A DNA stretch of 64,000 nucleotides from Isoetes taiwanensis (taxonomy: Eukaryota; Streptophyta; Lycopodiopsida; Isoetales; Isoetaceae): assembly GCA_021234155.1 (NCBI GenBank), contig JAJEKV010000113.1, positions 124,001-188,000 on the forward strand, given 5' to 3'. Position 1 is the first letter of the stretch, and each line of letters begins with the position of its first letter. Made by a program: the position numbers and the translations under genes. Below are positions 1 through 64,000 of this stretch, one piece after another. Below the pieces are notes generated by a model. That model saw nothing but the letters and a program-made list of their open reading frames with translations, did not search any database and was not told where the DNA came from.

Positions 1-99
1 CCTAGTGCCACAATCTATGGTATACAAGGCTATGAAGATAGACTTGTATAGTGACGTCCAGAATATACGTATTCATAGCGATATTCCCCGAACGCCACA
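1..99 (-). repeat. 3' LTR of Ty3/gypsy element (partial, cut by window edge)
   Basis: The first 99 bases match the right end of the LTR at 7577-9214, starting at CCTAGTGCCACAATCTATGG and ending at GAACGCCACA. Read on the minus strand this is the start (TGTGGCGTTC) of the downstream LTR. The two copies differ only by a few small indels, all next to CG dinucleotides. The rest of this LTR and its target-site duplication lie outside the window. Confidence 0.85.
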
Positions 100-121
100 T
101 TCTCCCCACCAGGACAATGTT
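100..121 (-). other. Polypurine tract of the gypsy element
   Basis: Directly inside the 3' LTR the minus strand reads CCTGGTGGGGAGAA before TGTGGCG. A purine run abutting the LTR is where plus-strand DNA synthesis starts in LTR retrotransposons. Its position fixes the minus orientation of the element, in agreement with the integrase and RT remnants. Confidence 0.65.
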
Positions 122-1025
122 TGTCCTCAAAGATTAAGCTTAAGGTGACTAACCTACCTTATGCCCGCAAAACAACATAACATACTCTTTAATTCAATTT
201 AAAACGGTCAACTTCCTATTAAAAAAGTTAATTGTCAAAATTTAGGCTATATTTGTACTTATACAAAATTATACAACCTTAACAAGTTACTTCTTATAAT
301 AATTAGGAATTATTATATAAGAGTTATTAGGGTTCATAATCTAAATTATGGCTCCCCTATCCTCTCGTAAATGCGCCCTCCTCGATGCCCACCTCTAACT
401 TGCCCGCGACAAGGAGCACATTACATTAGTTTAATTAATAAATTTGTGGTTTTAGGGGACCACCCCTTACCTACCTCCTTGAGCCGAACTACTAGCTCAA
501 GGTTACCCTACTACCTTGCACTCGATCATGGCCCCATAAGGATTTGAGCTTAAGGACCATTTAAGATGATCCTATCATCGCCCATGATCAAGTGCTACCT
601 TGTACACGATCCCCCAGATCGAAAGTACACCCCCAAAGGCATCATGCCCCAAGGGTTTTAAGCTAGGGGAACGTCTCACGATCCCATCATCGCAAGATGA
701 TCACTTTCACCTTCACCATGACCCTCCTACGGCCGGTGTAAGGTCCCCGCATCGCGCATAGAAAGCATCCGATCGATGTCTCATCATCGCCCACCATGCC
801 TCATTCCTCACTCACATGACCCTAATGGTCATGCGCCTCTTTGGTGCGTGTTGGCCTAGAGAATGCCTTAAAGGCGTATCCCATCATCGCCCACACGTTC
901 CAAGATTCTGGCACATGCACTCTACTAACTAGAATACATGAGCCAGAACTTAAGGCTAACTAAGAAACATACTAAGCTAACCTCCTGGCAAGTCGACGTG
1001 GATTAGTTCGGAGACGACTCGCCCA

Positions 1026-2095
1026 TCAAACTCGTTCATAAACTCTGGGTATTGCTTCTCCAAATCCTGCTTCAATACACATGTCGCGTCTTCCACGGCA
1101 AGTGCTTCCACTTGACCAAATGCTGGAGGAATTGAGACCACCTAGTCCTCTTGAATGACTTATCAAGAAGGAACTCAGCACTATTTCAACTTGATCCTCC
1201 GTCATTTCCAACAAAGTTGGAGTATCCAAAACCTCCTCAGGGTTAGGATCGTGCCTTTTCAATAAACTCACATGGAAGACCTTAAGGTGGCCAAGAGATC
1301 CCACTTGTAGGCTTGAGAGCCCACTCTTCTCCAAGATCGTGAACGGACCGGCCCACCTAGGGGCGAGCTTCTTACAATTGCCGATGCGAAGCTTCCCTTG
1401 CTTAACCTTTACTTGAGCCAACTTTATCTGCCACAACAAAACAACTCCCAAGGAGTTTTACCTCTATCCGCTTGACTCTTCAGATATGCCCATGCTGTTG
1501 AAGATACTCCCACACTTCTACCAAAAGCTACCGCATATATGCTGTCGTTGTTGAGAAACTTCCACCTTGTTGAGAAACTTCCACCTTGGGCACTAAATTA
1601 TGCCACATAACTAGGGTCAAGCATTGATAACATCTTCGATGACTCTTGCTTCATATTATTGTACGTAATTGACCAGGTGGATGTACTCGGCCCATTTGGA
1701 TTACTTGTTCCAATCATAGTTTCTCAACGTGCTCTCCAAATTTGTGTTGGTGCGGTCCCTTTGCCGATTTGACTGCAAATGATAAGCAAAACTCATCAAC
1801 AAGTTGGTGTAGCTCGTGTTGAAGAAGTCTTGCTAAACGTCGCTAAAGAACTTCGGATCTCTTTTGGTGATGATCGACCTGTGCCTTCCATGCAGCCTAA
1901 AAGAACTCTTATTTAGACCACACGGCTAGGTCCAAGGCGGTGTCTATGGTGTGGCATGGCAAGTATGTGCGCTTTTGATAAACTATATACCACAACCATC
2001 AAGGCTTCAAAGCTTCTTGTTGTCCTTGGAAGGCCCGCTATGAAAACCATGCTGAAGACTTCCCACTTGGCGTCTGGCACCGCCCAAGGTTCCAA
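1026..2095 (-). pseudogene. Gypsy integrase remnant
   Basis: Two islands are visible on the minus strand. At 1913-2095 the translation has the start of an integrase core: a W-E-x-F-S-M-x-F-I-x-G-L-P segment, then VVVYSLSKAHILAMPHH, matching the usual GLPRT...VVVDRLSKMAHF block. At 1026-1451 it has the C-terminal tail block KLAPRWAGPFTILEK...VFHVSLLKRH, typical of plant gypsy elements just before the 3' LTR. Frame breaks separate the islands and the DDE triad is not intact. The gene is a dead copy. Confidence 0.75.
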
Positions 2096-2278
2096 AACTC
2101 CTGGAATTCGAAGTTGTTCCGCCCTTGCCTACTGGCTCCACTGGCATTCTTGGATATGTCTGATTATCTGTTTCTTCATGTCCGGCCAGAAGTAGCTACT
2201 TCTAATATTGAAGTAGGCCTTTATAAATTGTGCATGGCCGGAAATAGGGCTTATTATGCGTGTCCTGAAAAATTTTTC

Positions 2279-3200
2279 TTACTCCCTATGCTTTGAATAT
2301 AATTGTTCTTTGATATTAAAGATTACCTTCCTTTTTAAAATATTTGAAGGTTTCTCTTTCTTAATCCGTTCTTGCATTCTTGTAAGGACTAGCCCATCAT
2401 GTGCTTGAACTCCATGTTGGGGAAGATGGCTTCTTCTATCTTCTTGCCGAATTCGCTTGCCGAAGTGGAGATGGCATTGCAAATTGCTGCTTCAAAAGCT
2501 TGCCAATGAGTGGCGACGTCTTAACATCTCCACGGCTGCATGCTCTTCCATTGATTTGCTGTAGATCACGATGTCGTCGAAGAGAATTGATGAAGAAATC
2601 ATCCAAGGAATCTTCGAAGACGTCGTCCTCAATTGCATACGAGTTGGTGGAGCATTCCATAGACTCGAGGGCATCACTGTGAAGTGATAGTGCCCCTACT
2701 AAGTTCTGAAGGAGTCTTATAATGATCTTCCCCCTTCATCCTTATTTGCTGATTGCCCGAGCTTAAGTCAATTTTTTGAAGAATCCTGCTTTTTGGGGCT
2801 GATCCATTATGTCGTTGCTTGTTGAGCTGCCCATGGTTGATATACATCTTTAGACTTCCATCTTGGCCGAAAGGATCCCCAAGTTGATCAATTCCTAGAA
2901 CTGCTTCTTGAGCTCTGCTAGCTCGGAAGTGTTGATTCTATAAAGAGCCTTGCTGATCGGCTCTGCCTCTGGTGCAAGAGTGATTTCAGACTCTATGCCT
3001 CTATAGAGCAAAAGCTCTCAAATTTCACCTGGAAATATATCATGGGACTTCTTGATTAACTTAGAAATTGGCCGAGGCAACTGTTTCGAAGTAGCATCTT
3101 CCTTCTTACTATTGCGGTCGGGGTCGACAACTTGTAGCTTGTGTATGACCTCATTCCTCATGATGCACTTAAGTAATTGCCTTACTGACATGCGTTGCAC
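2279..3200 (-). pseudogene. Gypsy reverse transcriptase/RNase H remnant
   Basis: The minus strand at about 2490-2680 encodes a degraded palm region: MPSSLWNAPPTRMQLRT resembles the MPFGLxNAPATF block, and FDDIVIYSKSMEEHA is the catalytic DDIVIYS block, with the usual Leu before DD replaced by Phe. The 3018-3200 fragment fits the stretch preceding RT. Stops and frameshifts separate these islands, so no polymerase can be made. Downstream on the same strand is the integrase remnant, as expected for Ty3/gypsy. Confidence 0.65.
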
Positions 3201-5199
3201 GATTGGAATTACTTAACTTAAATTATAAGGTACTTGCCCTTTGGTGCTGGGATAAGTATCTCTTGCTTATAATAATCAATTATTGCTTTAGCCAGCTTTA
3301 ATATTGCATGCTTATTATGAGGTCATAGTTGCCAATGTACATAAGTTGGTGCCGATGCTCTACTTTGCTTCGCTCTAGGTTGATGTCGAACTTGACTCTT
3401 GTTCGGTTGGTGCTGCTAATTACTTGGCCTTGTCTTAATTACTGGCCTAGATTTAGACTTAAGAGTCTTGCTCTTATTGATGTCCGTCATCTAGGAGGTG
3501 CAAAATTACAGGTTAAAGAACTACTTACATAAATCCTATGGCCACAAGTTAGTCGGCATGACATTACTTTTGGGCACCATAGAAAACTATATGGTTAGAT
3601 AATTATTCTTGTTTTAGATCTAATCTATACTCTAGGATCTACCCTTTCTTAATTATTGCCCTCTTGAAATAGCCCCACCTTTGAGTGGATGCCATCTAAG
3701 AAGTTGGCCGGACTTATTAGATTGCTTCCCTTCATTTGGTCGGATTATTCCTTATGCTGCGGAAGTACTCGTCATATACATGGTCGACGGTTATCCTTCT
3801 ATTGAATCCTTCTTAGCGAGGTGATCAAGCTCACGAAGAGGTTCCAATATGTTGGATATCTGCCAAAGAATGTATACAATTATTGTACTCCATACATTTT
3901 CTTCCCAATACTTGAAGCTTTGCTCCATTCTTGGGTCCATCTTTCTAAAGAAAAAAGACGAAAAAAAATCTACTCGAAATTTCGTCCCCATCCCATCATG
4001 GATGCTATCACCCATAATTCTAAGAAACTCAACTATCTGATAGGTCCTCTAGCTTGCTTAAAGCTGGTGTAGTCATTAGTCGTTGGAGTAGCAAGGCGAT
4101 GCTCCATAATTTGTTGAAAAGAATCTGGTATCCTTGGAGTTGTTGCATGATCATTCAAGTGCCCTGCTTTCTTTTAATGCACATATTCCTCTTGACTGGG
4201 TCGTCCCATCATTGATGCTGACTACCTTCATTAACATTATCCCTCTTAGTGGACTTGCTGATGTAGTGGCGAATCTAAGGTTCTCTGTTGCATCCCAAAG
4301 GCTTGAAGGTCATGTTCACCATTGCGTAGAATCTTTCGTGTTTAACTCATCTGCCTCGAAGGTTATTAGATTCGAGGATGATTCTTCTAACTCTTGAATT
4401 GATATTGTTGTGTTGAGCTTGTTAATTTGATTCTTCATTTTGGCGGCGACATGCTGCTGTTATAAGACTGATGACAATATTGAGTACTTCACCACTTCTA
4501 ACTGTGCAACTTCTCTTGCTGAGAGGAGTTTGTGTGCATCTATCTGCAAGGACTATTCTTGACTGATCAATTAATAATGCTAATATTTGGTCCCTCATGA
4601 TGCCTCTTCTTGATGGTGGTTGACCTCCAATCTCTAAGGTAGAAGATTGTCGTAATCTTGAGATGGCGCCGTTGCCGAGGTTGATGCAACCTCTCAAGTA
4701 TCGGGCTGATGAGGAAGAAGTTTGTTGCGCTTTGCCATATTCCTATTCCCAGAGGCCCACCCTTGCCGGCTTGTAGTACCTCCTTAGTCAAGCATGTTTG
4801 CTTGAAGTCCAAATCGATACTACTATGGCCCGGATACCTATGATAATTTCCCTTCCGAGGAGGTATATCCAGCCTCATCCTTTAGGGCTCTTGACATCAT
4901 AAGTCAATGAAGTCTACTTGTTGGTGGCGTAGTCGCGGACATTAGTCATCGATGTGGGGTCGTTCCTCGAGGCAATATGGCACTTAGAGAATATCCTTGA
5001 CTAGGAGCTAATGTGATCGATTTTATAAGTGCCATGTTGCCCATTGGTTGTTGCATAGCCCTCTTGGCAAGTCTTGTGTCTATTTTTGATGTCGCAATCG
5101 TCCTTCCTTTGGCCTCCTCTTTATTATTTGTGTTCGGGCTTCCCTGTACAGCCTCTTGGCCTTTCATTTGCTGAAGTTTCCTCCATAAGTTTGCCCTCT

Positions 5200-7130
5200 G
5201 CTTTCAATTCGTTGACGTTGTCGAGTGGCTCCACCGTCGAGGCTCGAGGATCCGCAGCGAAGGTTCTCCTGACCTATTTTACTGCCCTAGGCACAAGGCA
5301 ACTAATACTATCATAACAACAATTACTTATGTCTATTTATCTATAAACCCTATTTTTATGCCTTTATCCACTCTACCTCAATTGACCCACTTGGCATTTG
5401 GCACTTTACTAGACACTAAGAAAGGTAGTTATTTACCGTTATGGGGTGGTAGAAGGAGACTCATTCACTGGGTGTACTTGGTGTGCTAGACTGAATAGAA
5501 TGAATTCCTAGATAATTATCTATGATACAAAGGCAAGGCTGAAGACACTTGATGATAGTGCATCTATAACGTGTGTTGGTGTACCCTACCAACGTGTGAC
5601 AACAATTTCTAAGGCCTTGGCAACTAGCTGGGTTTCTACGAAAAAAAGTTTAATTATACTACCTGTATGCAGACAAGAAGACACTTAGCAAATGAAGCCT
5701 GCGTTCTCAACGCATAAGCTTCTGGCGCGATGCAACCCGAGTTGCATGATCATTGCTGTTTTTAGATATTTTAAACAAATTTAAAGTGCCACACTACCTT
5801 TCTAGACAGTTTCTAAGCATTCTAACATCTTTTAATATGAAATTTGGGTCAATTTGGGCAAAATTGGGCGAAATCGGGTCGCGTCGCGCAAATGAGGCCT
5901 GCGTTCGCGACGCAGAGGTGTTTCGCGCGATGCAACCCGAGTTGACTTTGACTCTTTTTTTTTTTTTTTTTTTTTTTTTGCATGAATGGTGCGATCTTGG
6001 TCTTCTCGGCTTTGGCCGCTTCCTGGCGAGATCCCGCCATCGTTGATGTGGTTCAGTAGTCGTGGCCCATCTTGAACTCCTCAATAGACCTTTGATGTAG
6101 GCACTCGAAAGAGAGTTTCTGGATCGTCAGACTGGTACGCTGTTGGCAATGTCGAATATTCTGAGCAGCTCTACTGTGCTGGGTATTTGGCCCATGGCGG
6201 CCTTCTTCGGGGAATCGAGTCGAGGTGGTGGAGGCTAGCTTTTTGACCCTGGTCAGCTACCTTGTTAGATCCATTGGCGGAGATAATTCTTGCATGCTGC
6301 CTTCTTCTTCCCGTACTCCATATCTTGCTTGAGCTTTAAGTAGCTTCTCGCTGATGTTGCCCTCCTTGTACTGCATTGGATATGGTTTTCGAGCGTAGGC
6401 TGCGTCTGTTCTTCGGCCTCCTCCTCCTCTTCTTCTTTAGCCCCTTGCGCCCTCCTCTTGTTGGTGTGGTCCTTCCTCCTCGTGCTCATCCTCCCCGGAT
6501 TAAATCCGGTTGTGGTTCTCACGATAGCCATGCTCTCCCTACGCCTAGCTTCACGCCTCTTTGTTAAACTTCTCCCTTGCATACCCCTTTGCTCGCTTTT
6601 CTTCTTAGCATTGGTTGCTTGCTCCTCTTGCCTCTTTTGTTCCGTGGTCGGGTTGCTCCTGGCCGCTTGTTGCTTTCCCGTACTCTTCTTGGTGTTGGGG
6701 TTTCTCCTGCTATCGAGGTTGCTCTTGCTACTTGTTCCTTACCTGCTCTTCCTGTTGCCGAGGTTGCTCTCTCCTGGAGTGGAACGATTCGTCTGAAGAG
6801 CTTGGGTGGCCAAGTTCGTCATCTGGCCTAGGTCGCAGGGCCTCACGAATTTGCTTGTCGCCGCCCACCGTGAGTGCTTCGACGTTCCGGTGCAAGCTGG
6901 AGCTTCCAACCTTCCTAGCTACTTGCTTGGTCCTCCCAACAACTTAGCTTCCTTGATGGTGGCCTCTTCGAGCGATCTTGCCTCTATCTTCGCGGCTCCT
7001 TTGGGTCGACCTCGTCGGCTGTTCGTTCGGTGGACACTCTTACGGCAGCTTCGGAGATTAGCTTCTAATTTGCTTTACAAGGGTAAAGGAAAGGTTCAAG
7101 CTACTATTTGGGACTTCTAAGGAGTAGAGG
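5200..7130 (-). pseudogene. Gag-like charged region of the gypsy element (weak)
   Basis: Just downstream of the primer-binding site on the minus strand the translated sequence is rich in Arg, Lys, Glu and Gln (for example 6265-6582 with an EEEEEEAEEQ run). Gag-N regions of plant gypsy elements are often like this. I see no zinc knuckle and no recognisable capsid motif, and all frames are interrupted. The call rests on position between PBS and RT more than on sequence. Confidence 0.4.
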
Positions 7131-7564
7131 CGCTTTTATAGGTTTATTAGCTACTTTTTCTTAAGAGTAAATTTATTATAACTATGGGTTAATAATTAAG
7201 GTATTTCCCTTAATCACGTAACTATTTCTCAAAATTTCCTAATTCCTTTTTGGGCCAAGTAGTGGTCATTTCACGCGATTTCTTTCAAGCTTTATTTTGA
7301 GCGATTTCTCATTCAATTTTTTTTTCACTTGAAAGGTGCGGTTCATGAACAACTTGAGCTCAAATTTACTAGAGGGTTTCTTTTGACTATATTATTTCTA
7401 CCACTTAGACTATACTTAATCTAATTACGACCCTGCTAATGGGGAAAAAAATTCTCCCATATTTCGCGGTTCAAGACTGGAATTCTCATTCCATTCCATA
7501 GCTAGGCCGCTTAGTCTACCTATTCGTGGATATGGTCGCTAGCTCTTGGTCAACCAAGAACATT

Positions 7565-7576
7565 GCTCGATACCAT
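7565..7576 (-). other. Primer-binding site (tRNA-iMet-like)
   Basis: Immediately inside the LTR the minus strand reads TGGTATCGAGC, close to the TGGTATCAGAGC that pairs with the 3' end of initiator tRNA-Met in most plant LTR retrotransposons. One base differs by indel. This marks the 5' end of the internal region. Confidence 0.7.
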
Positions 7577-9214
7577 TGTGACGCCCCGCTAAACGTCTGG
7601 CCTTCCGGCCGTACTCTCGCAGAAATCCCCGTCCGCTCAACAACCGCGACAGTGCCCTCCGCCTATCCCAAGACTATGGAACTCCCCAGAGCGGAAAGGG
7701 GACACGAAGGTGTCTTGCCGCGCCCTTCCCCTATGGGCTCCTATCACAAATGAAGCATAAACAACGCCGTAACTAGCAATAACAATACAACATACTACCT
7801 CGGGGTAGTCCATCACATATCCACATGAGCAAAGAAGATAATCATAAACCATAAAACATGAGAGCTCCTACCCATGGCTCGACTCATAAGGAGGTAGACC
7901 GACCGATAGGTCTCAAGATAGAGCAGACCGAGTCATAACAATGGCGAGGGCTGGCATAAGACAATGGCTAGGGTTGACCACTCCATCCGCCCCTCCCATT
8001 GCATACTTTGCGGATGGGCTAAATCGTGCTCGCATGACTCTAGCCTTCCCGAGACGCAATCCCATGGCATCACCCATCGGGACTACTCCAGTTGCATCTC
8101 CCCTCGTCCGATGAGGCGGCAGAAGGGTTGCATCTCCCCTTCCCGTGGTCTAGAGGTTCCGTGGGCGTGCTAGAGAATCGCGGGACGACACACCATTCGC
8201 ACTTACTTAACCCCCCAAAACGAGCCAAGCCAACACTTGCAGCCTCGAGAGGCGGCACACCATTGCCCCCAGAGGTGTCGTGACCCATGCTCGCCCACAC
8301 GGTGACCGACCATAAGCCTAGCCCACTATGGGATCCCCCCAAGCCCCCCACTGGCAGGGATCCTCCCTCCACATTCCCTCTAGCCCCTATGTGGTGGTGC
8401 TGAGTCATATCATAGCCTCGATAGCCCTGGTGGGCTCCTATGCACAAAGCCGCAACTAATAGGAACTAAGGGATCTACTCTAGGAGCATACTACATATGG
8501 CCCTAGGTCTCTACCCCCTTCCCAATACAAGAGGAGCAAACATGATCAACCATCATCACATAATCATCATATCATGAGAATAATCATAAGAAGAACATCT
8601 TAACCTAATCATACAACCTAACTAAGGGTTAGGGTTCATTGATTAGGGTTCAAGATGTTGAATATGGGTTCTAGGATGGCTCTACTCTAGATACAAGATA
8701 CTAGCACATCCGAATGCTAATTCCGCATGAGCTATCACAACTACTACCCTACATACCGCCTCCCCGATGCTCTCCCTCCAGATCCGGTGTGCCTCCATGG
8801 TCTTCTCGACTCACGCGGATGCTGCTCTTGCTCCAAGAACGAGTCTACCCTACCGGGGCTGCTGCACCAGTCTATGCCACAGCAAACGATGTTCGAAACG
8901 GGGTTTCGAACGAGTAGGTGAGTCTCTGGGTGCTAGGGCTGGAAAGAGGCCTAGGGTTAGGGTTCCAGCCTATATAAGTTAGGTCCACCTAGGATGCCAC
9001 GTGGCACCAATCGGTGAGTCTCGCGGTGGCGGTTGCCCAATAGGTTAAGGCCACGGGAAAATGGTCTTAACCTAAGGTTGGCTAAGTTATATGAATAACT
9101 TAGTCATGCCCCCCTAGTGCCACAATCTATGGTATACAAGGCTATGAAGATAGACTTGTATAGTGATGGGTCCAGAATATAATATTCATAGCGTATATTC
9201 CCTCGAACGCCACA
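7577..9214 (-). repeat. 5' LTR of the gypsy element (1,638 bp)
   Basis: The + strand segment starts TGTGACGCCCCG and ends GAACGCCACA, so both ends carry the TG...CA termini of an LTR. The primer-binding site abuts the left edge. The last ~100 bp repeat the first 99 bases of the window. The right edge meets LINE coding sequence directly, showing that the element inserted into LINE A. AGGGTT-type runs near 8620-8960 are part of the LTR and not a telomere. No protein is apparent here. Confidence 0.85.
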
Positions 9215-9408
9215 AAAATGAACTGCTTTAAGCACCATGCATCAGGAAACCCATTTTTTAGTGCATCATTACATAGATCCGCAAGGAATTCATGCAGCTT
9301 AGATCCTCCCCATTTCAAGAGTTCTATGGACAGCCCATTTGAGTCACATGCTTTGCCATTTGCCATGGTCTTAAGCGCTTCAGTCACATCTGTGCTAGTA
9401 AAAAGCAA
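9142..9408 (-). pseudogene. LINE A reverse transcriptase, N-terminal piece
   Basis: The minus-strand translation contains VTEALKTMANGKACDSNG followed by LSIELLKWGG, the block that precedes the RT fingers in plant LINEs (usually ...I..LKNGKAPGPDGI..E.LK..G). The LINE part begins at 9215; bases below that belong to the gypsy LTR, which supplies the junction. Catalytic motifs A-C are absent from this piece. Arm B has an unrelated LINE (LINE B) whose RT motifs are preserved. Confidence 0.75.
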
Positions 9409-9463
9409 TGAGTTTCTACTATGAAATGAAAACCTTGTTCACCCTGAGTCCGTATAAAAGCTT

Positions 9464-10740
9464 TCACCAATCCAAATAGGTCATCTCTTTGAATAGTGGC
9501 CGCCTCCATATGTTTTTGAGCCTATTAAAAATCTTTTGATCTATCTCCGCTTTCGCCATCACCATATCTTGGTGGTTCCGTAACCATTCCCTTTTCTTTC
9601 TTTTCACTATGTTCCTGTAGACTTTCAATTCTTCCGCAGCTTTAGTCTGCTTAAACTTCAGCTTTGCCTCAAAACATTCTTTGTCAAACCATTTACTATC
9701 TCGTTTTCTTCTTCCCTGTGGGTTTGAATAGCCAAAAATAGAGGATGCTGCATCCAGTATTAGACTTTGCATATGCATACTTCTGTCTAAGCTATCATCC
9801 CATGTTATGTTTTCTAGTTTATGAGTCAATACATCTTTATAATCTGAAGCCAATTTATAGTTCACTCTTAGTTTCGCTGCGGCAAGACTGGTAGCGTCTC
9901 TTTGCTGCATTTCATATTCAAGCAAATGTGCAAAGGTGCATGATCTGAGTCTGGACTTCTATCAAGCACCATGAATTCTGTCACAAGCTGTGAACTTTTT
10001 GGTTCACCAATTAGCAAATCCACAGTGCTAGAGCCATTTGGCTGGTAGCATGTAAATCCTCTGGAGCTAGGATATTTTTCAAGACCATTATAGATTATCA
10101 TATCAAATGATTCACATAGTGTAAGAACGTGCCTACCCATCTTATTTTGCATGGTGTCCATGGATGATCGTGGCCATGTGTTCTTCTGTTCTTCAGTTAG
10201 CCACAGTTCATTGCCTTCTCCTGACAACAATATGGCTTGTTTATTGCTGATTCTCCCGTTCAAATCACCTACTATGAAAACTGATCCTTTCTGTTTAAAT
10301 GTTAATACATCAGAGGCTAAATGAAGAAAAGGATCATCTGCACTTAAACCTTTATTTGTGTATATCGCTGTGTTATGGATCTAATGGCGCAAAAATATGC
10401 AAATGCCCATGTATATAATGGTCAATTTGTATGAAATTTCAGCCAGATATATTGCGCATATGTATCCTTCTTCTCTATTGTAACTGATTTTACAATATCT
10501 TTCTTTGCATAGCAAGCTATCCCGCCCCATCCCCTTCTACTGTTTCCTATAAAATTCCAAACTGAATCTATAACTTCAAAGCCAGGAATTGGCAATAATC
10601 TGCTTGTTTCTGTTTCCCATGTTTCCAGAAAAACCAAAATGTCATATTTTTTCAACAAAACATCATTACTGATGATGGTATTTTCACTTAGTCCATGCAC
10701 ATTCCAGATTAAAAGCCTGGAGGCATCGCTTTCCTATGCC
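9464..10740 (-). pseudogene. LINE A endonuclease and EN-RT linker
   Basis: The endonuclease begins near 10737 with RLLIWNVHGLSENT, the WNVxG start of LINE AP endonucleases. LVFLETWETE (the E of the EN family) follows, and then at 9868-10263 STVDLLIGE and a DSDHAPL tail, matching the conserved SDHxPL end of the domain. The 9464-9925 stretch is the Lys-rich WFDKECFEAK...KKREW linker normally between EN and RT. It is split by at least two frame changes. This protein nicks target DNA to prime reverse transcription. Confidence 0.8.
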
Positions 10741-11039
10741 CTGTTGCGAACAACCAATCTATTATTAACGATGTATGCATTTTTGCCTTCATCTCTAAGT
10801 CTTTTCACTTCATCAAGGAGTTGCTTTCTCTCTTTTTGTTGCTGCATGGTTAAATCGTCATTCAGCCAAAGCTTTTGCCCTTTCAAATGGCTTCGTCAGG
10901 TTAAGCTACGACTTTTGTCCGCGGCTTCTATTGAGCCAAATTTCAGCAATACTAACCTCGCTTACCCGACTTCCTTTTGCCAATTCTCCCCAGAAAAACA
11001 TAACCCCCGGATCTCGCCAAATGCATGCATTCTCTCTTC

Positions 11040-11537
11040 CTAAAAGATATCAACTGTGGTCAAGACAATGTTCTCACCTTCTTCTTCTTTCAGACCTGCA
11101 ATAAGTAGGTTCTTCGCTCTCACATTCCTTTCCTCCTGTTCAGAAATTCTCTCTTGTCCTTGTGCAAATAGAGATGTGACTCTATTTTCCAATTTAGAAA
11201 TTTGTTCTACTATTTGCTCTTGGTCTGAATCAGAATCAGAATTAGATTGGGACTCTTCTTCCAAAGTTTCTTTTACTTCAGTTATTCCAGATTTCAACTC
11301 TTTTATATCATTCTTAATTGTCTGCAGTTCTTCTTTCACAGCCTTCATCTCTCCTTTGACATTTCGTAGCTCTTCCCTAGTTGCTTTCAATTCATCTGTA
11401 ATGGATTTGATTTCGTCTCTTGAAGCTTTCAAATCACAGGTTAAACCACGAAGCAACTGCAGCAGCTCTTCATCTTCTGAATTCCGGGCCTCTTCCGATG
11501 CTATTTCTCCCTTTCGGGAGGTCCTTTTCAAGGACAT
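11040..11537 (-). CDS. LINE A ORF1, coiled-coil RNA-binding protein
   Basis: An open minus-strand frame starts at ATG 11537. Residues ~20-110 form a strongly heptad-like Glu/Lys/Leu coiled coil (repeated K-E-L...I/V patterns), then an acidic SDSDSDQEQ patch. NVRAKNLLIAGLKEEEGE near the end matches the start of the RRM-like domain of L1-type ORF1 proteins (R..NL.I.G..E). The protein stops just after that point, so the RRM is truncated. ORF1 proteins trimerise and package LINE RNA. About 55 bp upstream is the junction with arm A. Confidence 0.7.
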   Translation of the reverse strand: MSLKRTSRKGEIASEEARNSEDEELLQLLRGLTCDLKASRDEIKSITDELKATREELRNVKGEMKAVKEELQTIKNDIKELKSGITEVKETLEEESQSNSDSDSDQEQIVEQISKLENRVTSLFAQGQERISEQEERNVRAKNLLIAGLKEEEGENIVLTTVDIF

Positions 11538-11591
11538 CGAAGCTATTATTTTTGTTCTTTACGCCGCCAAGGGTTCCGCCTAAGTGCCGCC

Positions 11592-14296
11592 TAATGAAGA
11601 TCACATGTGCCATCTTTCGTGCTGTTCACAGCTCATTATCCTTAACATCATATATTAGGCATCCCTCCCTAATAACTTTGAGGCACTCCAGATCATGAGC
11701 AAAAGGATAGTGCATGCAGATGTGACTCACCAAGGACAAACGATGACAATAGTGAAGGACCTCTCTGGCTTGTCAATCCTATACGGTGGTAAAGAAGTCG
11801 GGCCAGAGTCCTTCCGTTCATGCCCATATCTCCTCTCCCACCCCTGGCCATCCAACACAAAGAGTGATATATTTTTAAGGCCGTAAGTTGATTCTCGCAA
11901 GAGACCTTTGTACCCAATGGAGACCGAATATCGACAGCCGCCGTTTCTCCAAGAATCTTCTTCACAAGGGCCACTTTTCTTCTCAACTCACCAAGACCTT
12001 AGGGGTAGAGTCTCCTTATGTTTTGTATTTTTAGCCTTCCAATTTTTTAGGAAGTCCTTTGACCAGAATAAAACTTCTTGATGTCATCATTACGACCTTG
12101 TATTTGTCCAAAGAATCCAATTTCGTGATAATGCCACATCCCCCGATAGCCTTTGTAACTCAGGCTCCTCCCAAACCGACTTCATTGTAACGTACATCCT
12201 TTACATGGTCGCAAAGACTCAACGGCGGACATCCTATCCTTGGTGAAAGCACCCTTCTTGTATAAGACTTCCTTCTTTAAGCACCGGTCTAAAACCCAAA
12301 TGGTCTCGCCGTCTAGCCCCCGAAGTCTTTCTCATCATCTGTCACATTCAAGTCAAATATGCTTACATCAACAGAGGGCACCCTACCCATAGTGTCCGGC
12401 AGCCTTCCCTTGTGCATAAGCGCCCTGCATTCATTCCACTTGAGCCATACCGCCTCCTTACAAAACACAATCTTATACGAGTCTTGGTCCTGACCTTTGG
12501 ATGAGCTTTTCGTAAGGATCTCGCAATGTCATCACCACCTTTTTCTTTGATTTTCTTGCGGTCTTTTTTCTTCTCCTCTCAGATAATTGTTCGCGACGAG
12601 TCCGGGCTCCAGCAGCTTTGAATGCTCAGACTTTGACCCCGCCTGCCCGGTGGGCAATGGGCAGCCATATTCCACCCAATCGTTGACGGGCGGGCAGCTT
12701 GTTCAACGTATGGACCGCAATAGTACGCACATTGAATCAAGATTATCATAGAATAGAAACACGCGCGATTTGAATAGAATTGATCAAGAGAAAAATCACG
12801 CGGGCGTGAAATGAATAAAGTTACTAATGCAATCCACGCCAGGCATGCTTTAAAATCAAATCAATTCACGCCAGCGTGTTTTCAAATCATCGAATTCCGC
12901 CAGGGTTTTTCGATCAATTGGTTGACTTGAAAACACGCCGGGCGTGAATTCGATTGATTTGAAAACACCGGGCGTGAATTGGTTTGATTTGAAAACACGC
13001 CTGGCGTGAATACAATTTATGAAACCAGGTAGATTTGAAAACACCGGCATGAATTCATTGATTTGAAAACACGGCGGAATATTAAAATGCATTGGAATAG
13101 ATGCGCTTAGTTACCTTTTGTATAGAAATGTCTTCCCATTTCATTCAAAGTTGCGCTTAATCTCGACCAAATCTGCGGTGAAGTATTGGCATCCAAGATC
13201 TGACACCTCCTATACGATAGTGATTGTAGAACGCTGCGTTTTGGCCTGTTTGTTACGCGCCGATGAGGGCCTTCCGTGCCTCAACACTTTGCCCGTCGAT
13301 GACGGCAATTTAATATTTTCATTTAACATTAACTCACGGAAGTTCGCCCACACAAAGGGCTTGTTCGAGATCATATCCCAAGGTAACACATCCACGGGCA
13401 TAGGCATTTGACTGGATTACTAATCATGCTCAACAATCTCCATGGCATGTGCCGGATCATATCTTACGCTAACATAAATGGAGCTTGGTGAACGGATGAG
13501 GGACTTCACATGGATCGCAAAAGTTTCCTTAAGACCCAATGGATAATGGTCGAGTATTTATTCAAATTGTTCATTCATCGCCTCTAGCCACTCATACGTC
13601 TTTCATTCTCAAAAACGAAGCCTCCATGCCTTCGACAAACCTGCGGGTTGAACATCCTTCCCTAGATCTAGGACCCTCTTAGAAGCTTTCAAGTCGACTA
13701 ATTCCCAGCTTGCCGCAAATAGTGACTTGGTGTCGGTTTAGTGAACATGCCTCTACCATACCGTAACCCTTTGGCAAATAGATATTGGCGTGAATCGCTA
13801 CATTGGTTGGCCAACCATACTTAAAACATGTCTCACCGCTCACATCTGTCTTCATGAACGTATCCTTGTATCTTGAGGCTCTCACGGAGTAAGTCCGGGC
13901 GGATCTTTCTTACGCTTCGTGTAATATCCAAGAGCAATTTGCGGTTGGTGTCATCCTCTTCCTCACAAGAGATTAGGATCCCTTTGTTTGGCCATCTTGT
14001 TCCTTCCTTTTCCTCGAGAAGAGAGTTAAGTCGAGCTTGCCATTTGTCTTGGCAAGGTCAACGTACTCACTCGACACCCTCGCCCATTTCCTCTTCGTAG
14101 GCGGTGGTCGGGTTGCTATAAGAATCGGCCCTTCATCATCTAAGGTGAGATCATATGGTATGCAGATCCGGTCGCCCCTTTGCTTTTTGGCGGGATTAGA
14201 ACCCGAATTATTAGGGGTTTTCTTCCTCTTGAGCAGCGCAAAAAGAAGATGAGCACTTTTAGAGTACTTTTCAGAACAAGAGATCACGCCATGCAT
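11592..14296 (-). pseudogene. Giant-element gene (v), arm A copy, main exons (unknown function)
   Basis: Minus-strand islands run from KRKKTPNNSGSNPAKK (about 14220) through YDLTLDDEGPILIAT, YKDTFMKTDVSGETCFKYGW (13750-13850), FVWANFRELMLNENIKLPS (13300-13400) to GGRGDMGMN and GESHLHAL (11700-11850). The same islands occur in the same order in arm B. The N-terminus has Lys-rich clusters that look like nuclear localisation signals. The gene is cut at 11591 by LINE A and broken by several frameshifts. I do not recognise the family. The G-rich GRGGRGDMG segment could suggest a nucleotide- or SAM-binding fold, but that is speculation. Confidence 0.55.
12793..13075. repeat. Array of CACGCC-GGCGTG palindromes in a gene (v) intron, arm A
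   Basis: About nine imperfect copies of a ~30 bp unit lie here, each built of a palindrome such as ACACGCCTGGCGTGAA and an A/T spacer such as TTGATTTGAAA. A splice donor-like AAAAG/GTAACT (minus strand) precedes the array near 13112, so it appears intronic. Arm B has a matching array at 52592-52855 with other copy sequences. The units are not identical and spacers are conserved rather than unique, so this is not a CRISPR. Confidence 0.7.
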
Positions 14297-14654
14297 TTAA
14301 ACCTAAATTAGTACAAATCACGCCATGTTGGTAGCTCCTATTATTGACCATGCTATGTGAATTTGAAACTAAATTATTTTGCATCCACATTTTAAGCTAC
14401 ATACCCTTCATGAATCCATATTTCACACTATTTATCCTCATTGAACATTGCTATCTCCAACCTGTCTAACACCGCTATATTCTATATATAAAACGTAGCA
14501 AAATTATGTTCTCTCGATGTTAATACTTAAAATTCATGCAAAGCATAATAACTCAAACTCATGCAAAGCATATTAAGTGAAAGGAAATATCTCAAATTCA
14601 TGCAAGCATAATACTCTCCACACAAGCAGGTATTCTCGTGGGCAAATTAAATAC

Positions 14655-14787
14655 CTTGAATAGGGTTCCTCGGTATTACGTGTATTCCGATCAACGCCCT
14701 CTGAAGCTTGAGAAGTGCCGGGTTTTAGGATTCCTCTTCCACCGCTTCCTCCCCCTCCTTTCGACCTCGATTCGTTTTAGAAGACAT
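14655..14787 (-). pseudogene. Giant-element gene (v), arm A copy, first exon
   Basis: ATG at 14787 opens a Ser/Lys/Glu-rich exon (MSSKTNRGRKEGEEAVEEES) ending at a donor CAAG/GTATTTAA at 14655. The matching exon in arm B (50534-50666) stays open to the same donor, whereas here a deletion brings in a stop after EEES. The ~360-740 bp to the next exon would be a first intron. Conservation of the donor in both arms supports a real exon. The gene's function is unknown. Confidence 0.5.
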
Positions 14788-15290
14788 CTCGAGTTAAGCC
14801 TAGTAACAGTCGGAAGATTAAAGGTCGGATCTGGATACGGTACTTTCGAGAAATAGGCGGCAAGAAATAGCTTTTTCTACAATTACGAAAAAGAGAAATT
14901 TGAATTTCAAGAAAACACAAAATGCGGTTTGAAATATTCTTGACACATACAAATAATAATGACGAAGACCCGTCCAGGTCGACTTCTTTCATTAAGTTTT
15001 TAAAACCAATCTATCCAAAAAAGTATCCCTCCAAATTTATCCCCCTAAACGTGGTTAACCTAATCTTTCTTCTAATTCGAATTTTCCCCGCCGCCAGAGT
15101 TTTCCATAACGCTTCTCAAATTTCTCAAATCAGCTTCTCAAGAATGGTTACGTAATCGGGTACTCATCTCATTCCAATAGCTTGAACATTAATTTCCAAT
15201 AGTAGGTGTCACAATAGCAATTTTCTCGCAGTGTTAATAGAAGATGAATGTTTCATGTTAACTTCTAAATCGTGAAAGGAAAGTAGGATT

Positions 15291-15480
15291 ATGCAAGATC
15301 GACTCCATCGATCCGGATCAGAACTGTCATGGAATTCGCCGAGGATAAGTATGTCCGAAGTTCTGATGATTAATCTTCATGCTATGGATGAAGCTTTACC
15401 TCGCAGACACCCCGGTGGGGGATACGGTTGGAGAAAGTGTTGGAACATTTGTTGCATGGCCAAGAAACCGCTTAAAAAAG
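15291..15480 (+). CDS. Giant-element gene (iv), arm A copy, first exon (unknown)
   Basis: The exon starts at ATG 15291 (MQDRLHRSGSELSWNSPRIS) and reaches a strong donor AAAAAAG/GTATGT at 15481. The arm B copy (50030-49842, minus) has the same start and donor; comparing the two shows an Arg/Leu-rich segment with SMSEV...LINL.MDEALPRRHP. A DNA-binding or Harbinger-like helical region is conceivable, but I find no diagnostic residue. The second exon was not located: downstream lies the 3' end of the oppositely oriented gene (iii). Confidence 0.45.
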
Positions 15481-15548
15481 GTATGTAACATGTATTACAT
15501 TGTAGAAATATAGAAGTAGATAAAATTTGTTGTATTCATTGGAAAAGA

Positions 15549-16249
15549 TTACAATTGTATATAATCCGGATAAATCGGATAAACCGGACAAAATCCCAGA
15601 CTATCTCTTGTTTCAAGCCCGACCATCGAGTAGGCTGGGCTATCAATCCCCATTTCCATTGCGGGCATAGTGAATTCTTCCCGGTAAAACCCCAAAGCAA
15701 AACACCGTGCTCTAGCTCCACCACCCCCCCTCACTGCTCCACCTCCACCTCCACCTCCTCCAGCTCCTGCTCCCCGCCTCGCGCCGCTTCCCATTGGTTG
15801 AACCTCCAATGCATCATTAGCGCCTCGCGGTAATGGTTCCATTGGTTGAGCCATCTCCATTGCATCGTATACCACCTTTGGTGGTAGTGGTTCGTGTTGG
15901 GGCATCCCGGCATAGAGGCTAACCACTAAGAAACACACTCCTCATTTTGAATCTCGAGCCGACGGATCGCGAGATTCACTCTCGATCAATGCATGTACCG
16001 TGCATTCTCGGTGATTAGATAAGAGGGCGACCTCCGATGCGACAGCAAAGGGCCCCCGTGAGCCCGATCTATCATTGCCCCAAGCTCTGCTGCCATCATC
16101 ATTACTTGATCCAAGTACTCCGGGGTTGCAAGACCGGTTGCTCCAGCCGACTGGTGCTTTCGGTTGCGGTTCAACCGACCGAGATTGGAGCCGGCTGGAG
16201 CTGGGCTGGGATTGCTGGCCCAAATGCGGTGATTAATGTAACTTGGCAT
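15549..16249 (-). pseudogene. Giant-element gene (iii), arm A copy (unknown function)
   Basis: From ATG 16249 the minus strand reads MPSYINHRIWASNPSPAPAG, then YLDQVMMMAAELGAMIDRA. Frame shifts lead to MPQHEPLPPKVVYDAMEMAQ, a GAGAGGGGGGGG glycine run, and YREEFTMPAMEMG near the end. Arm B (49128-49690) keeps the same start, QVMMM segment, glycine/arginine run and tail. The ORF lies ~880 bp downstream of a TATA promoter (17121-17205), with a hairpin in the leader. I do not recognise the protein; low-complexity Gly/Arg could mean RNA binding. Confidence 0.45.
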
Positions 16250-16413
16250 CTATCAATAGGAAGTGAGCGAATTATCGGTATTCACGCTGGCGTGTTATAT
16301 TTATTTATTTATAAACTTAGAAAACTAAGAGACACGTGTTTAGCGTAAAAAAGTTGAAAGTAGGGATACAATTGTTTGCACGCCGCAAACCGCTATATAG
16401 AGAAAAACTATAC

Positions 16414-16549
16414 GCCATTCGGCAGTGCATTCGGATAGATAGAGGAGAAAAAGAGCCGGATAGATAATTAAATAAATAAAGGCCTTTAATTATTTACGTA
16501 TCTATCCGCACGGCTTTTTTCTCCCTCTCATCGAGTGCACGCCGAAATG
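16414..16549. repeat. Hairpin-forming inverted repeat in the leader of gene (iii), arm A
   Basis: About 65 bp on each side of GGCC (16481-16484) are imperfect reverse complements. CATTCGGCAGTGCA on the left pairs with TGCACGCCGAAATG on the right, and GGATAGATA, GAGGAGAAAAA and AGCCG blocks also pair. Arm B has the matching hairpin at 48797-48960, where sequences have changed but pairing is kept. It may be a foldback MITE captured in the element or a structured 5' leader. Confidence 0.7.
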
Positions 16550-16567
16550 TATTCATGTTGAAGGCTA

Positions 16568-16602
16568 AGGTTAGCATAAAACACGCTTAGCGTGTTTCAA
16601 AT
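16568..16602. repeat. Short perfect palindrome AAACACGCTTAGCGTGTTT
   Basis: A 19 bp perfect palindrome of the CACGC...GCGTG family lies upstream of the hairpin. The arm B equivalent near 48744-48768 is GAAACACGC-7 nt-GCGTGTTTC, with the half-sites kept and the spacer enlarged. Retention of half-sites fits a protein-binding site. Confidence 0.45.
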
Positions 16603-17120
16603 ATTATCTTTCAGATTTTTCTATTGCTTTCTACTACACTTATTCATAATAGAAACTTGCATGCAATAGCATGATTAATTCAGGAAGAGAAACTCAAGAA
16701 TTTACTGAAACAAAGAAGCGGATGAAGTTTATAAAAACTATTCTGTTTTCATAAACATCATATGCTTCCTCCGCTCGAGCAAATGCAAAAGCTTGTCTTC
16801 TTGGATTAAACCTGCCATTGAGATGCAACTTAAAACTAAATGAAAACTAACCTTGAGTCCTGAGGCTGGAAGGATTCGAAGAACGGAGGACTATGCTTGT
16901 CGTTTTAATTCCGAGGCTTTTCGATTCGCAGACCTTAGTCCTCTGCTACAGATGCTACGTAACCAAAAAGGCTGAGTCTTTAGTAAGTTAGAATTGTCGA
17001 AACCAAACATCTAACATTCTTGAATATAAATCGCTCACCAAGATTTCGTGGAGGGCGGATCCAAACACGCAAAGGTTAACCGCAAATCGTATGAAGGAAG
17101 GAAGAAAATGTAGGAACTTT

Positions 17121-17205
17121 GAGAGCGTAAAATGGATTTATATAGGCATAATTAGAAATAAGTTAGCGTGAATAATTGATTGCTTGAATTAACACGCCGG
17201 CGCGG
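17121..17205 (-). promoter_or_regulatory. Shared TATA promoter module for gene (iii), arm A
   Basis: On the minus strand the order is GCGTGTTAATTCAAGCAATC, AATTATTCACGCTAAC, a TATA box TATATAAAT (17136-17144), then ACGCTCTCAA about 10 bp beyond it. The same module precedes the acidic gene (ii) at 18318-18400, and both recur in arm B. In plants the TATA box lies ~30 bp upstream of the start, so transcription would begin around 17105-17115 and run left through the hairpin into the 16249 ORF. Confidence 0.6.
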
Positions 17206-17819
17206 TCTGTCTTCCCCGCATTACGACATGTATATGGTATATATGGAGAATATTGCATTTCATGCAATAAATTCCATTTATTGCATTCGAAAAAAATAGA
17301 ATTTAGAAATTTTATATAGGCTAACTTAAAAATGATTTTTAAAGGCAAAGTTATCAAGGCTAAAAAATGACTTGTAAGGTTGGGGAATTGTTTTAGGTCG
17401 TATAGGAAAATTTCCTATGGTTACTGTGATGCATCAGAGATTTCTAATGTGGTTGATTTATAGTGTTCCCGAGACTTTGTTGAGACAAAGTTTGCAGATA
17501 CAAAATTTTAGAGAGACAAAATTTGCAGAGACAAAATTTTAGAGAAAACAGCTTGGAGCCAAAATAATTGGAGAATACAGTTTGATTTTATTCAAAAAAT
17601 TTTATGTACAGAAAAACTGTTTGAAGAAAACTGTTTGAAGACAAAGTTTATGAAGAAAACTGTTTGATTTCATTAAAAACAGTTGTATGTACAGATGCCC
17701 GAAGGCTTGGAAGCAGATTGTGCCCTGGGCTTTTCACACAATTCTGAGAAAAAATGCCCTGGGGAGTGTCCCAAACTTCAGAAGAATGGAAACAAAAAAT
17801 GGGCCGCCCGGGATCTGCA

Positions 17820-18288
17820 TCACTCTTCTTCCACGCCTGCAACAAAGAAGAAAGAAAGGTGTTAGAAAAGAAAGAGAGGTGCAAAAACAAAAAAAAAAAA
17901 AAGAAATCACATGCAAACCTGGTTCATCTCTCAACCACTCCAAAAACTGGTCGAATTGTCGACCCCCCCCCCTCCTCCTCCTCCTCCTCCTCCTCCTCCT
18001 CCTCGAATTCATTCTGCTTTGAGGTCAAGCCAACCCCGGCGCAGAAGTCATGTGCTCTTGGGAGGACATCTCCTCCTCTTCCTCCTCTTCCTCCTCTTCC
18101 TCCTCTTGAATCAAAGGAATCGGAGAGCTCAACTCCTCCTCTTCCATTTAATCAGAATCATCCTCCCCAATCGAATCGAGGAGAATTGGGCAAGAAAATC
18201 TATGGGGGAGAGGTTCTTCAACCCGACGTCTCTTTGACGAGACCTCCTGTTCTTCATGAAGTTCGAAAGGCGAGGCTGAACGCTTCAT
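17820..18288 (-). pseudogene. Giant-element gene (ii), small acidic protein with one intron, arm A
   Basis: ATG 18288 opens MKRSASPFELHEEQEVSSKR, with a basic KRRR cluster, followed by Glu-rich stretches encoded by GAG/GAA repeats (18065-18115 and 17971-18002) and a conserved tail RQFDQFLEWLRDEPG. An 82 bp intron (17837-17918, GTTTGC...TTGTTGCAG) separates the last codons GVEEE and stop (17820-17822). An in-frame TAA after SIGEDDSD and one frame change break this copy. The 3' side (17470-17690) has AGAGACAAAATTT repeats and an AATAAA signal. A small nuclear acidic protein is likely; the role is unknown. Confidence 0.5.
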
Positions 18289-18317
18289 GGCGTAAAAAAA
18301 ATTGGGATTTAATGGTC

Positions 18318-18400
18318 TTGAGAGCGTGAACCGGATTTATATAGGGTTAATTAGCTCTTAAGCGTGAATAATTTATTGCCTCAAATAACACGCCAGCGTC
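18318..18400 (-). promoter_or_regulatory. Shared TATA promoter module for acidic gene (ii), arm A
   Basis: The minus strand holds GGCGTGTTATTTGAGGCAAT, AATTATTCACGCTTAAGA, TATATAAAT (18335-18343), then TTCACGCTCTCAAGACC. The ATG of gene (ii) lies at 18288, about 45 bp after the TATA box, giving a short leader. The half-sites CACGC/GCGTG flank the box on both sides, as in the module at 17121-17205. Confidence 0.65.
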
Positions 18401-18869
18401 TGATAAATTCCCCGCCAGCCTATATTATCTAGGTATATTATTATGGATAATAAATTCTCACGTCTATTAGTTATATGTCTTTTTTAGAATCATATATCCA
18501 AATTTTCGATAATTAAAATTTGGATATATTTATATAAATGTCATTTCCTTTGTTGTTGCCATGAAAATTCTTGTTTTAAATGATTTCGTTTACGCCATTG
18601 TTATTATTATATTAAACCTATTTCCAAGGAATTTCTTGCTTTTAAAAAATTTGATTTACCTCTACATATTCCATAAATGTAATTTTTTTTTTTCTTATGG
18701 TGTAATAATTTTTCTTACTCATTGACTAAAAGGGTGCAATTTGCCTAGGTCAATGGTGCCTCTCAACTCAAGATGGTGTGCAACATATTGAAAAGAGCAA
18801 TATCAATGAAAAACCAACTCCTAGCAAGAATGTTGAAGAAAAACAATTAGTCCTCTATAGTAGGGTGCA

Positions 18870-21651
18870 ATGGAGGAACAAGAAGGTGAGAATCATGCAC
18901 AAGTGCAACAAAAGGAAATAGTAGGCCAAGGAGTCATTGTGCTAGCATGGATCACGGTCAAGCCGTTAATGATGAAAGGCTAGGGGAAGACAATATTGGT
19001 ATTGCAATTTCGATGTTGGAAGACAACCGGAAAGGTAAAGGTTTGGGTGACAAGGAATGTTTTGGTTGTGTCAAGCAATTGGAGGTTCCTTGCATCATGG
19101 CATAGCCTATAAGTAGTGTTCAATTTGTGGAGGATTATATTTTTCCGTGAGCACGAGGTTGTTGGGGACAATGATTGTCTTGATATTGATCCATTGGCGG
19201 TTGGAACTCTAAACCTAGGCAAAGGGGAGAAGTATCGGTTGCCGGACATTATCCTAGCAAAAGAGCCAAGTTGATTAGTGACACCAAACGTGAGACAATG
19301 GTGAAGGTTAGGGGCTCGGATTGTTGTTGGAGTGATTGTATGCAATTCTTCACAATAGAACAATTGGTGGAAGCAAGAGCCACTTTTCAAGAGTACACTT
19401 GTTGATGAGGGAGGACCTACATGTACACAATCTTGAGCATGCACTTCAAGATGAAAGAAACCCAAACAGAAAAAGATACCCTTGCTAGGCAAATGGATAT
19501 GTGCAAAAGCATGGCGAGTATCCATGCAATTCCAACTTCTTCATGGCATAATTGGCAAAAAAACAAAAGTGAGGGGAAATGGGATTGCTTTACATGGAAA
19601 TAATGGTTTGTTGAGACCAACAGCTAGGACCTTGGCTGCCGGGAGATATTTGAAAAATATATTGATTTCAATGCAAGTCTATGCCACACAAAAGCGAAAG
19701 GGATGAAAAGGGAAGAGCGGTTGTTGAAAAAGGTTGCCATCACATTGTACTCAAAAAGAGTATTTTGGAAGAAGTGAATTCCCTACTTGAGAATTGGGAA
19801 TTCTTCCAATATCCCAACCTAGCTTTAGTAGGTTATGGAAGAAGCATTTCAATCATGTCACCATAGCAACTTCAAACAACTTTGCAAAGTGCAATTTATG
19901 TGCTAAGTTGAAGGAGACTCTTGATAAGACTGTGCAACCTAGTCAAAGGGCTAGGATAAGGGGGAGCATATGAAGGACCATATGACCCGACCAACTATCA
20001 TGTAGATCATGTTATTGGATGTGGAGGACTTTATCTGCATTGGAACCCAATAACTATTTATGTATTATACATGACAAGATGGACCAACAAAGACTTTGTC
20101 TTCCACAATTCAAGTACATACCAAAGTCATGTGGAAGATCATACCCTTCTGAGATCTCAATGGCCGGGGCAATCTTGCATGGGCGAGAATCAAACCTACT
20201 ATGGCCATTTTAGTTTGGAGTTGTGGAGTGATGGTCCAGATTTTCATATTGGGAGTATCATGAGGTGTTTGAGAAACTATGAAAATAGATACAATGGTCA
20301 CCTCGGGACCTTCTGACTAGCCGGGCACTACATAGAGCATTGTTAGATGGAAACCCTAACAATATTGAAAAGTTCAGCAAGGCAAGGTTTAGGAAGCATG
20401 GGTCTAATGAACATGTTGGAGCTTCAACTTCATGTGCTAAACCTCAAGATCTACCCAAAAGGTTTCTCTTGCAACTTGATAATTGTGCTGGCCAAAATAA
20501 GAACAGGTGGATATTTTCTTTCCTATCCTACTTAACAGCTGTGGGGATATTTGAAAGAGTTAATTTAGGGTTTCTTATGCCCCAGCATACCCATGAGGAT
20601 GTGGATGCATTATTTGGCAAATATAGTTGTATACTTGAGCGACAAAACAAAGACCAACTTTCCTAGGCTAATGGAAATCTTGCATGAATGCACTACTCCA
20701 AACCCTATAGCTTCTCTCTCATAGAAGAAGTGCCCGATTGGAAGAGCTTTGTGGATGGTTATACATTGGATCTTGAAGGTCATTCCAGGCCTATGCAGTT
20801 CACTTTTTGGGTGAGAGATGGGATTCCAATCTTCCAATGGAAGATGAGACCTTCAGAGGATGAGTGGAGAGGAGGGGAGGAAATATGGCGTAGAGATGAG
20901 AATGGCAAGCCTATGATACCTCTAGGTCAACCAAAAGCTTTAAAACCCACTTGAAGAAGTGAAGCAATTGGGATTGACTAAGGAAGGAATCCAAGACTAT
21001 ATAAAGCATTGGCAAACCAATCCGGATGACACCAACCGTGCCTTGGTGGCTTCTTTGGAAGAAGGTGATTAACCTGTTGGGGGAGATAGACACATCCTCA
21101 GATGAATTGAAAGAAGGGTGGTTGCCTAAAACTAGGTGGAAGACCTTAGCGGTCTTGAGGATTTTGATGACACTGTAAGTAGCATTCATAAGCAATATGC
21201 TCCTCCTCCTTGACAAACACTATGTTGGTCCTAAGAACAATAGGCCAAAGTTTCTAGGCATGGATGCTTATGAACCTTCCACTCGACTTGGAATGCCACC
21301 AATTTGTGGTAGTAAAGCCATCGATTTAGATACATATCCGGTGTGGTTGGGGTTCACTATCTCCGATATTTGCAAAGAAGAAGGTAATATTAACTTCAAC
21401 CATGTGAGGTGGAATGGTGGTGTCCAAAGCATCGGTTGACCAACGTGTCGGATAAAGAAAGGTACTTTCGATTGTTGGACAAAGAAATGGAGGAGAAAAT
21501 CCAAAGTGATCCTGATCTTTGGCTAGACTATGAAAGTGTTTTGTACTCATGGACTCCAAACACTATTCCAGCTAGAAATGCGAGAATTACAATACCTCAG
21601 GATGTCAGGAAGAAGGCTATGATATCATTGGGGGTGCTTGAAGAAAGTTGA
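18870..21651 (+). pseudogene. Giant-element gene (i), DUF7869 / RNase H-like protein, arm A copy
   Basis: ATG 18870 (MEEQEGENHAQVQQKEIVGQ) to TGA 21651, ~2.8 kb without obvious introns. Order: acidic N-terminus; KVRGSDCCWSDCMQFFTIEQ; MHFKMKETQ...IHAIPTSSWHNW; a possible zinc-binding pair CNLC...CRSCYW, seen best in arm B; YLCIIHDKMDQ; and the DUF7869-type core RFLLQLDNCAGQNKNRW ... QHTHEDVDALFG (20455-20625). The acidic Asp in LDNC and the HTHEDVD block look like an RNase H-type catalytic arrangement, so a transposase or nuclease role is plausible. Several frameshifts break it. Arm B at 43574-46326 is nearly identical. Confidence 0.7.
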
Positions 21652-21850
21652 ATAACTATGTAAATTTTTGTTATCACGTTTTTATGATATGGTGCTATAT
21701 TGTGAAATATTGACTATTTTGTAAATAACATGATATTACGTTTTCATAATTTTGAGGTGAAATGTGTGAATTTGAATATGCTACTAAAAACATGCAATAT
21801 GAAATTTGTCCCAAAATTAAGACATAAACCCAATTTAATTGAATGATGGT
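21652..21850. other. Terminal ~200 bp of the giant element, arm A inner end
   Basis: This A/T-rich stretch follows the DUF7869 stop codon and matches arm B 43377-43573. Homology ends after CCCAATTTAATTGAATGATGGTT here and CCCAATTTAATTAAATGATGGTT in arm B (reverse complement). That common end point is the best candidate for one terminus of the element. No target-site duplication can be tested, because LINE B abuts the arm B end and the opposite terminus lies outside the window. Confidence 0.5.
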
Positions 21851-22455
21851 TGCAACTACTACCTCGAAAGAAGAGAAGGCAGAGGAGAAGAAGAACGGAG
21901 GGTGAAACTTCAAAAATCAATCTCAAGATAAACCAAGGCACAGACTTGTCTAATTTGGATCAGATTTTGCACGCGTTGGATGAGAAAAGCTATGAGGAAA
22001 GGATGCAGGAGACGAAAAGGCTACTGGAGTCCACTAAAAAAGGTATTGAAGCCTTAGAATCTACTTTTCAAAAGCTTCAGGATCTTAATAATTTTCTTCA
22101 TCGCGCACTGCCCATGGTTATAGGGGGAGCTAGTTTCGAGTATATGGGCTCTGACAATTTTGAGAAAGAGGAGATTCAAGAAGGTGGAACCTAGGAGCAC
22201 AATAATGCCTTCAAGGAATTAAAAATATGCCATGCAACTGAGTTCACACATGAGCTACAGCGGGAGTTGCTTGAATCTCAAATTCCCAGCAATTCAGAAT
22301 TTGTCTCAATAACCCAAGATGTACAGAAAATCGCTCAGGCCATGGACATTGATGTGCCAGATGTGACCGACTATTCGGAGATGGACACTTCGCAGGCGAT
22401 AGGAATTGGGAGAGAGCATGTACTGCGGATAGCCAAAGAACTTGGTGTGACATAA
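21844..22455 (+). pseudogene. Unknown coiled-coil ORF just beyond arm A
   Basis: One frame is open from the arm A boundary to TGA 22455 except for a single TAG at 22192-22194. The product has a basic start, then LDQILHALDEKSYEERMQE, which with its continuation looks like an amphipathic coiled coil, and an acidic C-terminus (SEMDTSQAIGIGREHVLRIA). I do not recognise a family. The start is unclear: the first ATG codons at the boundary open another frame that stops early. It could be a host exon into which the giant element inserted. Confidence 0.35.
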
Positions 22456-23170
22456 GATCCTGTATCAGAAACAATGACTTTATCGCTCAGGCGATCTTGT
22501 ATTTGATACAACATATGATAAATAAGAGTGACCAAATTTGAATGCTCAATTCTGTTTGTTATTTGTTTATGCCATCTATGCTTCAGTGGTCGAGAAGATC
22601 GTTGTGGCGATTCTTTTTAACATATTTTTATTATAAAAAATGTCGTTGTACTATTACTCTGAATGTTATTTGCGACCTTTATCCTTTTTTAAATTCTGAA
22701 ATAGTTAAAGAAATTACTAGGAGCTTTCTTGAATATGCTTTTAGTCGAGCAAGAGCGCGGGATAGTTCCCTTGAATGCAATTTCATGCACGCTATAACTC
22801 CCTGGCGAAAACCCTAGGATAAAACGCCAACTTCTGCTTCACAATGACCATATTTTTTGTTGTGTGGGTAGCGTTCGACCTATTTCATGCTAAAGTAGAA
22901 TTTTAAATTTCTCAAAGTAATTAGTGTTTGCTTCAAGCTTGTGCGGTAGTAGCAGGCGACAGTGACACCCCATGTCCCTATTTTCTTGTGCACTCATTGA
23001 ACAATGAGTAGTGCTGATATCCTGGTAGGTCTAGTATCATATGCCCAGCGTATTCTCGGGTTTCCATAAGGAATATGAGTTCCATAGAGGAGCAACTCTA
23101 GGTGTCTTCGTTGGAGAAATATTTGGATGAAAATCCTAAATGTAGAGATAGGTCAAAATATCCATGAGAC
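22456..23170. other. No gene seen
   Basis: Short ORFs only, mixed composition and no repeat shared with other parts of the window that I could see. The right part would be the 3' flank of the minus-strand kinase relic. Confidence 0.5.
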
Positions 23171-25402
23171 TTAATGCAGAAAAAAAAAAAACATATCGAG
23201 CCCACTACTACTCAGGATTAGAAAACCCTCGCCCATAAGGCTTTTCAATGGAAATACTTTAACAATAATAGGGATGAGCACAAAGCAGCGTAGCGCATCC
23301 AATATAAACCTTTCAATTACTTCTTCTGGTCCGAGGTTATCCATAGGTTGATACAAAACATCAATGACTTTTCCCCTCTTAACAATTTGTCATGCCCAGC
23401 CTGCAACTGGGAGAGGGTTACCAGACAAACCAGGTACAAGAGACCTCTGCCCTGTCAAGAGTTTAAGAAGAACAATCCCAAAACTATATACATCACTTTT
23501 GTCAGTGAGCTGTCCATACATGACATATTCAGGGGCAACATAGCCTTGCGTCACAATCACACCAGTAGTCAAGTGACTAACCCCTTCAGGAGCAAATTTG
23601 GCCAGACCAAAATCTGCAACTCGGGCATTGAAATTTCCATTCAAGAGTATGTTGCTGGCCTTATGTCTCTGTGAATAATAGCTGGTTGTGCTCCGCTATG
23701 GAGATAAGCCAAACCTCTTGCCATGCCAATGGCAATCTTTTGCCTTGTGGGCTAGTCTAAGTTGCTTTAACTTTGAACCAAAGAGATGATCCTGTAGGCT
23801 GCCATTAAGCATGTACTCAAACATTATAATTCACTGATGCCCTTCTAGTTGACTAGTTCCCATATACCATCCAACTAAAGGTACCATATTTCTGTGCCTC
23901 ACACTGCTTATCATCTCGACTTCATGCACAAATTCTGGGTCTCCTGAAGATGCACAGTTCTTAAACCTCTTTACTGCAACTTCAGCTCCATCATCAAGTC
24001 TTCCTTTATAAACATTATCAAAACCTTCAGACCCGATTATAGTATAGCGTAAAAATTTATGTGTAGCAGTCTTAATTTGATCCATGGTAAACCGCACCAA
24101 GCTTGTATTTGCTTCCATGGATGTCTCTAATGTGTTCCTTTTGGAACTCCGTATATCTCAAGCGAGATGTGGTTAATGTGGCCATGTGGCCATTCGATAT
24201 CAGCCACGTGGTTAATGTGGCCAAAAAGTGGTTCATGTGGCCAAAAACCGGGAGCTTCAAAGCTGGCAGGGCGGGGGCAAAATTTTCAATCGTGGTTCTT
24301 TACGCTCTATGGGCGGTTGATTCGATCTAAAACCATGCCAATCGCTTTGCTCGCTCCTTTAATCTTTGAAGAGGAATAGATTTGAGGCAAAATGGAGCGG
24401 ATCGACCAAAAACATCAAAAGCAGTTAGTTTTGGGCTTCAAACCGTATTTGTTCTTAGGTGGGTCGTCTGGTGGCCACATTCACTACATCTCGCTTGAGA
24501 TATACGGCATTCCGTTCCTTTCTATCTTTCGAACCTCTGACGTCTTTTGTGCCTCCATACTAAATAAAAGATTGCAGATCCGACCACCATTCCTCCAACT
24601 ATACCCACAAAAGCATACATGATGGGACGGGCTTTATGCCATTTTGAATTCCCTGAACTACCGGAGGTTGAAGTTGGAAAGAAAATGTAGTTTGCCACAG
24701 ATTTGTCTATCTTTCCATCAGGATTTACAATAGCTACAACATAAATTTCAGTGTAATCAAGGCAAGTGCTTGTATTTGTAAATGGTTTATTAGTGAGCAA
24801 AGCCACTGTACAACCACTACATGCAGCATTATCATTGCGGTTCACACCACATGAACTTTTGATGTAATCTCTTGAGCTCTTATTGACATACGGGCCATAG
24901 ACATCAAGGGTTACAATATTAGGGCGAGGCGAACCCATCGAGAATATAGGAGTCTATCGCCATTTGCTTTTAAGCTCGGTTTCCAAAGTTTACGTCTTTA
25001 ACTTCTGCTTTATAACTAGCTATGCATGCTACAACGATCGCATTATCAAGTAAAATGAACCGTTCTTGCTCACTCTTTACGCAACCACTAAATTTGACCC
25101 GACCCTCAAGACATTACATTGAGAAGTGACATTTGTTTTTGCTTGGGTAAGCCATAATGGATAATCTTCGAGTTGTAAAGTTTAAGAGGACATGTTGGAT
25201 CTTGTCCTCCAACTAAAGTCCCATGGTTGCTTGCGAACCCAAAATGACAAAATCCACTGTTGCGATCACTATATCTTCTTTCTTCATTGTAAACCAAAAT
25301 CAGAAAGGCGAAATCGCAGGCAGCAACCTGGTTTTGGATGAAGCAAGAATAAAAGAGCCCATTGAGAGACAAACTTACAAAGAAAAAGTTGTAAGTGAAC
25401 AT
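23171..25402 (-). pseudogene. RKF3-like receptor kinase, decayed copy
   Basis: Minus strand, N- to C-terminus. A signal-like hydrophobic start and DPTCPLKL (25106-25402); ectodomain with CGVNRNDNAACSGC (24780-24870), like the Cys-rich SPARK ectodomain; a membrane segment IMYAFVGIVGGMVVGSAIFY with basic stop-transfer (24522-24620). Then the kinase: MEANTSLVRFTMDQIKTATH, the VAIK-lysine equivalent in EVAVKRFKNC, HRD region near 23670 (frame broken), [17 protein letters not shown] and [12 protein letters not shown] (23400-23600), C-lobe NLGPEEVIERFIL (23300). Frameshifts occur in the catalytic loop and after the membrane segment, and a MITE sits between the two halves. Closest family known to me: Arabidopsis RKF3. 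Confidence 0.75.
24134..24522. mobile_element. Mutator-type MITE inside the kinase relic
   Basis: Element 24143-24513 (371 bp) has ~40 bp terminal inverted repeats: the left end GGAACTCCGTATATCTCAAG and the reverse complement of the right end GGAATGCCGTATATCTCAAG, both continuing into CGAGATGT and AATGTGGCC. It is flanked by near-perfect 9 bp direct repeats GTTCCTTTT / GTTCCTTTC, the size expected of Mutator-like transposition. No transposase ORF is present, so it is non-autonomous. Removing it rejoins the membrane segment and kinase sequences of the receptor relic, off by one base. Confidence 0.85.
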
Positions 25403-25604
25403 GTGTGCAGACGCATTGAGTTGATAAAAGGCAGCATTGACAAGAATCTTTGTTGAAGCTTGCCAATAAAAATTCCAAAGGAAAAAAATTTAACATGCCA
25501 CATCAAGAGTATAGTGCTACAAGAACCAATTTTACAAGCATTACTTCTAACAAATATATCTTTCTACAAACATCGGAGGACCATGAGATAAGAAGACGAC
25601 TTAC

Positions 25605-26110
25605 AAAAGCTTTGAAGGCAGGCCTGTGAGCACACATTTCATACATGCAACATCCTGCAAAAAATTGGGAACAAATAGGCCATTATTATACTAGGCCATT
25701 GATAAACCAATTGGATGCAGATGTGCACCTAGTGACCAGATGTCAGACTTGGAGCCATATGGTATGTCTGCCAAAAGTTCTAGACACATGTAATTGGGGG
25801 TGCCCACCACCTGAATAAATAAAAATGGCTTAGTTTGCAGCTACTTTGCTTTAATATTCTTCTGCAATATTTCTTCCAAAGTTTTGCCGGATCGACTACA
25901 TGATCATCCAAACTTCTGGGATGCTAAATCCTCCGGAGTAAGCATTTTTGCTATTCAAAATCACCTATTCTATAAGAACATGCATCCTTTAAATAATTAT
26001 TTGATAGATAATTAAGCTAAATGCAAAAGCGTAAGGACAAGCTTACCAAGTCTAATGTCTTGATCCTTTGTTAAGAATATATTGGAGCACTGGATCAAGA
26101 GACGATTGCA
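25605..26110 (-). pseudogene. NEK (NIMA-related) kinase fragment with introns
   Basis: Four minus-strand exons are recognisable: CSNIFLTKDQDIRL/g (about 26046-26090), then AKMLTPEDLAS (about 25920-25950), [20 protein letters not shown] with KSDIWSLG (25725-25815), and CCMYEMCAHRPAFKAF (25610-25660) ending at GTAAGT. The SLG/CCM junction is a clean phase-1 intron. These match the activation loop and helix F region of plant NEK kinases. HRDLK is degraded to a NRLLIQ-like sequence, DFG is lost by a small deletion, and MCPEL reads MCLEL. Both kinase ends are missing: a truncated genomic duplicate, not a retrocopy. Confidence 0.75.
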
Positions 26111-26189
26111 ATTTAAATAGATTACTATTATGATGGCAAGATTTAACATTTATTCGGGCATGGGGCCAAAAAAGACACACCTTTTCGAT

Positions 26190-27756
26190 CGGCCGGTAGA
26201 AATTAAGCCATTCACAGGATTGCCCCATCTCTTAGGATCGACTAACCCATGTCCAATTCTTTGTTCACATGGAACCTTTCTCCACCAGTCTAAAAAGTTC
26301 TCATTTGAATACTTGCCACTACCACCAAGATCTGCCTTGGCGGCCGTTCCACTTCGGGCTCACGCCCGGCTGCTCCACGACACCACCCTCCTACTCATCG
26401 AGGCCTCGCACTTTGCCCGCGGCCAGTAGGGTATAGGCGGCTTCCCGGCGCCATCCATTTTCGGGCTGGTTGATTGGCGGTGAGTTGTTACACACTCCTT
26501 AGCGGTTTTGACTTCCATGACCACCGATCTGTTTGTCTTAATCAATCAACACCCTTTGTGGGATCTAGGTTAAGCGCGCTTGGGCGCAGTAACACGGCTT
26601 TGGTTCATCTCATCGCCATGGTTCTGCTTACCAAAATGGCCCACTTGGAGCTCAAATTCGGGCGGGGTTCAATGGAGCAACCCGGTACGCCTTACCTATT
26701 TAAAGTTTGAGAATAGGTCGAGGAGTTTCTCCCGTGCCTCTAATCATTCTCTTTACTCGATAAAACTTTGAGCGAGCTCCGGCTATCACGAGGGAAACGG
26801 AGGAACCGGCTACTAGATGGTTCGATTAGTCTTTAAGCCCCTATACCCAAGTCGGCCGAGCGATTTGCCGTCGGTATCGCTCTGAGCCTCCACGAGTTTC
26901 CTCACGGCCCGCCCTGCTCGGGCATAGTTCACCATCTTTTAGGGTCCCCAGCGGTCATGCTCACACTCAAACCTTTCCGCGAAAGATCATGGTGGTACGC
27001 ATGGTGCACCCGGAACAACGGGGCTCCCGCATCGGTTTCCTTTCGCCAAGGCGGGTTGTTGAACCCACCAACTTCGCCGCATGTTAGACTCCTTAATTAG
27101 TGTTTCAAGGCGGGTCCGAATGGAAAGCCGCACAAACCAGCGTCCGGGCGCCGCAGTGCATGCTAGCCGCCAATGTGGCGTCGCCCCAAGCCCAAGCCAG
27201 CCCTCACGGCATCGTCGGTCACATGGTCCCTCTTTATCCTGCTTGCCAGTCCAGCGTTGGCGGCACCGAGGTTGGCCAGGCCCGGACCAGTAGAGCCGTT
27301 CGCTTACCAGGGCGCACCAGCAACCTCCATTAAGCTTCCCTCCGGCAATTTCAAGCACTTTTAACTCTCTTTTTCAAAGTCCTTTTCACCTTTCCCTCGC
27401 GGTACTTGTTGGCTATCGGTCTCTTGCCAATATTTAGCCTTGGATGGAATTTACCACCCACTTAAAGCTGCATTCCCCAAAGCGGTCCAGGCTTCGTGGA
27501 AGCCTGCCTGGGTGAACAACGGTCGGGCGGCCGGGCTCTCACCCTCTCGGGCGTCCACTTCCGGGGAACCTCGACCCGGTCCGTCGCGAGGGGCGGCTTC
27601 TCTGAACTACAATTCACCAAGCGCCAAAAAACACGATTCTCAATCAGGGCACCTTCGGTTAAGCTCGCCCAATTACTAGGGAAATCCTGTTGGTTTCTTT
27701 TCCTCAAGCAATGATATGCTTAAACTTCGGTAGGGTAGCCTTGCGTCGAGGTCTCT
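26190..27756 (-). rRNA. 28S (25S) rRNA gene fragment, degenerate
   Basis: The + strand is antisense 28S. Landmarks: CTTAGGATCGACTAACCCAT (26236), TTGTTACACACTCCTTAGCG (26483), TCTGCTTACCAAAATGGCCC (26623), CCCCTATACCCAAGTCGG (26838), GGCATAGTTCACCATCTTTT (26921), CACGGTACTTGTT-like (27399), GCTCTCACCCTCTCGGGCG and ATATGCTTAAACT (27714). The segment covers the 5' third or so of 28S and stops abruptly at about 26190. Many substitutions and small indels are present, so this is a relic, not a working gene. Confidence 0.9.
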
Positions 27757-27989
27757 TGGGTGGTGGCCACACAAGGAACCAGCCGACACCTTAGCGGCGA
27801 GCAACATGTTGGCGGTGGGGGCACCACCTAGGACCGGCCCCGGCCCGGAAGCAAGCGATAACCCGAACCAACCCGCCGATCCGCGCGGCGCATTTTAAGT
27901 CTGGCGTCCTCCTATGCACTCCAGCCGACCGCGTGCTTGCCATGGGCCGACCAATTTGCTTTCGCATTGGTCTGGCGAGAGGGGCGATT
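27757..27989 (-). other. ITS2 of the rDNA fragment
   Basis: GC-rich stretch between the 28S 5' end and the 5.8S relic, in the position and size (~230 bp) normal for a plant ITS2. Identified only by position. Confidence 0.7.
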
Positions 27990-28148
27990 AGGCGGCTCGG
28001 CCGGACATGCCCTCGGACAAGCCCGGGCGCAAGTTGCGTTCAAAGATTCAATGATTCCACGGAGTTACGCGAATTCACATCACGTGTCGCATTTATTGCG
28101 TTCTTCATCGTGGCAAGAGCCAAGATATCGGATTCTTTGAGAGTGGTA
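27990..28148 (-). rRNA. 5.8S rRNA fragment, degenerate
   Basis: The + strand carries antisense 5.8S: GGGCGCAAGTTGCGTTCAAA near 28024, then GCGTTCTTCATCGTGGCAAG and AGCCAAGATATCG at 28098-28131. These are the universal TTGCGTTCAAAGA and GTTCTTCATCGATGCGAGAGCC landmarks with several substitutions. About 160 bp, the expected length. Confidence 0.9.
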
Positions 28149-28456
28149 CTATCTATCATTTAAGCTATCCGGTCGCGGAAGCGGAAGACCCCAATCGAGT
28201 GGCTCACCATCCAAGACACATAAGGTTCAAAGCATAATGCAAATGGCACCCGAGCTCAGAGAGGCACAAAGGAGGAACACTTGCCCAATCCATGCGCCCG
28301 GCGTGTGGGCGGCACCCGACAAGGCCCCGCCCGGCGCCACACCCTTGGTGCCTCGCGCAAAATGCAGAGTTTAGGGGAGCCATGGCGCGGCGGCCACACC
28401 TCAGTGTGGCCCCTCGAGGACAAAGGAAGCGGTTCAGCGATTTGCGGGGCGTGTGT
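28149..28456 (-). other. ITS1 of the rDNA fragment
   Basis: About 308 bp of GC-rich sequence between 5.8S and the 3' end of 18S. Assigned by position only. Confidence 0.65.
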
Positions 28457-28498
28457 CAATGATCCTTCGCGGGTTCACCTCACGGAAACCTTGTTCCG

Positions 28499-28530
<32 letters not shown>

Positions 28531-28895
28531 ATGAACTTCTCACCTCGTCACTGCCGGCCCGAACCGCCAAAGCGTCGAGGCAATCCGAACACTACAGGAC
28601 CATTCAATCGGTAGGAAGCGGCCCGGCGGTGTGTACAAAGGCGAGGGGCGTAGTCAGCGGTGATGATGACTCGCTTACTAGGAATTCCTTGTTGAAGATC
28701 AATAATTGCAATGATCTATCCCCATCCGCGATGAAATTTCAAAGATTGCACGAGCCTATCGGTCCGGGCATGCACTTTCGTTGAATTCATCGGTCGGCGG
28801 CGTCGCGACCCGAGAACATCTAAGGGCATCACATACATTATTGCCTCAAACTTCCATCCGCTAGGCGAATAGTCCCTCTAAGAAGGCGCAAAAGG
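28457..28895 (-). rRNA. 18S rRNA 3' fragment, degenerate
   Basis: Antisense 18S begins at CAATGATCCTTCGCGGGTTC (28457), followed by CTTCTCCTTCCTCTAAATGA (28502), ACCATTCAATCGGTAGGA (28598), GGCGGTGTGTACAAAG, TTGCAATGATCTATCCCCAT and ACATCTAAGGGCATCACA (28816). It ends after TAGTCCCTCTAAGAAG. So the last ~450 nt of 18S are present and the 5' three-quarters are missing. With 28S, 5.8S and both spacers in order, this is one contiguous slice of a 45S unit. Confidence 0.9.
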
Positions 28896-29569
28896 GCGAT
28901 TTGAATGGAGATAATCAACGACCCGGCAACAAGCGGGCAAAAGCACTTGCACAATTTTACGAGAAATGCATTTTCCGCGATATCAATAATTGATATATGC
29001 CTTTTGTTATTGAGGACTATAAGCTTTTATGATAATCAAAGGCTAATCTCTTCAGGGAATGGCACGCCATTCGCTTTCCGAATGAGGTCTGCGCTATAAT
29101 AGTTGGCAGAGGTTTGTAAGTTCTGCTAATATCCTATCCTAATCTCAGAGGCCAGCAGCAGAGATAATGCCTGAAAATCTATAGACATTATTCCGGTTAT
29201 CCGGTTTCTAGAGTCAATGCCCAGCAACGGGGCGACCACCAGTTTACACATGATAGCAGGTTTGGAGCAGTTTATACATATTCTGGGTATATATTGACAT
29301 ATACTTAGAATATACCACAAACCCCACATGACCAGAGGTTTGCCCCCTTAGGGGCAACCCAAAAAGATTATTGCTATTTTTTGCAATTTTGTCTAGGATG
29401 GTAATAAGATATAGAGGCAGTTCATAAAGGTCATGTCAAAGAAATGCTGACATCAGAAACACCAAGGTGGTCTAGGTATATTGGATGTGTTGTTGCATTT
29501 TCAAGGTTCTATGTGGCATATCATACAAGCTGATTTTGCATCTTTGGATATGCAATTATTAGGGCAGTC
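28896..29569. other. No gene seen
   Basis: Flank of the rDNA slice. Only short ORFs; no recognisable motif or repeat. Confidence 0.5.
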
Positions 29570-29816
29570 TTTGTGCCATTGCTCAGTGTTTAGTCTAGTG
29601 TTAATACACTAGGTCTAGCAACTATAGGTCTCGAGTTCGAGACCGCCCAGAATCGCACTCTGAACTGTTGGGTGTCAAAACCCACAGACGCAATGTAAAG
29701 TGGTTGGGGTTAGGGCCCAACAAAGCAATGTAGTGTGGTGTGTGGTCACATGTCCAGTTGGATGCTGCCTAGTGGCGTGACGTTAAAATACTATCTATCT
29801 ATCTATCTATTTTTTC
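29570..29816 (+). mobile_element. tRNA-derived SINE with a CTAT tail
   Basis: A pol III A-box-like TAGTCTAGTGTT (about 29591) and a B-box-like CTCGAGTTCGAGACC (29629) lie ~35 bp apart, as in a tRNA-derived head. A ~150 bp body and a tail of (CTAT)5 followed by a T run (29790-29816) follow. The tail matches the 3' end of LINE B (TATC repeats followed by TTTTT). No cloverleaf with a full acceptor stem is formed, so it is not a tRNA gene. Confidence 0.75.
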
Positions 29817-31230
29817 TAAGCCAAGAATGTCAGCAGAGCTATATTAGGGCTCATTTCTTTCCTTTGACTATCTAATGAATCACCTTTTCTTAAAGGCATG
29901 CTTAAGGTTTGGAAGGTTCTACATCCATTGGATAATTGGATATGGAGCATTGTTTGTACTGCTATAGGTTCTTGAAGTTAAAAACCATACACTATCAAGA
30001 TATGATGCTTTTGTGATGATCAGGGACTGTTATCGAACATTAGCATTACATTCCAACTTCTCAAAGCACCTTCTGTGCATGACTTGATATTTTATATTCT
30101 TGAGGTGCTAGATGCACCTCTTGAATTGTTGAAGCCAGCAGTAGCCACAATGAACTTCTTTGTACAAACTTGTTTATATTTGACTTTCTAGTATCATCAT
30201 TGCTGCAAAGGTTTTTTCCCTTGAAAACCATTCGAGGTAGGGGTTAAGAGGAATTGTCTATTAGATCTTGTAACTGCTCTGGAGAGATCCTACCATTTAT
30301 GGAATTTAAAAGTGGTACTTTTTAGATATTAGTTGAAAAAATTAGTAGTATGAAAAAATAAATTCCACACCAACATTGCATTATTCGTCCTACCTCCTTC
30401 ACTTTACAATATGCAATACACAAATGAAGAGTTAAAAGAGTGGTTGCCTAGAGCTTTCCAGGGGAAATGTGTTTGAAATAAGTTTGAACAAACATAGGAG
30501 GGCAGAGCTGAACTACAATTGATTATCAATGGTGTGGATTGTCAATTCAAGGAGTGAATGAAGTGATTATAGATACCATGGACATCTTAGTTATTTTGTT
30601 TGACAGTTATACCTTTGATAGTAATATATGGATGCAACTTGTTCGGTTGCAGATATGAAATTTTTATTATAATTGATTGGTAGTTTTCTCTATTTCCCAT
30701 CAAGAAAGCAGTCAAAACTCTAGCGAGATCGTCCATATGTTCAGAAAGCAATTGACATGAAAATTTTGCATGGCGAGAGTTTGATGTTCATGAGAAAAGT
30801 TTAATAGTTTACAGTAAACTTACGAAGATATGCTCGTCAATCAAAGCGTAAGAGAGAAGGGATAGTCTAACGAATAGTCGATAGACTCGAAAACTCCAGA
30901 AGGCTAGCTACGTGGCCTTTCTTCTTGTTCGAAATCAGACAGATGGCCTTTGCGAAGAAGAACAACAAGAAGAGCAAAAGAGGAGTCGAGTAGAACGACA
31001 AATTCCTCAATCCAAAGCAAGGTGTGGATAAGGTGGGCAAAAATGGATAAAAATGTTTTGGCAATGTAGTGAAATGGAAGGGGGGGAAAGAAAGTCCAAA
31101 TGGATGAGGGCAAGGGACGTGTCTAGTAGGAGGGGGCTAAAAAGGTCAAAAACATGGGATATAAATTTCAGACAGGAAGACGTGGTGGGAAGTATGCGTG
31201 GCGAAACAAGAGGGCAGAACGTGGCAGGGG
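29817..31230. other. No gene seen
   Basis: A/T-rich intergenic DNA with short ORFs only. The right 200-300 bp are purine-rich and would be the upstream region of the cysteine-rich peptide gene. Confidence 0.5.
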
Positions 31231-31235
31231 AGCAG

Positions 31236-31244
31236 GTATATAAG
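31236..31244 (+). promoter_or_regulatory. TATA box of the cysteine-rich peptide gene
   Basis: TATATAAGG lies 47 bp before the ATG at 31283. Transcription starting ~30 bp downstream would exclude the upstream in-frame ATG at 31259, which decides the start codon. Confidence 0.55.
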
Positions 31245-31282
31245 GAGAGGGGTGGGAAATGGAGGAAAGCAAGAAAGGAAAG

Positions 31283-31531
31283 ATGAGGAAGGGCGTGGCG
31301 ATGGCGATGGCGATATTAGCGATGTTCATGGTGGTGTGCCTCAAAATGGAGGGCGTGGAATCCACCTGCCTCTCCAACAGTAATTTGTGCGTCAAACCAT
31401 GGGGCATCTCTTGCAACGATTACTGCAAATCCTGCCATACCACTCCCACCGGTTGCAAGAAATGCAAATCCGGTACCTGCTCTAACTGGCCTACCTGTTA
31501 CTGCAACGAACCCTGCCACAGCTGCTCCTAA
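31283..31531 (+). CDS. Small secreted cysteine-rich peptide (intact, unknown family)
   Basis: 82-residue precursor, single exon, TAA at 31529. Residues 1-27 form a classical signal peptide (MRKGVAMAMAILAMFMVVCL, then small residues near the expected cleavage). The mature ~55-residue part has 12 cysteines; numbers of residues between successive cysteines are 6-7-3-2-6-2-4-5-1-3-2, so CxxC and CxC pairs dominate. Such peptides are exported and held by disulfides; in plants many are antimicrobial or signalling peptides, others metallothionein-like. I do not recognise the spacing. Start chosen at 31283 from the TATA position; an in-frame ATG at 31259 would add eight residues. No break in the frame, unlike most of this window. 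Confidence 0.75.
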   Translation: MRKGVAMAMAILAMFMVVCLKMEGVESTCLSNSNLCVKPWGISCNDYCKSCHTTPTGCKKCKSGTCSNWPTCYCNEPCHSCS

Positions 31532-31539
31532 AATGCTTG

Positions 31540-33370
31540 GCTCTGTGTATTATTAAGTACTGCAAATGGCTCTATATGCCATCTCTTAATATGTGTCCTT
31601 ATTATATCCTTAATATGTGGATCTGATAATAATATATATAGCTCATGCTTTGTCTCTGTTCTTCTGTAGATGTCTTGCTGTTGTTAGTCTTAATTCTCCC
31701 TCTGCATCCCAATATTAAGCGAGAATAATGAATGAAGATTCAGTGTTGACGCAATGATAATCCTTGCTGTCCCTCATATTTCTGCATCATTATGAATTTT
31801 ATATCGCAGGGTGATGCATCGTAGGTTTTAGAGGAAACTTAAGAACTTCCACGACATCTCGGCAGATTTTTGAATTAGCACCAATAATGTAGAATGTCAG
31901 ATCTAGATATCCAAACCGGTGTCCTAGGGCAGTTGTCCCATGTCGAGTTTCCAAGTTTGGGCTCAAGTCATTTTGACTGTGGAGAAATATATCCTTCTCG
32001 ACTGCAACCGGAGTTATCCGGCTTAAGACCACAGATTTCGACGTAGTTAGAAATTTTATTTTTACATGGGATCGGCATCGTTTTACTTACTTAGTATCTC
32101 TTGATGCATGTCTAACTCTGTTATGGTTTAACTTTGGACCTCGATCTCAGGGATAGCCAGGTATATCCCAAATCAAGAGCCGTGGAATCGACAGCCCTAA
32201 ATTTAAAATACAAAGAGTAGAAAGTACGTGCACAACCCTAAAAAATTTGAGCAAATACACCATGCAGGGTTCGAAATGAGGGGTTCGACCCTGAAAAATC
32301 CGGCCATTCTAATTTCCGATAATCAAAAAATATTCCCGGCGTTTTTTCAGGCCATTTTCGTAGAAGTTTCTAAGGATTTCCGGGAAAGTATACTATAGTT
32401 TCGTGTACTTCCGATAGCCTTAAATGTAAGCAGGCATTTTTAATGGTTAGGGCAAATTTTAATTTCGGACCCTGACACCATGGTCCACAAAAAAAATCCC
32501 TAAGCATTAACTTTGCTCCTCATGAATCGAACGTGAGCATAACCATTGATCAATACTAACCCTATAAGAAGTCCACATAAACATTAATACAACCAAAGCT
32601 TTTAAAGCCAAAGGTATGCATCATTCAGAGCGTGAACATTTTATCTGCCCCTCAGAAATTCAACTTGAGCATGACCATTCAGCCACGTGCCTGTGGTCCA
32701 AAGCATGTGCCTTGGTGCCGTTGCCTCTCCAAGGCACTACATGATCAAAACAACATCAAGATGAGATCTTAGTGTCATCACCTCACCAAGATCTAAATGA
32801 GAAACATAAACTTGTTGCCCTAGAACAGAGCAGAATGAACAACAACAAAATCAACTTAGAAGTCCAAAACCTGCATTCTAAGCTAAAGTTAAGGTAAATG
32901 GACATGCATTCTCGAATGCCATAGAAGCCTTAGCATCAGTTTGAGAGTCAGAAAAAGCGTCGGATAGAGTCATCCACTGAGTTAGAATTAGAGTCAATCA
33001 AAGTGCCACAATTAGAGTTAGTTCTAATTTTTATCCCTCCTTTTCGTATCAATTAAATTAAAGGGAGGTCTAAGTTGCAAATTTAAATCTTATAAACTCA
33101 AAAACATTGCACATGTATATTAGAACTACTTTAGTATTGTGAAAAGCTCTACAAAAACCATAAGATGTAAGTAGCAAAATTCCATAGTATTGCTAAAAGG
33201 TCTACAAAAGCCATAGAACATAAGTACGTTGCTAAAAAGAGATATTTAATACTAAAAGTCAATGATGCCCGGATCTAACTATCTTCTTATTTTTTTCAAT
33301 ATTACGCCTCGCAGCAAGTTTAACACTCGTCCTTGCTCAAGTGCTAATATCATCCTCAGGCCTGTATATT
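31540..33370. other. No gene seen
   Basis: 3' flank of the peptide gene followed by A/T-rich intergenic DNA. A short inverted pair GGGTTCGA...TCGACCC lies at about 32268-32294. Nothing else recognisable. Confidence 0.45.
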
Positions 33371-33374
33371 TTCA

Positions 33375-35520
33375 ACATACATATGGTCCTCATCATCAGA
33401 TGGCCTCTCCCATATGTCATGACCGTCATTATCCAAATAATCCTCCTTTTCTAGTGGCTCCTGGAATGAAACAATTATGAAATCTATAAATTCTAATAGT
33501 AAATTAGAACTGTGAAGAATATAAGTAAACTAAAACCTTGGAATAATACATTACAAACCCTTTGCAACAGTTATCAACCTAGGATGCAGAGACTGTTGAA
33601 TACCATTGATCACAAAAATGTAGCCAATTTTCACAACACTGCTCTCGTGCCTAAACTGCCCCAGGTCTATACGAGTGCCATCGTAAGAAATCTCAATACC
33701 TCTAATATATGTCTCACTGGATTTAAGTTAAAATGTAGCAGCTAACAGTCACACAGTGCTTTTTAAGAGTATGAAAATAGAAAATGAAGATGAAGAAATA
33801 ATTCCTTTTTATTGCGTTTTACCAGTATGTTAAAGATGAAGATGAAAAAATAATTCTTTATGGTTGCCTTTCTCAAATAACTTATATCAATGTCGAAACC
33901 ATGATGTTATAATCATATGAATAATAAGTAGTGCATCACTGCAGTAATGAATGGAAGTAAAGAATATGATTCAAACATTCTAAGTATTGAATTCGCTCAA
34001 ACAACTTCATTTGGGGATCAAAGCCTCATGTAATGCCAAAGTAGATGAATGTGCCACACAACTATATGTCATACATGTTGTAAAAGGATTGAAATCGTAG
34101 TATACCTTCATGTCTTGAAAGCTATGAAGAAGCTGCTGGATGAATATGATGAATCTTGAAATCCAGGTCATAGCTTTTTGCGTTTGTGTCAATTTTCATG
34201 CTCTACTAACTAGACTCTCTCTATCGAAAAGCATTTCAAATTACTTATTTAACTTAAAGTCTTTATATTGTTCATCCCCACTGCCATCATTCAACCATAA
34301 CCTAATTAGTCACGACATGTGGTTGTTTTGCAAAAACATAAACCCAATGATGTATCAAGACTTTGAAAATCGTTTGCTAAAATTCAAAGGAAAAAAATGT
34401 TGCAACTTTTGCGGTTATTTTGAGAAACCTCACATTAGGCAGAAACCCGAAGGAAACAAAAAAAGACTTAACATGCACAATTTACCCGATTTAAAGCAAA
34501 TCTAATGGTGAGATCATGCATTCCACAATAAAGAAAGTAAAGGAGGAGTTCGGGCGGGGAAAATTGGCCTCTTCCTTTTTTCGTTTCTAGTCCAATCATT
34601 AAAGCTTTGAAAAATACTTCTCAATATAAAAAATAGAACCTCATTTGGTTGCACCACCCAACACAACAAATTTGTGTACTCCTTACCAATATCTTAACAT
34701 ATATAATTATCGTAGTCTTACCTTAGCATTTTGACACGTTAGCAAATCTTGTGCGCAACACTCCTTTGTAATTTTTTTTGACACGTTTCGGATATCAGAC
34801 TATAAAAAGCGGATAGCGCCGCTTCCGCTTCACGCCGTTTCCCAGACTTCTAACCGATACAGCTATTTCCATGCTATAAAGCGGATAGCCAGTACCCAGG
34901 ATTAAAGCTGATGAATCTCAGGACGACGTCAAATCTTAACAGATTAGCGAATTTAGATACACGGGCAAAATCCAAATTGGATTTGAGCAGACGATGAGCC
35001 AATTTGATTGCAAGAATGGATGAAATAGCTTGGTTCCGTCATTTGACCCCTGGATCTAAATTTCAAAGCAGATCCCTGCATCAAAAGCGGCTCAGAAAGA
35101 AAATGCAGGCCTGGGATTTGAAGCAGAAAGGATAAGCTATAGGCAGAAGAGTGAAAAGGACTGGAAAACAACAACGTGAGATGTGAAAACACAGATATAG
35201 TCGAGTGCCAAGAAAAGGCCCATAGATCGTCGGAACGAGAAGCAAATTTTGGGATAAATCCAATGCGAAAATCTGGATAAGGGATAACCGGACTTGAGAT
35301 CTAAATTTGAAAAGTCCAACAAACCAAAGGCTATGCAACAACGGTAGAGCAGAAACAAAAAAACGAGGAGATCATGGAAAGAAGTAAATTTTCCTCCGGC
35401 ATCCAGGGTCTTTTCATTCAATTGCTCATTCTGTACAAACCCAATCTTTTGATCCGTTGATTCCAAAGTGCCCTTTCCCTCCATGATTCCTACCGCTACA
35501 CCTCCAAGATCCGGTGGCAT
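33375..35520 (-). CDS. Possible multi-exon gene of unknown function (tentative exons)
   Basis: Three open minus-strand blocks look like exons. First, ATG 35520 (MPPDLGGVAVGIMEGKGTLE) stays open for ~55 codons. Second, 33700-33540 is preceded by AAATCCAG and encodes ETYIRGIEISYDGTRIDLGQ through QQSLHPRLITVAKG, ending near a GTTTGT donor. Third, 33465-33375 is preceded by TTTCATTCCAG, encodes EPLEKEDYLDNDGHDIWERP, and ends at TGA after VENIQA. Exon phases do not all agree and intermediate exons were not identified (33750-35200 otherwise shows nothing), so grouping them as one gene is inference. No family recognised. Confidence 0.3.
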
Positions 35521-35709
35521 ATGACAACCCTGTGGATTAGTTTGAAGAAGCAACTAGGGAAAGAAAAGGGGAAAGAGAGCGTTTTTGCACTGCAAAGAAA
35601 AACCCTGGGACCTAGAATGCATCCAATCGATGAATCCAAGCAAAATCGCTTGCATATTCGGCGTCGAGGCACAGAATATGGGTTAGAGCAAGCAAATCAT
35701 CAACAATAG

Positions 35710-36100
35710 CTCATCAATCAGAGCCATTATAGAAGTTGGGTCGAATTTTTTTCATGGCGCGTATTCTGGTTCCGCCACGTGTCCCTTGCCTACAATGCGG
35801 AATGGAAATCGGTATAACCATTCCGTTTAACGGGTTGTCAACCGGTCAGAACTAGCCTAAGAACTGTTTTGAAGTACTGTTTTAAAGTTTAAAATCTGAA
35901 GCTTTGTCGGCTCTGGAGCTGTTAGAGAAGCTCTTGGCCGAAATCAGAAGCGCACCATCTTTGAAAATGAAAAAAAATCCTCCCCAACTTCTCTATTGTA
36001 GGGGAATGGAGGTTTCCGGTATACAAAAATAACGTTTTTGTTAAATTCGACCTACTCATTTTTAAAAAACTTGAAAAATCAACGTCGGCATAATGCATGC
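35710..36100. other. No gene seen
   Basis: Short ORFs only, upstream of the tentative first exon on the minus strand, with no recognisable promoter. Confidence 0.4.
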
Positions 36101-36104
36101 AGAA

Positions 36105-36303
36105 AGGGTGCTTTCCCATGAATTTGCAGACCCGAAAAAGCCGTACTAAGGTCAAAAACCTGAGGCTCAGAATTGTGTGGAGAATACTTTGCGACTCAAG
36201 TCCTAAACCTGAATCAAGCAAGTAAGGCACTCATGGGAACACCGGAGCCTTCGGCCTGACCTCAAGAAATTCTCCGGGTTTTAGTCCCATGGGAAAGCAC
36301 CCT
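36105..36303. mobile_element. Putative 199 bp MITE with 16 bp perfect inverted ends
   Basis: AGGGTGCTTTCCCATG at 36105-36120 is exactly the reverse complement of CATGGGAAAGCACCCT at 36288-36303. The interior has no ORF. GGG..CCC ends recall PIF/Harbinger or hAT miniature elements, but no clear target-site duplication is visible (AAA left, AAC right), so the class is open. Confidence 0.5.
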
Positions 36304-36354
36304 AACTGGACATGAGATTGGCCAAATTCATTAAAGGTCTTAGTTATTACGTCT

Positions 36355-36454
36355 AACAAAATTCCATGCAAATTGAATAGTGTGAAGCATAAATATAACG
36401 TAATAACAAAATTCCATGCAAATTGAATAGTGTGAAGCATAAATATAACGTATC
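36355..36454. repeat. Tandem duplication of a 50 bp unit
   Basis: Two head-to-tail copies begin AACAAAATTCCATGCAAATT and end near AAATATAACGTA, at 36355-36404 and 36405-36454, practically identical. A recent local duplication in noncoding DNA. Confidence 0.85.
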
Positions 36455-36603
36455 AATTGATGGCTCTAAACAAATGGAGAAAGATGGGCAATGGAAAGCG
36501 TTGGCATCCAAAGTCTTCAAGAATAATATGGATGGATGCAAAATAATAGTCAACATCTTGTGGACAACCAATATGCTAAAAAAATATCCAATCCGCATGT
36601 CCA

Positions 36604-36890
36604 AGAAGATCTCGAATCCCATATGTTCAATTAATTCAAGGGTTCCTATTTGGACACTTGAACTGTAAATCCACTACTAAACAAGGTATAGAACATATAG
36701 TAAGTCTGACTTACATTGTTGGAACTAAAGAAATGTCTGCAGTGGTCCTAGTAATGTGCACAGTACACGTCTACCTTATGGGCATGTGAACTCGATATGA
36801 CAACACGATCTCAAATCCCCTATGTTCAATTAATTCAAGGGTTTCTATTGGGGAACTTGGACTATCACAAATCCATTACTAAGTTACATA
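36604..36890. repeat. Dispersed direct repeat around ATGTTCAATTAATTCAAGGG
   Basis: A ~75 bp segment containing ATGTTCAATTAATTCAAGGG occurs at about 36606-36682 and again, diverged, at 36805-36880. No coding content. It lies downstream of the minus-strand SAUR gene. Confidence 0.6.
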
Positions 36891-36963
36891 TCCTGCCTTC
36901 AGAAAAAGAGAAGAAAAAGCATTTGACATATGATTATTGGAAGTGCTAAATATTAAAGTCATG

Positions 36964-37293
36964 TTAAAGAGCATAATTATTCTTGATAATCCAAAGAAAG
37001 TTTTCAAAGCAACATGGATCGCAAAGAAATATTATGCCCCCAGAATAACAAAAATCAAATTCTTCTGCAGACTTCTGAAGAAGGTTCTTAAAGAGAGGGT
37101 TGGAAAGAAGATGAGCCTCTATAATGTACCGCTTTCTCTCATCGCCAACGTATACTGCAACACAGCCTTGAGGGATGGGTTGAAGGAGACAATCCTCATT
37201 ATCCCTAGATAGGGTGAGATCTGATGATGCATGAGATCTATTCTTACTAAGTGTATGGTTCTTCCTACAAAACAATTTAAAGAGCTTGCTCAT
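36964..37293 (-). CDS. SAUR-like auxin-responsive protein
   Basis: An intact 109-residue single-exon ORF. The SAUR domain spans about residues 42-105: PQGCVAVYVGDERKRYIIEA, NPLFKNLLQKSAEEFDF, then a GGIIFLCD segment and ENFLWII, in the order of the family's PKGxxxVYVG, HPxFxxLLxxAEEEFG, GxLxIPC and FxxxL blocks. SAURs are short intronless proteins, often auxin-induced; many bind PP2C.D phosphatases and promote cell expansion. The central QxGGI-type Pro-Cys is altered (FLCD for IPCD), so divergence or relaxed selection is possible. The N-terminal region (LFKLFCRKNHTLSKN) fits the variable, basic SAUR extension. Confidence 0.8.
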   Translation of the reverse strand: MSKLFKLFCRKNHTLSKNRSHASSDLTLSRDNEDCLLQPIPQGCVAVYVGDERKRYIIEAHLLSNPLFKNLLQKSAEEFDFCYSGGIIFLCDPCCFENFLWIIKNNYAL

Positions 37294-37299
37294 GTTACC

Positions 37300-38220
37300 A
37301 AGGTGAGATAATAAGAGGACAATATTAACTTAAGCTCCAACAAAATCAAGTTCAACTTATAGATAAATTTAATTCTGTTTTGATCCATTGTTGGACCTAC
37401 AATTGGGATCATTTTGGCATGCTTGTTGAAAAACTCCTCCTAAAGATGATAAAGTGTTAGGTGAATCTCAATATTAGGTGGTGATCTAGAATCATCTATT
37501 CTTGATGGTTATGTTAGCGACCTCGATTACTTCCAAATATCTGGGGCATGGACACATATATACCTTTGCACCTTGTAATTCATGAATGTTACTGCTAATT
37601 AATCATACAATTGTTTTCAAAAGTGCTACGATGCCAATTTACTTGATAATCTATATCTTAAGTCATTTCATTGTACTGAAAATATTCTTTATTTTCAAGG
37701 CATCAATCTTGTTCTCATTCTTTCGTCAGAAGATATTGACCCTTTTGAAACCCTTATGCTATCCAACTACACATGGCTATATTTCTACGATGTCAACTTA
37801 GCTTATGTTATGTTTTAAGCTAAGAAATTTAATTAGTCTTTAATTTCTAGGATGTTGAAATCCTGCAATTGGCATATTGAAGGGTCGTTTTGGGACAAAT
37901 ATAAGGGCCATGTGCCAAGAGTGCACTTTGTTTTTTCTCAAATGATCTTATTCCCATTTTTTGTATAATGTCTATAATGTGCGGTTTTGTGCGAGTAGGA
38001 TAATATCAAAATGGTGGAAAAAGAAAGTAAACCTACTTGATCAGTGTTATTATTAATTATACCCCGTTATCTATAAGTATCAACCAGTTAAATACAAATA
38101 TAACAAGTACTAGTAATGGTGCTAGGCATAACAACTATGTGCTATATTGAAGGGTAGGGTTATCACGCATAAAGAGCCCATGTTTGTCAAACTAATCATG
38201 ATTGTAGGGAAATTACCCAA
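37300..38220. other. No gene seen; upstream of SAUR and 3' flank of LINE B
   Basis: A/T-rich intergenic DNA with short ORFs only. It ends at the TAGA repeat that forms the tail of LINE B. Confidence 0.45.
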
Positions 38221-38250
38221 AAATAGATAGATAGATAGATAGATAGATAC
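38221..38250 (-). repeat. Tetranucleotide tail of LINE B
   Basis: About seven TAGA units on the + strand, (TATC)n as the minus-strand 3' tail, followed by a short T run. It replaces poly(A). The SINE at 29570-29816 ends in the same CTAT repeat plus T run. Confidence 0.85.
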
Positions 38251-38468
38251 ATTATTGTCCCTTGTGCCCTGAGGCCCGTGGACTTGTGTAGCATGGGCGA
38301 GCTCCCTGGTGGGCGCTACTAGCACATCATGCTGGTTTACATTGTAGCCTTTTCTGAAGGCTTCACTGCCCTCTTTGAGCCGGCTTCAAGGCCGTGCACG
38401 GATGTGTCGTTATCAATCAGCTTTGAGCTTAGCATTTCTGGGCATGTATGGCGCACCTCTCAGGCGGT

Positions 38469-40062
38469 TCATAACAGAAGCCCTTTTTCTTTATGTACTT
38501 CCCGGTGCTTTACCGTCATTTCCCATATTGCGTCTGCCAGTTCCCTCATTGTTTCCGTCCTTGCCATCATGGTGTGTACGGGTTGGCCCCATCTTATGTT
38601 TCTGTACTTGTTCCTAATGCCTTCATATATTGGGCATTTATTTAGCATACGATTTTCATCTTCCACTTCCCCTCTGTCACAGATTCTGCATATCCGGTCA
38701 TCTTTCTCAATTCTCCGCCATCTGTCCTTTTCAATTCTTAGGTCGTGGCTTCCCATTGTAAATCTTGCCAGGATGTCCCTCCTGGCCTTCCCTAGTAGAT
38801 TATCCTGATATATCCGCTGTCCTATCTGTTGTTCTGGGTTAAATACAGTCAGAAGCCAAATTGTCTTGGGTCCTGTGTGTTTCTGCAGCATTCCCCTTCA
38901 CTTATCAGATCGCTCAGATTCATCCCCATTTTTCTTGTCCACATTGCTACATCCCTAAACCATCCGTTGCCCTCGGTTATGTTGGTTTTTGCTGATTCAC
39001 TGATCGCAATATTCGCTAACTTATTCGGTTTCCCGCCTGCATTGTTTCTTATGAGATATTTGATGGTCTTTTCCCACGCCCTTACCTCCATTGGTTTCTG
39101 CCCTGTCTCAATACACTATGGTTGTTTGCGGTGTGTTCGTTCTCAATTTGAATTCCTGTTTGTGCCATTGCCTGAATATTCCCTCCTGTTTCTCCCATTT
39201 CCTTTCTGTTAGCCCCGGTCCCCATGCCTCTACCCCATATAGCTGCGTGGTTGCGACCACTGCGCTGAACAGATAGCATTTGATCTCCCAGTTTATTATT
39301 CTGCTTTTATTGCAGAAATTTTTCATATTGTAGTAACTCCCAATAGCTGTTTGGAATCTTGTATCTGCCCCTTTAGCCCATTTCCCTTTGCCATGTGTGT
39401 CGTATCCCAGATATCTGTATTTTGTTGATTCTTCTAACTCTGTTCCCAAATATCTGAACGGTTTATGTCTAGTATTGTGACCGAAGAAGACGATTTTGGT
39501 TTTCGCGAGATTAACTGTCAACCCTGTCTGTTCGCAGAAGCTTTCCAGCAGTTTCAGTAACCTCTGCATTCCCTTGTTCTTTGTGGCCATCATGCTCAGG
39601 TCATCTACATATAACATAATAGGTACTTTGGTGTCCCCTAGTGTGGGATCTCTGTCCCCTTGCTGTTCTGTTATGAAATCTTGTAATGCATCTATGTATA
39701 TCCCGAACAGCATGGGGGATAGTGGGCATCCCTGCTTGACCCTTGTGTTGCAATCTATTGCTTTCCCTTCTTCTTCCATTTTTGCATATACATTATAATA
39801 CAATCTTGCAATTGCCCCTACCATATCCTTTGTGCTTGCATATCTATAAGCCTTTGTATTAGTTTTTCCCTCGGTACTGTGTCAAAAGCTTTCCTAAAGT
39901 CCACAAAGCAGCATATTACTTTCTTTCCCTGGTTTCTATTCTCCTGCTCTACCAAGATCCCGAGGGTCACTAGGTGATCCGTAGTTGAGTGTTCCGCCAA
40001 CCCCCCCTCTCTTTGTGCTCTCCCGATTCCCTACCTCTGCCCACTTCTTCAAATTTTATTGT
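38469..40062 (-). pseudogene. LINE B reverse transcriptase core and C-terminal domain
   Basis: RT motif A is FVDFRKAFDTVPREKL (39900), motif B QGCPLSPMLFGIYIDAL (39735) and motif C MLYVDDLSMM (39610), with catalytic Asp residues in A and C. A thumb region with LGYDTHGKGKW follows. At 38600-38680 lies a Cys motif CRICDRGEVEDENRMLNKCP; the usual His is replaced by Asn. Frame changes separate 40000-39818, 39824-39108 and 38891-38469. The enzyme would reverse-transcribe LINE RNA at a nicked target. The fingers lie upstream, beyond the MITE. Confidence 0.85.
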
Positions 40063-40099
40063 CTAAAACTTTTCCAAACCATTTTGCAAAAATAGACAT

Positions 40100-40654
40100 T
40101 AGAGGTAATTTGAGATCTCCTTTTTGTCCCCATAAGAATCCTCCAATAGAATGAGTATCACATCAAATCGCAATTAATGCAAAGCGTAACAACTTCATTC
40201 TTTTGCTTTTTCCCTATAACTTTTGATCTACTCATGAAAAACTTGGCGTTTGTTGCATTAGATCGGGGCTTTGAAAAGATATTTCAAGTGATATATGGTT
40301 ATGATGTATTTCAATACAAGCCATATGTGTTAACCTTAAAAATATTGTTTTTTGCTCTTTTCTTATATATTTACATCCCAAAAAGATATAACAATGGGTT
40401 GTCATTAGAAAGATCTTGAGGAGATCGAATCCATTGCCACAAATAGTGTTCGAATGGAGTTTTTGATCAAAAGTTATAGTAGAAAAATGACACTTTGCAA
40501 AGTTAGTTAGAACTTAGCATTAATTCTTCAAGCCACATAATACTGGAATAAAATACACTGGAGCTCTTCTCTTTTGTTGGACACCGCTTTAAAAAGCTGA
40601 TGTGGCTTTTAAGCATCCCTTAATGGGACAAAATAAGATCTCAAATTACCTCTA
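40100..40654. mobile_element. TA-flanked MITE inserted in the LINE B RT
   Basis: Element 40102-40652 has ~35 bp inverted ends: left GAGGTAATTTGAGATCTCCT and, read inward from the right, GAGGTAATTTGAGATCTTAT, both continuing to TTTTGTCCC. TA flanks each side (40100-40101, 40653-40654), as for Tc1/mariner-type insertions. Removing it rejoins the LINE protein across NYRTIMV and MSIFAKWFGKVLDN. No transposase is encoded. Confidence 0.8.
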
Positions 40655-40669
40655 ATGACTCACCATTAT

Positions 40670-42245
40670 GGTTCTATAATTTCACAGACTGTCTACTCCC
40701 TCCATTGTGTAGGGTATCCTTACTGTTATCGCCCATCTAGATGGAAGTCTTGTGTGTATGATGCCGTTGAATATATCTTTTTTTTTTTTTCCTAACGCTA
40801 TGTTCCGCACATTTTAACAACTCCTTTTTAATCCATATAGGTGCAGGGGCTTTGTTATTGGCCATTTTTTTTTTTGCTATCATCACTTCTGAAAAAAAAA
40901 ACATTTTTTTGTCCATCTCTTGCGCTCGGTATTGGTCTTTGGAGATGCTCCTGTCTTATCTGTGTTTTCCGTATCTCTCCCACAGTCGCCCCAAAATCGT
41001 TTTTTTTGCTATCCTTTTTCACGATTCCCTTTCCCTTTCCCTTTAAATCCTTTCGAATTTCGAGGTTTTTTTTGGTTTGCCAAAATTCCCCATTGGTTTT
41101 GTACCAAGTTTTTAATCTCGCCGCCTTCAAATTTTCAAAACACCATTCTTTTGGACTTGATATGTCTCTTTTAATTTTGCTTCGATTCCTTTTTGTTCTC
41201 TACACTCATCGTCGTGCATCACGAGAGGGCCTTGAATCGTCCTTCCCTCTTTTTCTTCTTCTCTTTCCGAACACCTCGTTGCTACCTTCAACTGTTATAT
41301 CGTTAAGCATGTCCCCATTTTAAATCCGCCTATATGCCCCAGTTCCATTTTCCCATCTCGTCTTTAATATCTTTGTACAAATATATCCACCGCTTCTCTT
41401 GAAACCGTATTTTCGGTTTCCCATTGACCTCCTCTTTTCTTTTGATGTACGTCACTTTCGAGGTGTGTTCATTCCACCTGAAGTGTCAATTTGTATAGAT
41501 GCAATGTGTCTCTCCCTTTTCCCGATCGGCCATTCTAATAGTCTAAATCCCGATACTATCTCTGCTGCTGTGTCATTCATTATCACATAATCCACTATAC
41601 TTCTCCCGTGTGCATTTTGACTTGTGTACTTTCCTGACCCTTCCCACCTCTGTACTCCATTAGCTATAATGCCCCCTGTGGTCGAACATATCTCGAGTAG
41701 TAACTCTCCTCTGGCATTGACTTCTGCTCTGTCTTCTTTATGTCTGTTCCATTCCTCTGATCTTGTCATGCTCATCCATTGCTCGTTTGTACTTCCCATG
41801 TTCACAATTTGTGCATGTTCCTGCCCCGTTCTGGCGTTTAGATCACCCATTAATATCATTGATCCTTGTTCCTTCCATTTCATCATAGTCTCCCCCAATT
41901 CTAGCAGCTCTAGCTTATCACTACTTGGTGGGTAGTAAGCTAAAATCAGAATTAGCTCCATTTTGTTTTGTAGCTGTATATTCAAAATCATGTATCTCTT
42001 ATTGACATCTGATTGCAAAATACATGCATTGTTTACTACATTTTCTTTTACATAGCATGCTAATCCTGCACTCCTTGTCCTTCCAGCATGTGAATAGCTG
42101 GTACCCTTCCTCTTCTGGCAGCCGTTTTAAGTTGTGTTCCCATGTCTCCACCAGACATATTATATCACAACTGTGTGCTCCTTCCAACCTCTCCCCGTCA
42201 TCCCAAGGGTACCCAGTACAGTTCCAATACCATATCTTCAGCGTT
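40670..42245 (-). pseudogene. LINE B endonuclease, linker and RT N-terminus
   Basis: The endonuclease starts with IWYWNCTGYPWDD near 42225; CLVETWEHNL (42150) holds the catalytic-type Glu, and MILMGDLNARTGQEH (41850) the GDLNAR block. GRSIVDYVI (41590) is the late block; the SDH-like end is replaced by KRERHIASIQ. Then comes a Lys-rich linker and the RT start GIIHTRLPSRWAITV...NYRTIMV (40760-40675). Frame is broken at least three times, partly at T/A homopolymers. Confidence 0.8.
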
Positions 42246-42760
42246 TTTTTCCCCGAGATTGCTCTCTTGGGGTCTCCGTGTGTTCTGCTCCGTTTCCCAT
42301 TCTTCTCGGTCTCTCCCTTGTCTTCATGGTTGGGGTTGGATCCATGTTCCCGGCTTGCGTTGTTCGGTCTACGCCGTCCTCTTTTCTGCCTTTTTCTTCC
42401 CTTCTGTACTGGTTCGTGTCGGGGGTTAGTGCTGCTATTGCCCTCTCCATTGCCATGTTCTCGTGCCCCTGTGTCAGGACCCCCATTGGGTTTATATTCT
42501 CCTTCTCCGCATCCGCCGATCTCCCTATTTCCAATATTCCCGAACCTCGCTCCTGCGATGTTCCTGTCAATTCTCGTACTCTTTTGTGCAGATATATGTC
42601 TGTACCCCTGCCTGGTTCAGTTCTCTGGCCTTGGCCAGCTCCCTGTGTAGCCCTTGCCGTTGCATGACTGTTAGGGCTTCCTGTACCTTGATCCCGTTCC
42701 TCAGCCTGGATCCCGTGCGCATCAATCTTTGCTTGGCTGACTGGTCCCTGAGCGTCAAAT

Positions 42761-43369
42761 TTATGTGCCTCGCCCTCCCCCTCCATTGGCCCGAACGTAC
42801 GGCTTTGACAATGATTCTTTGAAGACCACCTCTATCACTTCTGCAGTCACTCGGTACGTATCCTCGTTAGGTTTCTCTGCTACCCCTATCAACCTAACGT
42901 CATGCCTAATTCTATTCTGTTCCTCATACTCTATGATGTGCGGCTTTATTTTATCAAACGATTCCCATGCATTCAATTGAACATTTTCTTTTTCTAATTC
43001 AACCAACCTATTCAGAATCTTGGTTTTCTCCTCCTCCAACTCGTTCATTCTGCGCTGCACTTCCTCGCTCGTCTTTTCCACTCCCTCTATCCTCCCGTCC
43101 ATGTTGGCGATGGCTGCTTTGTTACGGTTGACTGATTCTGCCAGCGTGTTGAGTGCATCCATGCTGGGTATCCTAGTCTCCAGCTGCTTGTTTATCTGTG
43201 CTAGAAAATCTCTGAGGTTCTGCTGACTTGCTGGTGCTTTTGCCACATCTGCTCTCTTCAGTTGACTAAGGTTGGTGCTATTCGCCATTGCTTCGAGGTG
43301 TATCGTGTCGCTGTGCTCTTCGTCCGGTTGATCACTGCAGACTGTACGATGCGATACTGTCATTTTCAT
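42761..43369 (-). CDS. LINE B ORF1, coiled-coil RNA-binding protein
   Basis: ATG 43369; the open frame encodes ~200 residues. A polar N-terminus is followed by a long coiled coil (about residues 60-135: NRNKAAIANMDGRIEGVEKT, RRMNELEEEKTKILNRLVEL). An RRM-like block IRHDVRLIGVAEKPNEDTYR then matches the R.NN.RI.G..E of L1-type ORF1. It would bind LINE RNA. The start codon lies 6 bp from the giant-element boundary, so little or no 5' UTR remains. The end frames into a Glu/Gln-rich segment at 42238-42786. Confidence 0.75.
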   Translation of the reverse strand: MKMTVSHRTVCSDQPDEEHSDTIHLEAMANSTNLSQLKRADVAKAPASQQNLRDFLAQINKQLETRIPSMDALNTLAESVNRNKAAIANMDGRIEGVEKTSEEVQRRMNELEEEKTKILNRLVELEKENVQLNAWESFDKIKPHIIEYEEQNRIRHDVRLIGVAEKPNEDTYRVTAEVIEVVFKESLSKPYVRANGGGGRGT

Positions 43370-43573
43370 TCTAAACCATCATTTAATTAAATTGGGATTA
43401 TGTCTTAATTTTGGGACAAATTTCATATTGCACGTTTTTAGTAGCATATTCAAATTCACACATTTCACCTCAAAATTATGAAAACGTAATATCATGTTAT
43501 TTACAAAATAGTCAATATTTCACAATATAGCACCATATCATAAAAACGTGATAACAAAAATTTACATAGTTAT

Positions 43574-46326
43574 TCAACTTTCTTCAAGCACCCCCAATGA
43601 TATCATAGCCTTCTTCCTGACATCCTGAGGTATTGTAATTCTTGCATTTCTAGCTGGAATAGTGTTTGGAGTCTATGAGTACAAAACACTTTCATAGTCT
43701 AGCCAAAGATCGATCACTTTCGGATTTCTCCTCCATCTCTTTGTCCAACAATCTAAGTACCTTTCTTTATCCGACACGTTGGTCAACCGGATGCACCGGA
43801 CACCACCATTCCACCCACACATGGTTGAAGTTAATATTACCTTCTTCTTTGCAAATATCGAGATAGTGAACCCCAACCACACCGATATGTATCTAAATCT
43901 GCGGCTTTACTACCACAAATTGGTGGCATTCCAAGTCGATGGAAGGTTCATAAGCATCCATGCCTAGAAACTTTGGCCTATTGTTCTTAGGACCAACATA
44001 GTGTTTGTCGGGGGAGGAGGAGCATATTGCTTTGCGAATGCTACTTACAAGGTCATCAACATCCTCAAGACTAAGGGGTCTTCCACCTAGTTTTAGGCAA
44101 CCACCCTTCTTTCAATTCATCCGAGGATGTGTCTATCTCCCCAACAAAGTTAATCACCTTCTTCCAAGTAAGCAACCAAGGCACTGGTTGGTGTCATCTG
44201 GATTGGTTTGCCAATGCTTTATATAGTCCTGGATTCCTTCCTTAGTCAATCCCAATTGCTTCACTTCTTTAGTAGGTTTTAGAGCTTTTGGTTGACCTGG
44301 AGGTATCATAGGCTTGCCATTCTCATCTCTACGCCATATTTCCTCCTCTCCTCTCCACTCCTCCTCTGAAGGTCTCATCTTCCATTGGAAGATTGGAATC
44401 CCATCTCTCACCCAAAAAGTGAACTGCAGAGGCCTGGAATGACCTTCAAGATCCAATGTATAACCATCCACAAAGCTCTTCCAATCGGGCACTTCTTCTA
44501 TGAGAGAAGCTATAGGGTTTGGAGTAGTGCATTCATGCAAGATTTCCATTAGCCTAGGAAAGTTGGTCACTGTCTGCGCTTCAATATACAACTATATTTG
44601 CCAAATAATGCATCCACATCCTCATGGGTATGCCCGGCATAAGAAACCCTAAATTAACTCTTTCAAATATCCCCACAAATTAAGTAGGATAGGAAAGAAA
44701 ACATCCACTGTTCTTATTTTGGCCAAAGACAATTATCAAGTTGCAAGAGAAACCTTTTGGGTAGACCTTGAGGTTTAGCACGAAAGTTGAAGCTCCAACA
44801 TGTTCATTAGACCCATGCTTCCTAAACCTTGCCTTGTGAACTTTTCAATATTGTTAGGGTTTGCATCTAACAATGCTCTATGTAGTGCCCGGCTAGTCAG
44901 AGAGTCCCCGGAGGTGACCATTGTATCCATTTTCATAGTTTCTCAAACACCTCATGATACTCCCAATATGAAAATCTGGACCATCACTCCACAACTCCAA
45001 ACTAAAATGGCCATAGTAGGTTTGATTATGCCCATGCAAGATTGCCCCCCACCATTGAGATCAGAAAGGGTATGATCTTCCACATGACTTTGGTATGTAC
45101 TTGAATTGTGGAAGACAAGTCTTTTGTCTGGTCCATCTTGTCATGTATAATACATAAATAGTTATTGGGTTCCAATGCGGATAAAGTCCTCCACATCCAA
45201 TAACATGATCTACATGATAGTTGGTCACTCATATGGTCCTTCATATGCTCCCTTATCCTAGCCCTTTGACTAGGTTGCACAGTCTTATCAAGAGTCTCCT
45301 TCAACTTAACACATAAATTGCACTTTGCAAAGTTGTTTGAAGTTGCTATGGTGACATGATTGAAATGATTGAAAAAGCTAGGTTGGGATATTGGAAGAAT
45401 TCCCAATTCTCGAAGTAGGGAATTCACTTCTTCCAAAATACTCTTTTGAGTACAATGTGATGGCAACCTTTTCTCAACAACTGTTCTTCCCTTTTCATCC
45501 CTTCTACTTTTGTGTGGCATAGACTGCGCATTGAAATCAATATATTTTTCAAATATCTCCTGGCAGCCAAGGTCCTAGCTTGTTGGTGTCAACAAACCAT
45601 TATTTCCATGTAAAGCAATCCCCGTTCCCCCTCTGCCTATTTTTTTTTGCCAATTATGCCATGAAGAAGTTGGAATTGCATGGATAATCTGCCATGCTTT
45701 TGCACATATCCATTTGCCTAACAAAGGGTATCTTTTTGTTTGGGTTTCTTTCATCCTGAAGTGCATGCTCAAGATTGTGTACATGTAGGTCCTCCCTCTC
45801 ATCAACAAAGTACTCTTGAAAAGTGGCTCATGCTTCCATTGTTCTATTGTAAAGAATTGCATACAAGCACTCCAACAACAATTTGAGCCCCTAACCTTCA
45901 CCATTGTCTCACGCTTGGTGTCACTAATCAACTTGGCTCTTTTGCTAGGATAATGTCTGCAACCGATACTTCTCCCCTTTTGCCTAGGTTTAGAGTTCCA
46001 ACCGCCAATGGATCAATATCAAGACAATCATTGTCCCCAACAACCTCGGGCTCGGAAAAATATAATCCTCCACAAATTGAACACTACTTATAGGCCATGC
46101 CATGTTGCAAGGAACCTCCAATTGCTTGACACAACCAAAACATTCCTTGTCACCCAAACCTTTACCTTTCCAGTTGTCTTCCAACATCGAAATTGCAATA
46201 CCAATATTGTCTTCCCCTAGCCTTTCATCATTAACAACTTGACCGGGATCTGCTAGCACAATGACTCCTTGGCCTACTATTTCCTTGTTGCACTTGTGCA
46301 TGATTCTCACCTTCTTGTTCCTCCAT
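43574..46326 (-). pseudogene. Giant-element gene (i), DUF7869 / RNase H-like protein, arm B copy
   Basis: Minus strand from ATG 46326 to TGA 43574. Open blocks: QWRNKKVRIMHKCNKEIVGQ frame (46331-45990), KVRGSNCCWSACMQFFTIEQ (45931-45575), then 45520-45026 with CNLCVKLKE, CRSCYWMWRTL and YLCIIHDKMDQ, and 44591-44154 with a WKSFVDGYTL segment. The LDNC...HTHEDVD core (about 44620-44790) is present but frame-broken. It complements arm A, where the core is open but the Cys region is not: together they show one original ~900-codon gene. The Cys pairs suggest zinc binding before a nuclease-like core. Confidence 0.7.
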
Positions 46327-46792
46327 TGCACCCTACTATAGAGGACTAATTGTTTTCTTCAACATTCTTGCTAGGAGTTGGTTTTTCATTGATATTGCTC
46401 TTTTCAATATGTTGCACACCATCTTGAGTTGGAGAGGCACCATTGACCTGTGAAAATTGCACCCTTTTTAGTCAATGAGTAGGAAAAATTATTACACCAT
46501 AAGATAAAAAAAGTGCGACATTTATGGAATATGTAGAGGTAAATCAAATTTTTTAAAAGCAAGAAATTCCTTGGAAATAGGTTTAATATAATAATAACAA
46601 TGGGTAAACGAAATCATTTAAAACAAGAATTTTCGGCAACAACAAGGAAATGACATTTATATAAATATATCCTAATTTTAATTGTCGAAAATTTGGATAT
46701 ATGATTATGAAAAAAGACATATAGGCGATAGGCGTGAGAATTTATTATCCATAATAATATACCCTAGATGATATAGGCGGCGGAATTTAAAT

Positions 46793-46875
46793 GCGCTGGC
46801 GTGTTATTTGAGGCAATCAATTATTCACGCTAATTTCTAATTAACCCTATATAAAATCGGTTCATGCTCTCAAGA
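46793..46875 (+). promoter_or_regulatory. Shared TATA promoter module for acidic gene (ii), arm B
   Basis: GCGCTGGCGTGTTATTTGAG, CAATCAATTATTCACGC, TATATAAAA (46848-46856), then TTCATGCTCTCAAGACC. The gene (ii) ATG follows at 46909. Mirrors 18318-18400 in arm A. Confidence 0.65.
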
Positions 46876-46908
46876 CCTCCATTACTGTCCAAATTTTTTT
46901 ATGCCCAC

Positions 46909-47522
46909 ATGAAGTTGTTCAGCCCCTCGACCTTCATGAAGAACCGGAGGTCTCTTCAAAGAGACTCGGTTGAAGAACACTTCAATTCCCCTCCCCCCCA
47001 TTGATTTTTTCCCATAGATTCCTTTTTGGAGGAAGGAGGAGTTGGTTCCAATTCTCCTGCTTGAGTTGGCTTGACTCGGAAATGGAGGGATGGAAGGGGA
47101 GGAGGAGGAGGAGGAGGAGGAGGAGGAGGAGGAGGGAGGAGGAGGAGGAGGAGGAGGAGGAGGAGGAGGAGGAGGAGGAGGAGGAGGAGGAGGAGGAGGA
47201 GGAGGAGGAGGAGGAGGAGAGGAGGGGAGGAGGAGGAGGAGGAGGAGGAGGAGGAGGAGGAGGAGGAGGAGGAGGAGGGAGGGAGGAGGAGGAGGAGGAG
47301 GAGGAGGAGGAGGAGGAGGAGGAGGAGGAGGAGGAGGGAGGAGGAGGAGGAGGAGGCGGAGGAGGAGGAGGAAGGCGATGGGAGGAGGTGGGTTGACAAT
47401 TCACCAATTTTGGAGTGGTTGAGAGATGAACCGGTTGCATGTTTGTTTTTTTTTTTTTTTTGCACTTTTTTCTTTTCTAACACCTTTCTTTCTTCTTTGT
47501 TGCAGGCGTGGAAGAAGAGTGA
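46909..47522 (+). pseudogene. Giant-element gene (ii), acidic protein with expanded GGA tract, arm B
   Basis: ATG 46909 (MKLFSPSTFMKNRRSLQRDS, frame-shifted relative to arm A, whose reading is MKRSASPFELHEEQEV). A long (GGA)n tract at 47099-47375 replaces the shorter GAG/GAA runs of arm A, followed by the conserved FLEWLRDEP-type block (FGVVERDEP frame here). A 72 bp intron (47434-47505, GTTGCATG...TTTGTTGCAG) is followed by the final exon GCGTGGAAGAAGAGTGA, identical to arm A. Downstream AGAGACAAAATTT-type repeats (about 47640-47880) also match. The Glu-coding repeat appears prone to expansion. Confidence 0.5.
47099..47375. repeat. (GGA)n microsatellite, ~275 bp
   Basis: Nearly uninterrupted GGA repeats with a few GGGA slips, inside gene (ii). 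Six-frame translation gives only poly-Glu, poly-Gly, poly-Arg or complementary low-complexity runs. Such purine tracts can form triplex DNA and are hard to assemble, so the length is uncertain. Confidence 0.9.
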
Positions 47523-48097
47523 TCTTGCATCCCCGGCGGCCCATTTTTGTTTGGTTTCTTACACGTGTTTTGGACACGCCTCATTTTTTTTTTCATAGAA
47601 TTGTGTGAAAAACCTTCAAACCGCTTCCAAGCCTTCGCATCTGTATATAACTGTTTTTAATGAAATCAAAACAGTTTTCTTCATAAACTTTGTCTTCAAA
47701 ACGTTTTTCTTCAAACAGTTTTTTCAGTACATAAATTTTTTGAATAAAATCAAACTCAGATTCTCCAATTATTTTGGCTCCAAGTCTGTTTTTCTCTAAA
47801 ATTTTGTCTCTGCAAATTTTGTCTCTCTAAACTTTTGTCTCTCTGCAAATTTTGTCACAACAAAGTCTCGGAAACACTATAAATCAACCACATGAGAATT
47901 CTCTGATTCATCACAAGAACCATATAAAATTTTCCTATACGACCTAAAACAATTCCCCAACCTTACAAGTCATTTTTTAGTCATTTTTTTTAGCAATAAA
48001 TGGAATAAAATGCAATAAATGGAATTTAATTTATTGCATAAAATGCAATATTCTCCATATATACCATATACATGTCATGTCCGGGAAGATCAGACAT

Positions 48098-48182
48098 GCG
48101 CCGCGTGTTAATTCAAGCAATCAATTATTCACGCTAACTTATTTCTAATTATGCCTATATAAATCTATTTCACGCTCTCAAA
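48098..48182 (+). promoter_or_regulatory. Shared TATA promoter module for gene (iii), arm B
   Basis: GCGCCGCGTGTTAATTCAAG, CAATCAATTATTCACGCTAA, TATATAAAT (48156-48164), then TTTCACGCTCTCAAAG. Mirrors 17121-17205. The first large ORF (49128) is ~950 bp downstream, past the hairpin; a donor-like CTCAAG/GTTAGT lies at about 48490, so the leader may be spliced. Confidence 0.6.
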
Positions 48183-48796
48183 GTTCCTACATTTTTCTTC
48201 CTTCCTTCATACGATTTGCCGGGTTTAAACCACTTTTCTGTTTGGATCCACCCTCCTAAAATCTTGGTGAGCAGATTTATATTCAGCAATGTTAGATGTT
48301 TGGTTTCGGCAATTCCTAACTTACTAAAAGACTCCTCCTTTTGTTCAGTAGAAAGGTGTAGCGCAGGACATCGGAGGCTCAGAAATTAAAACCAAAAGCA
48401 GAGGACTAAGGTCCGCTAAAACAAAAAGCTCTAATTAAAACCAAAAAGCAAAGTCCTTCGTTCTTCAAATCCTTCCAGCCTCGAACTCAAGGTTAGTTTT
48501 CATTTAGTTTTAAGTTGCATCTCAATGGCGACTTTAATCCAAGAAGACAAACTTTGCATTTGCTCGAGGCAAAGGAAGAATGATGTTTATGAAAACCGAA
48601 TAGTTTTTTATAAACTTCATTTTTTTTTTTTTTCGAGTAAATTCTTGAGTTCTCTTCCTCGAATTAATCATGCTATTGCATGCAAGTTTCTATTATGAAT
48701 AAGTGTAGTAGAAAGTATTAGAAAAATCTGAAGATAGTATTTGAAACACGCTAAATTTGCGTGTTTCATGCTAACCTTAGCCTTCAACATGAATAC

Positions 48797-48960
48797 TGCG
48801 GTTCATTGCATTAAATGAGAGAGAAAAAAAAAACAGATGCGAGATAGATAAGTAAATAGATAAAAGGCCGGGCAATCGTTATTAAATAATTGCACGGCCT
48901 TTATCTATTTATCTATTTCTATTTGTACAGGTTTTTTCCCTCTCTGGTGAATGCACGCCG
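48797..48960. repeat. Hairpin-forming inverted repeat, arm B
   Basis: GTTCATTGCATTAAATGAGA...GATAAAAGGCCGGGCAAT pairs with ATTGCACGGCCTTTATCTAT...TCTCTGGTGAATGCAC, ~70 bp per arm. Its arm A partner is 16414-16549. The two hairpins differ in sequence while both keep pairing. Confidence 0.7.
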
Positions 48961-49127
48961 TCCCTTTTTCCATATATAGTTTACACTTATTTGGCGTGCA
49001 AACAATTTTATCCCTAGTTTCAACACCTTACCCAAACGGGCGTGTCTCTTAGTTTCTAAGTTTATAAATAAATAAATATAACCACGCCGGGCGTGAATAC
49101 TAATCTTCAGCTCACTTCCTATTGATA

Positions 49128-49690
49128 GATGCCAAGTTACATTAATCACCGGTTGGTGGCGAAGATGCATTGGAATTACATTTGGGCCCTTAAGTGATCA
49201 CCTGCCCGGCTCGGTTTAGGCTCCAATCTCGGTCGGTTGAGCTATGGTAGAGCACCCGATCCATTTGGAGCATCGTCTTGCAACCCTTGGATTACTTGGA
49301 TCAAGTAATGATGATGCGTGGGCAAATGATAGATCAATGAGCTCTGGGGTCCCTTGCAATGTCGCCGAGGGCTGGCCCTCTTATCTAATCCTTGAGAATC
49401 ACGGTACATGCATTGATGAAGTGAATCTCGCATCCGTCATTTCGAGATTCAAAATAGAGGCTCGTTTCTTAGTGGTTAGCCTCTATGGCGGATGCCCCAA
49501 CAAACCCCTACCACGGCGGTATCTGATGCAATGGAGATGGCTCAACCAATGGAACCACTACAGGAGGAGGAGGCGGGGAGGTGGAGGTGGAGCGGCGGGA
49601 GGTGGAGCTAGAGCACAGTGTTTTTCTTTGGGGTTTTACGGAAGAATTCACTATGCCTTGCAATGGAAATGGGAGTATCGATAGCCCAGC
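49128..49690 (+). pseudogene. Giant-element gene (iii), arm B copy (unknown function)
   Basis: ATG 49128 reads MPSYINHRLVA, as in arm A, then loses frame. Blocks from the arm A protein follow: YLDQVMMMRG (49280-49310), DEVNLASVISRFKIEARF, LVVSLYGGCPN, the MEMAQPMEP-type segment and an Arg/Gly run, then a YALQWKWEYR frame near the end. A shared 3' flank (TTTGTCCGGTTTATCCGGTT, 49727) closes the unit. Arm differences are mostly small indels. No family recognised. Confidence 0.45.
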
Positions 49691-49841
49691 TACTCGATGA
49701 CCCAGGCTTGAAACAGCGAATCAGGGATTTTGTCCGGTTTATCCGGTTTATCCGATTATATACAATTGTAAACTTTTTCCAATGAATACAACAAATTTTG
49801 TCTACTTCTATATTTCTACAATGTAGTACATATTTACATAC

Positions 49842-50030
49842 CTTTTTAAAAGCGGTTTCTTGGCCATGCAACAAATGTTCCTACACTTTCTCCAACAGTA
49901 TCCCCACGGGGTGTCTGCGAGGTAAAGCTTCATCCATAAGCGCAAGATTAATCAACGTAACTTCGGACATACTTATCCGGCGGAATTCCATGAGCGGTTT
50001 GCGATCGGATCGATGGAGTCGATCTTGCAT
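49842..50030 (-). CDS. Giant-element gene (iv), arm B copy, first exon
   Basis: From ATG 50030 the minus strand reads MQDRLHRSDRKPLMEFRRIS, then MSEVTLINLALMDEALPRRH and PVGILLEKV, then one TAG where arm A has TGG, then EHLLHGQETAFKK up to the donor AAAAG/GTATGT (49842/49841). The frame is otherwise uninterrupted and is the best view of this exon. It looks helical and basic; a transposase or DNA-binding N-terminal region is conceivable but unproven. The downstream exon was not found. Confidence 0.45.
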
Positions 50031-50533
50031 AATCCTACTTTCCTTTTCCGATTTGTAGTTAACATGAAACATTCATCTTGACACATCGCAGACAATTGCC
50101 TATTCAGGCACCTTTATTGGAAATTATTGTACAAGCTATAGGAATGAGATGCTTAATAGAATTCTGTAGCCATTCTTGAGAAGCCGATTCGAGTTCTTGA
50201 AATCACAGGCGCTATGGAAACGCAGGCGGTCGGGAAAAATTCGAGTTACAAGAAAGCTTAGGTTAATTACATTTTGGCGGGATAAATTTGGCGGGATACT
50301 TTTTGGGTAGATTGGTTTTTAAAAACTTAATGAAAGAAGTCGGCGGACGGGTCTTCGTCATTATTATTTGTATGTGTCAAGAATATTTCGAAACTACATT
50401 TTTGTTTTCTTGAAATTCAAATTTCTCTCGTCGCGGGTAGAAAACGCTATTTCTTGTGCAGAAAAAGCTATTTCTTCGAAAGCTGGAAGGCGTATCCAAA
50501 ACCTTCCGACTGCTTTACTAAGCGACTCGGAGA

Positions 50534-50666
50534 TATCTTCTAAAACAATCGAGGTCGAGGGGACGGGGCAGAGGGAAGCGGTGGAAGAGGAATCTCAAAA
50601 CCCGGCACTTCTCAAGTTTGAGGGCGTTGATCGGACAATACCAGAATACGTAGAACCCTATTCAAG
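50534..50666 (+). CDS. Giant-element gene (v), arm B copy, first exon
   Basis: The exon matches arm A 14787-14655. The start codon reads ATA instead of ATG here, but the remainder is open: SSKTIEVEGTGQREAVEEES, QNPALLKFEG, then a VDRTIPEYVEPYS segment up to donor CAAG/GTATTTAA. The open frame through the exon in this copy shows that the arm A stop is secondary. The long first intron (~745 bp) follows. Confidence 0.5.
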
Positions 50667-51413
50667 GTATTTAATTTGCCACGAGAATACACAATCGTGT
50701 GGAAGTATTATGCTTGTATGAATTTGAGATATTTCCTTGCCTTCAGTTGAGTTTGAGTTATTATGCTTTACATGAATTTTAAGTATTACCATCAGTTAAT
50801 GCTCTGATTGTCCGTTTTGTAGAACATAATTTTGCTCTGTTTTATAGAATATGCAGTGTTAGACAGTTGGAGATAGCAATGTTCAATGAGGTTAAATAGT
50901 GTGAAATATGGATTCATAAAGGGTATGTAGGGTGAAAGCATGCTACGATTGTACCACTTTGGAACCCTCAAAAGTACCTACAATTACTTTTAAAAGCTGT
51001 ACTTTCTGTTTTTTCTTCCCATTAAAATCAATCCAAAATTTTTGAATTGAAGGTCAATAACATGTCAATCTATAATAGTAGATGATAAAAATACTATTAG
51101 AGACTAAAATGAATGAATCAACTCTCAAACTTATTGTTTATTGAGACATTTATGCAAGTTCCTAGTACCAGTCTTTGGGTACTTTTTTGGGTAGTTTTGC
51201 ACTCCTAAAAAGAACTTTAGATGGTACACCCCTAGCATGCTTTCACCACAGTGCTTAAAATGTGGATGCAAACTAATTTAGTTTCAAATTCACGCATAGC
51301 ATGGTCAATAATAGGAGCTACCAACACGCCAAGCGTGAATTGTACTAATTTAGGTTTAAATGCACGCCGTGATCTCTTGTTCGAAAAGTACTCTAAAAAT
51401 GTTCATCTTCTTT

Positions 51414-54400
51414 TGCGGTGCCCAAGAGGAAGAAAACCACTAATAATTCGGGTTCTATTCCTGCCAAGAAAGCAAGGGTAGACGACCCAGATGCAGTACC
51501 ATATGATCTCACCTTAGATGATGAAGGGCCGATTCTTATAGCAACCACTAACCCCACGCCTGAAGAGGAAATGGGCCGAGGGTGCCGAGTGGTGCGTTGA
51601 CCTTGCCAAGACAAATGGCAAGCTCGACTTAACTCTCTTCTCGAGGAAAAAGGAAGCAGACAAGATGACCAAACAAGGGATCCTAATCTCTTGTGAGGAA
51701 GAGGATGACACCAACTGCAAATTGCTCTTGGAGATTACACATAAGCAAAAGAAAGATCTGCTCAGACTTACTCACTGTAGAGCTACTGCATACAAGGATA
51801 CGTTCATGAAGACAGATGTGAACAGTGAGACATATTTTAAGTATGGTTGGCCAACCAATGTAGCAGTTACGCCAATATCTATTTGCCAAGGGGTTACAGC
51901 TGTGCGAAGAGGCATGTTCACTAAACCCGATACCAAGTCACTATTTGCGCCAAGCTAGGGGAATTAGCCGACTTGAAAGCTTCTAGGAGGGTCCTAGATC
52001 TAGGGAAGGATGTTCAACCCGTAGTTGTCGAAGACATGGAGGCTTGTTTTTTGAGAATTAAGCGCAGGTGGCGCGCCTAGAGGCCATGAACAAGCTGAAT
52101 AAATACGCTGACCATTATCCATTGGGTCTTAAGGAAAGTTTTGCGATCCATGTGAAGTCCCTCATCCGTTCACCAAGCTCCATTTATGTTAGCGTAAGAT
52201 ATGATCCAACACATGCCATGGATATTGTTGAGCATGATTAGTAATCGAGTCAAATGCCTATGCCGGTGGATGTGTTACCTTGGGATATGATCTCGAACAA
52301 GCTCGCTTGTATGGACGAACGTCGAGGAGCTATTATTAAATGATGATATTAAATTTGTCATCATCGACGGGCAAAGATTCGTTGAGGCGAAAAAGGCCCT
52401 CATCAGGCGGTGCGTAACAAACAAAAGGCCAAACCATGTTCTACAATCACTATGCGTATAGGAGGTGTAGCCTCTCTTGGATGGCAATACTTCACCCTAC
52501 TGCAGATGGTGAGATTAGTGCAACTTTGAATGAAATGGGGAAGACATTTCTATACAAAAGGTAATTGACGCATTAGGATGTTAGCACTTTAATATTCACG
52601 CCAGCGCTCATTCAAATGGAAACCAATTCCGCCCGGTTGATTTCAAATGAAACCAAATCACGCCAGCGTGCTTTCAAATCAAACCAAATCACGCCAAAGC
52701 GTGAATGTTAAAGCACGCTTGGCGGAATTGATTTGATTTGAAAGCACGCCTCGGGCGTGATTTGGTTTTATTTGAAATCACGCTGGCGTGAATTCAACCG
52801 ATTCGGCAGCACCGAATTGCATTGGTATTTAATTCATTTCACGCCAGCGCTGCTTTGAGGTTGATCTTTTCTATTGACATCGCGCCTGTTTTTGTCTTCC
52901 CGATACTGATTCAATGCCCACGTACTTTTGGCGCCCGCCATACGCGGAGCAAGCTGCGCCCGCCTCCCAACAATGGTGGAATATGGCGTCCATTACCCAC
53001 CGGGAGAGTATGGTCAAAGTCCGAGGCTTTCAAGCTGCCGGAGTTTCTACGTTGCCGGAACAATTATATACGAGAAGAAGAAACCGCAAGAAAATCAAAG
53101 AAAAAGGTGGTGATGACATTGCGGATCCTTCAAAAGCTCATCAGCGTGCGTGTCCAGCCCAACATTTCATATAAGATTGTGTTTTGTAAGGATGCACGAT
53201 TATGGCAAAAGTGGAATGAATTCGGGGACGCTTATGCACAAGGGAAGTCGCCAGATATCTATGGGCGGGTGCCTCCTCGCTGATGTAAGCATCTTTGACT
53301 TGAATGTGACAGAGATGAGAAAGACTCAGGGGGCTAGCGGCTTTGAGACCATTTAAGTTTTAGACCAAAGGCTTAAAGAAGGAAGTCTTATACAAGAAGA
53401 GTGCTTTCACTAAGGATAGGATGTCCTTCGTTGAGTGCTGACACCATGTGAAGGATATATCGCACAATGAAGTCACCGTAGGAGCCGAAGTTACAAAGGC
53501 TATCGGGGGATGTGGCATTATCCAAATTGATTGTTTGGACAAATACAAGGTCAAGAATGATGACATCAAGAAGTTTGTATTACGGTCAAAGGACTTCCTA
53601 AAGAATTGGAAGGCTAAAAATACAAAACATAAGGAGACTCTACCCCCAAGGTGCTTGGCCGAGTTGAGAAGAAAAGTGGCCCTTGTGAAGAAGAAGATTG
53701 GAGAAGAAGACATCGCAAATATTCGGTCTCCATTGGGTACAAAGGTCTCTTGCCGGAATCAACAGTTGCCTTAAAAATATATCACTCTTTGTGTTGGACG
53801 GCAGGGGTGGAAGAGGAGATATGGGCATGAACCAGAAGGACTACAACAGCTTCTTTACCAAATGTATAGGATTGACAACTGAGAGGTCCTTCACTATTGT
53901 CATCGTTTGTCCTTTAGGTGAGTCACATCTGCATGCACTATCCTCACGCTCATGATCCGGAGTGCGTCAAAGTTATTAGGGAAGGATGCCTAATATATGA
54001 TGTTAAAGATAATGAGCTTCTGAATGAACGGAAAGATGACACATGTGATCTTTATTATGATAGCCATCTTTGTCGGGACGAGGAATATGATATTGCTAAG
54101 GCCAAGGGTGACAATAGCGATTACATGGAAATGTTTCTTCTAGATGATCCACACTTAAGAACTATATTCTATCATACGGATCGGATCGGTCCGGTCGAGC
54201 AGATGAGTCGAGGAAGAGGATGAGGATCGGGACCCCCTCCTAAGTGGGGAAATCAAGTCACGAGCTACAAACTAAGGAGAAGGGCCCCTTAAATAAAATG
54301 GATTTCCCATGGCTGCTTACCTCGCCGAGGCATTTGCTCCAATTGATACAACCCGCTTGGAGCTTCATGTTGGAGGTTATATTGCCCCGAGAGGCTCTTA

Positions 54401-54810
54401 TGGGTGTTAGAAGATGTCACTGCTTTGTGAGTGATGAGCAGGCCAAAGACTTTCTTGAACCATTCCTCATGCATGTGCTTGCCAAATATCCTAAAGGCCC
54501 TTATGGCAACCTGAAATCATCAGCAATCAAAAGTCTCGTAGGCTTGTCCAATTCGAAAGTGGACGATGGTTCTGGTGAGGGAACTAGTAATCCGCAGCCT
54601 GAAAAGGAAAGCAATGAACAAATAGCTGCTAAACTGGCTGCTCAAAGTAACGTGATGAAGGCAAACTTGGGGAATATCTATGCCTCCCTTCATGGTGATG
54701 CAAGCAACAACAGAGGAGATTCACAGGTTAACAATGAACTAATTGGCCGTAATAAACGAAAGGCAACCAAAGCGACTCTAGTGATTCCGCGTGGTTTGCC
54801 AAATCAATAG
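51414..54810 (+). pseudogene. Giant-element gene (v), arm B copy, main exons (unknown function)
   Basis: Blocks in order: PKRKKTTNNSGSIPAKKARV (two NLS-like clusters), DDEGPILIAT, 51665-51958 with YKDTFMKTDVNSETYFKYGW, about 52050-52240 with YPLGLKESFAIHVKSLIRSP, an intron with the palindromic array (donor CAAAAG/GTAATT at 52559), 53448-53774 with GCGIIQIDCLDKYKVKNDDI and LRRKVALVKKKIGEEDIANI, VLDGRGGRGDMGMNQKDY (53790), GESHLHALS (53925), 53918-54223 with LIYDVKDNELLNER and EMFLLDDPHLRTIFYH, and 54244-54810 with GVRRCHCFVSDEQAKDFLEP then a Ser/Asn-rich tail. Reads as one large nuclear protein (>800 residues). A methyltransferase-like fold could be imagined from the Gly-rich and YDVKD segments, without proof. 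Confidence 0.55.
52592..52855. repeat. Array of CACGCC-GGCGTG palindromes in a gene (v) intron, arm B
   Basis: About eight units, for example ATCACGCCAGCGTGCTTT, AATCACGCCAAAGCGTGAAT, GCACGCCTCGGGCGTGATTT and ATCACGCTGGCGTGAATT, separated by A/T spacers of CAAATCAAACCAAAT type. It corresponds to 12793-13075, but units do not align one to one, so the array has turned over since the copies split. Confidence 0.7.
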
Positions 54811-54980
54811 TAAAATAATGTCGGGCCGACCTTGATGGAACTAATAGAAAATAACAATTCTAACAAATCAAGAGAGACGACGATTAAGGGTGGCGAAGGG
54901 GAGAATGACGTTGACGGCGAAATAAACGAAGATGATAGGTATGGCCTTGCCCACGAAATCGCGCCACGCATGATTTAATT
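54811..54980 (+). other. Open tail after gene (v), possible C-terminal extension
   Basis: After two in-frame stops (TAG TAA at 54808-54813) the same frame is open for ~55 codons (TLMELIENNNSNKSRETTIK, acidic GEGENDVDGEINEDD) to TAA at 54979. It may be the true C-terminus with the stops being errors, or chance. The A/G-rich insertion starts right after it. Confidence 0.3.
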
Positions 54981-56030
54981 CTGGGAAGGGACTCGAGAGA
55001 CACAAAACCGGTAGATGATAGGCTTGTCATTCATCACAAAGAGCAATGATATACAATGTGTGGAAAAACTAGGGAGAGAGAGGGGATAGCCGACCATAGG
55101 AACAATAATATCGACTACCCCTAAAAGAAATTTGCCAAGGCAAAATAAAGGGTAATGGCGACAACTTCTCACCGGATAAAAACCTCGCCTTTCGGTTTTC
55201 GAGGAAAACCCTAATGAGAAATGGTCGCCAACAACCTTGAATGTGTTGCCTCGGAGAACGGAGAGAAACGAGGTTGATGGCGAACGCAAAAATAGAGCAC
55301 GACCCCAGCTAAGCAGCCTCCCCACGAATGTGTCCATGGAGAACCGAAGGAGAGGGGGGTGATGGCGCAGGAAAAGAGAGGGACCCCTGCAGACGGGAAA
55401 AACGGAATAACTGCAAAACAATACCAAAAACCCCAAAAGAACACCCGTAAATGGTCGAGAGAAAACAACATGACAAAGCCGCACCAAGAAGGTCCTAAAA
55501 AATGAAAAACAGAGGAAAAAAAGAACATAACAGAAAAAGATCATATAGGGTGGAAAAAAAGCATCACCCAGCAGGTGGAGAACCATTATGTAAAACATGC
55601 ATCACCCTCGAGGTGGAAATAAACAAAGATAAAGCATCACCCGGTGGAGAACCATTATGTAAAATATGCATCACCCTCGAGGGTGGAAATAAATAGCATC
55701 ACCCGCGGTGGAGAAACAACACAACAAGAGGGCAATGGAATGTAAACATAAGAATAGCAAAGGAGCGGGAAATGTAAACATAAGAATAGCAACACTCACA
55801 AAGTGGAAAACAACAAAAGAGTTATGAACAGAAAAAAATACAAATGAAAAAGACTCATGCTTGCCACCGCACGCAGGGCGGGAAGGAGGGAAGCCACGAG
55901 AGGAGAAAAAGAGCTGCTTTGGAGAGGATCTGTAGATAACCCAGCCAAAATGAAAAAAATGGTCCTAATATGGCCTTTCCTCCCTTCAGATAAGCGTCCG
56001 ATGGCCTTGATCGATGGGATTCCCAGAAGG
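54981..56030. mobile_element. A/G-rich insertion unit 1 (1.05 kb)
   Basis: It begins CTGGGAAGGGACTCGAGAGA and ends in a ~125 bp segment closing with GATCGATGGGATT. The unit that follows starts with a near match of this beginning, and its end at 62825-62950 repeats the same ~125 bp (GAAGCCACGAGAGGAGAAAA, GAGCCAAAATGAAAA, GATCGATGGGATT). It contains the AGCATCACCC-GGTGGAG minisatellite (55555-55720). The + strand is strongly A/G-rich. No coding capacity; it reads as a non-autonomous relative of unit 2. Confidence 0.45.
55555..55720. repeat. Minisatellite of AGCATCACCC(N)GGTGGAG units
   Basis: Five or so units such as GCATCACCCGGTGGAGAACC and GCATCACCCTCGAGGTGG follow one another with short A-rich spacers; two more occur at 57322-57362. 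Each unit holds a small CACCC...GGGTG inverted repeat. Confidence 0.7.
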
Positions 56031-57782
56031 GACTCCGCGAGAGACACAAACCGTCGACCACCAAAGGACTTCCTCAACTATAAGCCTAGTCGCTATGTAA
56101 ACCTCCGTGAAGCCGATAGCAAGAAGATACTCCTCGCCACCACCCCGAAAGCAACATAGGATAAAGGATGCGAGAGAAAGGAGAGGAGCGAAAAAGAGAG
56201 TCACGGATGGAGGATCAAGAGATGATAGGAACCGGTAGAAATTAGGCTAAGGATAGTGGATGGGGCATGCTAATGAAGGCAAGCGAAGCTAAAGAAATCG
56301 ATGACCACGCAAATTGGTCTCGCTTGGAGTGGCAGAGGAGAAAGGAAACCGTGGTCCCAAAAGTCCGAAGCTACATGTCGACGAGAACCAAAGCAGCCGA
56401 AAGCCGGGGGGGAGAAAACGGTTGAAGAAGAAGAGCCGGAAGCCGCTATGGATTTTCTTCCGTGATTGCCCAATGACCTGAAAAAGGAAAGGACATTAGA
56501 GAAAACAATGAAAAGAAAAGTACACGCCATGATGACGGGTTTTTCCAAACAAGAAGGCTTGATGAAGAAACAAACCACGCTAACGCCGCATAAATGCACA
56601 TATGATATGAATGCGGATCACTAATGTCAATATGCGGAAAAGAGGTCAAACCATAAACTAGATAAAGGAAGATGAATATCAAGAGTGGTAAGGTGAACCT
56701 AAAAAGCAACGTCGCAAAGCTTACCAATACAAGACAAACACCAACGAATGAGCCACCACCGAGGAATGTCAAGAAAAAGAGGTTGACAACAAGAAGTCTA
56801 AAGCAAAGAAGTTCATAATGAGGGAGAGTGAAATGCCAAGGTCCGGTTCTGTGGTAGCATAGGAGAAATGTGTAGTGATGTCGGAAGACAAATACCATAT
56901 GCAAAAAATGAATAAAGGCCCCATAGGAAAACAAACTTTGGCAAACGAGGGATGAGATCGAAGAAGAGAATGGAGACATACTAGCACCGAGCAAAAGGAA
57001 GGTCAAGAAGGAAACTAAAGGTAATCTGGAGTACAAACGAAAAAAAAAATGAGGCGTAACTTCATAAACTATAAGCCCAGCAACACCGAAACCGCCAGTG
57101 TCGACTTGGTGACCAGTGACAGAAAGCGAGGGTGAGGCGAAGAGGAGTGCCAACGACCGTGAGCACGTGAAGAATGGGAATGTAGAAGGCACCCATGAAC
57201 GATTAAGGAGAACAAGAATGTGCATAATGGTGAAGCGACAAACTGCAAAACTACAAGCACCCAAATTGATGTGAGCGATTAGAAATGAGAAAAAATCAAC
57301 AATTCATGAAAAAGAGGGGATAGCATCACCCGGTGGAGAAAAGCATCACCCAAATGGGTGGAAGAAAAACACATGATAAACGAAATTTATGTCCAAATAT
57401 AGCTAAATAGCAAATATGATGTATAAGGGTAGCACAATGCATAATGATAGCGAGCGACAAATGAAGTCCCCAAAAAGACAATAAAGTTATGTTTTAAGCC
57501 CAAGGATAAATCGACGAAAAGAGGAATGCAAGCCAATGAACAAATCAACAGGAAAATAACCACGTGACAAGAGCCCAAATGGGCTAGAAAAGTGTAAAAC
57601 ACGATGTTTAATAACAACATGAACAATGCTATAATCCCCAACATCGAGTATATACCAAATGCCAAAGTAGGATACGAAAATGATCGAGTGTGAGCGGGGG
57701 GCAAAATAATGGATGAAGCCCCCATAACTAAAAATCAAGGAAAGAATATACAATATGAAAATACGACATGAAGTTTAAACCA

Positions 57783-58375
57783 ATGAGGTGAATAGGCTTC
57801 AAAGGATAAATATGGTGCAAAAGAGCTCGCAAAATGCAAAACATGACAAAGTGCAAAAACATGGCAAAGAGAAGAATGTAAAAAGGTTGAATGAGTATAA
57901 GGAAGTGCCAAACGCAACATGCGGGCGATCCGAAAAAAAGCTAAATAGCACAAATACAAATGACGGTAATACTAAGGCCGAAAACCAAAACCGAAAAGAA
58001 CAAGGCAAGAACACAACGCCAAAATCGACAAGGTGCCAAATCGACTTAAAAGAGGTCAAACCATAAACCGGATAAAGGAAGATGAATATCAAGAGTGCTA
58101 AGGTGAGAGTGGAATTCATGAGGTGAATAGGCTTCAAAGGATAAATATGGTGCAAAAAGAGCTCGCAAAATGCAAAAACATGACAAAGTACAAAAACATG
58201 GCAAAGAGAAGAATGTGAAAGGTTGAATGAGTATAAGGAAGTGCCAAACGCAACATGCGACGTATCCAAAAGCTAAATAGCACAAATACAAATGGCGTGT
58301 AATACTAAGGCCGGAACCGAAAAACCCTAAAAAACAATTGCAAGAACACAACGCCAAACGACAAGGTGCCAAAAG
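57783..58375. repeat. ~330 bp direct duplication
   Basis: The segment starting ATGAGGTGAATAGGCTTCAA at 57783 recurs at about 58119, continuing through GTGCCAAACGCAACATGCG and AAATAGCACAAATACAAATG to CAAGAACACAACGCCAAA in both. The link AAAGAGGTCAAACCATAAAC at 58051 also occurs at 56639, so a third partial copy exists there. Confidence 0.8.
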
Positions 58376-61221
58376 GACTCCTGTGAGCCCCTAGCAACGA
58401 AAGGGTCATGAGATCATTAAGGGACATCGACATTATCTCTATATTGTCTCTACATTGGCTCTACATTGTTTCTATCGAGGGGACATATGTACACAAATTC
58501 AAAAGAGTCGATTCATGATAAATAACCAATCCCCCTATAGAAATGGAAAAATACCCACATTCATGTATCTAGATAAATTGAGTAAGCCACCACGTGAAGA
58601 AAAAGTGGCAGAGATATCTGGATCCACCAACCTAAAGCCCATAAAGAACCAATAAAAGAAAAATCATCGAACACATAAAATGCATGTATCTAAGCAAAAA
58701 TCGGAGGAGCCATAGCCCATAAAAATCAATAGAATAAAATCATCTAGCACATAGAAAAAAATGCATGTATCTAAGCAAAATGAAGGAACCACCATATGAT
58801 ACAAAAATGTTTCCATTGATCGTATTCTAAGACAAGAAACCGTCAAAGAGTAGGTCCCATTATGTCTAGCAATGTCAAAGGCAACTCTAGATGCTAAAAC
58901 AAGAAGAGAACCGGTATAGTACTCATAAGAACCACCAAAAATCAATAATCTAAAAGAATACTACAAAGGAACTTACCATAGTAAATATGTGAACAACAAG
59001 CATCGACATGACCCTAAGCAAAAAAACCCCAACATATGGAATACTTGGAACACAAGCCTCAGAGCAATATTGAAAATAACTAAGATGGCATCCACAAGTC
59101 GGTAACAATATTTAAACAACCGGCAATGTAAAAAGACAAAGTGCAACGGCAAATGTGGTGAATAAATCTCGCAATCAAAAGAATGAAACCATGAGAATGC
59201 AAAAGATATAAAATAGAAAAACAACAAAGACAAACCAGAGGGAAACAACACATAGGCCACGAAAGAAACTAAAGTAAAAATCTTGGGCGAAACATAAACC
59301 GGAAAATCAACCTAATAACCCGGACAATCGTTGAAAGAGTGCGGTTACATCCAAAAAATAAGATAAAACCACAAGTGCAAAAAAATAAAACCCAACAACT
59401 ATGGGAAACCTAGAATGTAGAAGATAATACCACCGAATAACGATATACCACGAGCCAAGTGTAGTGCATCACACATAAGATATAAACACAAGTGCAAAAG
59501 ATAAAACCCAAACCACCATGGGGAAACCCTAAACACGTAAAAGAATGCCACATATAACCACATGGGAACCACAATATAAAAAAATAACATACAAAAGAGA
59601 TACATGCCTCGGAGAAATAACACGCATTAAGGCCATACGCAACCTACCATGGAAATGGAATGCCTCAATGTAAAAAAGACAAATGCAACCCTAAGATGGT
59701 GGCCACAAATCTAAAGGCAATAAAAGATAATAAACCAAGAGACTATGCAGTAAAGAAATTATGAAAACAAGACAACATCCCAAGTAACCGACCACAAGAC
59801 GAAACGAGGTAAAAAGTGAGCCAAACATAAACAAGAGAAAAACAAATACGGAGAGCATAGACCCATTTAAATAGTATGGTGCATCGAATCCACGATTAAA
59901 ACACAAGTGCAAAGAAGAAAAAATCCGAAAACAACCATGAAAAGCCACAAATTCAAAGGATAATGTCACATATATAAAAACTAGATGTCCATCAACTTGA
60001 AAAGGTAACATACGAAAAGAGATAACATGGGAGGAAAACCACCCCCAAAAACAAAAGCCCCTAGATGCCTCATATTCTAATGCAATTATGAATAAGACAT
60101 GAGAAAAAATATAACAATCGAAAACCCCGCATAGGAAAAAAAAAAAAAAGGGACACCCAAATGATAGAAAATATAATGTAAATGTGACTTCGTAATTCCC
60201 TCCGAGGGTATATGTAAAGGGGGGCATAAGATAACCTATGTAACCATTATAAAAATCAAAGGCTACTGAAAAGGCCATGATAAGTAAAATAGGGAGCATA
60301 AGACAAATAGTAACCGATGGAGAAAATATGTTGAAAAGAGGAACAAACGCCAGATAAATGAGATGATCCAATGAATATAGGCAACTGATCATGCATATCG
60401 TAGAGTCAAAAGTGCCAGTAAGCACAAATGAGAAGAAAAAGATGCCAAACCCATAATTAAATGCAAATACCAAACCCAATCCCCATGAACAATAGTTGAA
60501 AATAATTATGTAGGCAGCTAACTAAAACATAAAACTAACTAAAACATAAAACGACTTGAACAATATAAAAATTGTGAGCTAAGGAAACATAAAAGGCTAA
60601 GAGACATGGACGAACCCAGAGCGACGAAACAAGTGCCGCATTGGAACATACAAACGCGAAACAAGCTAACAAAACAAATTTCAAATCTTTCTGTGGGAAA
60701 TCCGGAAAAAGAGAAAATCCAAATCCACAGGAGAAAAAAAGGTAAGAGCAAAAACATATGCATGCCATCGCCGGGCGGCCGCAAATTGACCTCCTATAAG
60801 GAAGAAAAGCAATCGAAAAGGGAAGGGAAAAGAAGAACGCCATAGGTGTGCTTTTGCCATCGCCATCTCCTCGTGCATGCTCGTCCACGATAGGCTGGCG
60901 GCCGACTGCGGATAAAGGAGGAATGAAAAGATTGGAAAAGATCGCCACCATAGCCGCTTATTTGTTGCCGAAAGTGGCCATCTCCACTTTCTGGACTTGA
61001 AGTCGCCCCAAATACCATCCGGAAAAATCGAGCTCCAAGGCATGGTTTGAAAAATCCCCGAATCGACATGGCCCAATCAGAAATCTGCCTTGAGAAAAAG
61101 AAACGAAAATAACAAACAAGAAACAAGGGTCCGATCCACCAAAAATTTGAAAACAACCATCCTTAGAAACAAGTGGGAGCAGGGGTGAAATGAAACGCTG
61201 AGTCCGTGGCAAACCGCAAGA

Positions 61222-61292
61222 GGCCTACTAAATGGACAAGCTCATACCCGAGAGGCCCGCTAGATGGACAAGCTCATACCGCATCCGCCCCG
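61222..61292. repeat. Tandem 37 bp duplication
   Basis: GAGGCCTACTAAATGGACAA-GCTCATACC and GAGGCCCGCTAGATGGACAA-GCTCATACC follow one another with a short joining CGA. Noncoding. Confidence 0.7.
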
Positions 61293-61431
61293 CGTAGCAT
61301 GGAGCATAGGAAAAATCCATGCATCCACGCAAGTCGCATGTAGCATATAGAGGAAGGCCAACGAGGAATCGAAAAGAGACCGTGGCATGATCTAATTGGA
61401 GAAGAAGCTAGAAAGGATCAAAGCTCATGTG

Positions 61432-61745
61432 AGAAACAATATAATATCATAAAGCTTAAAAAGAAAGGTTTTTAACCATTTATATCAAAACAACAAGAAC
61501 ATAATAAAGAGAACGTTTCAATACAGTTATCTACAAAACAAGGAACCCTATAAGGAGTAAATGCATGCGAAAAACATTATAATATCATAAAGCTTAAAAA
61601 GAAAGGTTGCGAGAAACATTATAATATCATAAAAGCTTAAAAAGAAAGGTTAGGAAAAGATGAGTTCTAAGCGGATTTGAACTTGGGTCTTTGCTACAAT
61701 GGATTTAAACCCAACCAACTAGACTAGTAGATGTGTAATAAATTA
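61432..61745 (-). mobile_element. Second tRNA-derived SINE (minus strand) with triplicated 3' segment
   Basis: Reading the minus strand from 61745: an A box TAGTCTAGTTGG matching the pol III consensus, then a B-box-like AGTTCAAATCC near 61671-61681. To its 3' side a ~40 bp segment (AACATTATAATATCATAAAG plus CTTAAAAAGAAAGGTT on the + strand) occurs three times, at about 61438-61470, 61574-61608 and 61614-61651. A tRNA-like head plus repeated tail fits a SINE that differs from the one at 29570. Confidence 0.5.
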
Positions 61746-62971
61746 AAACCAAGGGTTTAATAAGAATCGTAAACAAACACAAACAAACCTAACAAGGGGA
61801 CTCCCTTTTGTGCGAGGACAAGGCCTAATGGCAAAGCAAGGTCGTAACAGTCGGATGGCGAGGAATCATGCGGATTTATAGAAGCAAGGTCGGATGGATG
61901 AATCTTTGGAATAGGAGTGTGAGAGGCCGTCTACGGCTTTGTTCTATCCAAGTTTCTAGGTATGCAATTGTAGAGCTTGAGGAACCCATATCTGAAAACA
62001 TTCGAAGAAAACAGAGATGATCAAGAGGCATCCGCTTAGAATACAACAGAGGTTTAAATTGAAGAAAAATCCCTTTCGCAGAAGTAAAACAGGATAAGCG
62101 TGTCCGGAGCCCATCGGCGTAGGAAGAGGCAAAGGTGAAGGCTACGAAAAAGAAAACAACGGCGCAGAAGAGCGGGGTTGGTTGGAGCAGATCAGGGCGG
62201 GAGATGGCCACATGGAAGAGATCAAACTAACAATCGAGGAGAAGAATGAGAATCCGAAAGCATGATAGAAGAGATTAAACCCATAATGAAAAAGAAAAAG
62301 GGATGATACCAATGAGACTTAGAACCCGGAAACAGTCGGCGCAGTAGGCTACTCCCGCCGAAAGGATCTGGATACAACCACGAAACTCATGGCTGATGGT
62401 CAAGATCGCAGCCAAGCCATGCCCAAACGAAAAGAAGGAACCCGGATACCCGGTGACGGAAAAAAGCGGACTCCAACGATTTGCATATGCAGCCCACAAG
62501 AATCGTTATCACCAACCATGCATGCTAATAGTAAGATGAGTGCATCCAAAAGAGAGACATGCACAAATAAGTGAGAGCAACACCTTTCGCTTAGCAAGAT
62601 CGAGATGAAAACATATGAAGAAGAACAAGATTGCACAAAAATTGCACAAATCCCGATGATATTGAAACCTTTAAGAGGATGATCAAGGAAAACTCGCCAA
62701 GAAAAAACCGAGCGACGAGGTCGAAGAAGATCCAAGAGGTGATACCAAACAAGAGATTCGATGAAGAGAAAAACATCGTGGATAAAGAGAAAAACATCGT
62801 GGGCGGGGAACGCGTGGACGAAGAAAGCCACGAGAGGAGAAAAAGAGCTGCCGTGAGAGGACGCCGATAACCGAGCCAAAATGAAAATGGCCTAATATAG
62901 GCTTTCGTCCCTTTCGGAATGGCGATCCGATGGCTCTGGATCGATGGGATTTGTATTACCTTTGAATTAAA

Positions 62972-63055
62972 TCGCGCCAGTGCTTTGATTATTTTCGTTG
63001 TCAAACTAAATCACGAGGGCGGTTTGGTTGACTATCTCAAATCACGCTTGGCGTT
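62972..63055. repeat. Palindrome-motif cluster in resumed giant element
   Basis: Three half-decayed units (AAATCGCGCCAGTGCTTTGA, AAATCACGAGGGCGGTTTGG, AAATCACGCTTGGCGTTTG) with A/T spacers, like the intronic arrays at 12793 and 52592. They show that the giant element resumes to the right of the insertion. Confidence 0.55.
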
Positions 63056-63159
63056 TGTATTGTTTGTGTTATCGTATCTTCGACCCGGATACATGTTTGA
63101 TGTTTCGCTTCCATTGCGTTTCTAAGAAGGTTGTGGTGTTAACCTAAACTGAGTCCTTT

Positions 63160-63709
63160 GCAAGACTTTTTCAAAATAAGAGATCAGTTTCATCAGACAC
63201 TAGTAGAATCAAACACCAAGTGGATCTATCCGCGGCCGCACTTGAAGGAGATGCTAGATGAGAGGCATTGAGGTTATTTCGAGTTGGTATTTGGTCATCC
63301 ATGGAACTAAGGAACATCAAGGATACTTTGGAGGCAATGGGAGAAATGCATAGACATTGGTTGACCTTTTGGGATCAGAACAAATGTGTGAAGTTCACTA
63401 ATCTCAAGGATCCAACAGGCAAGCCTATCTTCATCAAACACTTGAGTAACATGATGGACGAACTTGGTATCGAGAATAAGGATGATATAATCATAGTGGA
63501 TGATGATGCTCTCAAATGCTTCTACAATCAAACGCAGTTCCGAATCCACCATCTTACGATCCAAAAACTTTCGCGACGATGATTTTCCGGTGAAGTTTGT
63601 GTCTATTATGCATAATTTGGCTATGGGGATGACGGTGGGTGAAGTGTTAGATTCATACCAGGCCCTGGATAGAAACGTGACATGGAACCACACCTTGTTA
63701 AATACGTGA
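63160..63709 (+). pseudogene. Giant-element gene fragment near right edge (unknown)
   Basis: Blocks: LQDFFKIRDQFHQTLVESNT and KWIYPRPHLKEMLDERH (63160-63270), then 63268-63582 with KDTLEAMGEMHRHWLTFWDQ, VKFTNLKDPTGKPIFIKHLS and DDIIIVDDDALKCFYNQT, then after a frameshift 63590-63709 with DDDFPVKFVSIMHNLAMGMT and TWNHTLLNT, stop at 63709. Several frames are used in turn, so at least two indels. The protein-like composition is good but no family is recognised. It may be a further gene of the element, as it lies beyond an intron-like palindromic cluster. Confidence 0.45.
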
Positions 63710-64000
63710 AAAACATGGATTGATCCCTTAATGTTTTTTATTGGAATATATGATATTTTTGTATGATATTTGTGCCATGTATCGATAATTTCAGTCCGGA
63801 ATTGCCTATATAAATAATGCAATGTGTTATTATCAAACCTAATATTATCATCTAAATGCTCTTCAATTTTTGGTCTCATCTATGTTAGCAACTTGCTCTT
63901 CATTTTTTGCATATTTCAATTACATATGAAACGCCACACGTGAATCGCAACCTTATGTTATTTTTGAAGTCCAAAAAAAAAGATTAAAAAAACAAAAACC
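63710..64000. other. Right edge, A/T-rich
   Basis: 3' flank of the preceding ORF; no further gene visible before the window ends. Confidence 0.4.

Follow-up and report, generated by a model that had tools for sequence, protein, structure and literature searches.

Cut-and-paste DNA transposons of the DDE type are recognised by an RNase-H-fold enzyme with a D-D-E triad, by terminal inverted repeats, by a target-site duplication and by dispersed copies with common ends. Mavericks/Polintons are characterised by a protein-primed DNA polymerase, a retroviral-like integrase and capsid genes, and Helitrons, Cryptons and Starships by a Rep-helicase or a tyrosine recombinase. We consider here a window of 64,000 nucleotides from Isoetes taiwanensis (contig JAJEKV010000113.1, positions 124,001 to 188,000; all coordinates below count from the first nucleotide of the window), which contains two long inverted arms, A and B, each with a gene matching the Pfam domain DUF7869 (PF25273), whose entry states no function. 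Each arm resembles Mavericks/Polintons and Starships in that its unit of more than 10 kb combines regulatory repeats with several frames, and differs from them in that the arm pieces searched, where frames are broken, gave no Pfam match to a polymerase, a retroviral-like integrase, a capsid protein, an ATPase, a helicase (including the Rep-helicase) or a tyrosine recombinase. We read the arms as two inverted, interrupted copies, damaged or poorly sequenced, of a mobile plant DNA element that is unclassified and whose DUF7869 enzyme resembles a transposase, a reading that seems to us as probably right as wrong.

Comparing the whole window with itself by BLASTN, we found three inverted collinear matches, far beyond chance, which together with MAFFT windows and the open reading frame list delimit arm A (11592-21851, plus strand) and arm B (43374-54057, minus strand), separated by 21.5 kb. 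From the inside outwards, A 18213-21851 matches B 46978-43374 (93.2% over 3675 columns), A 14397-18004 matches B 50930-47347 (78.5% over 3827 columns) and A 11592-14397 matches B 54057-51253 (82.1% over 2903 columns). Sixteen peptide patterns each occur once in each arm, in matched order and opposite orientation; as these patterns were chosen from the arms themselves, they speak for collinearity only and are not independent. This dotplot-type comparison bears out the initial annotation, which had described two inverted collinear copies of about 10 kb lying 21.5 kb apart. Its further claim, that at least 12 kb of element lie on the arm B side, has to be reduced: about 11.4 kb can be argued there, because the homology to arm A extends to 54057 and the final open frame to 54807.

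Each arm consists of two modules. The inner module contains the DUF7869 gene and its 3' flank in arm A (18450-21850, plus strand, left edge approximate) and the DUF7869 gene in arm B (43374-46740, minus strand, outer edge approximate), and the outer module contains two broken frames of no known kind, TATA-like blocks and CACGCC palindromes. In MAFFT alignments, the inner modules are 3.6% divergent (106 mismatches in 2968 clean columns, counted over A 18420-21850) and the outer modules 16.2% (769 mismatches in 4737 clean columns, counted over A 11592-17700), a 4.5-fold difference in substitution divergence. The microsatellite-bearing stretch 17701-18419 was excluded from both counts; within it, arm B carries a (GGA)n microsatellite with some 91 units (47098-47372) at the place of a short run of CCT in arm A (17971-18004). 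No purifying selection between the arms was seen, as the mismatches in the DUF7869 gene are even over the three codon positions (15/429, 13/427 and 15/427) and the substitutions in the outer frames have no codon periodicity. Selection at the protein level fails to explain the gap between the modules, because the mismatches are so evenly spread and because the noncoding 3' flank within the inner module (A 21567-21816) is itself 99% alike between the arms.

Gene conversion or module exchange would account for the lower divergence of the inner module, and the first of these is part of the main rival to a mobile element: an inverted segmental duplication of a locus holding the DUF7869 gene and repeats, whose inner module was partly homogenised by gene conversion and which was later hit by LINE-like elements. 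The divergence break is compatible with a conversion tract spanning the inner module, collinearity extends along the full arms, and a single pair was seen, for which no ends or target-site duplications were found. Against this, the arm pieces searched yielded no recognisable host gene, whereas the spacer has some, namely a protein kinase gene (Pkinase, E=1.9e-16) and a SAUR-type gene (Auxin_inducible, E=8.8e-21), and DUF7869 relatives exist elsewhere, one of them as a cluster of 647 sequences. We consider such a duplication somewhat unlikely; if it occurred, the locus is an ordinary rearrangement bearing a mobile-looking gene.

The boundary at about 18.45 kb also has to be set beside the distribution of the CACGCC/GGCGTG motif, which occurs 36 times in the 20.9 kb of the arms versus 13 times in the remaining 43.1 kb, and which reached a mean of 4.8 and a maximum of 11 occurrences in 200 mononucleotide shuffles of the arms. 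All but one of the 36 copies are in the outer modules. They are found in tandem arrays of CACGCC-N-GGCGTG palindromes, with units of about 30 bp, located by self-BLASTN at 12830-13011 in arm A and 52596-52794 in arm B, and in or beside blocks of about 85 bp that contain a TATA sequence. The palindrome pattern with up to two mismatches occurs ten times in the window, seven of them in the arms, whereas 100 dinucleotide shuffles averaged 0.55 and never exceeded 3; palindromic arrays had already been reported for both arms. Our guess is that they might serve as operators. The TATA-containing block is repeated, with two copies per arm: the outer copy of arm A (17119-17203, minus strand) pairs with 48096-48181 of arm B (plus strand), and the inner copy (18318-18398, minus strand), which the divergence break adjoins, pairs with 46791-46873 (plus strand).

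These differences could mean that each arm combines two separate units, a mobile inner DUF7869 module of about 3.4 kb and an older, different family of outer repeats lying beside it. Such an arrangement is suggested by the boundary itself, with 16.2% divergence on one side and 3.6% on the other, and by the motif counts of 35 in the outer modules versus one in the inner; it would require either a duplication after the two had joined or a site-specific insertion that happened twice, as both arms have the same junction, and comparison of the two ends of the inner module gave no inverted repeat (score 21; 53 of 200 shuffles scored at least as high). We regard it as quite improbable. Under the mobile-element reading, the inner and outer modules would instead have moved jointly.

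The two broken frames of the outer module, L and M, may or may not be genes. Frame L spans 13300-14296 in arm A (minus strand) and 51415-52560 in arm B (plus strand), broken and with approximate edges in both; frame M spans 11592-12720 in arm A (minus strand, cut at 11592 and with an approximate inner edge) and 52880-54807 in arm B (plus strand, broken, with its last open stretch at 54244-54807). Both have peptides common to the two arms and read better on the strand given here than on the opposite one, yet they score negative on both strands. No relatives of either were found in Pfam, PHROGs or solved structures, and a frame-M composite searched against a protein database gave 6465 candidates, none at E<=0.001.

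In the sequence at hand, the DUF7869 frame is broken as well: aligned with the related protein P0001 over 457 codons, it shows 12 frameshifts without a stop in arm A and 17 frameshifts with one stop in arm B. Between the arms, indels number 51 in 3378 aligned columns of the inner module (0.0151) and 137 in 5831 aligned columns of the outer module (0.0235), a rise of 1.6-fold versus the 4.5-fold rise in substitutions. Nearly all inner-module indels (49/51) are of 1-2 bp, and one of the 51 is a multiple of three. As such short indels rise less than the substitutions, they look like unpolished long-read error in repeated DNA, and the frameshifts may in part be sequencing error. Against this, one-base indels are only mildly enriched in homopolymers, with 11 of 38 in runs of three or more bases versus about 20% of bases in such runs. 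The noise is not equal everywhere, since the LINE-like element beside arm B keeps open frames of 257, 224 and 205 codons. The same indel pattern, in suggesting sequencing error in the arms, would also speak for an assembly that placed one locus twice in opposite orientation; we judge this very improbable, as a single locus read twice cannot yield outer modules with 16% substitution divergence and different flanks.

In arm A, positions 20289-20663 match the DUF7869 profile with 83.7 bits for a curated cut-off of 26, the corresponding piece of arm B falls just below it with 25.5 bits, and the four relatives P0001 to P0004 carry the same domain, all above the cut-off. Three acidic motifs are present in both arms: IIHDKMD (A 20064-20084, plus strand; B 45131-45151, minus strand), LLQLDN (A 20466-20483, plus; B 44732-44749, minus) and HTHEDVDALF (A 20586-20615, plus; B 44603-44632, minus). 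They give a D-D-(39)-E pattern, with a D1-D2 spacing of 135 residues by distance in arm A and 126 in P0004.

This pattern, the RNase-H-like order of elements (predicted with low confidence), the weak structural alignment to intasomes and a small C-terminal barrel liken the protein to retroviral integrases and other DD(E/D) RNase-H-fold recombinases; it differs from these in its additional N-terminal part with a C-x2-C motif, in its long D1-D2 spacing and in that neither the DUF7869 piece nor the profile has a sequence match to their solved structures. The model of P0004 was used in three fold searches, and that of P0002, with a mean pLDDT of 42.6, was left out; the structural matches obtained, to Argonautes and integrases, are weak, and Foldseek gave no match at E<=0.001 for P0004 against the PDB and BFVD. 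By sequence against solved structures, the best row for the DUF7869 piece reached only E=0.0075, for an entry with a designed-looking name, and that for the DUF7869 profile E=0.15. NCBIfam and PHROGs gave nothing for P0001, P0002 and P0004, and three of five window pieces gave weak PHROGs rows only (E of 0.096 and above). In the literature searched, the terms DUF7869 and PF25273 occur in no paper.

The DUF7869 assignment of the initial annotation is thus confirmed by the profile score of arm A, which exceeds the curated cut-off, and its putative nuclease/transposase is plausible for an RNase-H-like protein, an activity that we infer from the acidic motifs, the element order and the weak structural matches. 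The spliced introns it described are unsupported in the part that could be compared with relatives, the DUF7869 coding region (A 19.5-21.63 kb), which is collinear with P0002 and P0001 and has no intron-sized gap. Nor is its one large element with four or more accessory genes established, because the modules differ in divergence and motif content, the outer frames matched nothing in our searches and no ends, terminal inverted repeats or target-site duplications were found.

The existence of the relatives P0002 to P0004, of which P0004 represents the cluster of 647 sequences, is consistent with a mobile gene. P0001 and P0004 have no relatives in the prokaryotic or viral genome contigs scanned, which says little about plants; likewise P0001, P0002, P0004 and a frame-M piece have none in a set of viral contigs, nor P0004 by tblastn in a phage collection, scans whose viral scope has little bearing on plants. 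A viral origin is unsupported by the viral-contig and phage scans.

Both arms are interrupted. The homology of arm A ends at 11592, where a probable minus-strand LINE-like element begins (9215-11591), weakly classed by a coiled-coil frame and an endonuclease match under the cut-off (E=0.0046), and with no reverse transcriptase match in the one piece searched (9145-9438). This element seems to have been interrupted at 9214 by the insertion of a Ty3/gypsy-type LTR element, which 1-9214 (minus strand) resembles: the repeat 9113-9214 recurs at 1-99, and a Tf2-1-like SH3 match lies at 1029-1457 (E=3.8e-8). The homology of arm B ends at 43374, abutted by the 5' end of a second LINE-like element (38223-43373, minus strand; reverse transcriptase E=1.4e-18, endonuclease E=6.7e-6, just under the cut-off) that reaches an ATAG tail at 38223-38249. 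Since the outer end of arm A and the inner end of arm B both abut LINE-like elements, the true ends of the unit are out of view. Low-stringency BLASTN gave no counterpart of the inner flank of arm A in 30-43 kb, nor of the outer flank of arm B in 1-11.6 kb. Comparing the inner end with 54.05-64 kb and with the outer module revealed no terminal inverted repeat, and the outer end may lie beyond the window; no target-site duplication was found in an alignment limited to the junctions of the arm B LINE-like element. With neither true end in view, these failures are weak evidence. Directly after the shared inner end, arm A has a helical-looking frame (21847-22452, plus strand) with weak Pfam rows only and no counterpart found beyond the LINE-like element in arm B; it might belong to the unit as its next gene, or be flanking DNA unrelated to it.

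Taking the arms as copies of a mobile element, the probable transposase would be the DUF7869 protein, in which an RNase-H-like D-D-E core would be followed by a chromo/SH3-like barrel at the C-terminus, and it would cut and join DNA in the manner of other DDE transposases, the outer module contributing regulatory palindromes, two related promoters and the accessory frames L and M. DUF7869, for which Pfam states no function, would then acquire an activity that can be assayed, a D-D-E core cleaving and joining DNA, and the large DNA elements of plant genomes would include an unclassified kind that has a shared promoter and operator-like repeats. We propose tentatively, and with more doubt than confidence, that DUF7869 might define a superfamily, as yet without a name, of eukaryotic transposases that have a D-D-(39)-E pattern and a chromo-like C-terminal barrel, powering here a large multi-gene plant element with palindromic operator arrays and a repeated promoter.

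Between the arms, an isolated rDNA piece (25900-28900, minus strand) comprises the 18S end, the 5.8S and the first part of the 25S, and departs from the conserved consensus (Rfam) at many positions; an organelle origin of the GC-rich stretch 26-28.6 kb was rejected, as Rfam gives eukaryotic rRNA genes. Together with the kinase and SAUR-type genes of the spacer, this rDNA points to nuclear DNA of a land plant. A small open frame at 31244-31528 (plus strand) is cysteine-rich and has a signal-peptide-like start. Beyond arm B, 54000-62951 has a strong excess of A over T (skew of 0.31-0.46 over 54-62 kb) and is perhaps a non-autonomous retroelement; a direct repeat of about 145 bp (80%) lies at 55878-56021 and 62812-62951, and another of about 265 bp, 90% identical, at 57783-58379.
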